Positions 1 through 45,783 of a DNA stretch of 45,783 nucleotides are shown here, piece by piece (positions within the stretch are counted from its first letter, which is position 1; each line of letters opens with the position of its first letter). The translations under genes and the position numbers were made by a program. The notes beneath the pieces were generated by a model. It did not search any database. It had not been told where the DNA came from and saw only the letters and a list, made by a program, of their open reading frames with translations. Origin of the DNA: a virus; the IMG/VR virus record IMGVR_UViG_3300020478_000014, positions 1-45,783 of that record; one strand, written 5' to 3'.

Positions 1-3000
1 TCACCAGTTACATCACCAGTGATCTGTCCTGTAACTCCTAATGTTCCACCGATAGTAGAGTTAGAAGTTACATCAAGAGTATTTGTTGTGGTTAATCCAC
101 CGAATGTTGCAGCACCAGAAGTGGAGTTAAGAACAACCTTATCTGTGCCAGATCCATTCTGTAGTTTTAATGTCTTAGAAGCACCACGTAGAACGAAATC
201 ATCCTTGAATAGTGAAGTACTATTCTGTGTGATAGTTCCACTAAAGGTTGAGTTGCCATCTACATTCAATGTAGAATCAAAGTCAACAGCACCAGTTACG
301 TTAAGGGTGTCATCAATAACAGATGCACCATCAACATTAAGTGTTCCCTCAATAGTTGTATTACCACTTGCACCAACAACTTGGAATTTGGTGCTGTTAA
401 TTAACAGTGAACCACCAACGTTAATAGATGCAGTTGTAGTTAAACTAGATGCCTCTAATACAGCAAGTGTAGTATTACCAGTGACATCAAGTGTTCCACC
501 GATATCTACATTACCTGTAGTACCATTTAAGGTGATTGTGGTCGCAGCGTTTGGACCTAAGAATAATGAATCACCAATATAGAAATCTTCTGCAACAGTA
601 CCACCACCTGCACTTATCATTAATGCAGCATTAGCAGCAAGTCCTGTTGGATTTGTATTGCTAGTAATTGTGGTATTACCATCAACATTTAATGTGGTGT
701 CGAAATCAACAGCAGACTTAACGTTGACTGTACCCTCAACTACTGTATTACCATTGTCTGTGTCAACACTGAACTTGGTAACGTTAGAGTTATTTTGTAT
801 CTTAAATTCTTTATTGTCAGCATTGATAGTGACATCATCTTGGAAGGTTGCTCCACCATCTACATTCAGAGTAGTATCAAAGTCAACACTACCTTGAACT
901 CCAAGGTTATTAGCAAGAGTAGTTACACCAGCGACATCTAATGTTCCTTTAACATCTGTATTGCCGTTGTCTGTATCAACAGTGAACTTGGTTGTTCCAC
1001 CAGCAGTCTGAACTTCAAATGTCTTGTTATCTGCTTTAACAACTACACCATCTGTGATAGTTGTAAGACCATCGATGTCTGTAGTACCATTAACTGTAAA
1101 GTTGTCATCAACAATAGTCTCACCAGTTGCAGAATCAAGAGTTAAGTTACCAGCAGAGGTATCAATCTCAGAGGTACCTGAGACACCTAACTGGATGTTA
1201 TCAGCAGTAATGTCACCAGAAGTAATTGCAGCATTAAATGTGGATGTTGCATTAACTGTTAAGGTATCTGCGTCTGAATCACCTAAAGTTGAATTACCAT
1301 CTACTTGGAGGTTTCCATCAACCTCAGCATTATCAGTAATATGTACCTTACCTGCATTGGAATCTAGGACAAGGTTGCCAGCAGTTGTTGAAATTTCGTT
1401 ACTAGCAGCCACCCCGATGGTAATGTCGTCAGCAGTAATATCCGTAGAGGTAATGGCTTGGTTGAATTGAACTGTTCCTGTAACACTATGAGCGTCGCCG
1501 CTAGCATTACCGATAGTGGTATTACCATCAACTGTAAGAGTACCATCGACTTTAGCGTTTCCATCAACATTTAGATTGTTATCTACATCTAGGTCATCAG
1601 TGACATTAACTGTGCCACCATCAGAATCAAGAACTAAATTACCTGTAGTTGTGCTTATCTCATTAGAAGCATCAACACCAATCTTGATGTTGTCAGCAGT
1701 AATATCTGTTGAAGTTATTGCTTGGTTGAACTGGACTGTACCTGTAACAATGTGAGCATCACCAGAAGCATTACCAATTGTAGCGTTTCCGTCTACTTGT
1801 AAGGTTCCTTGTACGACAGTGTTACCAGTTGCAGAAGCAACGGTAAACTTAGTGCTATTGATAGCAAAATCAGATGTAACATCTAGGGTACCTGTAATAT
1901 CTACGTCACCACCAAATGATCCATCATCGGTTACTACGAGATCATCACCCACATATAGGTCAAGACCAACAGAAGCACCACCCCCGACAATGAGAGCACC
2001 AGTTGAGTTGTTAGTTGCAGCAGTGGTATCAAACAGTTTAAGACTACCTGCATCAATACCAGTACGAGTTCCAGAGAATGCTTCAGAAGAGTTAGTAGCA
2101 TTATGCCAGAGTGCAAATCTTGAAGCAGTATTATCCCATCCAAAGAATCCTATCTTAGCAGATCCATCATAATAACGGAATTCAATACCACGATCTTTTG
2201 CATCTGCCTGTGAAGGAGCAGTATCACCACCTAAAGTAAAGACAGGATCATCTAAAGTTTGAGTAGTAGAATTGATAGTTGTGGTAGTTCCATTAACTGT
2301 GAGATTACCTTCGACTACTGTGTTTCCACCTACTTCTAAATTCTTACCTGCAGCAAGAGTTACATCACCGTTAAATGTGCTTGTAGCATTAACTGTGAGT
2401 GCATCTGTATCTGCGTCACCAATTGTGGTCTGTGAACCAGTTATATTGACTTCACGATTAAATGTTGCGTCACCGTGAACAGTCAAAGAACCATCAGTTG
2501 CAGTACCCTGTCCAACCCTACCAATTGTAGTAGCACCAGACTCACCTAATACTTGGAACTCAACGTTCTCATTGGTTGTTGCCTTACCAATATAAAGGTC
2601 ATCACCAATATGTAAATCCTGAACAATACCAGCACCACCAGCAACCCTTAAGTTTGCATCTGCATCATCAGCAAATGTTGCATTGTGTGCAGTAGAAGAA
2701 CCAATATACTGACGGTACTTGATGTCTACGTTGTTCAATAATGAAGGTGCAGTACGTGCTGTACCAGCATCCTTAACAATAATTCTATCTGCGACATAAA
2801 GATCTTTACCAACCCTTACATCCTTGTCTATATTTGCACCACCTTTAACATCTAAAGCACCAATATTGGATACTGTAATATCTGACTCAGAAGTACTAGC
2901 ATCAACAGTAAGGTCTGTAGTAAGTTCAAATGTATTGACACCACCTACATTAACCGTTCCTTCAATATCTGTATTACCATTAGTACTGGTAATCTGGAAT

Positions 3001-5621
3001 GTCTGAGTACTACCATTAGTAATGGTAAATGTCTTACCAGTTGTGTCTAATAAGAAGTCGTTGTGAATCGTTACATCATCATCGACGTCTAATGTGCTAT
3101 TAAGAGTAGTTCCACCATCAACATCTAAAGTGCTGTTTAATGTTACTCCACCATCTACATCAAGAGTACCATCTGTATGGGTGTTACCATTGTCTGTATC
3201 TACATCAAATACACTAGCACCAGCAGCAGTCTGAATATCAAATTTCTTATTATCTGCTTGGACAATTAAGTTATCAGTAATAGTTGTCTCTAACTGAATA
3301 TCAACTGTACCTTCTATAACTGTATTACCGTTGTCATAGTCAACAGTAAACTTATCTACACCACCAGCAGTCTGTATATTGAAGGACTTATTATCTGCCT
3401 TGAATAATACGTTATTATTAACCTCAGTCTGTCCAGCAATGGTAGTAGTACCACCAATGTTAGCATTTTCAGAAAGACCAAAACCACCAGTTACAACGAG
3501 AGTACCCGTAGTTGTGCTAGTTGATCCTGTGTTAGTTGTGAGCGCGAGGTTTCCAGCAATGATAGGAGCGTCAGTGCCAGAGAAAACTTCATTGGTGTTA
3601 GTTCCATCGACGACGAACCTATAGCCACCAGTGCCAGACCATATGTTAGTGTTTGCATAATCTGAATCCCATCCAAAGAAACCAATTCGGGCAGAAGAAG
3701 CCTGATAATATCTAAATTCTATACCACGATCTTTACTATCAGATGAAAGAGGTGCAGTGTCACCACCCAATGTCATGATTGGGTCATCTACAGTAGTTAC
3801 AGTACTATTAACTGTAGTAGTTGTACCGTCAACTTGTAAGTCACCACGAATCTGAACTAGACCTGTAATGTCATCATCGTCATTAGGGTCAAGTACCATT
3901 GTTGAGTTGGTAGTTGACAGGACATTATCTTGGAAGTGATAGTCCTCAACATTGACACGGTGATCTACGTCAGTCGCAGAAATTGTAATGTCTTGATCAG
4001 AAGTAATATTGATGATTGCATCACCAGCACCAGCATTAGTAGCATTAATTGCTAATGTGCGATTGTCATTCTCATTGACTTCTAATGCAAATTCAACGTT
4101 ACCACTAGTTCTCTTTATAAACTGATCTACTTTAGAAACATCAAGTGTAAGATTACCAGATAAGGTAGTGTCAAGATTAATATCTACAGCACCAGTAAGA
4201 GATGAACCACTTGTAGCACTTCCATTACCATTAGCATCATCAGCAGCAGGAGCAGAATAACTATTTCCTTGAGATAGAATAGAAGGTTGATATGGATACT
4301 CACCTGTATCATATCCAACTACTCGGAAAGCAGAACCACCCGTACGATTATTGATGTTGAGGTGATTAATTTTAGTTAAACCATGATATGCATTATAGAC
4401 GTTTCTCTCTTTGTCTAATACATAAGTTTCAGTTGCAGCCGTGTCTGTGAACATCAACAGACCGTTTGACTGTAATTGGGAATTCTCTATTGCATTTTCA
4501 GAGATCGATACATGACCTCCGATTGTGTTGTTGGTCCCATCCCAAACAGTAACATCAAAATCTTCTTGAGCAAAAGATGCAAGACCTTTCTGCTCTATCT
4601 GTGCAGTCCAAAGGTATCTCCATCCACCTGTATCACTAGTATCAGTGTGTGATGGTTCTCCTAAACCTGCACCAATATCTCTTATAGCAGCCTGGTATAC
4701 CCTAGCACCACTTGTTTCAACTATAGCAAATCTATCATATGCAGTTGCGTTATCAAATGCTGCATAGGTAGATCCCTCTTTAGCAGTAGCAATAGGAATT
4801 GTTAATGCTTGTGTTGAACGACCATAACGGTCAAGAGTTATCTGAGTGGTGTTAACAGTCTCATTACCATTACCTGCAATTGATATCAGGGAAGGATCAA
4901 GGTTACCATTAGGGTTGTATTGTGCTACAACAACAGCAGTATCAGCAAGATCAACTAATGGGTTTGATGCTTGACCATCACCATTGGATATAATAATACG
5001 TCCAGCACCACCAGTAATCTGTCTATTGACAAGAGTACCAGCAGATTCCCTAGAAATCAGACCAAATGTGGTCATGTTTGCTAGAGATGTTAAGTCTGCA
5101 TCTAATGGTTGTGCGTCAGTAATACCAAAGGTAGATAAACTCGTGGGGTTATTAGCGTTAATAATACGACCACGAGAGTCAATAGTTAACTGTGTATAGG
5201 TACCTGTGGCAGATAGGTTATTAGAATCGTAGTGTGGTAGAGACGTAACATAATTCAATTCAGCAGTTATGTTTACGTTTGCTGAACCATCGAATGAAGC
5301 AGATCCAGACATGTCACCAGCAAGGGTGAATGATCTAGTATTGGCAAGACGAGTAGCAGTGGCAGAGTTACCAATAAGAGACGCAGTTATAGCACCAGCG
5401 GCAAAGTTACCGTCAGCGTCCCTTTTAACTAGTGTATTTGCAGTGTTGGACTCAGTTTCAATTGGTCTCTCATACTTCAGAGAGTTCCAAGGGGTTACAC
5501 CATCACCGATTTTGATACGTGAAGTATCGATCTCGATCCCGATTTCACCTTGAGCGAGTATTGGGTTAACGTTCGCCCACTGTTGAGCACCGTCACGCCT
5601 TAATTGGATTCTATTTGCCAT
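1..5621 (-). CDS. Tail fibre protein with Mtd_N-like N-terminus, C-terminus beyond window
   Basis: The reading frame starts at ATG 5621 and stays open for 1,873 codons to the left edge, so the C-terminus is missing. The N-terminus (MANRIQLRRDGAQQWANVNP, then an LAQGEIGIEID...IKIGDG segment) matches the pattern of phage fibre proteins that begin with a major-tropism-determinant N-terminal (Mtd_N) fold, which is thought to attach the fibre to the virion. The rest is rich in Gly, Thr, Val, Asn and Asp and made of fibre-type repeats: ADNKxFxIQTAGG, FTVDxDNGNTxxxGT and 'LxVDGxTT' units, plus two copies of a DDPxxTLGGDTAP...DRGIEFRYY...GFFGWD block. That composition suits an elongated, probably trimeric beta-structured fibre. 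A late promoter at 5663-5670 and a terminator just before it make this a separately transcribed gene. Receptor binding is inferred; the tip domain is not visible. Confidence 0.85.
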   Translation of the reverse strand, partial: MANRIQLRRDGAQQWANVNPILAQGEIGIEIDTSRIKIGDGVTPWNSLKYERPIETESNTANTLVKRDADGNFAAGAITASLIGNSATATRLANTRSFTLAGDMSGSASFDGSANVNITAELNYVTSLPHYDSNNLSATGTYTQLTIDSRGRIINANNPTSLSTFGITDAQPLDADLTSLANMTTFGLISRESAGTLVNRQITGGAGRIIISNGDGQASNPLVDLADTAVVVAQYNPNGNLDPSLISIAGNGNETVNTTQITLDRYGRSTQALTIPIATAKEGSTYAAFDNATAYDRFAIVETSGARVYQAAIRDIGAGLGEPSHTDTSDTGGWRYLWTAQIEQKGLASFAQEDFDVTVWDGTNNTIGGHVSISENAIENSQLQSNGLLMFTDTAATETYVLDKERNVYNAYHGLTKINHLNINNRTGGSAFRVVGYDTGEYPYQPSILSQGNSYSAPAADDANGNGSATSGSSLTGAVDINLDTTLSGNLTLDVSKVDQFIKRTSGNVEFALEVNENDNRTLAINATNAGAGDAIINITSDQDITISATDVDHRVNVEDYHFQDNVLSTTNSTMVLDPNDDDDITGLVQIRGDLQVDGTTTTVNSTVTTVDDPIMTLGGDTAPLSSDSKDRGIEFRYYQASSARIGFFGWDSDYANTNIWSGTGGYRFVVDGTNTNEVFSGTDAPIIAGNLALTTNTGSTSTTTGTLVVTGGFGLSENANIGGTTTIAGQTEVNNNVLFKADNKSFNIQTAGGVDKFTVDYDNGNTVIEGTVDIQLETTITDNLIVQADNKKFDIQTAAGASVFDVDTDNGNTHTDGTLDVDGGVTLNSTLDVDGGTTLNSTLDVDDDVTIHNDFLLDTTGKTFTITNGSTQTFQITSTNGNTDIEGTVNVGGVNTFELTTDLTVDASTSESDITVSNIGALDVKGGANIDKDVRVGKDLYVADRIIVKDAGTARTAPSLLNNVDIKYRQYIGSSTAHNATFADDADANLRVAGGAGIVQDLHIGDDLYIGKATTNENVEFQVLGESGATTIGRVGQGTATDGSLTVHGDATFNREVNITGSQTTIGDADTDALTVNATSTFNGDVTLAAGKNLEVGGNTVVEGNLTVNGTTTTINSTTQTLDDPVFTLGGDTAPSQADAKDRGIEFRYYDGSAKIGFFGWDNTASRFALWHNATNSSEAFSGTRTGIDAGSLKLFDTTAATNNSTGALIVGGGASVGLDLYVGDDLVVTDDGSFGGDVDITGTLDVTSDFAINSTKFTVASATGNTVVQGTLQVDGNATIGNASGDAHIVTGTVQFNQAITSTDITADNIKIGVDASNEISTTTGNLVLDSDGGTVNVTDDLDVDNNLNVDGNAKVDGTLTVDGNTTIGNASGDAHSVTGTVQFNQAITSTDITADDITIGVAASNEISTTAGNLVLDSNAGKVHITDNAEVDGNLQVDGNSTLGDSDADTLTVNATSTFNAAITSGDITADNIQLGVSGTSEIDTSAGNLTLDSATGETIVDDNFTVNGTTDIDGLTTITDGVVVKADNKTFEVQTAGGTTKFTVDTDNGNTDVKGTLDVAGVTTLANNLGVQGSVDFDTTLNVDGGATFQDDVTINADNKEFKIQNNSNVTKFSVDTDNGNTVVEGTVNVKSAVDFDTTLNVDGNTTITSNTNPTGLAANAALMISAGGGTVAEDFYIGDSLFLGPNAATTITLNGTTGNVDIGGTLDVTGNTTLAVLEASSLTTTASINVGGSLLINSTKFQVVGASGNTTIEGTLNVDGASVIDDTLNVTGAVDFDSTLNVDGNSTFSGTITQNSTSLFKDDFVLRGASKTLKLQNGSGTDKVVLNSTSGAATFGGLTTTNTLDVTSNSTIGGTLGVTGQITGDVTG
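1930..2265 (-). repeat. Fibre block copy 2 (DDPVFTLGGDTAP...GFFGWDN)
   Basis: Within the tail-fibre gene this block reads DDPVFTLGGDTAP, then DRGIEFRYY, GFFGWDN and SEAFSGT. It repeats, with divergence, the block at 3565-3805. The family of this block is common in marine phage fibres from memory; its role is unknown. Confidence 0.7.
3565..3805 (-). repeat. Fibre block copy 1 (DDPIMTLGGDTAP...GFFGWDS)
   Basis: This is the first copy, in translation order, of the duplicated fibre block: DDPIMTLGGDTAP, DRGIEFRYYQ, ARIGFFGWDS, then a TNEVFSGTDAP end. The conserved cores and the divergent middles suggest an old internal duplication about 1.5 kb apart. Confidence 0.7.
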
Positions 5622-5662
5622 TTTTTATCCGATGATGTGCCAGCTGTACCATGCTTCTTTGT

Positions 5663-5670
5663 TATTTATA
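5663..5670 (-). promoter_or_regulatory. T4-type late promoter element TATAAATA for the tail-fibre gene
   Basis: The minus strand reads TATAAATA, the T4 late promoter -10 consensus, 41 nt upstream of the fibre start codon and just downstream of a terminator. The position between terminator and gene makes this the most convincing promoter in the window. It would depend on a gp55-like late sigma factor, which is not seen here. Confidence 0.75.
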
Positions 5671-5675
5671 TGCAC

Positions 5676-5703
5676 AATAAAAAAGAGTCCCAGATGGGAC
5701 TCT
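5676..5703 (-). terminator. Rho-independent terminator after the small coiled-coil genes
   Basis: On the minus strand, a perfect 8-bp stem (AGAGTCCC / GGGACTCT) with a 4-nt ATCT loop is followed by TTTTTATT. The stem bases lie at 5696-5703 and 5684-5691. The TAG stop codon of the upstream gene (5702-5704) is partly inside the stem. It separates the main structural block from the tail-fibre gene. Confidence 0.9.
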
Positions 5704-5923
5704 ATTCAGTTCCCTCTGGAGAGTCCCCCTCTGGAGGTTCCTCTTGAGGAGGTTGTAAATATTCGAGGGTTTCAATAGCACCAAGTAATTTGAGTGCTTG
5801 AGTTTCGTTTTGTTTAATCTGTCTTTGCAATTCTTGATTTTGTTTAATCAGACCATCATATCTGCTTTTAAAATCCCCCAGTAATTGCTCTGGTGGCATT
5901 TGTTCTGTCACGTCAACTGGCAT
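5702..5923 (-). CDS. Small coiled-coil protein, acidic proline-rich tail (73 aa)
   Basis: This is a short gene of unrecognised function. After a leader (MPVDVTEQMPPEQLL), residues about 15-52 form a strongly helical, heptad-like segment rich in Gln, Lys, Leu and Asn, so a coiled coil is likely. The last about 18 residues are acidic and proline-rich (EEPPEGDSPEG). It starts inside the end of the preceding gene (11-nt overlap) behind a strong Shine-Dalgarno sequence, and its stop codon lies in a terminator stem. Both points support a real translated gene. Its place before the tail-fibre gene allows a role as a fibre assembly factor or small virion component, but that is inference only. Confidence 0.75.
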   Translation of the reverse strand: MPVDVTEQMPPEQLLGDFKSRYDGLIKQNQELQRQIKQNETQALKLLGAIETLEYLQPPQEEPPEGDSPEGTE

Positions 5924-6170
5924 GTTTTTCCTCCACTAATTGCTTGAGTAATGTTTTCATATCGGATATGTCTGATTTTAGATCAGAAACCTCCTTTTGT
6001 AAAGTGTCGAAATCCTCGGCTTTATTTCTCCGAGAATTATACGCTTTCATGTATTTGGCGTATTCATCAACGTTTGTGTTGATTATAGCATTAGATATGG
6101 GATCACGATACTTGTGCTCATGACCCTCAACAGGTATCCATCCTTCTTGTTTTGGATCTAGGCTTGACAT
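5913..6170 (-). CDS. Small coiled-coil protein (85 aa)
   Basis: This gene is not recognised by family. Residues 1-35 (MSSLDPKQEGWIPVEGHEHK, then YRDPISNAIINTN) look like a small folded or extended head. From about residue 36 on it is charged and helical, with a heptad-like stretch (KAEDFDTLQKEVSDLKSDIS) typical of a coiled coil. It lies 49 nt after the 2,456-aa gene and overlaps the next gene by 11 nt (stop TGA at 5913-5915). The two small coiled-coil proteins are therefore probably co-expressed and may act together, for example as a fibre chaperone or linker; the sequence does not decide this. Confidence 0.75.
   Translation of the reverse strand: MSSLDPKQEGWIPVEGHEHKYRDPISNAIINTNVDEYAKYMKAYNSRRNKAEDFDTLQKEVSDLKSDISDMKTLLKQLVEEKHAS
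5930..5934 (-). promoter_or_regulatory. Shine-Dalgarno GGAGG for the 73-aa gene
   Basis: GGAGG lies 6 nt before the ATG at 5923, within the coding region of the upstream 85-aa gene. It is the clearest ribosome binding site in the window and fixes the start despite the overlap. Confidence 0.8.
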
Positions 6171-6219
6171 GATCTAATAATCTAATTATAATAACACTGT
6201 AAGGGTTCAGGGGAACAGT

Positions 6220-9200
6220 TTAGGTAGCTAAAGCTGTTGCTCTAAGGTCAGCAATGAGGGGAACCGATGCTTGACTCTTGGACTTCATAACCAGTTTAAC
6301 CTGGAATGCGTTAAAGTTCAATCCATTTACTTCGTATTCAAAGTCCTTCCATAGAATTTCTTCAGAAGGAGTAGTATCATAATTTATATTTTCGGGGAAC
6401 GCCGTCCAATCTGTGTCTTCCGCCCTCGATGAAGAACCAAACGTAAATACCTTATAATAAGGATAGATGAATGCGTTTGCACTTCTAGTAATCTGGAATG
6501 AAAGTTTCAACGTTCTAGACTCCTGAGACAGTCTAGCAAGTCTTGTGAGATAAACCGCGTCGTTCTGATCACCTGTTGGATCAGTAGACGTATCTCCTGC
6601 TCTATCTATATTAGCCTGACTTGGGATCTCTGCTGATCCACCTGGCCAGTAGTTGATTCTGTTGGTAGTAGTTATTAAAGAACAACGGTCTAAGTCAATA
6701 ACAGGAGTTAAGAAAGAATTATCCGTTGCTAAGTTCACCTGAAGACTGAAGGACTTAGCACCCTCCATCTTGTTATTCTCATTAATCTCAGAAGCAATCA
6801 TTTGCGGAGCAGCAAATTGGTTCTGATCATTCAATACAACCTCAACAAAATCACCAGTATTAATAAATGATGCTTGGTCTATAGTTGTTGAACCATCACC
6901 AATAGAGGTTGCTGTAGTTGTATTAACTAAAGAACGTATGGTGGTTTCAGGTAGATTCATTGTTAACACACTAGGTGTCAATGTTTCAAACTGAATATTT
7001 TGAGAATGCCATACATCCTTACCGCCACCACGAATACCATTCGTTGCAACACTGGTTGTATGTAACATGTAACTATCCAACCATGGGCAGGATATGCTGG
7101 TATGTACTTTGTTCAATTCGATCAAAGGTATACCATCAAGGTTATAACAAATAACAGAAGCGTTAGCATCGTGTGCTACAGCAGTAGTATTATTAGCACC
7201 ACGACCGCTTGTGTTAACACTTATAGTCTGACCTGTTGAGGAAATAGAACTATAAGCAATGATTTCGTCATCAATCTTAATATAACCAGGGTTCGTAGTT
7301 GAAACTGGTAGGTTATTAATGGTTTGATGGAATGACAATGCGTCTTGTACTGCAATAGTAGTTGCATCAGCAGCAAGACTTGATGTCAAGAATGTTGGAC
7401 TTATTTCTGAAATGATTCCTTCAACGGAAACGTTGTTGGAACGCTCGTGCATACCATGATTCTTATGATATACAAGAACTTCTTTATCAGAAGAGTCATA
7501 TGTAGGAGTTGCAGTAGGATATCCTTCTACACTATCTCCACCTGCTGTATATGTAACACCAGAGGATTGGATAGTTGCAGTAGTACCATTACTTGTGGTT
7601 AATGTATCAGTGTCAGCAAAGGTTCCTTTCAGGTAGTTTGCTTTCAATATACCTGTACCTACTTCCCATGATGTAATAACACCTTCAGCACCACCACCAT
7701 TGGTTACTGTGTTACCTACGATAATACCAGTACCATTGATAGTAGAAGTTGTGATTACCACTTCTGCTTGTGAAGATTTCAATACGTTATAGAAACCACC
7801 ACCACTCTGTGCAAAACCAGATGCGAACACACCATCGATATCACTCAATGTTAATAGTGGAGTAGCACCAGTAGTATCCCATTCAACAACAGTACCCTGT
7901 GCATTTGATGGATCCTGAAGAATCCTAGCACCAACTGTATATGAACCACTAAACGCATTAGGTAGTGAGAGTACTTGTTTTGGTCTCAAAGTGAGAATTG
8001 GATTCTCAATAAGATTATGAACACCACCATTACCTCTACCTAAGGTGCAATTGTTAAACATTGCTTGACCTGAAGTAGGAGTAAAGTCGCAACGATACAT
8101 TACAAATTTAAGGTCTTCATACTGATCAGCAGTCCAAGTAGATGCGTTCTGTGATTTGAATAGAACACCTGCATATGGTTGCTCAGATATGGTTCTTGTA
8201 CCAGTGACATCTACGTCACCCATTCTAGAGATCCATACCTTATACTCGTTAGAGTCAGATAGAAGTACGAAACAATATTCAGTGGACTGTTTGATATAAA
8301 CAGGAGCACGGAACGTGAACTTCGTTGGTATAGCAGCATTCTCAGAAGTCTCAATATCTAATGGATTGAGAGTAACATCAGAGAAAGGTAGAATACTTGC
8401 AGTAGGATAACCATTCTCCATAGTTCTTATTTGCATGGAGATAGGAATATTACTATCCTTAGTTGCAAAGAAGATTTCTACAGAGTTAATGAACATACCA
8501 CCTTCTTCATCCATAATAAAGGATTGTGCAAGTGGGTCATACCAACCAACCTGACGTGTTTCAGTTCTGGTTGTAACAACAGTTCTATCTTGACTTACAG
8601 TATCACGAACAATTTCAGCATTACGTACTGCCAATACATTTTCACGGACAGTATTTAATGTACCCCTTGCTTCGTACGTGGTTTCTGCTGAAGAGTCAAC
8701 AGTACCAGGTAACTTGCTATTATCTTCATTCGTAGTGAAACGGAAAGTCCTCGTACCAGTCGCAAAGCGTGGGTTTGAATCTTCTCCTGGATTAGGAATG
8801 AATAGCGTACCAGCAATCTCACCAACATTGTTGGAAATAATTCTACGATCTTTTACAACTGCCTTAGCACCAGACGTCTGACCTGTAAGAATTTCACCAA
8901 CTTGAATATTTCCATAGAAGTTAGGGTTCTTGGTCTCTGCCATCGCAGTGATATCAATATTCAAGATATCAGTTTGAGATGCATAAGACTCAGGTAAAGC
9001 AGTTTGAATACCTAGGTATGGGTTGAATTGACCACCATCATTAGGTAGTGCAACTTTTATACGACACCCAGAAGTTGATCCAATTACAGTTTCACCAACA
9101 ACGAAAGGTGTTTCGTTTGTAGTTGGGTCTGCAGAGGAGTTCTTAACTAACTCAATAATCTTAGGTGTCAGATAATTTGTAACATTTACATTATCAAAGA

Positions 9201-12200
9201 ATGAATAGAAACGAGTGTTTGGTTTCATACGTGAAACCTTATATCCAACGTTTCTAGAACGTATCCATGGAATAGCAGTCTGTGACAGTATAGAGTCACC
9301 TAAAGACTTACGATCAATACGTGGAACAACACGAGTTCTAATACCTTGACGTGTCTGGTTATTAACAACACGGAACGTACGACGTTCATGTAAGTAGAAT
9401 AAACCTTGACGACGCTGACCGTGACCTGCACGACCTAACTGACGACCAACACCATATCTACCAGATCTAGATAGGTTTCTAGTTCTAGAAGTTAGTGTTT
9501 CTCCAGTCCAGTTAGTCTGCCATGAACGCCACTGAATAGGTGCAAAACCATTCTGGTCAATATTAAGGTCTCTAGCAACAGAAGAGAAGTCACCTTCAAC
9601 GTTCTCAACTCTAGCAGGTAAACGCTTAGTATCAATCCAATCATCAGATGCAGGATTCAAGTCGATACGACCAATGAAAGTAAACACGTTAAATGGGTTT
9701 ACATTCTCCTGTCTTGATGCATATGGTTGCTCAATAATCTTAGACTCATTGTATTGAAGAGTGATTATATTTGCTTCATGCTTAATAACACCAGATGAAG
9801 AAGACTCATTCCACTCCAGTGCTACGTTAGTTGTATAGTGTGATGGACGTAATAGACCTTCTGCAAAGTCTAAGGAACACTTATAGTCCTCACTTAAGAC
9901 GTCACCAACAGTATGATCGGTGAAGTCATCAACGACATATCCATTCTTGAATCTGTCAAATCCGTTTTCGTCATATGCTTTGGCGGTATCTGCTGCAGCC
10001 TCAAGCAATGATAGTGAAGTATAGAACTCAACCTGTCCCAGACGACGCTCTAGATCACCAATATCTTTCATGGTGAAGCGACGAATCTGCTCAAGGTTAA
10101 TAACTACATCCCTTTCTGGGTCATAGCAATATGGTTTGAGTTCCATTGTTGCCAATAACATGGCATTCTCAACCTTATCAGGAGGTAGTAGATCATCTCC
10201 TGGTTTACCCTGGGCAACAATAAGTTCATTATTGTGACCAAGATATAGGTGATCCATACGACCTTGATACCAAGTGTAGTCAGCACGGAAGTCCGTCTCT
10301 ACACGCATAATATCAAAGATTGTTGATCCACCTGTACCACCAGTGGTATTGAATTCTCGTGAATCAAAATCAAATGACTTACAATTTACATAATATGGAT
10401 CTGTAACGATTCCATTACCAGATGCCTGTTCACCAACACCAGGTCTGAAATCGATTGTGTCAACTAAGAAGTTAATGTTACCATCTAACTTATAGTTGGG
10501 AATTTCTTTAAATGGGATACCAGTGTATGACTGTGCTGAGAAATAATCACCAGTTTGTTCATGTAGGAAGTAGTCAAATACAACCATCAACCTTCTAGTA
10601 GGTGGTGCAGTATTTGGTTCACGAATTAGTTTTGATACATCATAATAGTGTGAGTTCTGAGCAGGATCCAGTTTAAACTGACTGGTAATATTTCTTGCAC
10701 CAGCAACAACTGATCCATCAGCGTCATCAATCAATGCATTTAATTTACCACCTTGATCATCATATCCATCAATAATCTCACCAGGAATGAATGGTAAATT
10801 GTTTAATGATACGTTGTATAATCTCAGTGTAGAGTTAATAAACGATATAACTCTTGCTCTAGCACCAGATGTTCTACCAATAATAACGGTTCCTGTATGG
10901 AAGAACGTTGCTTCATCAAGAACAACATATGGTATCTGTGCATCAAATTCATTGTCAGATTCATATACAGCATGAATCTTATAGACATCATTCAAACCGA
11001 ATGAAATCTCTTTATCTTCAATACGTGTTCCGTAGATCTCACCATAAGTTAGACCAAACTTCAGAACATCATCTTGCTTATCAGTTCTAAGAACTTTCAA
11101 GCAACGCATTTTAGATGCAGTCTTAATCTTACGTGCAACAGTGTTCTTAGACACCAATGCATTCATATGAATCTGAGTAACATTAGTCAATCCAGATATG
11201 GATATAGACTGACGTTCAGCACCAAAGGTAACTGTAAGGTTTCCTGCTGTGTTCTGTGTGTCTAGGTCAAGGTTTTGTCCTACAACATAAGAAGAACCAG
11301 ATTGAGCAGCAATAGTTATAGTAAAGTCACCCTTTGCAAGAGCAGCAAATGCTTCTGATTCAGGTAGTGTAATAGTAATGTCACCATTACTTACAACCTT
11401 GTTAACGAATGATCTGTAAACATAGAATGATTCGTCATCTAGTGACCTCATCGAACGATAAGGTAAGTCAATAGACAGTTCACCATTCTGGTAGTCCTTA
11501 TTGAATAGGTAAGGACGTAATCTTACAACTGAACCTTGAGTATAGTCACCATCAGCAATGGTACCTTTAGTCAAGGAAGTGTCAATCAATGCTTTCTGTG
11601 CTGCATAGTCAAAGATTAGATTTGTTGCACCAGTACCAGAATTAGCAGCACTTAAGTTAATGTTGGTATCATCAATACCACGTACTCTAAGTGATGTTCC
11701 ACCAGTAACATCAGTACCAGTTACACGAACAACTTCACCTGGACGTAGTTCAGTACCAAAGTTAGAACCATATCCCTTAATGTGTGCAGCAACACCTCCA
11801 GTCTGGTCAACAGTAATGTTATAGCAATCAATCTGATAAGGATCGTTAAGTGCTAAGTTACCACCAAATACAATAGCATTACCAACATTTCTACCAACTA
11901 CTGAACGTGTATCCTGTAATTCATATGGGAATACAGCATCAACCTGTCCAACAACACGACCATCTCTAGTTACAACTTCATTCTCAATGAAGTTACCAGA
12001 TACCTGATAGAGTAGGACATAATCTCTAGTACCGTAGCTACCAGTATTAGCACCCTGGAAGACATATGCACTGGATCCAGTAGTACGACCACGAATGAAA
12101 TCACCGTCAGTTAGAGTAACATCTGACTTGAAGTTCATCGCAGTGAACATCTGAATATCAAACAGATATAAGTTATGGAAGTCTGTACCTAACTGTGTAT

Positions 12201-13590
12201 CTGTCTTATAAAACTTTAATTGTACAGTACGTGCTTTACCAATGATCTTACCCTGTCCACTACCAGTAAAATCTGTATAGTTGGTAGTATTAGGAGGTGC
12301 GATCTGCCAGTTATCACGTAATTCTAATGTCTGATATGCATCTGTTACACCATCACCAGTAAGATGTGGGTTACCAAATACATCATATACTCTAACGTAC
12401 TGACCTAATTCAAAAGATATAATACCATTCTCACGACTTTCAAATGTACGTGGTTTAGGAACACTTATATACTGTGGTGTTAAAAATTCTGTGCGATAAC
12501 CTCTGACATATGCTCTACCTGGACTAACTTCCATAGCAAGGTATTCATCAGAAGCAGCGACACCATCCTTAGATGTTGTACCCTGTTGATATACACCATT
12601 ATTAAAGAAGTCATCTAAATGCTCACGAGCAGTTACATCAAAACTATCAATAACATAGTCGCCACTCTCTTCAAAAGTACGACGTGCCATCGTCCTTTCA
12701 AGTTCTGAATAGGCAGTCTTATTAACTAACTGCTCTACCTTACTATTGTTCAGACGTAATAGTTCAATGAAGTTCTTATCAGTGTCATCATTAATTGCTT
12801 TCTTAGTCAGTGCACACTTAATCCTAAATCTATGACCACCAGGTGCAGAATAGTTGGATGATCCAGCAGCATTATCATTTAGTGATGGGTCATCTTCTGG
12901 AGTGATAATAGATTCCGATACTTCGAGACCGATTCTATAAGAAGGATTGTTTGTATACTGATCTAATAGTAAGTGTGCTGATTGAATATCTACAAAATAA
13001 CCACGTATGAAATAGACACCAGCATTAATATAGGCAACTGAACCAGTTGCAGTTGCATCAGCAGGTAATAACTGACCAAATGGTGAACTAACCTCGATCA
13101 AGGTAGTACCAAATGTTATTTCGTTCTCAGCATATAACTGCTCATTAGCAACAAATTCTTTAACTGACTCTTCAGATGTAGTATCACCTGAGTCAACATA
13201 TTTCACATACAGAGTAATGTATCCTTTCTCTGACTCTGTAGCAGGAATTGAATATAATACTTTTGCTTTAACACCAGAAGTTACACCAGTGATTAACTGA
13301 CCAGTAATTTGAGTTCTATAATTCTCTACGTCAACACCTAAGAAGTTCTGCTGTAATATAACTGCCTTAACCTGTAGGTCATAACCGATCTGACCAGGAA
13401 TAACCATGGATCCTTCTTTAAAGAAGTGTTGACCCATTGATTCAATCTGATTCTGAAGAATCGATTGCATTGTCGTGAGTTCTCGAGCCTGGATAGGAAA
13501 CCCTGGGCGGTAGAGTACTCGGTAAAAGTTCTTATTTTTATCGAAATCGTCAAAATAAGGACTAATATTTAGATTAGTATTCTGTGGCAT
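6220..13590 (-). CDS. Large DUF4815-type virion structural protein (2,456 aa)
   Basis: The N-terminus (NLNISPYFDDFD, FYRVLYRPGFPIQARELT, LQNQIESMGQHFFKEGSMVI) is the hallmark of DUF4815 phage structural proteins, which are associated with baseplates and fibres of T4-like marine phages. Around residues 1380-1480 comes a very arginine-rich stretch (RYGVGRQLGRAGHGQRR, then TRVVPRIDRKSLGDS), followed by the PNTRFYSFFDNV motif. From about residue 1680 a DPLAQSFIMDEEGGMFINSV segment opens a beta-rich domain. VGExxTGxTSGA-type units and Ser/Gly/Thr-rich beta repeats fill the rest. It starts 4 nt after the gp8-like stop with only a weak ribosome site, so coupled translation is likely. Baseplate-associated fibre or tail-lysis-free structural protein are the options; no enzymatic motif is seen. 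Confidence 0.85.
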   Translation of the reverse strand: MPQNTNLNISPYFDDFDKNKNFYRVLYRPGFPIQARELTTMQSILQNQIESMGQHFFKEGSMVIPGQIGYDLQVKAVILQQNFLGVDVENYRTQITGQLITGVTSGVKAKVLYSIPATESEKGYITLYVKYVDSGDTTSEESVKEFVANEQLYAENEITFGTTLIEVSSPFGQLLPADATATGSVAYINAGVYFIRGYFVDIQSAHLLLDQYTNNPSYRIGLEVSESIITPEDDPSLNDNAAGSSNYSAPGGHRFRIKCALTKKAINDDTDKNFIELLRLNNSKVEQLVNKTAYSELERTMARRTFEESGDYVIDSFDVTAREHLDDFFNNGVYQQGTTSKDGVAASDEYLAMEVSPGRAYVRGYRTEFLTPQYISVPKPRTFESRENGIISFELGQYVRVYDVFGNPHLTGDGVTDAYQTLELRDNWQIAPPNTTNYTDFTGSGQGKIIGKARTVQLKFYKTDTQLGTDFHNLYLFDIQMFTAMNFKSDVTLTDGDFIRGRTTGSSAYVFQGANTGSYGTRDYVLLYQVSGNFIENEVVTRDGRVVGQVDAVFPYELQDTRSVVGRNVGNAIVFGGNLALNDPYQIDCYNITVDQTGGVAAHIKGYGSNFGTELRPGEVVRVTGTDVTGGTSLRVRGIDDTNINLSAANSGTGATNLIFDYAAQKALIDTSLTKGTIADGDYTQGSVVRLRPYLFNKDYQNGELSIDLPYRSMRSLDDESFYVYRSFVNKVVSNGDITITLPESEAFAALAKGDFTITIAAQSGSSYVVGQNLDLDTQNTAGNLTVTFGAERQSISISGLTNVTQIHMNALVSKNTVARKIKTASKMRCLKVLRTDKQDDVLKFGLTYGEIYGTRIEDKEISFGLNDVYKIHAVYESDNEFDAQIPYVVLDEATFFHTGTVIIGRTSGARARVISFINSTLRLYNVSLNNLPFIPGEIIDGYDDQGGKLNALIDDADGSVVAGARNITSQFKLDPAQNSHYYDVSKLIREPNTAPPTRRLMVVFDYFLHEQTGDYFSAQSYTGIPFKEIPNYKLDGNINFLVDTIDFRPGVGEQASGNGIVTDPYYVNCKSFDFDSREFNTTGGTGGSTIFDIMRVETDFRADYTWYQGRMDHLYLGHNNELIVAQGKPGDDLLPPDKVENAMLLATMELKPYCYDPERDVVINLEQIRRFTMKDIGDLERRLGQVEFYTSLSLLEAAADTAKAYDENGFDRFKNGYVVDDFTDHTVGDVLSEDYKCSLDFAEGLLRPSHYTTNVALEWNESSSSGVIKHEANIITLQYNESKIIEQPYASRQENVNPFNVFTFIGRIDLNPASDDWIDTKRLPARVENVEGDFSSVARDLNIDQNGFAPIQWRSWQTNWTGETLTSRTRNLSRSGRYGVGRQLGRAGHGQRRQGLFYLHERRTFRVVNNQTRQGIRTRVVPRIDRKSLGDSILSQTAIPWIRSRNVGYKVSRMKPNTRFYSFFDNVNVTNYLTPKIIELVKNSSADPTTNETPFVVGETVIGSTSGCRIKVALPNDGGQFNPYLGIQTALPESYASQTDILNIDITAMAETKNPNFYGNIQVGEILTGQTSGAKAVVKDRRIISNNVGEIAGTLFIPNPGEDSNPRFATGTRTFRFTTNEDNSKLPGTVDSSAETTYEARGTLNTVRENVLAVRNAEIVRDTVSQDRTVVTTRTETRQVGWYDPLAQSFIMDEEGGMFINSVEIFFATKDSNIPISMQIRTMENGYPTASILPFSDVTLNPLDIETSENAAIPTKFTFRAPVYIKQSTEYCFVLLSDSNEYKVWISRMGDVDVTGTRTISEQPYAGVLFKSQNASTWTADQYEDLKFVMYRCDFTPTSGQAMFNNCTLGRGNGGVHNLIENPILTLRPKQVLSLPNAFSGSYTVGARILQDPSNAQGTVVEWDTTGATPLLTLSDIDGVFASGFAQSGGGFYNVLKSSQAEVVITTSTINGTGIIVGNTVTNGGGAEGVITSWEVGTGILKANYLKGTFADTDTLTTSNGTTATIQSSGVTYTAGGDSVEGYPTATPTYDSSDKEVLVYHKNHGMHERSNNVSVEGIISEISPTFLTSSLAADATTIAVQDALSFHQTINNLPVSTTNPGYIKIDDEIIAYSSISSTGQTISVNTSGRGANNTTAVAHDANASVICYNLDGIPLIELNKVHTSISCPWLDSYMLHTTSVATNGIRGGGKDVWHSQNIQFETLTPSVLTMNLPETTIRSLVNTTTATSIGDGSTTIDQASFINTGDFVEVVLNDQNQFAAPQMIASEINENNKMEGAKSFSLQVNLATDNSFLTPVIDLDRCSLITTTNRINYWPGGSAEIPSQANIDRAGDTSTDPTGDQNDAVYLTRLARLSQESRTLKLSFQITRSANAFIYPYYKVFTFGSSSRAEDTDWTAFPENINYDTTPSEEILWKDFEYEVNGLNFNAFQVKLVMKSKSQASVPLIADLRATALAT

Positions 13591-13594
13591 TGAA

Positions 13595-15130
13595 CTAGAA
13601 CTCGATTACGATCTTGATGTCTTCAATCTGGTCACCAGCACGAGAGATCGCACTTCTATTATCTATGTAAATCACGTCACCTGAGTTCGGTTGTATCTCT
13701 GGTGAAGCATAACCATTTGTAAATGCCATACCTAGGTCATACTCAGTGTTATTAATAACACGAGTTGAGGAACCTGCTATGATCGGGAAGTTGATATCGG
13801 GGTCACCCGATGTACCAGAGGTGGCACCAACAATGGCATTACCACCTTCGAAGTCAACCAGGTTACCAGTAATTTCAGGGAATACACCGTCAACTCTGTT
13901 CTGATAGAACTTCAAAACTTTTGTAGTATTGTTCCAGGATATTACACGTCCTCTAGCGGTTACTTGCTGACCACCAACAGTACGTGACTGTGTAATGATC
14001 TCATCAGTAGAGAACTGACCTGTGAACGTTGGAGAGAATATTGCTGCATTAGTACCAGATAACGTTAGATCTGCTACCAACTCAGTAGTTCCAAACCTGT
14101 CAGGGTTCATAACCAAACCAATACGACGATAATCGTTATCAGTTGGGAAGTCACCTGAACCTTCAGCGTAGGTGAACTTCGTGTTAATCATCACACGATA
14201 AGCACCAAGTTCGATAGAAGGACCAGCACCATGACCACCGATAGGAGGAATGATAACGTCAATTGCTGCACCAGAACCAGTACCAGCACCAATACCATTG
14301 ATCTCATCAATGATTACTTTACCAAATGTATATCCAGAACCACCAGACGTTACAGTAGCGGATACAACTTTACCACCATCAACAACAATAGAAACACGAC
14401 CACCAGTACCATCACCTTTGATAGGTACGTTTTCATAAGTACCATTGTTATATCCTGCACCAGATGCCTGAATAACAACAGTATCAACCTCACCACCTAC
14501 AGCATCAGACACAACAGCGGTGTCGGACAATACAGGCATATACTCATTAGAGAAGAATTTCAATACCTGACCAACAGGGATCGTATACATATACTTCCAA
14601 CGGTAACCATCAGCAGTTGTGATAATTGAAGTGGATGTCCCAGTAGGCTCAACAGTAGAAGGTTTACCGTTAGGATCGCTAGGACTTGTCCCGTTGTAGA
14701 TGCACTTATAAACTTGGTAAGACGAGTTAACAACAAAGAAATCTGCGTCATACAGTTTCGTAGCACCAGACGACGCTGTTTTAGTCGAGGAGTAATCATG
14801 ACGATACATATCATAAACATAACCCAAACCACCAGTGGTTTGTTCGGGTGGAGTCCAGTCAACACGACGTATAACTTGAATGGTATCATTCGCTAAGACA
14901 CGCTTAAGCGAAATCATATCATCATATACGTCAGAAAATTCCTGAAACGAATCAATAGGTGTGGGTGGATTATTCTCGTTATCCCACGATTGTGGTCTAC
15001 CGATGAATACATACAAACGATCTCTACTAGCACCAGCATCAGTATCAGACTGAATGGGATCTGGTCCCTCCAAAGCCTTAATGAACTTATTGGCAGTAAA
15101 AATTCTAAATTGGTCGGTTAATAGAGCCAT
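13595..15130 (-). CDS. 8: Baseplate wedge protein, T4 gp8-like (511 aa)
   Basis: Two segments match T4 gp8 from memory. Near the N-terminus, a YVFIGRPQSWD...PPTPIDS...LANDTIQVIRRVDW run parallels gp8's FITFGRSEPW...PPYPTDS...LDAVIPRRDW. At the C-terminus, VIYIDNRSAISRAGDQIEDI parallels MIYMENRPPIIMAMDQTEEI, and both end in a short hydrophobic strand. GYRWKYMYTIP matches GYVWEYLFEIP. gp8 is a structural component of the baseplate wedge. At 511 residues it is about 180 longer than T4 gp8 (334). Most of the extra length is a glycine-rich insert at about residues 190-300 and a segment before the C-terminus. A late promoter and an AGAAGGG ribosome site precede it, so it heads a transcript with the next gene. 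Confidence 0.9.
   Translation of the reverse strand: MALLTDQFRIFTANKFIKALEGPDPIQSDTDAGASRDRLYVFIGRPQSWDNENNPPTPIDSFQEFSDVYDDMISLKRVLANDTIQVIRRVDWTPPEQTTGGLGYVYDMYRHDYSSTKTASSGATKLYDADFFVVNSSYQVYKCIYNGTSPSDPNGKPSTVEPTGTSTSIITTADGYRWKYMYTIPVGQVLKFFSNEYMPVLSDTAVVSDAVGGEVDTVVIQASGAGYNNGTYENVPIKGDGTGGRVSIVVDGGKVVSATVTSGGSGYTFGKVIIDEINGIGAGTGSGAAIDVIIPPIGGHGAGPSIELGAYRVMINTKFTYAEGSGDFPTDNDYRRIGLVMNPDRFGTTELVADLTLSGTNAAIFSPTFTGQFSTDEIITQSRTVGGQQVTARGRVISWNNTTKVLKFYQNRVDGVFPEITGNLVDFEGGNAIVGATSGTSGDPDINFPIIAGSSTRVINNTEYDLGMAFTNGYASPEIQPNSGDVIYIDNRSAISRAGDQIEDIKIVIEF
14215..14500 (-). repeat. GxGY glycine-rich insert in the gp8-like gene
   Basis: The insert reads IQASGAGYNNGTYENVPIKG, then DGTGGRVSIVVDGG and VTSGGSGYTFGKVIIDE. 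This two-unit pattern is the same as units in the 15164-17020 gene and in the giant gene near 39320-39595. T4 gp8 has no such segment. Confidence 0.7.
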
Positions 15131-15152
15131 TGTTACCGAATTCCCTTCTCTT

Positions 15153-15160
15153 TATTTATA
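15153..15160 (-). promoter_or_regulatory. T4-type late promoter element TATAAATA for the gp8-like gene
   Basis: The minus strand reads TATAAATA 22 nt before the gp8-like start and 3 nt after the stop of the upstream gene, in a 33-nt gap. It is followed by AGAAGGG (15143-15149), so the promoter, leader and ribosome site are all consistent. Confidence 0.7.
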
Positions 15161-15163
15161 GGT

Positions 15164-17020
15164 TTACTCTGGTTCGTTTCTCAATAGGTTGTCATATGAG
15201 ACCTGCCAGACGTTTGCAGACGCACCAGATGTTCCACCATTTAGTATGTCACTTGACGTGAACTGGTGGTTCAAACCATTCTGCGTAATGGTACCCATAG
15301 CAACCTCAACGTATCCAGATGCATATCCTTGCGGCGATGCATTGAACGATGTGACAACACCAGTAACACCTGAACTAGATCCAGTTACAGTCTCACCAAC
15401 TGTAAAGTTAGGGATAGACCAGTTATTAGCAATAATTCTAACTATTGCAGTATGTGCTTCACCATCACCTAATTGACCTGCAGACTGTACTGTTGCAACT
15501 AATTGGGATGGACTACCATCATATATACTGTCTCCTACCTGTAATAGAGTAGTGTTCTGTCCTCCTATGGTTTCCTCAATACCATATAAAGATGATGCTA
15601 AACCACCATCAAGACTGGTTTCATATTCAAAATCTGTATTTGCATTTAATAGATCAGGTATACCGTCACCTGCACCAGACAATTCGTCATCGTCTTCAAA
15701 TTTCTTATCTGTTAAGACACCTAATGGATCTGTGAATAAAACAATCTCATCACCAACAGAATCAACTAAAGTGTGAGGTTCAACACCAGTTCCAGTAGCA
15801 CTTGCAACACCAGCAACGAATGCAACTATCTGTGCGTCAGTCTGAGAACGACCTGCATCAATAAATGCTAGTTCATCTACCTGGAACACCAGATAGAGAT
15901 CTCTTGTCTCAGGTCTCCAGTCATATACAATAGCAATCTTATTATCACTATTCTCTTGTACACGACGGACACGATCATTAATACTAAACGTATATCCAGT
16001 TATTCCAGTATCAGGATTATCCTGTAAATTGTCTAATGTAATTTTCTGATCATATTTAAAATTAATACCTCTACTGATACCTTTGAATTGGGTAGCAGTC
16101 TTAGAGGTATACCTGAAAACTTCTTTTCCTAGTAATGCTTTACCAGAACCAGGATATGCATTAGTGGTCTCAACGTTTATGGTAACGTCATCAACGGCGA
16201 CGTCTTTGGTTAGACCAGTTATATTATATAGAACCGAGTTTAAGGATTGACGGTTCCTAGTAGTCCTAATAAGGTTGGTATCTCTAGTGAATATAATCTG
16301 AGGTGGTGTTGTGTAACCGTCTCCTGGATTGGTTATATCAATATTAGTGATCTTACCAAGACTAATTGTTGCCTCAGCAGTAGCACCAGATCCACCTCCA
16401 CCAATGATCTGTAAAATAGGAGGGGTCTCAAAGAATTCACCTTCATTACTGATGGTAATATTTTCTATTTGTCCAAACTCGTTAACTTCGGCAATACCAG
16501 TGGCACCTTCTCCTCCACCACCATTGATAACAAGTGCGACATCTTGTCTATTATAATTTCTACCAGCATTCTCTAGTGATAGACCAGTAACAAACCCAGT
16601 AACGGGAACTAGTTCAGCACCAGATCCACCACCACCTACTAGTTGTGCAGTTGTACCACCAAAATATCCATCACCACTAGATCTCATCTGGATATAATCT
16701 ACACCACCATCCTCTTTAAGAAATAGATCAGCACTAGCACCAAATGCACTTAGATCTTGACCTGTAATCTGTAATCGTAACGGTGAGTATCCTTCACCTG
16801 GATCTATAATTTCAACAGATTGAATTTCTCCAGTACTATTAATGACTGGACGTAGCACAGCATCACGAACAGGAGTACCACAATTAGCAACAGTCAATTT
16901 AGGTGGATCATTTACATCATACCCAGTTCCACCAGCAACAACAAATACGTCTTTAACACCGTATGTACTATTGAATACTGGCTCAATCGCTGCTCCGCTT
17001 CCTGGTACTGTTCTTGCCAT
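15164..17020 (-). CDS. Glycine-rich GxGY-repeat virion protein (618 aa)
   Basis: No single named family is recognised. Residues about 25-245 consist of five or six short beta units built on GGTGYDVNDPPKLTV, DPGEGYSP, NPGDGYTTPPQIIF and GGGGSGAxA patterns, probably a repetitive beta-solenoid or beta-roll stalk. Residues about 260-390 form a different domain (VDDVTINVETTNAYPGSGKA, FRYTSKTATQFKGISRG), seen in phage structural proteins where the GxxLIGDExxxY pattern recurs. The C-terminal part carries two units of the VGETVTGSSSGVTGVV type. The start codon overlaps the previous stop (TAATG), indicating coupled translation. Its position between the gp10-N-like protein and gp8 suggests a baseplate-linked fibre or spacer; that role is inferred. 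Confidence 0.8.
   Translation of the reverse strand: MARTVPGSGAAIEPVFNSTYGVKDVFVVAGGTGYDVNDPPKLTVANCGTPVRDAVLRPVINSTGEIQSVEIIDPGEGYSPLRLQITGQDLSAFGASADLFLKEDGGVDYIQMRSSGDGYFGGTTAQLVGGGGSGAELVPVTGFVTGLSLENAGRNYNRQDVALVINGGGGEGATGIAEVNEFGQIENITISNEGEFFETPPILQIIGGGGSGATAEATISLGKITNIDITNPGDGYTTPPQIIFTRDTNLIRTTRNRQSLNSVLYNITGLTKDVAVDDVTINVETTNAYPGSGKALLGKEVFRYTSKTATQFKGISRGINFKYDQKITLDNLQDNPDTGITGYTFSINDRVRRVQENSDNKIAIVYDWRPETRDLYLVFQVDELAFIDAGRSQTDAQIVAFVAGVASATGTGVEPHTLVDSVGDEIVLFTDPLGVLTDKKFEDDDELSGAGDGIPDLLNANTDFEYETSLDGGLASSLYGIEETIGGQNTTLLQVGDSIYDGSPSQLVATVQSAGQLGDGEAHTAIVRIIANNWSIPNFTVGETVTGSSSGVTGVVTSFNASPQGYASGYVEVAMGTITQNGLNHQFTSSDILNGGTSGASANVWQVSYDNLLRNEPE
16280..16950 (-). repeat. GxGY/PP beta-repeat units in the 618-aa protein
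   Basis: Five to six degenerate units of about 35-45 residues carry G-x-GY or G-x-x-Y turns followed by PP or a hydrophobic strand and GGGGSGA loops. They are the densest copies of a module also found in the gp8-like and giant genes. Confidence 0.7.
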
Positions 17021-18513
17021 TAGACTATAACTAGGTTACCGACCATAGCACCATGCAGAGTACACTGGTACACATAAGTTGTACCAGCAGCAACCGTCAT
17101 GGGCACTGTGTATACTAAAACATCTGTTATAGAACCAGATATACCGTCAGTAACGGCAGCACCACCTGATCCTACACGGATTTCAAATGGATGGTTCGTT
17201 GTAGCAGTGTTCTTAAATCTGTATGTAAAACCTCTATACAGATAGATTGTTGGGTTATCTGTTGTATTATCAACTCCTGGACCTGTAAGTCTCCAAGATG
17301 ATGCTCCACTATTTGCAGCACTATAACCCAAAACTGGTGAAATATATGCACCGAATGTATTACTTCCTGTTCCAACAACACTCTGTCCCTCACTGATAGC
17401 AGGCAATGCTGCAGCAGTGTTATTGATAGTTACAGTACTGCCAACAACAACAGTAGAAATGTTGGTCCCTCCAGCAAAAGTAAGAGTAGAATCAGAAGCA
17501 GCAGCGGTATAAGAACCCGTATCTCCTGCAGCCGTTTGGAGGACGTTTTGTACGACATTTGGTGAATCATTAGTGATGGTCAGATTATCACCAGAAATAG
17601 CAGTGCTAACTCCTGTACCACCAATAATATTAATAGTAGCAGTAGTAGAAGCAGCAGTCTTATTTCCTGAATCTGATCCTATTGTCGAGAAAAGATTTTG
17701 ATCTGGGTCACCTAAAGTGCCCGTCATATTTACAGTAACAGTATCACCAGAAAGAGAGGTGGAAATGTTAGTACCACCGACAATATTGAGAGTATCATTA
17801 GGTGCGGTAGCAGTTGTTGTACCTGAGTCTGCTGTAACTGTTTCGAATAGGTTTTGGGTTGTTCCTCCTCCACCACCTGATGTTGTTTCGTCATTTGCAG
17901 GCTCCCATGCTGTATTAGATGCATTCCACTTTAAAACTTGTCCGTCAGAAGGACCACCACCAACTGTTGTATCTACATCAGTAAGTGAGGTGATACCATC
18001 TCCCACATCTATAAGTTTTACCCAAGCACCACCATGTGAGAAATATCCTTTGCCAGTACCATGTACATGTGCAAACATACCATGATAGGTAGATGCATCA
18101 GGTAAACTTGCTTCATCTGTATAAGGTGCATTCCATTTTAGGTATCCATCAGCACCATCACATACAACATATGCTTGACCACTATTTCCTGCCCAAAGTT
18201 TAATATCTCCAGTAGTATCGGGTTTAACTATTACATCACCACCAGAAGCAGTAACAATATAATTACCATTAACATCTAAATCAGATGTCAACTTATCATA
18301 ATTTCCTCCTTCAAATGCAGTATTAGTTGCATTCCATTTAAGGACTTGATCATCTGTAAGACCAACACCAATATCAATCTGTAGATCTGAATTGTTTCCA
18401 AGTTTTTGGTAAAGCTCATCGAAATTGGCGTTAAGCTTTACGGCACCATCACGAAGGGTATCGCCTGTACCATCGTTCGCGGAAGAGCCAATTCCAATTG
18501 TCTGCTTAGCCAT
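17020..18513 (-). CDS. Fibre-like protein: gp9/gp10-type N-terminus, cupredoxin-like C-terminus (497 aa)
   Basis: Residues 1-45 (GIGSSANDGTGDTLRDGAVK, LNANFDELYQKLG) match the N-terminus of T4 gp10 (INIGNVVDDGTGDYLRKGG, ...ENFDELYYELG) and more weakly gp9, the baseplate-attachment ends of those proteins. The middle holds a 'QVLKWNATN' motif repeated three times with variation and three about 48-residue repeats. The last about 110 residues resemble a cupredoxin: His441 in NHPFEIR, then Cys484, His487 and Met490 in YQCTLHGAMVGNLVIV. That is the C-x2-H-x2-M spacing of amicyanin, with His441 as the expected fourth ligand. The stop overlaps the next start (TAATG). A baseplate-anchored fibre tipped by a copper-site-like domain is the inferred architecture. 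Confidence 0.85.
   Translation of the reverse strand: MAKQTIGIGSSANDGTGDTLRDGAVKLNANFDELYQKLGNNSDLQIDIGVGLTDDQVLKWNATNTAFEGGNYDKLTSDLDVNGNYIVTASGGDVIVKPDTTGDIKLWAGNSGQAYVVCDGADGYLKWNAPYTDEASLPDASTYHGMFAHVHGTGKGYFSHGGAWVKLIDVGDGITSLTDVDTTVGGGPSDGQVLKWNASNTAWEPANDETTSGGGGGTTQNLFETVTADSGTTTATAPNDTLNIVGGTNISTSLSGDTVTVNMTGTLGDPDQNLFSTIGSDSGNKTAASTTATINIIGGTGVSTAISGDNLTITNDSPNVVQNVLQTAAGDTGSYTAAASDSTLTFAGGTNISTVVVGSTVTINNTAAALPAISEGQSVVGTGSNTFGAYISPVLGYSAANSGASSWRLTGPGVDNTTDNPTIYLYRGFTYRFKNTATTNHPFEIRVGSGGAAVTDGISGSITDVLVYTVPMTVAAGTTYVYQCTLHGAMVGNLVIV
17026..17370 (-). other. Cupredoxin-like domain with type I copper ligand pattern
   Basis: This is the C-terminal domain of the 497-aa protein. The four potential type I copper ligands are His441, Cys484, His487 and Met490. 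The strand pattern before the cysteine (TVPMTVAAGTTYVYQC) and after it (HGAMVGNLVIV) is that of small blue copper proteins. Copper binding is not proven; many fold members are structural. Confidence 0.65.
17400..17860 (-). repeat. Three about 48-residue tandem repeats (QNxxxT...GGTxxST)
   Basis: The units begin QNLFETVTADSG, QNLFSTIGSDSG and QNVLQTAAGDTG and each continues to GGTNIST or GGTGVST and a DxxTxxN strand. This is typical stalk structure of phage fibres. Confidence 0.75.
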
Positions 18514-18535
18514 AGTTCTTAGTTTTTTACAGTGC

Positions 18536-18543
18536 TATTTAGG
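18536..18543 (-). promoter_or_regulatory. Possible degenerate late promoter (CCTAAATA)
   Basis: CCTAAATA matches TATAAATA at 6 of 8 positions and lies 22 nt before the start of the 497-aa gene. It overlaps the TAA stop of the upstream gene. The spacing equals that of the gp8-like promoter, but the match is weak. Confidence 0.35.
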
Positions 18544-20122
18544 TCTGATCGAAGGTGGTACCTGTTGTATCGTATGTCATTCCTGTGTTATCGAAGGTAT
18601 TATCAGTTGATCCACCTACACCAGTTACAGTGAGTGTCGCAACATCAGACTCCAATGGTGAGTTCTGTGCGGGTTCTGGAGCACCAACAGGACCAGCGAC
18701 AATACACTTAAACTTATACCCAGTCATATACGACAATGCCGTGAACTGGTAAGAAGAAGAGGTCGCACCGTTGAGTGTGGAGTATGCGAAACCACCATCA
18801 GTAGATCTGTACCACTGATAGGACTTCGGACCATTCTCAGGAATGATAGTAACAGATATAGAGAACGTAACTGATTGACCAGAGTTGACAGTAGCGTTCT
18901 GAGGTTGAGAAGAAATCTGCAACGTTGATGGAGGAGCCTGATCGCCGCCACTTGGAGGTGGAGGAGGTGGAGCAGCACCATTATTTGCAGGTTGATCTAA
19001 TACTTGTCTACTAGTAGTACCCATCATGTATGGGAACCCTGCATCTCCTGCTTCAGTTAGAGATAGGAAATAAGCATAGGTACCATTAGGGTACTCAGGG
19101 GTATAACAAAAACGTCCATTATGAAAATCTAAATCACCTAAACCTTGATTGTATTCCCAGTCCTGCATAAAGGATCCAGCAGGAGGGTTTTGTAATGTAT
19201 TACCATATGCAGGACGTCCTACTGCTTCAGTTGGTTTCAACTGATAAGAAGGTTGCATAGTTTTGATACCAGTCAGAACACCGAATGGTTCGATATATCC
19301 ATATGGTCCGTAGATAGGAAAACCATCAAATGCAACACCCAATACTTTTGAATGACCATCTGGATGTCTTAGAGCATCACCATTAAACTGACTTAGACCA
19401 TAGTAATCATTATATGTGGTCATTATTGACCCATTTTGCCAGCAAGAAAGGAAGTCAGTATCGTGATAGTGATATTGTCCTGTTTGCTCTGGATGACCAC
19501 CACATGAATCATCACCAAAATCTACGGGTGAGAGGTCATAGTGGGCATTCCAGTTAAATCCTGCAGGTGGGTTTCCACCCGTTCCTGCAGATGGGTTGAA
19601 TAGTACGACACCATTAGCAGCAACACCGATAGCCCCAAGAGGAGTTTCAGTTCTTCCGTTCCTTTGATCATAATAAGTGCAAGTCCCGTTAATATTGTAT
19701 TGGGAAGTGTTAGTAATTAATGCTAGATTTGTATCAGTTGATTTCCAAGCGTATCCATTTGTTGAAATAGTCTGAGTACCATTATAAACAAACATTTGCT
19801 TTCTGCCATCGCTGAAAACAAATAAAAGATTATCTCCTGGACGTATATCTCCTGATTCTGTGTCACCAAATAATGTATTATCTGCAACTGAAAGAGGAAT
19901 GTTTATAACATATCCTTCTTGTGACCAAGTATCAACATCAAAAGTTCTTTCAATACCAAAAGTACCACCCCTGTAATAGAAATCGTGGTCGAAATCTTGT
20001 TCAGTAACCGTGTTGGGGTTATTAGGATTAGGGAAAGTGCCATAGGTAACTGGATTTGGTAATCCGTTACCGTCAACATCTAGGATCCTAGTACTTGGAT
20101 TGTAGGAGGCAGTTGCACTCAT
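18539..20122 (-). CDS. YHYH-domain virion protein with C-terminal Ig-like domain (527 aa)
   Basis: Residues about 60-355 form a YHYH domain. The signature GQYHYH is at residues 215-220, preceded by CGGHPEQ and followed by GVAFDGFPIYGPYGY (262-276) and NGRFCYTPEYPNGTYAYF (335-352), all hallmarks of that family. Its biochemical function is unknown, though the conserved His and Tyr suggest a binding site. A proline run (385-390) links to an Ig-like domain (about 398-499) with the SYQWYRSTDGG core strand and a tyrosine-corner-like TGYKFKC. The protein ends in NTFDNTGMTYDTTGTTFDQT, a short TFDxT repeat seen at the ends of some marine phage fibre proteins. It follows the giant gene by 13 nt and lies in a run of baseplate genes, so it is probably a virion adhesin. 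Confidence 0.85.
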   Translation of the reverse strand: MSATASYNPSTRILDVDGNGLPNPVTYGTFPNPNNPNTVTEQDFDHDFYYRGGTFGIERTFDVDTWSQEGYVINIPLSVADNTLFGDTESGDIRPGDNLLFVFSDGRKQMFVYNGTQTISTNGYAWKSTDTNLALITNTSQYNINGTCTYYDQRNGRTETPLGAIGVAANGVVLFNPSAGTGGNPPAGFNWNAHYDLSPVDFGDDSCGGHPEQTGQYHYHDTDFLSCWQNGSIMTTYNDYYGLSQFNGDALRHPDGHSKVLGVAFDGFPIYGPYGYIEPFGVLTGIKTMQPSYQLKPTEAVGRPAYGNTLQNPPAGSFMQDWEYNQGLGDLDFHNGRFCYTPEYPNGTYAYFLSLTEAGDAGFPYMMGTTSRQVLDQPANNGAAPPPPPPSGGDQAPPSTLQISSQPQNATVNSGQSVTFSISVTIIPENGPKSYQWYRSTDGGFAYSTLNGATSSSYQFTALSYMTGYKFKCIVAGPVGAPEPAQNSPLESDVATLTVTGVGGSTDNTFDNTGMTYDTTGTTFDQT

Positions 20123-20132
20123 CTTTTTTGAT

Positions 20133-20140
20133 TATTTATT
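20133..20140 (-). promoter_or_regulatory. Possible late promoter (AATAAATA) overlapping the giant gene's stop
   Basis: AATAAATA matches the T4 late consensus at 7 of 8 positions and lies 10 nt upstream of the YHYH gene start. It contains the TAA stop codon of the giant gene. The short leader leaves little room for a ribosome site, so the call is tentative. Confidence 0.4.
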
Positions 20141-23100
20141 GTTGGAAGATCTGGTTAGGTACGAAGTTCTGAACTACAGTATTACCAGTTTGTACAGTCA
20201 GTACAGCGGAATTAGAGTAAACAGGAGTTGCACCAGCGTATGTGATAGCAACACGGTACTCATCACCGTCATCAGCTTGTATGGTTGCGTTTGTATCGTA
20301 TGTGGCAGCAGTTGCACCAGTTATGTTTGACCAAGTTGTGCTACCATAATCCTTCTTCTGCCACTGATAGTTGAGTCCTTCAGTTGTATTAACTGGGTCG
20401 CCATCGGTAGCGTTGAATACTGCAACAACAGTGAAGCTAGCAGTCTGAGTCTGGTTAACCGTTACGTTAGTTGGCATACGTGTGATTGCGATATGACCTT
20501 CTTCGATAACGATTGGGTTACCAGTTGCAGGATCAATACCTTCACCCGCGTAGACGTCAAATCCACCGTTAACTGGAGGTCCATCTGGAGACTCGAAGGA
20601 ATCTTCAACGGTATTTTCTACAGCAACGATTGGTGCGGAGTAAGAAATACCTGGGGAGGAAACGTCAATTCTTGCAACACCCATTAGCGCACGTATGCGT
20701 CCATCAAATCCAGAGGAAGATATAACATCAACTGCTGGACGTGAGGTGTAACCGTTACCTGGGTTGGTAATGATTGCTGCGGATAGAGTACCCTGACGGA
20801 TATTCGCAAGTGCAGCAGCGTTTCTACCCTTAACTGTTCCTGTATATTCGAATGTTACCAAGGAGTTGGAAGACTCAATCAGAGCAACAACACGTGGATC
20901 TGTCTCATCCTCACCCTCGATGAAGAGTTGGTCACCTGCCTCAATTGGAGGAACGATGGTAGCAGCAATAACGTCTGCGTCAGAACCAATGTAGGAGAAG
21001 GCAACGAATGTTGTTCCTGCACGTGGGACTTCAGCGAAGATGATACGTGAACCAACGATTTCATAACCAACGCCAGGTTCCTGAATAACACCGTTGAGTG
21101 AAACGATAATGTTGTTTTCTGGTTTGATAGTGTTAGAAGAAACACCTTCAGTCAGAGTCAAGGAGTAGAATCCACCATTTTGCTTGAGGTTGAAGGAAGA
21201 TCTTAATGAGTCAAACTCGAAGGAGATATCATCTAACTGACGTAATTTACCAATGTAATAACCGATAAATTCAGATCCAACTTCAGGTGGTTCAGCGAAC
21301 GTGATGACATCAGATGATGCTGTGTAAGCACCAGTAGCACCAGGAGGTTGTAGAATTCCGTTCACGAAGATCATCATGTGACCTGCTGGATCAGGTAGAT
21401 ATTGCTCACCGTTAGCAATCGTCAAGTTGAATGCTGTCTGTGTACCATCAAATCCACGGAAGTAACGATCAACACGTCCTATTAAATCTTGAGCAGTTGT
21501 TACAGCAGCGATCCATCCGTTGTCAGATATGATGGTCATGTTATTAGACATTGTTCCATCAACATCTTCTACCCAACAACGAGCAGTTAGACCTTGCTGT
21601 TCAATAGAGATAATCTTACCGTAAGAGTTAGATGGAGTCTCAGTGTAAGTTCCAACAGTAGCGTATACGAGTGGGAAGTTATTTAAGTTATCAAACTTAC
21701 CAATGTTATAACCACCTGTTCCGACCGTACTTCCTGGAGGAGTTGGCCAGAGTTCTTCATCAATTGCATCTCCGTATGCGTAACGACCTAGAGCAGCAAT
21801 GTATAAATCATTAACTCCATCATCAGGTCTGTAATCATATTGAGTTACATATGCAGTCCAACCTGGGTTGGCAATTGCTGTTCCTTGTAAGAGGTAAACA
21901 ATGTCACCCTTGACAAATGTTCCTGAGTATTCACTATCAACTGTTACAGAAGATAGAGATAGTTTTCTAATGTTCTCACCATGTACGAACTGGTTAATAT
22001 TGATTGGATATCCACCATCTTGAATACCTACAAGATCAAGGATTTTCTCTGTCTGTGATCCGTAAATAACGTCACCAGACTGCCAAGTACCAGTAATAGA
22101 TTCAACGTCAATAGTGATTCTACCGCCATCATTACCCTGTAGTACACCTTTCTTATTATCGTATACACTGATGTATGCTTCAGTAGCAGTTGTATCCTTG
22201 AACATCCAGTCACCGACTAGGAATTCACCCATCTTCTCGTTGACTAATAGACGATCCTCTATAACAGCAGTTACAGTAGCAGTAGCACCAGAATCAACAC
22301 CTTCAAGTATATCGTTCTGAGAAATTGTTCCTTGAACTAACTCAAGTTTTAACCATCCAAGATCGTTCTCATCTGGTTTAACCATCTGAAGAACATAACC
22401 ATTGTTGACTGTTGCACCCTGTACCTGAACCTGCTCACCATTAATGAATGTAGTGGAGGACATTGTGTTAAGACCGTAGTACTTGAAGGTCTTAATAACT
22501 TGTGCCTTGTTAATAATACTTGAGGATACTTCTGCAGATGCACCAGTTGTTGTACCAACTAGAACGTCAGCAATATTGAATCCAGCAGTGATTGGTTGAT
22601 CTATATCACGATCACCATAAGCGACAGTGTTACGATCAATTCCAGAACGACGTATTGTTACGAACTGATGGTTACCTGTGTTCGTTAAATCAAATGCAAA
22701 GTCACGATAACGAGCATCATGCTTAACTTCACGAGCAATCTCAAACCAGTCAGCAGTTGCATTAAGGACATAGTAGTAAGGTTGATCATTAGCACCCTCT
22801 AGTGATGAAGCAGATGCAAGAATATACTTTAGAACATCACCACGACGGAAGAAGTTAGATCTATTGATGCGTACGCGATTTTCTTCACGCTCATATCCAA
22901 CCTCAATAGTAGGTGTGAGTTGAACGAGAGCAGGATCAGTGTTGTAGTCAACACCCTCATCGTAATCATTCTTAAGGTTAACTGCGTCAGAAGAAGCAAC
23001 GAATGTGACTACGTTCTCAGATGGGAAAGTAGCACGTTCGATAGCAAATTCTAAACAGTTGAGTGAAGAATCAAAGTCGAATTCAGTTTTCTCTTGATCC

Positions 23101-26100
23101 CATTCCAGACGTGGGGTATAACCCTGAATCTGTGCAGGACTCCATACATCATATCCATTCCAATCAGTATCACCGAAGTTAACCATTACATCCTTGGCAA
23201 ACTCACGTACCTTATTCATAGCATAAAGTAAGCGAATCCTATCTACAGCAGGATAAGCAATGAATTGTCCTTCTCCATCGAACCATGAGGAAGCGAGTTC
23301 AAATGCACCAGCGTTACCACCTGTTCTGAGGTCATATAAACCTGCCTCAAGAACTGCCTGACAGAATGCTAGATCAGGATTATCACCAGCAGGATATTGT
23401 CCTGTAGTTGCATCCAATGCACGCTGTGTAATAGCATGATCATTATTACGCATGTACTCGGCGGTGAGCTTATTGGAGTAACATCCAGCACCCATCGTAT
23501 CTACTAATAGATCGTATAGAGTATGCGAAGCAGATATAACGTTATAGCAAGTATATTGCTGATACAACGTATTGGTGTATAGACTTGTAGGTATCTGACG
23601 AGTTACACTACTGAGATGATTTACATTTGACTTAGCTTCGTTAATAGTTTCAATAACAATATCAAATAGAGTATTAATCGTAGACTGTGATGTTGAGCAT
23701 GCTTGTACCCAGCTAGCAGCACCAGCGTTATATGGAATTGTTAGATCACGTTCTACAGAATCACCTGTGTAATGTAATGGCCAGATAGTTGGTAATGTAC
23801 GTGTAACTCCATCAAGAGATCCATTACTTGTAATAGTATCAGTAATGATACCGAACATATTGTTGATTAGAGATTCAACGTTGGAGCAAGGACCACCATT
23901 TACAGGTACCTCAGTACGTGTAGCAGTAATACCACCAGTCTCAATAGATTCCTTAACAATGTCTATGAGAGTGATTGCTGCAGCAACCTCTGTTGGGCAT
24001 GCTGGTTGTGTGGTATCAGTAGTGATTGTTGTATCTCTGTACTGAAGTATTCCGTGAGTACCGAATGCAGCAGTAGGTTGATTTCTAATAATATCAGGGA
24101 TAATGCTAATAGCCTCATCCATAATACCCAAACTCCACTGCTCCTCAAAGTAATTGTTGAGGTGAGTGTTATTGGCATATTCTTCTGCCTGATCCCAAAT
24201 CTCAGCGTTTCCACCGAATGCTATGTGGTAAGCAACACCTCTCAATACACGTTCGATGTCATCTACACAATTATGATTACCACCAGGAATTGTGTATAGT
24301 TTATTGATTGCGTTGAACTTAGCACTTACAAACTTATGAGTGTAGTTACCACCAGTAATTACAGCACCAGCAGTTGCATTGGTGAATGTATGATCATGTA
24401 CACCACCAGCGATTAGTACAGATCTTGTAATACCATCAGTAGTAGCAGAAACAAATGTATGAACTGTCTCATTAGTTGATGGAATATTATCCAATACTTG
24501 TACTTCAAATGTGTATGAAGTTACATTGGTTAGTCTCAACCATCTTCCACTGGAAGGATCAGTTGCACGTGGATAAGAATGATTACCACCACCCTGTGTG
24601 CAAGTGAATGTTAAAGAGTTGTCAGCAAACTTGATATATTCACCATTAACCATTCCGTGTGTTGCAAGTACACAGTTAGCAGCAGCAGAAACAAAGTTAT
24701 GAGCAGTTGTATCTGTAATTGCACCCTGTCCACCATTAACGTTAACTGTAATTGTTGTATTAGTTACAGCAGTAATAGGAATAGAAGTATTGTGAACGTA
24801 ATCAGATCCGCCAGGTGTAGAAGCACCACTGGAACGTGGATATGTCTTCTGAGTTGTATTACCATCACCGTTGAAATCACAAGTGAAGGTTAATGAATCT
24901 TGAGTAAGTTGAATCTCATCCCATACGGTTAGACCGTGATCACCTAAGGTAAGTACTAAATCACCTGTTGTTGGATCATAAGTTGCATCGGTAGGAGTCA
25001 TCCTTCTACCAGCAGTTACCTTCATGATACCTGTGGATGGATTGTAATCAGCGTTAGTTGCAGTGAACTTATTGTGTGTTCCTACCCACTTATGAGCATG
25101 CTGATTAGCAGGAAGTGAATCGAAACCAACGTTAATGGTAACTGTTCCATCCTGTAGTTTGATACCATCTGCGGTAGCAGACGCGAAATTATGAGTTGTC
25201 TTATTCTGTGAAATACCAACGTTAATATCGAAGGTATCCTGCTTAACACCATGAACAGGTAACCATCTGTTAGCAAATGGATCACCAGCACGAGGATATG
25301 CATGAAGTGAACCGAAGTCGTCCTTCTCACATCTGAATGTTAATGACTCATTAGCAACCTGAACGTAATCATGTGCTACTTCAAATGTTGCCTTGGTTAT
25401 TGAATTAGCGTTAGCAGACTGGAATGTATGAGCAGTAGTGTTTGTTGAACCAGTACCCTGAAGTCCTTCTGGTAATACATTAACCTTAAAGGTATCAGCA
25501 GTAATATCAGAAACCTCTAGGTATGTTGCAGATGCAGGGTCACCGTGTGTAATTCCACCAGAAGTGGCACTTACAAATGTATGAGCATAGTTACCAATTG
25601 TAAGTTCACTAGCCATTACCTGAACCTTGAAGACAGATCCAGAAGCATCGTAAATACGTAACCACTGACCGCTAACTGGGTCATCAGAACGAGGATAAGA
25701 ATTACCAGGAGAACTTACACCTACGTTAACTGTGATTGTACCAGCACCATTATCAGCAGCAGTAATTGCTAATGTCTGTCCAGATGAAGGATCAGTTGCA
25801 CGTGGATATGAGTGCTGAGTAGCATGACCATCAAGATCACAAGTGAATGTGACTGCATTATCAGCAATCTGAACTGTATTGGAAGTTGTTAAGTTATGGT
25901 TGATTCCTATGTTTAGAACCAAAAGACCAGTTGCAGGATCATATGTTGTTCCTGCTACAGCAGTGAATGGTCCACCAGAGTTTGCAGTGATAGCGTTAGA
26001 AGCACCACTTACGAAGGTATGAGCACCAGCACCATATGTACAACTGAATGTTAGTGAATTATCAGCGATCTTAACGAAGTCACCATTTACAAGTCCATGA

Positions 26101-29100
26101 GCACCAGTAGTAGTGATGGATAGTTCACCAGTTGTTGCATCAAATGTAGTACCAGAACCAGCAGTTAAAGTTGTCTGTGAAGGTCTTGGATATGTGTAGT
26201 TACCACCACCCTGTGCACAACTGAAGGTAAGTGCATTGTCATCAATCTTAACAAAACTACCATTCTTCAAACCATGTCCAGCAGATGTAATGGTCATTAG
26301 ACCAGTATTAGGATCATATGCTGCAGTGGATGGAGTTAGAGTAGGTGTAGTTACGAAAGTATGTCCATAATCACCACCAGTAACCAATGCCTTAGTCTGC
26401 TTCTTAAGACCACCAGCAGTAGCAGATCTGAACTGGTGAGCATAGTTACCACCAGAGAGAACTGAATTTTCTAGAGCAGATATGAATGTATGTGGTTGTG
26501 TCTGACTCTGAGGAATAACGTTGTTAACCTGTAGTTGGATAGTAGTGTTAGTAACACCAACAATAGGAACAGAAGTATCGAAGAATGGATCCTTCTTAAT
26601 GGAGATACCATCTGCAGTAGCAGACTTCCATACATGACTAGTAACGTTTGTAGAAGGAGTTTCATCAAGTACTTCTACAGTAAACTTAGCAGAGTTAATA
26701 ACAGTAACCTTCAACCATCTTCCAGAAACAGGATCAGTAGGTCTTGGATAGGTATGATCGGTTGCTTGAGCATCCTTATCACAAGCAAATGTCAAGGAGT
26801 TATTAGCAATCTTGATCCAATCTCCAGTAGTTAATCCATGGTTAGAGGTTGTTTGGATTGTTAGTAATCCAGTTACAGGACTGTAAGTAGTGCCAGTTGT
26901 AGCAGTAAGAGTTCCCTTAATATCAGATCTTGGATATGCAGTGCCAGGAGAACTTACACCAACATTAACTGTAATAGTATTAGCACCCTGATTTGCATTT
27001 GTAATTGCAATGAACTGATTGTATACAGGGTCAGTAGCACGAGGATATGGATGATCGCTACCATAGTTGTCCAGATCACACTGGAATGTTATGGAGTTCT
27101 GAGCAATCTTAACAGTGTTGGAAGTTGTTAATGTATGTCCAGCACCAATTGTCAATACTAAAGTACCATCTGAAGGAGTATACTCAGCATCAGTAACAGT
27201 CAAAGCATTGCGTTGCATTACTGTTACACCATTAGCAGTTGCACTAACGAATGTATGTGCATCAAGGTTACTAATAGGAGTACCAGGTGACTGGTTAACG
27301 TTAACAGTAATTGTTCCAGCAGCGGCATCAACAGCAGTAATTGCTATGTTGTTGTTATAAACATAGTCCTCTCCATTACCTGTGTTAGCACCAGTAGCAC
27401 GAGGATATGTCTTAGTGGTAAGGTTACCATCTAATGTACATGTGAATGATAATGAATCAGGAGCAATCTGAATTTGCTCACCAACATATAATCCATGATC
27501 AGCACCGACTGTTAATACTAAATCACCACTTGCGTTATCATAAGTTGCGTTAGAAACAGTGAACTGTTCTCCTGGAGCAACGGTAATACCACCAGAGGTT
27601 GCAGATACAAAGTTATGATCACCAGCACCGTATGTGCAACTAAAGGTTATAGCACCCTCAGCAAGTTTAACTTTCTGACCTGACTGTAATCCGTGGTTAG
27701 CACCGATAGTCAACTCCATAATACCTGTCTGAGGATTATGGCTTGCATCTGTAGGTGTGAATGTCTGTATTGGTGTACTACCAATATTAACCTTAAAGGT
27801 ATCTTCAGTTACATCATATACATCAGTCCACTTATCATAGAATGGATCAGTTGTACGAGGATAAGTATGATCTGTTGCATAGTCATCCATCTCACATCTG
27901 AATGTTAGTGAGTCTTGGACAAACTTAACCTTGTCTCCATTAACAAATCCATGCTTCGCAGAAGTAATAACCATAACTCCAGAAGCAGGAGTATAAGAAG
28001 CATCGCTTACTGAATAAGTTGTTTCTCCAGTTAGAGCATTAACAAAGTCATGATCATATGCACCACCAGCAATTACACCATTTGCAAGTGCACTCTGGAA
28101 CTGGTGAGGATATTGGTTAGCAGGATCAGAATCAACACCAACGTTAATTGTAATTTGTGTAGCAGTTACAGCATCAACGTTAATTGTGGTGTTATAGAAT
28201 GGGTCAGTTGTACGTGGATAAGAATTATCTGTACCATATCCATCCTTATTACATCTGAATGTTAATGAATTTGGAGCAAGTCTAATTCCATCATTCTGCT
28301 TAATCTTATGAGATCCAATGGTCAATACCATTACACCCGTAACCTCATCATAAGAAGCATTAGATGCAGTGTAGTAAGAAAGTGGTGTCTTACCTACATT
28401 AACTGTAATAGTCTTAGCGGTCGAATGGATGATATCCATTGGTTGACCATATGCTCTGTCAATCTTCTGTGTAATTCCATCTGTAGTAGCAGATACGAAT
28501 GTATGTGTTGTGGTATTTGTAGATGGAATATCAGTTAATACCTGAACATCAAATGTATTTGCAGTTACATTAAAGATTGGTAGATATGTGTCGTATGCAG
28601 GGTCGGTTGTACGAGGATAACTATGGTTACCACCACCTTGAGTACAAGTAAAGGTTAATGAGTTAGCACCAAACTTAATCCAGTCACCCTCATCCATACC
28701 GTGACTTCCAACAGTCACAGTCATTACACCAGTATTAGGATCATAATCTGCATCAGTAGCAGTATGACTAATAGTGCTTGTTCTTGGATAAGTGTGTGTA
28801 GTAGCATAGTCATCCATTGCACACTTGAACTGCAATGAATTACTTGCAAGCATTACTGTCTCACCTACTCTTCTTACACCATCAGTATGAGCACGAACGA
28901 ATGTATGAGCAGTAGTATTAGTAGGAGATGTACCACGTAATATCTGTACCTCAAATGAATCAGTAGATACATTAGAGATCTCCATCCAAGTACCACTAGC
29001 AGGATCAGTTGTTCTTGGATAAGTATGTTCTGTCTGATCACTATCCTGAGCACATGTGAATACTAAAGAGTTATCAGCGATCTTAACTTTATCACCATTA

Positions 29101-32100
29101 GCAAATCCATGATCTACAATGGTTAGTTTCATTACACCCGAAGATGGGTTGTAAGTAGCATCAGTTACGGTGTGGTCAGAATGTCCACGAAGATGATGTG
29201 GTCCAACAGTAGTAATGACCATTTCACCTGTAGTTGCATCATAATCAGCATGAGCAACATCGTACTGAACTTTAGGTGATTCACCAATAACTACTTCAAA
29301 TGTATTAGTAGTAGTTGAAGTAATAGTTAACCACTTGTTAGCAACAGGATCAGTAGGTCTTGGATAGGTATGCTTGGTAGCATTACCATCCTTATCACAT
29401 GTGAATGTTAATGAGTTAGGTTCGAACCTCATCTGCTGACCAGGTTGTAAACCATGGTTAGCAAGAGTCATCTTCATAATACCAGTTACAGCATTGTAAC
29501 TAGCAGAAGTAACAGTATGCTGAGTAGAAGGTTTGAATCCATGACCAGCAACAGTCAATGTCATTTCACCTGTTGTAGGTGTATAAGCAGCATTAGTTGC
29601 AGTAAAGTTCTCTGAACCTACAGAAGCAACAGTAATTGCTTTATCGAAGAATGGATCAGGTGCACCATCACCAGCCTTTGCTCTTGGATAGTAGTGAGTA
29701 GATGTATAAGCATCCTTAGCACACTTAAATCCAAGTGAATTAGCAGCAAGTTTGATGCTGGTACCTTGTCTTAGTCCATGGTTACCAATGTTAAGTACCA
29801 TGGTTCCATCATTATGGTTGTAATCAGCATAGCTGACATCGTAATCAACATGCTCTGTACGACCAACATTAATTGTAATATTACCATCTTGCTTCTCAAG
29901 ACCATTTGTAGCAGCGGAAACAAATGTATGAGTAGATGTGTTAGGTGAAGGTCCAATATTAACTTGGAACTGATTTGTAGATACATTAGATACAACTAAC
30001 CACTCATCTGAGAAAGGATCAGTTGGTCTTGGATATGCATGTCTTGTAGCATGTAAATCAGCAGCACAAGTGAATACTAAAGATCCATCTGAAATTCTTA
30101 CCCTATTACCATTTGAGAATCCATGTCCAGGAATTGTAATTGCTAAATCACCAGTACCAGGATTGTAAGATGCACTAGTTGGAGTCCACTTACTTGCACC
30201 AACTTCCTTAATTGGGATAGCGGTATTTGCTACTGGATCTGTGGCACGTGGATAAGTATGCGTCGTCGCATTATTATCCATATTACAGGTGAATGTTAAT
30301 GAATCATCTGCAAGTTTAATTGTTGTTCCTTCTGTAAGATTATGTAATCCAACATTAAGTTTAAGATCACCAGTTACAGGATCATATGTTGCAGCACTTG
30401 GTGTATAAGCAACAGTTCCAGTAGTACCAACATTTACAGTTACAGTACCGTCTTGCTTCTTAATTCCATCAGCAACACAAGAAACAAATGTATGTTGATA
30501 TAAAGGATTAAACTGAACTGCACCAGTTAATGCAGACATAAATGTGTGAGTAGTTGTGTTGGAAGATATACCAACATCAACAGTAATTGTAGTAGTACCA
30601 ACTGCTGTAACAGGTACATGCTGTTCAAATGCCTTATCTCTCTTCTGCTTAATTCCGTCAGTAGTACCACTCACAAATGTATGAGTAGTTACGTTCGTAG
30701 AAGGAATAGTTGTAAGAACTTGAACTGTGAATGTCTGAGAAGTAACGGCGGTAACTTCTATCCACTTACCACTTACAGGGTCAGTAGATCTTGGATAAGA
30801 ATGGTTTCCACCACCTTGTGTGCAAGTGAATGTTACTGCACCATCATCAAACATTACCCAATCACCGACCTTGATACCATGTGTGGTACCTGTGTCAATA
30901 ACCATAAGACCTGTATCAGGTGCATATGATGTACCAGCACCAGCAGTATGTGTATCAATTGTTGGTCTTGGATATGCATGTGCTTGACCAGCATTCTGTG
31001 TACATTCGAAGGTTATTCCACCTTCCTTAATCATAACCTTGGCATCTACAGAAAGGTCATGATCACCGATAGTCAATACCATCAATCCTGTAGTTGGATC
31101 GTATGTGGCATTGGTAGGTGTGTACTCAATTACAGGAGCAACATGTACATCTACTGTAAATTCATCATCCCATGCTTGTGTTACTGGTAACCACTCATCA
31201 CTAGCATAGTCTGTATATCTTGGATACGTATGTTGTGATTGATGATTGTCAGCATCACATGTAAATGTAAGAGCGTCGTCCTCAATTAAGATAGCATCAT
31301 TTGCTTTCTCGAATGATGCTCTCTGCAGACCATTAGCACTAGCACTTTGGAATGTATGAACTGTGGTATTTGTAGAAGGTGCATTAGCAAGTACTTGTAC
31401 ATCAAATGTATCATCAGAAACATTGAATACCTTCAAGTACTTCGCAGAACCAGGATCACCATGAGTAATACCATTAGAAGCACCACTTACAAAGTTATGT
31501 GTCGTCTCGTTAGTAGAAGGAACAATATCAAGAACTTGAACTTCAAATGTTGTTGAAGATACATTACGTATTTGTAACCATCTACCGCTAACTGGGTCAG
31601 TAGAGCGAGGATAAGTATGCTGTGTTGAACCACCATCCTTCTGACAAGTGAATGTTAATGCATTATCGTCAAACTTGATCCACTCGCCATTAGCAAGGTT
31701 ATGTGCACTGCTAGTAGTGATACTTAGAACACCTGTTGTTGGGTTGTAAGTAGTACCAGTGTCAGCAGTATGTTGACTTACTTGTGGTCTTGGATAGGTA
31801 TGGTTGCCACCACCTTGTGTACAAGTAAATGTAAGTGAATTATCAGCAATCTTGACAAAATCACCATTGTCAAATCCGTGACCAACGGAGGTGATAGTCA
31901 TAATACCCGTTGTTGGGTTGTAGTCAGCATCGGTTGCTGTCTTAGTACCAGCAGCGACAAATTTATGGATATAATCACCACCAGTTACAATGGCACCTTC
32001 GGTTGCTCTGACAAAGTTATGAGCAGTTGTGTCAGTAATAGCACCCTGTCCACCGTTAACATTAACAGTGATAGTTGTCTGTGAAGTAGCGGTAATTTCT

Positions 32101-35100
32101 ACAGCAGTATCATAAACATAGTCCTCTCCATTACCTGTCGATGCACCTGATGCACGAGGATATGCTTTCTCTGTCTGGTTATTGTTACCGTTGTAATCAC
32201 AAGTGAATACTAAAGATTCAGTCTTAATCTTAATGTGTGTACCTACTTCCAATGCATGATGACCAATGGTCAATTCCATGTCACCTGAAGTTGGATTGTA
32301 AGTAGCAGCAGTAGGAGTGAATGATACTAATGGTGACTTACCAACATTAACCTCAAAAGTATTTGCAGTTACATTGTTAATGGTTAACCAACGCTTACTT
32401 ACTGGGTCAGTGGATCTAGGATAAGTCTTCTGAACTGTATTATCATCCATACCACAAGTCATGGTTAAGGAGTTATCAGAGAATAAAATCCTGTCTCCAT
32501 TATAGAAACCATGATCCTGAACTGTAATAACCATAATTCCAGACTTAGGATCATACGTAGCACCAGTTATAAGGTGTGCAGTAGATGGTCTGAATCCATG
32601 ATTATCAATAGCAAGAGTCATTATTCCTGACTCAGCATCATACTTAGTACCAGCACCAGCAGTATAGGAATCAGTTCCAACTGCAGTAATTGCTAGTCTT
32701 TCGTTATAAGAAGGATCAGTTTCACGAGGATAACTGTGCTCTGTACCATGATTATCTTGATCACAAGTAAAGACTAATGAATGAGCATCAATAGAAATAT
32801 GATCATTTGTAGTGAAATTATGTGTTGGGAATTTCAGTACAAGATCACCACTAGTAGCATTATATGATGCATCAGATGGAGTGAACTGTGCTGTAGGAGT
32901 TAGATCATTATCACGTGTATAACGATATACTGCTTCCTCAGCAACAAAACGTGAATTGTTGAGAATTAATTGATAAGCATCAGCAGACCTGTTGGCATTA
33001 ATACCACCAGTCAATATAGCCTGCTCCATCGTGGGATTATCACGAGTACGAGTGCTATATGGATAGTAATCTAAATCAGCATAGTATTTCTGGAACTTGC
33101 CGTGTATATTCTGACCACGAGCAATTACAGGAATATTACGCATAACCTTAACTGCCAAATCTCTAGCCTCATTGAAGGCATAAATTGGCATTTGGTTAGT
33201 TAAATGATAAGTTGATGCACTTCTATAGAAATCAGCAGCATCCCAAACATGACTATTACCACCGTACTTCATATCGAAGACCATAGCACGTAGGTAATCT
33301 GCTATATCATCGACACATGATCTGTCACCATTTCTGATGTGAAGTTGTGGATATTGAATATTTGCACGATATACTGCTTCCTCAGCAAGGAAACGTATAT
33401 TACGATCAATTAGATTTGCAGCATCAAGATACCTTGATACAATTGGGTTCTGATCATAACTCTCTAGAGAAGGATCATCTTCTTCACCAACACCGTATCC
33501 ATAGATGTTATCTCTACCAAAAGCGTTTCTTATAGCAAGAGTTGTCATATCTCTTGCCAACTTCATTGTATAGATTGAAGCATCAGCTTCGTTAGTGATA
33601 TGTTTTAGTGAATTATTTTCAGGTTCAATATAGTAATTTGCAGCATCCCAGACCTTACTGTTACCACCTAAACGCATGTCATGGACAACAGCAGTAAGGA
33701 CGTCAACTACGTCATCTACACAATCTTCTGGACCTTGACCTTCTGGATAAGCATGATCTTGGAACTTAGCAATATCATTCATTGTATGAACTGCTTCCCA
33801 AGCAATCTGCTTCTTATTCTTCTCTATAAGATCAGCAGCATCCAATATACGGTTACCGTCTGAACGGTTTGGATCATATCCCTGAGGATCAGGTGGGTTA
33901 GTAACACCATCCCAATCTGCATCAGTATTGTGTACAGTGAATGGAGCAAGGTTTGTATACTGACAAATATAGTAATCGTCAATATTTACAGAACCCTGAT
34001 TTGTATCAGGAGCAAATCCATTCTGAACTAATAGATGGTTAATTGCTTTAGTTGACAAGAACTTAGTGAACTCAATGGCATCCAACATAGGAAGAAGTTC
34101 TTCATCCACGTGGAGAATGTCTTGATCAGCATCAAGATAATTGTCAATTACATCATTAACAGCAGCATTACCACCAGTAATCAAATCGGCAATAATTGCA
34201 GGGATAATGAAGTCTTTAATATCACGCTGACATTTAACAGTATCAGGGATAGTTAATTTATCGTAAGTAGTACCACCTTCACCGCCAACTGTAACAGTCC
34301 ACTTAGCTTCGATATATCCAACAACTTCCTCAGCAATCAAAGAACGGTTCTGCCATAGAGCATCACCACCATCACGGTAACGAGGACCAGTTGGTCCTAG
34401 GATAGTCAGAACTCCATCCATCAATGCTGTAATTTCATTCTGTACAGTAGCTGAAGCAGGACTTGAGAAGTTATTAGGAATTCTAAGTCTGGTTGTATAT
34501 TCGTTTGTTAAGTCAGTACTTGTAGTTGTAATGACGAAGTTAATAAGTTCTGCTGCTTTCTGCCATGTATAGAGAGTTTGTAGCAGTTCTTTATTAACGA
34601 AGTCTAATCCACCAGTTGCAGTTAAGTATCCTTTAGCAGCAACAGTTGTATAGTAGTTACCACCATACTTAAGGTCTTTAATTAGAGCACCAATGATATA
34701 CTCCTCAGTATCCCTTAAGCAGAAATAAGTACCAAGTGTAGATCCAGTTGCAGCATCATCTCCACGGATAACGAAGTCTGGGAACTTCGCTTTCATCATT
34801 CCTACAGCAACCTCAGAGATCCAAGTCTCATTTTGTTCAATGGAATCAGCACAACGACGATGCTCGTCACGACCAAGATCGACATCTTCTATAACTACAC
34901 GCTTATCATTATAGTTAACCTTCTTAGCAGTAGCAGAAGATATGGTTTGACCAGTGAACTTAGCATATGTTTCTGTAGTAGAACATATAAATGGAGTCTC
35001 ACCAGTTAATCCAAGAACAATCTCATCCTTCGTATAATCAGGAGCAACAGGAGGTGTAAATGCAGCAGTGTAATCTGCAACACCCTTCTTGACAACAATG

Positions 35101-38100
35101 TTGTCCATGTTACCAACGAATCCATTACTACCAGCTAGATCAGCACCAACATAACATGGAGCATAGGTGAAGTCATCACTGTTAGCAACGTTTGAACCTG
35201 CTTGTGTGCCATTGACATATGCCTGCATGACACCTTCATTTCTAATTACTGCAACATGATACCAAGTATTAGCTGTAGTAAATACGTTACCAGAAAGAAT
35301 AAGAGTAGTACTTCCATTATATACGCGAAGGGTTTGATCCTGCATGTAGATCCGCAAACCTGAGCCAGCAGTACGACGAAGATCAAATAAATGTTGTGTA
35401 CCAACTATACCAGTTGGATTAATCCATGCCTCAAATGTGAAGTTTCCTGTTGCAAAATCAAAATCATAAGAATCAACTGCCTTCAAATAAGAAGTTGATG
35501 GGAACTTAAGTGATTTTGTAGAATTTGCTAATTCAGGTTTAGTAATAACGACACTCTGTGTAACACCGTTAGTATTAACAAGAGTAGAATTAGTAATGTA
35601 CTCACGATCTTGAAGAGTACCAGTAATACCAGCACTATCAGCAAACAACCAACCAAGACCAGAGTTGACACCCTCTAGAGTACAAGTAGCACCAGATGTA
35701 ACACCTTTAAGGGAATTACCCATCTTGAATAATCCACTGGACTTATCCTTATAGGCAAGTTTAATAACACGAATGGTCTCTCCATCACGGAATGAACCAT
35801 CATCAATATTTGCTAATGCATTGATATTGGTTAGGTTACCATTGGTAAATGCAGTGGTAACAATACCTGTAATAGTATCAATTGTAGACTGTACGTCAGC
35901 ACAGTTCGTTGCACTCTGATTATTACCAGATGCATAGTTGGCATCATAGTAATTAGCAGGAGCAACACCACCAGAATAAGTGGTAGGATCATTCAGGTTA
36001 TATCCTACTGTGTTGAGATCTTTTACATACAGTAAATTATTGATTGCTTTCTTAGCAAGATCTTTAGCATGTCCAATAGATGTTAATCCTTGTGGAGCAT
36101 GAAGACCTGATATTGCATTACCAGAAGCATCAAAGTAAGAGCGAACAAATTCGACACTCTTAAGATTACCACCACTCTTAACATCCTCTTCTAATGCATC
36201 AACGAATAATGCAAGGTCACGACGACATGTGGTCTCAACAGAGTTATATGCTGGTTCAGCAGATTGTATATCTCCTATGTTCTGATTCTGTAGAAGAGTT
36301 TCGGTAACTGTATCTCTTAAAGTTGTTAGAGCAGACTGTACATCAGCACAAGCACCAACATCAGTATTACTAATGGTACTACCAGTACCACCGTAAGTAG
36401 CAAGTCCTTCTGTTAGAGTTGTATCGTTGTATAAGGTGTAAGTTACACTATCAACCACCTGTGTACCAGAGAACTGGTTGGTGACTGCAGAAAGCATGTA
36501 TTCAACAGCCTTAGTATAATTCCAGACTGTCTCAGTTATCTGAGCATTAATATACTGAAGAGATGCACCACTAAAGTATTCTTCAATAAACTTACGTACA
36601 TACTTGTTACCAGTAGCCATCATATCGTATGCAATTGCATCGACTAGATAAGCAGTGTCACGCTTACACTTATCTGCATCGGGAACTACAAGAGATGGGA
36701 ACTGTAGCAACATCTGCTCGTAGGACTTAGCAACGATATAGTCCTTATTCTTAATGATTAATCTGTATGCATCACGGAAACGTGAACGTCCATCTGTCTG
36801 GGACATTCCTGGATAATAAAAATCAGGATGATCTACAGCAATCTGTGCTTCTGCAAAGTCAACAATCTCATCCTTAGCTCTCTCTATACTACGTGAACCG
36901 TCTCTATGTCTGTTAGCAGCAGTTCCATATGCAGCACCGAGTATTGGGTTATTATAGTTAACCTTGATATTACGTAGATTATCACCAGCACCAAATACAC
37001 CACCAGTTAGATCAGTATAGGTAACTTCCGAAGATCTAACTTCTTCAAAGTCTAGGAAGTTAGCATTGATACGAGCATCACTATCAAGGAGTTCAGTTGG
37101 TGTAATAGTAGATTTAGAAATATTATCTAACAGAACATTAGGATAAGACTGACTAACCAAACGTTCAAATAATAGACCATAGAAAGTAGATCCAGTTGTC
37201 AATATCTGTGTATCAACAACATCACCTGTTACTGGGTCTCTATATGGTGCTAGGACTGTAACTCTTGCAGCAATATTTGAACGAGCAGAATAAATGATAT
37301 CCTGAAGTCTGATATCAAATACTCCAGTCTCATACTTAGCAGTACCAGAAGTCTTAGATAGAACTATGTCATTACCAGCACTACCATCTACTTCAATATT
37401 GATTGCATTAATTTGAGCAGTAGGATTGTTACGGCTACGATTTGTACAGATGACAGTTTCATCAAATTCGTAGATAGTATCCTGCGAAATAATTTCTTGT
37501 GATCCAATTCTTGCACTGAATCCTAAAGCAGTAACGTTAATTACTTCATTATTATTGAATACAGGAGATCCACCAGTATTAGAAAGATCTACAACATCAA
37601 TAGTCTGAGAACCAGAAGCAACAACTGTTGCATAGGTATCTGACTCAGCTCCCTGTACTTGATAACCAATCTCAGGATATATACCACCAACATCAGTTAG
37701 ATTAAGTCTAGTGATTTGTAAGAATTGAACTGTTGCATCACGATATACAACCTTAGAAGGTGCCTTTGGTGCTTCTTTAAATACGATGTCAGCACCGACA
37801 ATATCATAAGATTCAATAGGTGACTGAATAACACCATTAAGAGTAATCAATAACTGGTCATTTTTAACGATGGTTTGTTCCCCTTCAATTGTGATTGGGA
37901 ATGCTTTCTTAATACCATCAAAGTCACCAGCAATATCATCTAACTTCTTAACAATAGAAGTTAAAATTTCCTCAGAGTTAGTTAAACGCTTTTTACGGAA
38001 GAGAACTTCAGTATTGTTAAAGTCTGTATATATTGGTTGTGCAGCAGCAAATGAGGTAACTTCATTGAAGTTAGAGTACTCATTAATATTGACCTGCTTA

Positions 38101-41100
38101 ATAAACTCAGTACCAACCTTACGTCCAGATACGTCCTTACCACCAGTCAGTTGTAACTGACCAAACATATTGAAACCAGCAGGGTGGTTATTCTCAAGAA
38201 TTTGTTCCTTCCACTGGTTGATAGGAATTTGAGACTTGATAACGTAAGAGAAGTTTTGATAGAAGAAGGAGTCCTGTATCTTCTGTACAATCTCAGAAGG
38301 TTTACCAACGTCATCAATAAACTTACCTGGTGTCTCAGTTAGAGAACCAATATTCAATACACCCTTAGCAAGAGATATATTATCGATAACACCAGATGCA
38401 CGTGAAACTGTACCGTTTACTCGGAATCCTTTTACGAAGTTTCCATTAGCATTAACTAGTTTTAAAATCTTAGGTCCAATTTGCCAACCATCGTTAATTG
38501 ATACTTCAGCAAATACTGTAGCAAGTTCTTCGCTATCACCCATATAAACTTGCTCACCTTCTAGGAATCTAGAAGTTTCAACAACTGCGGTTGCTTGACC
38601 ACCAAATACCTCAGTTAGAAGAACTTGACGACCTGAACCCTGTGTCAAGAAGGTAATGTAGTTACCAGACTCAGCATCAGCAGGTGTTAAAGCAAAACGT
38701 AATTGATCAGATTCAAGAGAATTCAATTCACCAGCAATAGCATAGTAAATCTGATTCTCAACCAAACTGGTTAAACCAGCAGAACTTGGTTTTGGTAGTT
38801 CACCTTCTGTGCTACCAATATCATCTGAACGGAATGTAACTTCTGCACCTTGTGTTATACCATGAGGGAAGTTGAACTGTAAGTAGTTCAAATCAAGGTT
38901 AACAACGTAGTTAAATTCTGACTTAAGTGTTACTTCTGGTTGTGAACTATATCCTGCACCTGGGTTCTTAATCTGTATTTCATTAAGACGATTGTTCTTA
39001 ACTATAGCAATTGCTTCAGCACCAAATCCGCCACCACCAGTAATGATTACACTTGGTGCAGAAGTATATCCAGCACCAGGATCGGTAATTTTGATCTGTG
39101 AAAGTATTGAAGTATTGAATAGTTGTAGGTTAATTGGGAATGTAATTTCTGGTTTCAGAGTATAGTCATGTGAGTATCCATAACCAAACTCATTGTTCTT
39201 CAACTTCTTAATCTTACCGATATTCTTACCAGTTAAGAATACAGAAGCACCAGATCCCTCATCAGGGATGATTACAGTTAATTCTGCACCAGAACCAGTC
39301 AACTGAGGACCGAGAATTCCTTGGATAGAATCAACATCAATTGAAGCAATAGTATATCCTTTACCAGGATCAGTAATAACAACGTTAGTGATAGTGCCAG
39401 AGCCAATCTCTTCATCAACCGCGACGGTGATGCGACACAAACCACCTTCACCATCACCGTCGATGGTTACTTGGTCGTATGTACCAATTGCATATTCAGA
39501 TCCACCAGATGTAATGTCAATACGTTCTATCTGACGGAAAGAAGCAATATCTGAAATGATAGGTAACTTCTTATAGAAACCACCAGCAGATATTAACTTA
39601 ATTGAACTAATTGGACCAATTGCTCTTGTAGATGTAGTTGAATACTTAGAGTATGCAACATCTTGATCATCTTCACCAACATTAGCATTCGTAAATTCTG
39701 GTTCGAATGATAGTGGGAATTGGAAGTTGGTATCGTCAATGACCTTAGATACGGCATATGTGCCGTCAAATGGAGTCTTCTTAACATCAACGAATGACTG
39801 TGCTCCAACAGGAGAATTACTATCAACCCTAGATGGGTCAAAGTAGTAAGAAATATTTGTTACCTGACCATCAATCTTAAATTTAACGAATGGTGCATTA
39901 GTACCATCGAATACACCAGGTGTGCCAGATCTTTCAATATTATTGAATGAATATTCGAGTTTAAACTCGTTATCTTGAGAGAATGATAGGTAGTACCCTA
40001 AGTTGGTACTATCGCTCATATCAAAGATATAATTATGATTTCTTGTAAGCATCAAAGTAGGATGCTTAGTGTAGATATCTACATTAGCAATACTACCCTG
40101 AGTAAATGCTGGTTCAGCAGATGGAACAGCACGAGTAGTAAAGATGAAATCTCTAGAAGTGAATACTTCCTTAATAAAGAAGGAACCATTAAATTCATTA
40201 GTAGAGAATCCCTCAGTAAATAGGATATTTCCTTGTTCGTAATTGTGACGTGAATTAGCGACACAATATACATCCTTAGTTCTTGACTGACCACTAGTCT
40301 TCATTAAGATAGTCTTATCAAGAATTGCTTGAATAGTTACCCTCTTAATTGAATTGATATCATTAATCTGTAATACTGTAGTTTGTCCTTCTTTAGGATT
40401 AACAGTAACACTTCCACCAAGACTTAGACTGTCATTTACAATAAAGTTTGAATCGTGATAAACTTCTTCTACACGAATTGAATAATATGCCTCTCCAGCC
40501 TCATAATTCTTAAAGGTAGCAAAATCACTGAGAGGATCATAAGTTAATTGCCATTCCCATGTTGCAGTACCATCTACAGCAGTCCCAGTAGTATGGGAAG
40601 GTGGGGTCTTAGATGTTCGGCCAGCAACAGTACACTTGTATTTATTTCTACCATAATAAACAATATCACCTACATCATAGATGATCAATTGTTCCCAAAG
40701 AGGTTCAGCAGGTACAGGGAATGCAGTGTTAGCAAGATCTAATTCAAGAGGTAGAGATGAGACAATATCAAAATCCCATGAAACACCACCATCAGACTGG
40801 TTGCCAGCTAGATGAGAAGGTCTACCAGTTACAGGACCAGAAGTTCCATTAGTTGTTGCAGTATAGTGATTACCATTAGCATATACCTCATCTCCTGCTT
40901 GGTATACTGTTAGTGGTTTCCATTCCTCCATTGCACGTTGAGCAGTGAAGGTTAGATTACTAATTACATTACCAGCATTATCTGATGCTAAATCTGTTTG
41001 GAATTCCTCATTAGTACTAAAGGTAGCACCAGCAGGATATATCTTACCAATCCTATAGGTAGTACCAAGACCAGGAGTTTCAATCTCACCAACAGGTACC

Positions 41101-44100
41101 TCTACAATAGTTCCATAACGTTGAACTACTCCAGAATCATTATACTGTTGCAGGATTTGACCCTTAGTGAATTGAACATCCTGATTAAATATGAGTTCTT
41201 GGACACTATCAATCTTACTATAGGCAGCATCCTTGATATAGTATTTTGGAGTTACAATAGGAGTAATCTTTAACTTCTTACCACCTGGAGTAGGTACAGT
41301 AGATGTCTTAGATCCATAAGTGAAGTAATCATTATCAAAGGTAAATGTGCCTGGTATTAACTGACTGCTAACATCAGCATAGTCAAGAATTTGTAAACCA
41401 CCTGGACCAATTAACCATGGTGTCATTGGTGGTTGAGAGAAGGAATTATAAGTCCAACCAGTTTCCTCAACATATGCCATCTGAGTATGCTCAGAAAGAC
41501 CTGTTAGAGTATAGGTTCCACGCTTAAGGTGTTCTCTATCTGTCTTAGTAATAACAAGACTGCTATTTAATGTACGTACTGGTACTTCAGCATCAGGTGC
41601 AGTAAATGAAGATCCAGTGTATTGTGCATCATCATCGATAACGAAATCATCAACGTTACCAAGTAAGGATGTATAAGCAGTAGGAGTTACCAATCCACCA
41701 ACATATACGTCATCAATTGGTATATTAGTTGTTGTGTTCCATTGACCAATTTGTGTACCATTACTGAATACAGTGTAATTAAATGTACCTAAAGTAGGTT
41801 CATCTTTAACTAATGCAATGTGTACCCAAGCATCAGCAGCAAAGTTAGTCCAAATGGTTGCACTAGCGGTCTCCATGACCTCTGTACCAGCAGAAACCAA
41901 TTTAACCTTTCCATAATCACCACTGGTCTGATCACCATCAACATATAGTCTTAACTCATTAGCAGGGTTAGAACCATCATTAGGAACAGTAAAGAAGAAA
42001 GTTGGTTGACTATTAGCACTAGAATGGATACCAGTCTCAATACGGAACCATGCTTGTAATGTCCACTTATTAGTGTTTAGATTGATATCTATAATTCTGA
42101 AATGGTTCTCTGCTTGGAACTTAAGTGAATCACTACCAAACTTCTTAATTGCACTATCGATAATTGCATTTGTTGCATTACTGAGTTGTGCAGTACCATT
42201 ATTCTGCTTAGTCTGATCAAATACGTTAATTACAGTCTGGATATTAAATGTGATATCAGCATATCCATATCCACCAAGTTGTGAGTCAGTAACGGTAAGA
42301 ACTTCATTTGCAAGATAATTCAAACCAGTTTTATTCATGCTAACACTTACTGCACCATTAGCAGCAACATCAACATCAATAGTAGCACCAGTACCAGATC
42401 CACCAGCAGCAGATATATTCGAATAAACAATGGCATCTAGAGCACCAACATCAAATGTTAGATTAGCACCACCAAAGTTTCCTAACTGAGCATCAGTGAT
42501 AGTAAATGTATTACCTACCTGATATTCTTGACCTTTATTATTAACAGTAACGTTACATGCACCAACACCATTGACTACAACATCAAACGTAGCATATTCT
42601 CCAGTTCCGTTATTTGTAGTAGAGACATTGGTATAAGTATATCCTTGAATAGAAGCAACACTCATATCGAGATTAGGTGCACCCTGTCCTCCAAGAGTTG
42701 CGTCAGTAATTGTAATCGTATCACTTAAAGCAAATCCTTGACCACGATTTGTTGGGGTTAAAGTCTGGAATGCTCCAAGATTATCAATTACAATATCAAA
42801 TACTGCAGCACTACCACTACCATTTGTAGACCAAGTATTGACACCACTATATGTAATTCCTTGTGTAGCAGTAATATCGAATGTGAAGTCAGCAGCACCA
42901 CGATTTCCTATATCAGCATCAGCAATAGTGATTGTCTCATTGACTGCAAATCCACGACCAGGTGTTGCTGTAACTAACGAAGTGATAGCACCAGCAGAAT
43001 CAACAGTGATATTGAATGTGCCACCTGTACCTGCGCCAGTAGTGTTGCTTGGGGAGACCCCAGAATAAAGAGCACCACCAGATACAGAAGCAACATTGCA
43101 AGTAATATTTGCAGCACCGTTATTACCAACGTTAGCATCGAGAATAGTGATGGTATCACCAACAACATATCCGCTGCCTGGTTGGGTGATGTTCAAGAAG
43201 GCAACAGAACCATCAGTGTTAATGGTAACTTGTAATGTTAATCCTGTACCCTGATTATTTGTACTTGTTGGTACGTTACTGTATAGAGGTGGAGCTTTAA
43301 GAGTAGCAACATCAAATGTTATGTTTGCTGCACCACTATTTCCAAGAAGAGAATCAGGAATCTGTAATTGATCGTTTTCTGCATATCCCAAACCTGCTAC
43401 AGAAGCAACAGCAAGGGTTGCAGTACCATTTGCACTAATAGTGACATCGAATGTAGCACCAGAACCACTACCACTTATGGTGGTTGCAGCGATGCTAGTA
43501 TATGTATTCGGTGCAGTTATAGTAGCAACATCACAGGTAAGTGCAGGAGCACCGTTATTACCTAAGTTAGAGTCAGCAATAGTAATCGTGTCATCTATTG
43601 CATATGCAAGACCACCTGCCACAACTGTAATTGCTGTTGCAGCACCAGTTCCATCAATAGTAACGTCAACAGTTAATGCATTATTACCGTTACCAGAGTT
43701 AGTGGTCGGAATATTGTTATATTGGAATCCACCTAAACCTACAACATCAAAGGTAACGTTAGGAGCACCAGAGTTACCAATAGAAGCATCAGATATCTCT
43801 AAAGTCTCAGTGTTATAGTATCCAATACCACCATTACCAATGACTATAGAAACATCACCAGTAGATGATACGTTTACATCGAATGTGGAGTTAGCACCAG
43901 TCGAAGCAACGTCAGTACTAGTAGCAGTAACACCTGTATAAGAGAATCCACCGATAGATGCGACGTCAAAAGTAACGTTTGCAGCACCACCGCCACCTAA
44001 TTGTGAGTCAGCAATAGTTATTGTCTCACCGATAGCGAAAGATATACCTCCACCTGTTACTGTTATGTTTGCAGTACCGTTTGCAGTAACGTCAACATCA

Positions 44101-45783
44101 AATGTTGCACCTTGACCGTTAGCACTGGCAGACCATGTAACGTTAGTATACTGACCTGCAGTACGAGATGGATCAGCAGCACTTACATTCTGTATGGAAA
44201 GAATTTTACCACCACGTAATGTGTTAGCAGCAGAAATACTACCAACAAGAGTAATTCTTCCACCTCTTCTTTGAGCAGCAGCACCAAATGTATCTACGGT
44301 GTCAACAACACCACCTCTTAGTGGATCAGCAGCAGAAATGTTATCTACAGTATTAACTGCACCACCTCTAAGGGGATCAGCACCAGAAATACTGTCTAAT
44401 GTTGCAACAGTACCAGCACGACGTACATCTGCACCAGATTGATTACCAGTAGTTTGAATAACACCACCACGACGTAGATCTGCACCAACAGTAGTTGTTA
44501 GTGTTCCGATGTTTGTTGCCCTTGCTTGGTCTGCAGCAGAGATATTAGTAACAGAAGCAACACCAGCACCACGAGCAGCAGTTGTACCAGTAATATTATT
44601 GATAGATGCGATAAATCCACCAGCACCAGTATCAGTACTTCCGTTGAACCTATATGAAGCAACCTGATCGGATATTTGCTTATTACTGATCGTAATTACG
44701 TCACCAGAGTTATCTACAACGTGTGTTACTGCTTGTAGACCAACTGTATTAACAGATTCAACAGTAGACTGCTCTATAACGGTACCGTCGAATTTAATGT
44801 AATTAACGCCAACTTTACGATCATTTTCGCTATATTTGACGTCAGTGACCAAAGAGATGTTTCCAAAGATGTCAATATTAATATCGGCATGATGGATTGC
44901 ATCAAAGTCACCAGAAGGAGCAATTATTCTATAAAACTCATAAACTGGTTCATTTGCGTTAATTTGAGCTCTAGGGATCTTAGCAAGACCAACACCAGAG
45001 TTTTTCTGAATTGCGTTGTTATAAATGTCAAATACGAGATATAAGTCGTCATATTCGTCAATAGTGAACCTAGGTCTCTGAGGTCTTCCTCCAGATGGAT
45101 TTACGTTCTTAACGTAAGTCAATTCTAGGTTATTTCCGTCAAAGACGAATTCACCAAGTAAAATCTTGTAATCGGTCATATTAAGACCGACAAACTGATA
45201 TGTTGCGTCTCCTAAGTACCAAATTTGGTACATACGCTCAGAATCGTCTTCAGAAGAGAATTTCCTCTTCTCTCTCATCTCACCATCTTCATTTACCTGA
45301 ATAACCCACATATCATCGGGATCAGGTGAATTGGTGTCTGTATAACCGCAAATATAAACCCTTTCATCTTCACCCATCGTTATGCCTTGAGCATAGTCGC
45401 GACGAGTCGTTCCAGAGACACCAGCGATCTCTTTCTGATACTGAATCTGTCCTTCTGGGTTATTAGCGTTATCGAAGGAAGATTCGTACTTAACTAAGAG
45501 AATATCGGGTGCATAGTTAGCACTTACGTTGTCATACTCTGTTTCACCAACAACGTAGATAATATCGTTCTCTGCACGTTCATCCAAGTACATTTGGTTG
45601 AAACGGGAGGTTTTTATGGTACCTGTAACGGGTTCTAAGGTACGATCCCATATAAGAGCACCCAAGTCGTCATATTTACCAATCCATGCTGCCTGGTTGC
45701 CATCTGCCTTAATTACAGATCCACAAACATAGGTATAACGTAATTCACTTTGAATCGAGTGATGTGCAACTATAGTTCCAGGA
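20136..45783 (-). CDS. Giant modular virion protein, at least 8,548 aa, N-terminus beyond window
   Basis: One uninterrupted frame runs from the right edge to TAA at 20136-20138. The 39 codons before position 45666 are open and continue the beta-propeller pattern (YVCGSVIKADGNQAAWIGKY), so the true start lies outside. Modules in order: propeller-like repeats; a 17-residue repeat; nine about 71-residue repeats; a LamG-like domain; two CBM-like modules; GxGY units; an NGVIQ module; six helical CxxD...GGN modules with a second LamG inside; a very long FxC/YPR array; two further helical modules; two NGVIQ modules; an Ig-like domain. No protease, hydrolase or membrane segment is evident. The content points to an extremely long host-facing tail fibre or adhesin. 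That role is inferred; the module series as a whole matches no family known to me. Confidence 0.9.
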   Translation of the reverse strand, partial: PGTIVAHHSIQSELRYTYVCGSVIKADGNQAAWIGKYDDLGALIWDRTLEPVTGTIKTSRFNQMYLDERAENDIIYVVGETEYDNVSANYAPDILLVKYESSFDNANNPEGQIQYQKEIAGVSGTTRRDYAQGITMGEDERVYICGYTDTNSPDPDDMWVIQVNEDGEMREKRKFSSEDDSERMYQIWYLGDATYQFVGLNMTDYKILLGEFVFDGNNLELTYVKNVNPSGGRPQRPRFTIDEYDDLYLVFDIYNNAIQKNSGVGLAKIPRAQINANEPVYEFYRIIAPSGDFDAIHHADINIDIFGNISLVTDVKYSENDRKVGVNYIKFDGTVIEQSTVESVNTVGLQAVTHVVDNSGDVITISNKQISDQVASYRFNGSTDTGAGGFIASINNITGTTAARGAGVASVTNISAADQARATNIGTLTTTVGADLRRGGVIQTTGNQSGADVRRAGTVATLDSISGADPLRGGAVNTVDNISAADPLRGGVVDTVDTFGAAAQRRGGRITLVGSISAANTLRGGKILSIQNVSAADPSRTAGQYTNVTWSASANGQGATFDVDVTANGTANITVTGGGISFAIGETITIADSQLGGGGAANVTFDVASIGGFSYTGVTATSTDVASTGANSTFDVNVSSTGDVSIVIGNGGIGYYNTETLEISDASIGNSGAPNVTFDVVGLGGFQYNNIPTTNSGNGNNALTVDVTIDGTGAATAITVVAGGLAYAIDDTITIADSNLGNNGAPALTCDVATITAPNTYTSIAATTISGSGSGATFDVTISANGTATLAVASVAGLGYAENDQLQIPDSLLGNSGAANITFDVATLKAPPLYSNVPTSTNNQGTGLTLQVTINTDGSVAFLNITQPGSGYVVGDTITILDANVGNNGAANITCNVASVSGGALYSGVSPSNTTGAGTGGTFNITVDSAGAITSLVTATPGRGFAVNETITIADADIGNRGAADFTFDITATQGITYSGVNTWSTNGSGSAAVFDIVIDNLGAFQTLTPTNRGQGFALSDTITITDATLGGQGAPNLDMSVASIQGYTYTNVSTTNNGTGEYATFDVVVNGVGACNVTVNNKGQEYQVGNTFTITDAQLGNFGGANLTFDVGALDAIVYSNISAAGGSGTGATIDVDVAANGAVSVSMNKTGLNYLANEVLTVTDSQLGGYGYADITFNIQTVINVFDQTKQNNGTAQLSNATNAIIDSAIKKFGSDSLKFQAENHFRIIDINLNTNKWTLQAWFRIETGIHSSANSQPTFFFTVPNDGSNPANELRLYVDGDQTSGDYGKVKLVSAGTEVMETASATIWTNFAADAWVHIALVKDEPTLGTFNYTVFSNGTQIGQWNTTTNIPIDDVYVGGLVTPTAYTSLLGNVDDFVIDDDAQYTGSSFTAPDAEVPVRTLNSSLVITKTDREHLKRGTYTLTGLSEHTQMAYVEETGWTYNSFSQPPMTPWLIGPGGLQILDYADVSSQLIPGTFTFDNDYFTYGSKTSTVPTPGGKKLKITPIVTPKYYIKDAAYSKIDSVQELIFNQDVQFTKGQILQQYNDSGVVQRYGTIVEVPVGEIETPGLGTTYRIGKIYPAGATFSTNEEFQTDLASDNAGNVISNLTFTAQRAMEEWKPLTVYQAGDEVYANGNHYTATTNGTSGPVTGRPSHLAGNQSDGGVSWDFDIVSSLPLELDLANTAFPVPAEPLWEQLIIYDVGDIVYYGRNKYKCTVAGRTSKTPPSHTTGTAVDGTATWEWQLTYDPLSDFATFKNYEAGEAYYSIRVEEVYHDSNFIVNDSLSLGGSVTVNPKEGQTTVLQINDINSIKRVTIQAILDKTILMKTSGQSRTKDVYCVANSRHNYEQGNILFTEGFSTNEFNGSFFIKEVFTSRDFIFTTRAVPSAEPAFTQGSIANVDIYTKHPTLMLTRNHNYIFDMSDSTNLGYYLSFSQDNEFKLEYSFNNIERSGTPGVFDGTNAPFVKFKIDGQVTNISYYFDPSRVDSNSPVGAQSFVDVKKTPFDGTYAVSKVIDDTNFQFPLSFEPEFTNANVGEDDQDVAYSKYSTTSTRAIGPISSIKLISAGGFYKKLPIISDIASFRQIERIDITSGGSEYAIGTYDQVTIDGDGEGGLCRITVAVDEEIGSGTITNVVITDPGKGYTIASIDVDSIQGILGPQLTGSGAELTVIIPDEGSGASVFLTGKNIGKIKKLKNNEFGYGYSHDYTLKPEITFPINLQLFNTSILSQIKITDPGAGYTSAPSVIITGGGGFGAEAIAIVKNNRLNEIQIKNPGAGYSSQPEVTLKSEFNYVVNLDLNYLQFNFPHGITQGAEVTFRSDDIGSTEGELPKPSSAGLTSLVENQIYYAIAGELNSLESDQLRFALTPADAESGNYITFLTQGSGRQVLLTEVFGGQATAVVETSRFLEGEQVYMGDSEELATVFAEVSINDGWQIGPKILKLVNANGNFVKGFRVNGTVSRASGVIDNISLAKGVLNIGSLTETPGKFIDDVGKPSEIVQKIQDSFFYQNFSYVIKSQIPINQWKEQILENNHPAGFNMFGQLQLTGGKDVSGRKVGTEFIKQVNINEYSNFNEVTSFAAAQPIYTDFNNTEVLFRKKRLTNSEEILTSIVKKLDDIAGDFDGIKKAFPITIEGEQTIVKNDQLLITLNGVIQSPIESYDIVGADIVFKEAPKAPSKVVYRDATVQFLQITRLNLTDVGGIYPEIGYQVQGAESDTYATVVASGSQTIDVVDLSNTGGSPVFNNNEVINVTALGFSARIGSQEIISQDTIYEFDETVICTNRSRNNPTAQINAINIEVDGSAGNDIVLSKTSGTAKYETGVFDIRLQDIIYSARSNIAARVTVLAPYRDPVTGDVVDTQILTTGSTFYGLLFERLVSQSYPNVLLDNISKSTITPTELLDSDARINANFLDFEEVRSSEVTYTDLTGGVFGAGDNLRNIKVNYNNPILGAAYGTAANRHRDGSRSIERAKDEIVDFAEAQIAVDHPDFYYPGMSQTDGRSRFRDAYRLIIKNKDYIVAKSYEQMLLQFPSLVVPDADKCKRDTAYLVDAIAYDMMATGNKYVRKFIEEYFSGASLQYINAQITETVWNYTKAVEYMLSAVTNQFSGTQVVDSVTYTLYNDTTLTEGLATYGGTGSTISNTDVGACADVQSALTTLRDTVTETLLQNQNIGDIQSAEPAYNSVETTCRRDLALFVDALEEDVKSGGNLKSVEFVRSYFDASGNAISGLHAPQGLTSIGHAKDLAKKAINNLLYVKDLNTVGYNLNDPTTYSGGVAPANYYDANYASGNNQSATNCADVQSTIDTITGIVTTAFTNGNLTNINALANIDDGSFRDGETIRVIKLAYKDKSSGLFKMGNSLKGVTSGATCTLEGVNSGLGWLFADSAGITGTLQDREYITNSTLVNTNGVTQSVVITKPELANSTKSLKFPSTSYLKAVDSYDFDFATGNFTFEAWINPTGIVGTQHLFDLRRTAGSGLRIYMQDQTLRVYNGSTTLILSGNVFTTANTWYHVAVIRNEGVMQAYVNGTQAGSNVANSDDFTYAPCYVGADLAGSNGFVGNMDNIVVKKGVADYTAAFTPPVAPDYTKDEIVLGLTGETPFICSTTETYAKFTGQTISSATAKKVNYNDKRVVIEDVDLGRDEHRRCADSIEQNETWISEVAVGMMKAKFPDFVIRGDDAATGSTLGTYFCLRDTEEYIIGALIKDLKYGGNYYTTVAAKGYLTATGGLDFVNKELLQTLYTWQKAAELINFVITTTSTDLTNEYTTRLRIPNNFSSPASATVQNEITALMDGVLTILGPTGPRYRDGGDALWQNRSLIAEEVVGYIEAKWTVTVGGEGGTTYDKLTIPDTVKCQRDIKDFIIPAIIADLITGGNAAVNDVIDNYLDADQDILHVDEELLPMLDAIEFTKFLSTKAINHLLVQNGFAPDTNQGSVNIDDYYICQYTNLAPFTVHNTDADWDGVTNPPDPQGYDPNRSDGNRILDAADLIEKNKKQIAWEAVHTMNDIAKFQDHAYPEGQGPEDCVDDVVDVLTAVVHDMRLGGNSKVWDAANYYIEPENNSLKHITNEADASIYTMKLARDMTTLAIRNAFGRDNIYGYGVGEEDDPSLESYDQNPIVSRYLDAANLIDRNIRFLAEEAVYRANIQYPQLHIRNGDRSCVDDIADYLRAMVFDMKYGGNSHVWDAADFYRSASTYHLTNQMPIYAFNEARDLAVKVMRNIPVIARGQNIHGKFQKYYADLDYYPYSTRTRDNPTMEQAILTGGINANRSADAYQLILNNSRFVAEEAVYRYTRDNDLTPTAQFTPSDASYNATSGDLVLKFPTHNFTTNDHISIDAHSLVFTCDQDNHGTEHSYPRETDPSYNERLAITAVGTDSYTAGAGTKYDAESGIMTLAIDNHGFRPSTAHLITGATYDPKSGIMVITVQDHGFYNGDRILFSDNSLTMTCGMDDNTVQKTYPRSTDPVSKRWLTINNVTANTFEVNVGKSPLVSFTPTAATYNPTSGDMELTIGHHALEVGTHIKIKTESLVFTCDYNGNNNQTEKAYPRASGASTGNGEDYVYDTAVEITATSQTTITVNVNGGQGAITDTTAHNFVRATEGAIVTGGDYIHKFVAAGTKTATDADYNPTTGIMTITSVGHGFDNGDFVKIADNSLTFTCTQGGGNHTYPRPQVSQHTADTGTTYNPTTGVLSITTSSAHNLANGEWIKFDDNALTFTCQKDGGSTQHTYPRSTDPVSGRWLQIRNVSSTTFEVQVLDIVPSTNETTHNFVSGASNGITHGDPGSAKYLKVFNVSDDTFDVQVLANAPSTNTTVHTFQSASANGLQRASFEKANDAILIEDDALTFTCDADNHQSQHTYPRYTDYASDEWLPVTQAWDDEFTVDVHVAPVIEYTPTNATYDPTTGLMVLTIGDHDLSVDAKVMIKEGGITFECTQNAGQAHAYPRPTIDTHTAGAGTSYAPDTGLMVIDTGTTHGIKVGDWVMFDDGAVTFTCTQGGGNHSYPRSTDPVSGKWIEVTAVTSQTFTVQVLTTIPSTNVTTHTFVSGTTDGIKQKRDKAFEQHVPVTAVGTTTITVDVGISSNTTTHTFMSALTGAVQFNPLYQHTFVSCVADGIKKQDGTVTVNVGTTGTVAYTPSAATYDPVTGDLKLNVGLHNLTEGTTIKLADDSLTFTCNMDNNATTHTYPRATDPVANTAIPIKEVGASKWTPTSASYNPGTGDLAITIPGHGFSNGNRVRISDGSLVFTCAADLHATRHAYPRPTDPFSDEWLVVSNVSTNQFQVNIGPSPNTSTHTFVSAATNGLEKQDGNITINVGRTEHVDYDVSYADYNHNDGTMVLNIGNHGLRQGTSIKLAANSLGFKCAKDAYTSTHYYPRAKAGDGAPDPFFDKAITVASVGSENFTATNAAYTPTTGEMTLTVAGHGFKPSTQHTVTSASYNAVTGIMKMTLANHGLQPGQQMRFEPNSLTFTCDKDGNATKHTYPRPTDPVANKWLTITSTTTNTFEVVIGESPKVQYDVAHADYDATTGEMVITTVGPHHLRGHSDHTVTDATYNPSSGVMKLTIVDHGFANGDKVKIADNSLVFTCAQDSDQTEHTYPRTTDPASGTWMEISNVSTDSFEVQILRGTSPTNTTAHTFVRAHTDGVRRVGETVMLASNSLQFKCAMDDYATTHTYPRTSTISHTATDADYDPNTGVMTVTVGSHGMDEGDWIKFGANSLTFTCTQGGGNHSYPRTTDPAYDTYLPIFNVTANTFDVQVLTDIPSTNTTTHTFVSATTDGITQKIDRAYGQPMDIIHSTAKTITVNVGKTPLSYYTASNASYDEVTGVMVLTIGSHKIKQNDGIRLAPNSLTFRCNKDGYGTDNSYPRTTDPFYNTTINVDAVTATQITINVGVDSDPANQYPHQFQSALANGVIAGGAYDHDFVNALTGETTYSVSDASYTPASGVMVITSAKHGFVNGDKVKFVQDSLTFRCEMDDYATDHTYPRTTDPFYDKWTDVYDVTEDTFKVNIGSTPIQTFTPTDASHNPQTGIMELTIGANHGLQSGQKVKLAEGAITFSCTYGAGDHNFVSATSGGITVAPGEQFTVSNATYDNASGDLVLTVGADHGLYVGEQIQIAPDSLSFTCTLDGNLTTKTYPRATGANTGNGEDYVYNNNIAITAVDAAAGTITVNVNQSPGTPISNLDAHTFVSATANGVTVMQRNALTVTDAEYTPSDGTLVLTIGAGHTLTTSNTVKIAQNSITFQCDLDNYGSDHPYPRATDPVYNQFIAITNANQGANTITVNVGVSSPGTAYPRSDIKGTLTATTGTTYSPVTGLLTIQTTSNHGLTTGDWIKIANNSLTFACDKDAQATDHTYPRPTDPVSGRWLKVTVINSAKFTVEVLDETPSTNVTSHVWKSATADGISIKKDPFFDTSVPIVGVTNTTIQLQVNNVIPQSQTQPHTFISALENSVLSGGNYAHQFRSATAGGLKKQTKALVTGGDYGHTFVTTPTLTPSTAAYDPNTGLMTITSAGHGLKNGSFVKIDDNALTFSCAQGGGNYTYPRPSQTTLTAGSGTTFDATTGELSITTTGAHGLVNGDFVKIADNSLTFSCTYGAGAHTFVSGASNAITANSGGPFTAVAGTTYDPATGLLVLNIGINHNLTTSNTVQIADNAVTFTCDLDGHATQHSYPRATDPSSGQTLAITAADNGAGTITVNVGVSSPGNSYPRSDDPVSGQWLRIYDASGSVFKVQVMASELTIGNYAHTFVSATSGGITHGDPASATYLEVSDITADTFKVNVLPEGLQGTGSTNTTAHTFQSANANSITKATFEVAHDYVQVANESLTFRCEKDDFGSLHAYPRAGDPFANRWLPVHGVKQDTFDINVGISQNKTTHNFASATADGIKLQDGTVTINVGFDSLPANQHAHKWVGTHNKFTATNADYNPSTGIMKVTAGRRMTPTDATYDPTTGDLVLTLGDHGLTVWDEIQLTQDSLTFTCDFNGDGNTTQKTYPRSSGASTPGGSDYVHNTSIPITAVTNTTITVNVNGGQGAITDTTAHNFVSAAANCVLATHGMVNGEYIKFADNSLTFTCTQGGGNHSYPRATDPSSGRWLRLTNVTSYTFEVQVLDNIPSTNETVHTFVSATTDGITRSVLIAGGVHDHTFTNATAGAVITGGNYTHKFVSAKFNAINKLYTIPGGNHNCVDDIERVLRGVAYHIAFGGNAEIWDQAEEYANNTHLNNYFEEQWSLGIMDEAISIIPDIIRNQPTAAFGTHGILQYRDTTITTDTTQPACPTEVAAAITLIDIVKESIETGGITATRTEVPVNGGPCSNVESLINNMFGIITDTITSNGSLDGVTRTLPTIWPLHYTGDSVERDLTIPYNAGAASWVQACSTSQSTINTLFDIVIETINEAKSNVNHLSSVTRQIPTSLYTNTLYQQYTCYNVISASHTLYDLLVDTMGAGCYSNKLTAEYMRNNDHAITQRALDATTGQYPAGDNPDLAFCQAVLEAGLYDLRTGGNAGAFELASSWFDGEGQFIAYPAVDRIRLLYAMNKVREFAKDVMVNFGDTDWNGYDVWSPAQIQGYTPRLEWDQEKTEFDFDSSLNCLEFAIERATFPSENVVTFVASSDAVNLKNDYDEGVDYNTDPALVQLTPTIEVGYEREENRVRINRSNFFRRGDVLKYILASASSLEGANDQPYYYVLNATADWFEIAREVKHDARYRDFAFDLTNTGNHQFVTIRRSGIDRNTVAYGDRDIDQPITAGFNIADVLVGTTTGASAEVSSSIINKAQVIKTFKYYGLNTMSSTTFINGEQVQVQGATVNNGYVLQMVKPDENDLGWLKLELVQGTISQNDILEGVDSGATATVTAVIEDRLLVNEKMGEFLVGDWMFKDTTATEAYISVYDNKKGVLQGNDGGRITIDVESITGTWQSGDVIYGSQTEKILDLVGIQDGGYPININQFVHGENIRKLSLSSVTVDSEYSGTFVKGDIVYLLQGTAIANPGWTAYVTQYDYRPDDGVNDLYIAALGRYAYGDAIDEELWPTPPGSTVGTGGYNIGKFDNLNNFPLVYATVGTYTETPSNSYGKIISIEQQGLTARCWVEDVDGTMSNNMTIISDNGWIAAVTTAQDLIGRVDRYFRGFDGTQTAFNLTIANGEQYLPDPAGHMMIFVNGILQPPGATGAYTASSDVITFAEPPEVGSEFIGYYIGKLRQLDDISFEFDSLRSSFNLKQNGGFYSLTLTEGVSSNTIKPENNIIVSLNGVIQEPGVGYEIVGSRIIFAEVPRAGTTFVAFSYIGSDADVIAATIVPPIEAGDQLFIEGEDETDPRVVALIESSNSLVTFEYTGTVKGRNAAALANIRQGTLSAAIITNPGNGYTSRPAVDVISSSGFDGRIRALMGVARIDVSSPGISYSAPIVAVENTVEDSFESPDGPPVNGGFDVYAGEGIDPATGNPIVIEEGHIAITRMPTNVTVNQTQTASFTVVAVFNATDGDPVNTTEGLNYQWQKKDYGSTTWSNITGATAATYDTNATIQADDGDEYRVAITYAGATPVYSNSAVLTVQTGNTVVQNFVPNQIFQQ
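20140..20500 (-). other. C-terminal Ig-like domain of the giant protein
   Basis: The last about 115 residues (AITRMPTNVTVNQTQTASFT, GLNYQWQKKDYG, DGDEYRVAITYAG, SNSAVLTV) have the strand order of an Ig-like domain with the core Trp of YQWQ. It resembles the C-terminal domain of the neighbouring YHYH protein. Confidence 0.75.
20970..21470 (-). repeat. Two NGVIQ beta modules near the C-terminus
   Basis: The units carry IFVNGILQPPG...VITFAEPPEVGSEFIGYYIG and VSLNGVIQEPG...RIIFAEVPRAGTTFVAFSYIG. A third, earlier copy is at 37740-37905. A similar FNGILQ segment occurs in T4 gp10, so a fibre or baseplate origin is plausible. Confidence 0.7.
23170..23470 (-). other. Helical CxxD...GGN-type module, copy 8
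   Basis: This copy contains FCQAVLEAGLYDLRTGGNAG followed by a conserved aromatic-rich SSWFD segment and a long helix. It keeps the Cys, acidic and GGN positions of the other copies and is complete, in contrast to the split copy 7. Confidence 0.65.
23495..24010 (-). repeat. Four small Cys-helix repeats (CxxV...L..IV..TI)
   Basis: Four units begin with ACPTEVAAAI, PCSNVESLIN, ACSTSQSTIN and TCYNVISASH. Each forms one amphipathic helix ending in IVxxTI-type residues. Two more copies lie at 36290-36365 and 35830-35915, so the unit is spread along the helical part of the protein. Confidence 0.65.
24070..24295 (-). other. Second half of helical module copy 7, after the array
   Basis: GGNHNCVDDIERVLRGVAYH and FGGNAEIWDQAEEYA equal the CVDDI...GGN half of the module. 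The first half is at 32905-32995, on the other side of the array. Confidence 0.7.
24310..32905 (-). repeat. Array of 27 FxC and 27 YPR signatures (about 2,865 residues)
   Basis: Each unit reads roughly YxPxTGxMxLTIxxHGLxxGxxIKIADNSLTFTC, a short Asp/Gly/Asn loop, HTYPRxTDP, a WLxIxxV strand, TFxVxVG, and THTFVSAxxxGI. Units are about 85-110 residues. I count 27 conserved FxC cysteines and 27 YPR motifs; the two sets largely but not fully coincide, since some units lost one or the other. Subtypes differ in the loop: CDxDxxxTxH, CTQGGGNH, CTYGAGxH, and a longer form with GNGEDYVY. Units are clearly related in protein but diverged in DNA, so this is an old, maintained array. No known domain family is recognised with confidence. 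Confidence 0.85.
24672..25010 (-). repeat. Complete array unit nested inside another unit
   Basis: A full unit (TPTDATYDPTTGDLVLTLGD to HNFVSAAAN) sits between the first strand of one unit (ADYNPSTGIMKVT) and the rest of that same unit (THGMVNGEYIKFADNSLTF). Joining the flanks restores one normal unit. Confidence 0.6.
32895..32995 (-). other. First half of helical module copy 7, before the array
   Basis: RSADAYQLILNNSRFVAEEA followed by VYRYTRD matches the first half of copies 5 and 6 (DAADLIEKN...AWEAV, DAANLIDRN...AEEAVYR). The reading then passes directly into the repeat array rather than into the expected CxxD helix. Confidence 0.7.
33125..36790 (-). repeat. Six helical CxxD...GGN modules (copies 1-6)
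   Basis: Units of about 100-120 residues follow the plan dAxxLIxxNxxxIAxEAvxxM, a variable loop, CxxDIxxxLxAhhxDhxxGGNxxhxxAxxYh, then two helices. The Cys-containing starts are KCKRDTAYLVDAI, TCRRDLALFVDAL, YFCLRDTEEYIIGAL, KCQRDIKDFIIPAI, DCVDDVVDVLTAV and SCVDDIADYLRAM. All have a GGN or TGN turn. The fold is unknown; an all-helical domain is unusual in phage fibres, which are mostly beta. Confidence 0.75.
35030..35530 (-). other. LamG-like (concanavalin-type) domain 2
   Basis: The segment has the LamG_3 pattern: STSYLKAVDSYDFDFATGNF, FTFEAWINPTG, NTWYHVAVIRNEGVMQAYVN, and FVGNMDNIVVKKGVADYT. Such domains commonly bind glycans. It lies between helical copies 2 and 3. Confidence 0.85.
37740..37905 (-). 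other. NGVIQ beta module, first copy
   Basis: LLITLNGVIQSPIESYDIVG and ADIVFKEAPKAP repeat the pattern found twice near the C-terminus at 20970-21470. Confidence 0.6.
38920..39595 (-). repeat. GxGY glycine-rich units in the giant protein
   Basis: Units such as SGGSEYAIGTYDQVTIDGDG, ITDPGKGYTIASIDV, ITDPGAGYTSAPSVIITGGG and IKNPGAGYSSQPEVTL match the modules in the 618-aa protein and the gp8 insert. Confidence 0.75.
40540..40935 (-). repeat. Two CBM5/12-like modules
   Basis: Units WKPLTVYQAGDEVYANGNHY and WEQLIIYDVGDIVYYGRNKY each continue to a PSH and a W-x-W/F ending. The pattern W...Y..GD.V.....Y.....G..P......W is that of chitin-binding-type modules found in glycosidases and phage fibres. 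Carbohydrate binding is inferred. Confidence 0.65.
41590..42230 (-). other. LamG-like (concanavalin-type) domain 1
   Basis: The region shows KKFGSDSLKFQAENHFRI, NKWTLQAWFRIETG, DAWVHIALVKDE, NGTQIGQWNTT and LLGNVDDFVIDDDAQYTG, the strand order of LamG_3 domains. It follows the about 71-residue repeats directly. Confidence 0.85.
42235..44165 (-). repeat. Nine about 71-residue beta repeats (GATFDV...ITIADxxLGNxGA)
   Basis: Nine consecutive units follow YxNVxxTxxGxGxxATFDVxV, a xGxxxxIxVxxxGxGYxxGDT turn, then ITIADSxLGNxGAANxTFDVAS. The aspartate-rich ITIADxxLG turn could bind Ca2+ but no ligand set is certain. Units differ at many positions, so they are not recent copies. Confidence 0.85.
44165..44595 (-). 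repeat. Strict 17-residue repeat, about 8.5 copies (SAADPLRGGxVxTVDNI)
   Basis: Successive units such as SGADPLRGGAVNTVDNI, SAADPLRGGVVDTVDTF, GAAAQRRGGRITLVGSI and SAANTLRGGKILSIQNV all have exactly 17 residues (51 bp) with no insertion. The AxxxxRGG core is conserved. The period fits one coil of a slender beta-helix or a collagen-like trimeric shaft, which is inference. Confidence 0.8.
44690..45782 (-). other. Beta-propeller-like repeats at the visible N-terminal end
   Basis: About six blade-like units show a VxCGxx.....DxWxxKYDxxG pattern: YVCGSVIKADGNQAAWIGKY, IIYVVGETEYDN, RVYICGYTDTNSPDPDDMWV, YQFVGLNMTDYKI, DDLYLVFDIYNN, NISLVTDVKYSEN. This resembles SBBP-type propeller repeats. More blades may lie beyond the edge. 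Confidence 0.65.

Follow-up and report, generated by a model that had tools for sequence, protein, structure and literature searches.

A probable gp7-type baseplate wedge protein of giant size carries phycobiliprotein-like modules in a marine T4-like cyanophage

Results

In a stretch of viral DNA of 45,783 bp (the window, an entire IMG/VR contig) we identified a gene whose product, its arm extension included, is very probably the "wedge initiator" of a marine T4-like cyanophage (Kyanoviridae), a baseplate wedge protein of the gp7 type. The full protein is predicted to have about 10,400 residues, which would make it the longest member of its family that we found and perhaps the longest in such viruses. 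Its family is already known, and the lead worth following is its module content rather than its record size. The giant carries repeated modules that appear, from sequence comparison, to be related to phycobiliproteins. This content was overlooked in the preliminary description of this DNA, and stands out along with the predicted length.

Extent of the giant gene

The frame on the minus strand, positions 20136–45782, has 8,548 open codons followed by a stop, zero N and no start of its own in the visible part. The preliminary description had proposed one intact gene still open at the window edge, and the uninterrupted frame agrees with this. The contig, which the window covers completely, stops within the gene and so truncates it. 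The same description had dismissed the TTG at 45663–45665 as a start, and we also rejected this codon, which is just the first start-like one of the visible part. The homologous frame of 20 IMG/VR relatives extends a further 1,851–1,889 residues upstream, where it begins with an ATG behind a stop. For the relatives nearest the window (67–82% identity) the predicted start lies 1,861–1,883 aa ahead of window residue 1. Because the missing part comprises this number of residues in the closest relatives, we predict a full protein of ~10,410–10,430 aa. The visible part has a mass of 918.5 kDa and the missing part, taken from the N-terminus of relative G001, of ~203 kDa, which brings the giant to ~1.1 MDa. 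The first ~380 window residues, earlier labelled as a propeller, gave zero matches in a Pfam search.

Table 1. Positions of the giant gene, its modules and the neighbouring genes in the window (aa, residues counted from window residue 1).
Feature	Position	Strand	Evidence or remark
Giant gene, probable gp7-type baseplate wedge protein, visible part	20136..45782	-	8,548 codons + stop; 5' end missing
ConA-like/LamG lectin domain 1	41721..42110	-	Pfam PF13385 E 3.9e-7, above cut-off
CBM_5_12-like carbohydrate-binding module, one of two copies	40839..40925	-	Pfam PF02839 E 8.6e-8, two stretches
Last gp7 core motif IKSQIPINQWKEQILENNHPAGF, aa 2513-2541	38160..38246	-	Aligned to T4 gp7 and phiM12 gp7
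Phycobiliprotein-like module 1, aa 3001-3102, CKRD	36477..36782	-	PF00502 E 4.3e-6
Phycobiliprotein-like module 2, aa 3145-3249, CRRD	36036..36350	-	
ConA-like/LamG lectin domain 2	35091..35474	-	Pfam PF13385 E 3.3e-20
Phycobiliprotein-like module 3, aa 3642-3752, CLRD	34527..34859	-	
Phycobiliprotein-like module 4, aa 3801-3915, CQRD	34038..34382	-	
Phycobiliprotein-like module 5, aa 3978-4086, CVDD	33525..33851	-	
Phycobiliprotein-like module 6, aa 4117-4216, CVDD	33135..33434	-	
Beta-repeat arm, aa 4296-7162 (~2,870 aa)	24297..32897	-	36 matches to ~78-aa unit; absent from G004/G005
Phycobiliprotein-like module 7, truncated, aa 7158-7234, CVDD	24081..24311	-	
Phycobiliprotein-like module 8, degenerate, motif Cys missing, aa 7441-7535	23178..23462	-	
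Neighbouring virion structural protein, YHYH domain + Ig-like end	18539..20122	-	PHROG 25852 E 6e-253, PF14240 E 5e-37
gp9/gp10-N-like baseplate wedge / tail-fibre connector	17020..18513	-	PHROG 677 E 4e-138, PF07880 E 8e-9
Baseplate-wedge-like protein	15164..17020	-	PHROG 22827 and 708
gp8 baseplate wedge	13595..15130	-	PF09215 E 4e-17, PHROG 438 E 5e-217
2,456-aa baseplate wedge / tail fibre connector homologue	6220..13590	-	PHROG 358; syntenic S-SZBM1_203, S-WAM1 P090810_090
Structural protein, cut by contig end	3..5621	-	PHROG 697

The gene is genuine

The whole visible frame is under purifying selection, with dN/dS values against relatives G001, G014 and G012 of 0.18–0.20 in the core, 0.27 in the arm and 0.23 at the C-terminus. 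Because of this selection, and because complete homologous genes of 6,619–9,914 aa occur in isolates and independent contigs, a chance open frame is excluded.

Assembly could also have created the long frame, by fusing two genomes or by multiplying a repeat inside the gene. The source is a metagenomic contig, relatives' contigs break within the giant gene in two other metagenomes, and the extra length over the closest complete relatives, G004 and G005 (7,523 aa), is a single block (window residues 4296–7162) of repeats that these two relatives lack, although they are collinear with the window on either side of it (67–69%). Against this, the entry junction of the block is spanned by the contigs of three relatives (G012, G013 and G014, 76% DNA identity), among which G014 has a single uninterrupted frame of 6,926 codons through to the stop, and G012 is collinear with the window from residue 5535 to the stop, spanning the exit. 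The gene has no exact DNA repeats of at least 40 nt, and over long stretches its repeat copies do not exceed ~70% identity, so the assembler did not inflate it. Complete genes on single contigs, from ATG to stop, bear the same repeats in G019 (9,242 aa), G024 (9,560 aa) and G031 (9,914 aa). A chimera was excluded by the independent junction-crossing contigs and the complete relatives; an assembly origin of any kind is exceedingly improbable, and the giant gene is real.

The two metagenomes mentioned are 3300012953 and 3300020411, in which the contigs of close relatives end inside the giant gene on each side. This suggests that short-read assemblies are broken by giant modular genes, which are then undercounted.

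Family and virion evidence

The giant is homologous to proteins of the marine T4-like cyanophages P-RSM6, S-WAM1, S-SZBM1, P-TIM40 and P-SSM4, where they are annotated as gp7, "baseplate wedge initiator" or "virion structural protein". Parts of the window match positions 2212–3724 and 5342–6134 of the PHROG 701 model (6,136 positions), and the N-terminus of a relative matches positions 4–1837; the giant is thereby predicted to match this family over most of the model. The PHROGs category given for the baseplate families PHROG 701, 18802 and 4406 is "head and packaging", which looks wrong.

Lengths of gp7-type proteins, computed from annotations and frames, begin with phiM12 (1,007 aa), T4 (1,032 aa), S-CAM1 (3,032 aa) and S-PM2 (3,048 aa), followed by S-CAM9 (3,884 aa), S-SCSM1 (4,120 aa) and P-HM2 (4,454 aa). 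They rise through syn9 (6,076 aa), S-ShM2 (6,198 aa), S-CAM22 (6,273 aa), ACG-2014b (6,422 aa), S-SZBM1 (6,619 aa), S-WAM1 (6,737 aa), ACG-2014d (6,818 aa) and S-SSM4 (6,932 aa) to P-SSM4 (7,312 aa), P-TIM40 (7,351 aa) and P-RSM6 (8,573 aa). Large size is thus a known trait of marine T4-like cyanophages, with the window protein, at its predicted length, at the top of the range. The gene had been thought exceptional for a phage virion protein, a view that we do not retain, since genes of 18–26 kb are common at the same place in these phages.

The P-RSM6 protein (CPXG_00128) is homologous to the window giant at both ends (52–56% in the collinear core) and shares with it the gene order, the phycobiliprotein-like modules (seven in P-RSM6) and the repeat type (20 units in P-RSM6). 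It differs in being ~1,850 aa shorter than the predicted protein, in its shorter repeat arm and in the lack of window residues ~385–1188. The relatives G031, G024 and G019 are giants too, whose repeat arms comprise 34, 31 and 29 units, respectively; they are somewhat shorter than the window giant, and G019 has fewer phycobiliprotein-like modules (4–5).

The homologue S-SZBM1_208 (724 kDa) was detected in virions by mass spectrometry, with 71 peptides and 13.5% coverage (PMC9146016). The earlier assignment to the virion and tail is supported. Detection in virions, which the preliminary description had proposed as a check, comes from this homologue rather than from the window virus itself. The extreme length, the modular build and the low peptide coverage of S-SZBM1_208 would suit a polyprotein that is cleaved post-translationally into several virion proteins. 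However, no protease site was identified, every relative examined has a single frame, and we know of no tail polyprotein of this kind; we consider cleavage improbable.

gp7 core and gene neighbourhood

We scanned T4 and phiM12 gp7 with a profile of nine complete giants, using reversed controls, which gave E values of at least 0.018. The N-terminal core motif (DFY.SKGT....FLFK.LFGE) is not covered by the window, and relatives served for its test: residues ~675–800 of G005 align to T4 gp7 730–760 (E 1.8e-5), and the match to phiM12 gp7 covers residues 65–174 (E 2.5e-14). The C-terminal core motif (IKS.IPI..WK....NHPAGF) aligns to T4 gp7 865–892 (E ~1e-4) and to phiM12 gp7 943–987 (E 8.5e-6). These alignments are short (28–46 columns), the phiM12 N-core excepted. 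A further N-terminal motif, PDFI..ED..FV.FLFEYY, resembles, on visual inspection, the beginning of the T4 core. A PDB sequence search with the N-terminal profile gave no match, and an AF2 model of the N-core was unusable (mean pLDDT 33).

T4 gp7 and the gp7 of Sinorhizobium phage phiM12 have the core motifs in the same order as the giant and lie between gp6 and gp8, but they are about ten times shorter, and the genomes of these two phages have zero phycobiliprotein-like modules. Insertions of about 3,600 residues separate the two core regions of the giant, and about 6,000 residues follow the last one. The sequence thus shows gp7 core motifs set thousands of residues apart by inserted modules and, after them, a C-terminal extension made up of lectin-like and phycobiliprotein-like modules together with tandem beta-repeats.

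The gene order gp25, gp6, giant, structural protein, gp9/10-like, wedge-like, gp8 and connector is found in P-RSM6, S-WAM1, S-SZBM1 and P-TIM40. The window matches it from the giant onwards, the gp6 side being visible in the relatives only. A YHYH domain is common to the neighbouring structural protein (18539–20122, minus strand) and, in relatives, to the N-terminal part of the giant (PF14240, upstream of the visible part), and the virion genes of this cluster appear to have swapped modules.

An adhesin or fibre might instead occupy the gp7 position, with the gp7-like motifs as relics and the gp7 job done by another protein. The giant is indeed mostly fibre-like, its core motifs are short, and tail fibres are among the proteins with related modules. 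Such a replacement nonetheless seems improbable to us: the conserved core motifs occur in the order seen in T4 and phiM12 gp7, strong conservation marks the N-terminal ~1,100 residues, and the order gp6-X-gp8 is retained. By homology, the giant likely sits in the baseplate wedge.

The beta-repeat arm

An AF2 model of three repeat units was all-beta (pLDDT 80.5). In a structure search the repeat-arm model resembled cyanophage baseplate-initiator and tail-fibre proteins, and the arm also matches PHROG tail-fibre models. A PDB fold search with the repeat model had no match at E ≤0.001; weak similarities to tandem-beta and E1 FCCH-like structures were all that it found. The number of units varies among relatives (0, 2–3, 5, 15, 20, 21, 29, 31, 34 and 36). 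A separate region of ~800 aa (42219–44630, minus strand, residues ~385–1188) consists of short AAD.LRGG-type and ~100-aa glycine-rich repeats; it is present in the window and in G004 and G005 and is missing from P-RSM6, S-WAM1, S-SZBM1, G007 and G010.

Long tail fibres are reported absent in S-SZBM1, S-WAM1, P-RSM6 and P-TIM40 (PMC9146016), which are the isolates nearest the window giant. The most economical reading is that the wedge protein itself bears the arm and the surface-binding domains, from which we infer receptor binding and reach. If T4 stoichiometry applies, each of the six wedges would hold one copy. The extension would project as a segmented arm bearing surface-binding domains, could take over the work of the T4 long tail fibres, and might have its reach set by changes in the number of beta-repeats. 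A single chain would give each arm covalent anchoring and a fixed stoichiometry, which would select against splitting of the gene.

Phycobiliprotein-like modules

The ~105-aa helical module is present in 2–9 copies in each giant examined (fewer where the contig ends in the gene). The Pfam family PF00502 exceeds its cut-off only when neighbouring window copies are summed (25.9 versus 22.2 bits); the best single window module, at 21.8 bits, stays below it, and 19 of 59 modules match the family weakly. When a profile of the 59 modules was compared with all PDB chains, phycobiliproteins made up 42 of the first 43 distinct sequences, with phycocyanin alpha 2vjr as the best match (E 3.1e-6). Reversed modules gave two matches, neither a phycobiliprotein, with E values of at least 0.21. 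A single unselected window module had phycocyanin alpha (CpcA) as its top PDB match (E 0.1).

The modules share with phycobiliproteins (PF00502: phycocyanin, phycoerythrin and allophycocyanin) the signature N..I....A....P...PG and C-x-R-D...GG, including the bilin-attachment cysteine and the following aspartate. Their C-x-R-D aligns on the KCARD of phycocyanin alpha, whose cysteine holds the bilin. In the modules of giants, this cysteine (50/54) and the aspartate three residues on (51/54) are among the best-kept columns, and the arginine is kept in 30 of 54. The profile match spans only residues 39–104 of phycocyanin alpha, the N-terminal part being unmatched. We name the modules phycobiliprotein-like, not phycobiliproteins, because they have ~105 aa and the match starts at residue 39, which falls short of the complete globin-type subunit of ~160 aa; they are, moreover, arranged in tandem inside a virion protein.

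By tblastn, the module region has relatives in 335 phage records, every one of them from a cyanophage. A module search found none in T4, phiM12, S-CAM9 or Pelagibacter phage HTVC008M, and none was confirmed in cellular genome contigs by a single-protein scan, which detects close relatives only. We found no earlier report of such modules in phage proteins in the literature searched, which comprised few subscription journals.

Modules in tail fibres and the bilin pathway

The large "short tail fiber" proteins of the S-PM2-like cyanophages S-PM2, S-CAM1, S-RSM4, ACG-2014e, S-RIM44 and S-H9-2 contain the same modules as the giant, but are encoded by different genes at a different place in the genome. 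In all of these phages except S-H9-2, the bilin-lyase-like gene cpeT and the module-bearing gene share a strand, the latter lying 0.4–1.5 kb further downstream, although these five phages share ancestry and are not independent cases. The S-H9-2 gene in the CpeT position was rejected as CpeT; it is a 2OG-Fe(II) oxygenase. The motif of the tail-fibre modules is mostly KCxRD[IL]G, with the cysteine in 30/30 aligned copies.

The role of pcyA and pebS in cyanophages has been called "a mystery" and that of cpeT "unresolved" (PMC3037559). The host light-harvesting fold with its pigment-attachment residues, repeated in phage tail proteins, is a candidate acceptor for the products of the cyanophage bilin genes. 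The tandem modules of baseplate and tail-fibre proteins might receive phage- or host-made bilins via phage CpeT-type lyases, the virion being the missing acceptor. We put this forward tentatively and consider it rather unlikely; if true, the virion would be the acceptor for the pathway of pebS, pcyA, ho1 and cpeT, Prochlorococcus phages included, which could account for the pigment-making genes of these viruses. CpeT co-occurs with the modules in 12 of 15 records and is found in none of three without them; this is weak evidence of a link because two of the three module-free records are not cyanophages.

It is likelier that the modules are pigment-free helical spacers of host origin, with cysteine and aspartate kept for folding, and we hold this to be probable. 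The N-terminal part of phycobiliproteins is missing from the modules, half of the phycobiliprotein fold goes unmatched, the arginine of C-x-R-D is often lost in the giants, the last module has no motif cysteine, and Prochlorococcus is described as having no phycobilisomes (PMC2984593). The conservation of the cysteine and aspartate columns, and a tail-fibre motif that is nearly the antenna signature, speak against the spacer reading. Even as pigment-free spacers, the modules would represent an antenna domain captured as virion building material.

In the S-PM2 record NC_006820 (160000–176000), tRNA features are placed inside the long open fibre frame. ARAGORN placed the tRNAs 3–5 kb into this locus, upstream of the fibre gene, and the tRNA coordinates of the record look displaced.

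Follow-up and report, generated by a model that had tools for sequence, protein, structure and literature searches.

The locus described here raises the question of which protein carries a long series of cysteine-containing units, how these units fold, and what they could contribute to the virion. The window is the whole analyzed stretch of 45,783 nucleotides (IMG/VR record IMGVR_UViG_3300020478_000014), and the units are located in its largest open reading frame.

An array of FxC/YPR units in a giant viral protein

20136..45782, minus strand: giant open reading frame encoding the gp7-locus virion structural protein, 8,548 amino acids in the window, with the 5′ end lost at the contig end
24312..32885, minus strand: FxC/YPR barrel array, residues 4300-7157, with 27 FxC units, HTFVSA hairpins and truncated heads

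The whole giant protein is probably about 10,400 amino acids long, as its residue 15 in the window pairs with residue 1887 of the P-RSM6 protein in the alignment. The initial annotation described a 27-fold FxC/YPR array, and the count was borne out: the array contains 27 [LVI]x[FM]xC strands and 27 YPR turns, with both motifs present in 25 units. The limits given there (24310-32905) were broadly correct, but the ends were off frame by one base. The units of C6049 and C6581 have HNFVSA/HTFVSG where YPR is expected, and the YPR at 6283 and 6696 is part of a second, paralogous hairpin without Cys. The unit period is 85 amino acids in the simplest units; it is lengthened by HTFVSAtxxGI hairpins and shortened by fusion, and truncated heads of 22-30 amino acids are also present among the units. 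The motif pattern is not due to chance, because FxC...YPR motifs were found in none of 200 shuffles of the array region versus 25 in the real sequence, and with its conserved columns masked, the profile scored 1,925 bits on the array versus 6.9 bits on the best shuffle.

The units had been proposed to keep a protein pattern in diverged DNA, and the data agreed with this. A DNA tandem repeat search detected nothing in the array region, and the mean pairwise identity between units was 40% for amino acids and 54% for nucleotides. Proline, arginine, phenylalanine and aspartate are encoded by mixed synonymous codons, the tyrosine codon is TAT in all cases, and cysteine is mostly TGT. The best match of a window unit was another window unit in only 10 of 25 cases, some of them within old block pairs such as 4528/6968 and 4654/6522, and a recent concerted expansion of the array is not supported by these matches.

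The conservation of individual residues was scored in about 800 related units, aligned by a profile blind to the scored columns. The data showed that Cys (99.4%), Tyr (98.7%), Pro (98.7%) and Arg (97.1%) are nearly invariant, and Asp is conserved too, with D43 and D56 as the sole conserved acidic residues. Hence, four of the five residues initially regarded as conserved are nearly invariant across the relatives, but the His of the HTYPR turn does not, being conserved at 72%, with Lys at this position in 21.5%. Another histidine, His21, is conserved at 83%.

The giant protein occupies the gp7 locus of T4-like cyanophages

18539..20122, minus strand: YHYH and Ig-like virion protein, syntenic with P-RSM6
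17020..18513, minus strand: gp9-like baseplate wedge/tail fibre connector (PF07880, phrog_677)
13595..15130, minus strand: gp8 baseplate wedge (PF09215, phrog_438)
35091..35474, minus strand: laminin-G/concanavalin-like domain in the same giant protein (PF13385, E 4.7e-19)
40839..40925, minus strand: CBM5/12-like carbohydrate-binding motif, two stretches in that part (PF02839, 26.1 bits, cutoff 26.2)

The gene order of giant protein, YHYH protein, gp9, hypothetical protein and gp8 is identical in P-RSM6, and the giant protein of the relatives is placed between gp6 and gp9/gp8 in P-RSM6, P-SSM4, P-SSM7 and others. The N-terminal part of the relatives contains a T4 gp7 motif of 30 residues, which is 43% identical (DFYssKG...LFKvLYGEeV), and the Pfam Baseplate_wedge family scored 26.9 bits in P-SSM4 (cutoff 27). 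Because the equivalent gp7-like N-terminal part lies outside the window, the link to gp7 is made through the relatives; by its locus and by their motif the giant protein is probably of the gp7 type. T4 gp10 was also considered as its identity, and nothing comparable to the gp7 motif was matched. T4 gp7 shares with these proteins the slot after gp6 and the motif, but it has 1,032 amino acids and no array, and the match to it is limited to the 30 residues.

The cyanophage gp7-locus proteins (phrog_701, T4-GC397/643/969; P-RSM6, P-SSM4, P-SSM7) have the same locus, flanking domains and FxC/YPR units as the window protein. The phrog_701 profile matched three segments flanking the array with E values from about 0 to 8e-273, and the window protein, about 43-58% identical to that of P-RSM6 in the parts beyond the array, is a divergent member of this family. 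The array is inserted at different sites in these proteins and varies in length: the window protein has 27 units, P-RSM6 18, P-SSM4 about 10 and ACG-2014d 3. S-SM1 virions were found to contain T4-GC969 (PMC3037559), a protein cluster that takes its name from the array protein of S-P4. As the best explanation of these data, the source virus is a marine T4-like cyanophage (Kyanoviridae).

The array is an optional insert within a phycobiliprotein-like domain

32886..32987, minus strand: first half of the phycobiliprotein-like domain interrupted by the array (two N-terminal helices; residues 4266-4299 align to S-SZBM1 from about 5232)
24033..24311, minus strand: second half of the interrupted domain (CVDD helix onward), which continues the S-SZBM1/S-WAM1 domain

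The FxC/YPR domain was found in 374 phage records, all of them from cyanophages or marine viruses, where it is present in virion proteins in 1 to about 27 copies. The array is missing in S-WAM1 and S-SZBM1, even though both flanks align, and an isolated single unit, which retains the Cys, is present in S-RIM2, S-RIM8, S-RIM12 and ACG-2014b. The array is an accessory (optional) insert in the giant protein, and it is real and common in the virus family. In the window it splits one phycobiliprotein-like domain just ahead of that domain's cysteine, and P-RSM6 carries an insertion of its own at another site, which falls between residues 4062 and 4065 of the window protein. Because the array is inserted inside such a domain, both its ends meet at one point, and therefore it would form a looped arm. 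In S-PM2d, the gp7-locus protein acquires mutations during coexistence with the host (PMC9910659). No FxC unit is present in the S-PM2d proteins 081, 088 and 218, and these mutations were rejected as evidence on the array, because selection on a gp7-locus protein without an FxC unit is uninformative about it.

The presence of phycobiliprotein-like domains beside the array was unexpected. Besides the interrupted one, they are:

36390..36785, minus strand: intact phycobiliprotein-like domain with a C-x-R-D motif (PF00502; profile versus PDB; structure Z 13)
34368..34862, minus strand: phycobiliprotein-like copy (CLRD)
33936..34385, minus strand: phycobiliprotein-like copy (CQRD)
33444..33863, minus strand: phycobiliprotein-like copy (CVDD), whose equivalent in P-RSM6 hosts the P-RSM6 array
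33039..33443, minus strand: phycobiliprotein-like copy (CVDD)

The PF00502 score was 36.8 bits in the segment and 23.1 bits in a single copy, which passes the curated cutoff of 22.2. All 50 fold matches listed were phycobiliproteins or a fluorescent relative, with Z up to 13.0 over 117/132 residues (rmsd 2.4); a Z of 13 is an edge value for helical folds, and the profile comparison against PDB sequences agrees with it. The C-x-R-D motif is retained in most relatives. Among open-licence papers, none was found to describe either the FxC/YPR repeat or phage tails with phycobiliprotein-like domains.

The unit is predicted to fold as a small beta-barrel

27759..28370, minus strand: two-unit segment used for structure prediction (residues 5805-6008), each unit a small beta-barrel

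AlphaFold2 predicted confident small beta-barrels for the two-unit segment (pLDDT 92.1, pTM 0.62), and the same barrel was obtained in both adjacent units, so the fold is consistent across them. The unit consists of a barrel with a GDxVxI core and the FxC...HTYPR hairpin, to which a paralogous HTFVSA hairpin is often added. This consistent predicted fold, together with the conservation of Cys, Tyr, Pro, Arg and Asp seen with the masked profile, supports the earlier proposal of selection on protein structure.

The nearest solved folds found with VIA-align were the phi92 endosialidase barrel (Z 6.8, rmsd 2.1 over 76 residues), the Uba6 FCCH domain (Z 6.3, rmsd 2.5 over 72 residues) and the endoNF endosialidase barrel (Z 6.2), although Z values below 8 may reflect no more than a common barrel arrangement. 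Among weak Pfam matches over 112 segments, the End_beta_barrel and E1_FCCH families lead (16 and 10, respectively). E1_FCCH (PF16190) reached 31.5 bits summed over the array (cutoff 29.5) with no single stretch significant, while End_beta_barrel (PF12195) scored 13.7 bits on the array, below its curated cutoff of 35, with E 0.0071 for the best segment. With the PDB as its only target, Foldseek found nothing significant for the barrel (lowest E 0.03), so the fold is assigned from VIA-align and Pfam together. The phage endosialidase barrel (phi92 4hiz, endoNF 3gvk) is likewise a small phage tail barrel of about 80 amino acids, but it occurs as one copy in a trimeric tailspike, and its sequence score is far under the cutoff. 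We know of no FxC/YPR hairpin in that barrel. The E1_FCCH domain of Uba6 has a similar barrel layout, but no single unit passes as a member, and the E1 function is irrelevant to the array. The relatives have an HGLLVGDQ barrel in their N-terminal part, and its comparison with the unit by hhalign was suggestive only (Prob 20-27%).

The NCBIfam search with the array found no family, and PDB sequence searches with a single protein and with a profile gave no convincing match for it. The initial view of an unknown family is thus accurate in that Pfam, NCBIfam and the PDB have no dedicated entry for the unit, but PHROG families include the FxC/YPR domain, and its fold resembles the endosialidase and E1 FCCH barrels.

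Possible roles of the array

We consider it moderately probable that the array is a set of accessory barrels in a gp7-type wedge protein, which forms a looped arm for multivalent binding to the host surface and in which the Cys is structural. The array would enter and exit through one loop of a phycobiliprotein-like domain, and the looped, flexible string of barrels would be exposed at the baseplate edge. The barrels could bind host surface polysaccharide in a multivalent, low-affinity manner, and so stand in for the T4 fibres missing in cyanomyoviruses, which lack g10, g11, g12, g34, g35 and g37 (PMC2984593). In-frame recombination may alter the copy number and the mixture of units. Among the functions initially suggested, a polyvalent lectin is the best remaining candidate, a putative role to which the fold, the location and the neighboring domains of carbohydrate-binding type point; the endosialidase barrel is a site for sialic acid and a hotspot for host discrimination (PMC12632334). 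The invariant Cys most likely has a structural role on a packed face of the hairpin, beside Tyr and Arg, although a residue with no function beyond packing would seldom be conserved as strictly as this one (99.4%).

It is rather unlikely that the barrels are a passive spacer, which supplies only length or bulk to a baseplate arm while binding resides in the LamG, CBM or other domains. The free variation in copy number, down to zero in some relatives, and the divergence of units to 40% identity with mostly variable surface positions would fit such a spacer, but the hairpin face (Cys, Tyr, Pro, Arg, Asp) is kept over about 800 units, which exceeds what a spacer needs, even if fold stability could explain it. 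An enzymatic role, for example in polysaccharide hydrolysis, is extremely improbable. The resemblance of the unit to a non-catalytic domain of endosialidases could speak for it, but the match is to the barrel and not to the catalytic propeller, no acidic residue other than D43 and D56 is conserved, and no enzyme family was convincing in the Pfam and NCBIfam searches.

The strict Cys also bears on the two chemical roles that had been suggested for it. A metal or redox site repeated in each unit, formed by Cys with nearby His, Tyr and Asp, would agree with the conservation of Cys, His21 and the turn His, and with the model's strand limits, which probably place F38, C40, H49, Y51 and R53 on one face. 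However, about 28% of relatives keep the Cys but have Lys, or in some units other residues, in place of the turn His, and therefore a strict Cys/His metal site is not supported; the isolated units of S-RIM2 and S-RIM12 also have the Cys without the turn His. We regard such a site as improbable. With one Cys per unit, any disulfide would have to join units or chains, and a network of this kind is very improbable. Bonds between neighbors are not supported, because the phages with a single isolated unit keep the Cys, and a trimer of the gp7-locus protein is not expected, because gp7 is present as one copy per wedge in T4.

A further proposal, which we find quite doubtful, is that the array is displayed before the bilin-type Cys of true phycobiliprotein relatives in the baseplate, some of them putatively still binding bilin. 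If so, the looped barrel arms of the virion would be borne on a scaffold that derives from an antenna and may bear a chromophore, and the cyanophage bilin genes (pebS, pcyA, ho1, cpeT) would gain a structural use. If confirmed by structure, the phycobiliprotein-like scaffold would be a case of a host light-harvesting protein reused in phage structure. In cyanomyoviruses, which are abundant in the ocean, the absence of the T4 fibre genes has left most host-binding parts without an assignment; the array, an optional string of barrels that would recombine and loop out of a baseplate wedge protein, is a concrete candidate for host binding.

The giant gene and its neighbors

The 45.8-kb record is viral, and all large genes of the window lie on the minus strand. 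The gene order (giant protein, YHYH protein, gp9, hypothetical protein, gp8, and a protein of about 2,456 residues) matches that of cyanophage P-RSM6, and the window gp8 is 86% identical to gp8 of S-SZBM1, P-RSM6, and S-WAM1. The virus is a T4-like marine cyanophage of the Kyanoviridae. The giant gene (20136-45782, minus strand) is open from the contig end and encodes 8,548 residues inside the window. As its residue 15 aligns with residue 1887 of the P-RSM6 protein, the complete protein probably has about 10,400 residues, which would be very large for a phage protein. The neighboring YHYH-domain virion protein (18539-20122, minus strand) has an Ig-like end; the giant proteins of P-SSM4 and P-RSM6 contain a YHYH domain as well. 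A long repetitive tail-fiber-like protein (3-5621, minus strand), with repeated blocks such as TTTTVNSTVTTVDDPIMTLGGDTAP, is cut by the contig end.

A profile built from the first 1,300 residues of six relatives gave one match to T4 gp7 (30 residues, 43% identity, DFYssKG...LFKvLYGEeV) and no match to T4 gp10. This motif and the position after gp6 support the existing "gp7" annotations. The T4 baseplate contains six gp7 molecules, and by this analogy about 160 barrels could be displayed per virion of the window phage.

Composition, fold, and distribution of the repeat units

The array of FxC/YPR repeats (giant-protein residues 4300-7157, nt 24312-32885) contains 27 FxC strands and 27 YPR motifs, both being present in 25 units, a motif count far above chance expectation. 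The simplest unit has 85 residues and reads roughly TPTxAtYdPtTGxmxLTIxxHGLxxGDxVkIadnSLTFTCxxDxnxTxHTYPRxTDPxxxxWlxIxnVTxxTFxVNVG. Longer units carry at least one extra hairpin of the form HTFVSAtxxGI, which looks like a paralog of the FxC/YPR hairpin with Gly for Cys and FVS for YPR, while the shorter units are fusions. The mean identity among units is 54% in DNA and 40% in protein, and a DNA tandem repeat search of the array detected none.

The structure of a two-unit segment (residues 5805-6008) was predicted from 112 aligned segments (pLDDT 92.1, pTM 0.62), with a similar strand pattern in both units. The best solved-structure match to the unit was the phi92 endosialidase barrel (Z 6.8, rmsd 2.1, 76 residues), followed by the phage head-to-tail interface protein 9jlf (Z 6.5), Uba6 FCCH (Z 6.3), and endoNF (Z 6.2); tail proteins of lambda and N4 were also among the matches. 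Z values of 6.2-6.8 could reflect the common barrel only. Pfam searches found End_beta_barrel in 16/112 segments and E1_FCCH in 10/112, with weak E-values, and the summed array scores were above the E1_FCCH cutoff. Because these are the same two families named by the structure matches, the barrel fold is probably already known, and the FxC...YPR hairpin is probably a cyanophage elaboration of it. Judging from the strand limits, F38, C40, H49, Y51, and R53 probably share one hairpin face.

A tblastn search with the array matched 374 phage records, named as Synechococcus phages, cyanophages, Prochlorococcus phages, and 10 "marine" viruses, with the units located in gp7-locus proteins or tail-fiber genes. 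Counted at 40 bits or more, there are 27 copies in the window, 18 in P-RSM6, 11 in P-SSM7, 10 in P-SSM4, nine in S-P4, three each in ACG-2014d and S-WAM2, and a single unit each in S-RIM8, S-RIM2, S-RIM12, and ACG-2014b; none were found in S-PM2d081, S-WAM1, or S-SZBM1. Nine matching loci in genome contigs, mostly from marine MAGs and including a 189-kb Prochlorococcus single-cell contig, are probably phage DNA. A 188-kb contig in the genome of the flavobacterial isolate Nonlabens xiamenensis (NZ_RMVE01000006.1) bears units and is probably a co-sequenced phage or contamination.

The initial annotation considered the family unknown. No description of the domain was found in the open-licence literature, but the fold is probably known, and PHROG families and published genomes already include the units, annotated for example as "virion structural protein". 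What is new is the unit count and conservation, the fold of the unit, the looped insertion that splits a phycobiliprotein-like domain, and the additional, separate insertion seen in P-RSM6.

Conservation and the role of the cysteine

To measure conservation, the eight conserved columns of the profile were masked, and 1,034 units, of which 849 were distinct, were re-aligned; they came from the window and from viral contigs identified by search. The Cys was retained in 99.4% of 807 units, Tyr and Pro each in 98.7%, Arg in 97.1%, Asp56 in 94.0%, Phe in 89.8%, Asp43 in 88.3%, Gly12 in 84.4%, and His21 in 82.7%. The turn His reached 72.2%, with Lys in the same column in 21.5%, and its absence was uncoupled from that of Cys or His21. 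Hence, the selection proposed earlier on Cys, His, Tyr, Pro, and Arg is real, but the His does not belong to the strict set.

These data also bear on the proposed roles of the cysteine. Disulfides between neighboring units are unlikely, because isolated single units retain the Cys. Free substitution of the turn His likewise makes a strict Cys/His metal site unlikely. A packed, structural cysteine is the default explanation, although its conservation is unusually strict for such a residue, and the Cys may instead take part in chemistry.

Insertion of the array into a phycobiliprotein-like domain

The giant proteins of S-SZBM1 and S-WAM1 align to both sides of the array and are devoid of units. 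The last residues of the left flank are SADAYQLILNNSRFVAEEAVYRYT and the first of the right flank are YTIPGGNHNCVDDIERVLRGVAYHIAFGGNAEIW. When joined, the flanks align with a single uninterrupted domain of S-SZBM1 and S-WAM1, DRFIDASHIIERNIRLIAEEAVY...IPGGAINCVHDVTDVLHAMVWNLRYGGNNK, so that the array forms an insertion of about 2,860 residues within one domain. The split domain is one of several copies of a helical domain in the giant protein.

Phycobiliprotein-like domains, from sequence and predicted structure
36390-36785, minus strand, phycobiliprotein-like domain
34368-34862, minus strand, phycobiliprotein-like domain
33936-34385, minus strand, phycobiliprotein-like domain
33444-33863, minus strand, phycobiliprotein-like domain
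33039-33443, minus strand, phycobiliprotein-like domain

An intact copy gave an above-cutoff Pfam Phycobilisome match. A profile of 44 relatives matched 77 PDB sequences, which among the matches listed were phycobiliproteins or the derived smURFP; the best was CpcA (7.7e-5), whose KCARD aligns with the phage C-x-R-D. The predicted structure of the intact copy (pLDDT 81) matched phycobiliproteins in 50/50 listed rows, with Z up to 13.0 over 117/132 residues. The domain occurs in 287 phage records, all with cyanophage or marine names. Several copies keep this bilin-site motif within a cyanophage baseplate protein; among the 44 relatives Cys is retained in 40, Arg in 41, and Asp in all 44, and the copies adjoining the array have CVDD, without the Arg.

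In P-RSM6 a separate, clean FxC array insertion of 418 residues (giant-protein residues 5743-6160) lies at a point flanked by the counterparts of window residues 4062 and 4065. It interrupts the preceding neighbor copy of the domain, where the window has no array. Since the array is inserted inside one domain, both ends of each array meet at nearly one point, and the array is a loop rather than a straight, free-ended fiber.

Possible function of the array

Cyanomyoviruses are devoid of T4 g10, g11, g12, g34, g35, and g37, for which unassigned structural proteins are thought to substitute (PMC2984593). The S-P4 array protein was assigned to cluster T4-GC969, whose protein has been identified in virions of S-SM1 (PMC3037559). 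In endosialidases, the barrel is a sialic acid-binding domain with loops that distinguish between hosts (PMC12632334). The giant protein also carries LamG and CBM5/12-like motifs, the latter as follows.

40839-40925, minus strand, CBM5/12-like motif in two stretches, scoring slightly below the Pfam cutoff

The S-PM2d gp7-locus protein (081) gains mutations during host coexistence (PMC9910659); as it has no FxC units, these mutations are informative about the protein family but not about the array. The main rival explanation is that the array is a passive spacer. The missing T4 genes, the presence of T4-GC969 in virions, the endosialidase barrel, and the LamG and CBM5/12-like motifs together favor, by analogy, a role of the array in which it would bind host surface glycans multivalently.
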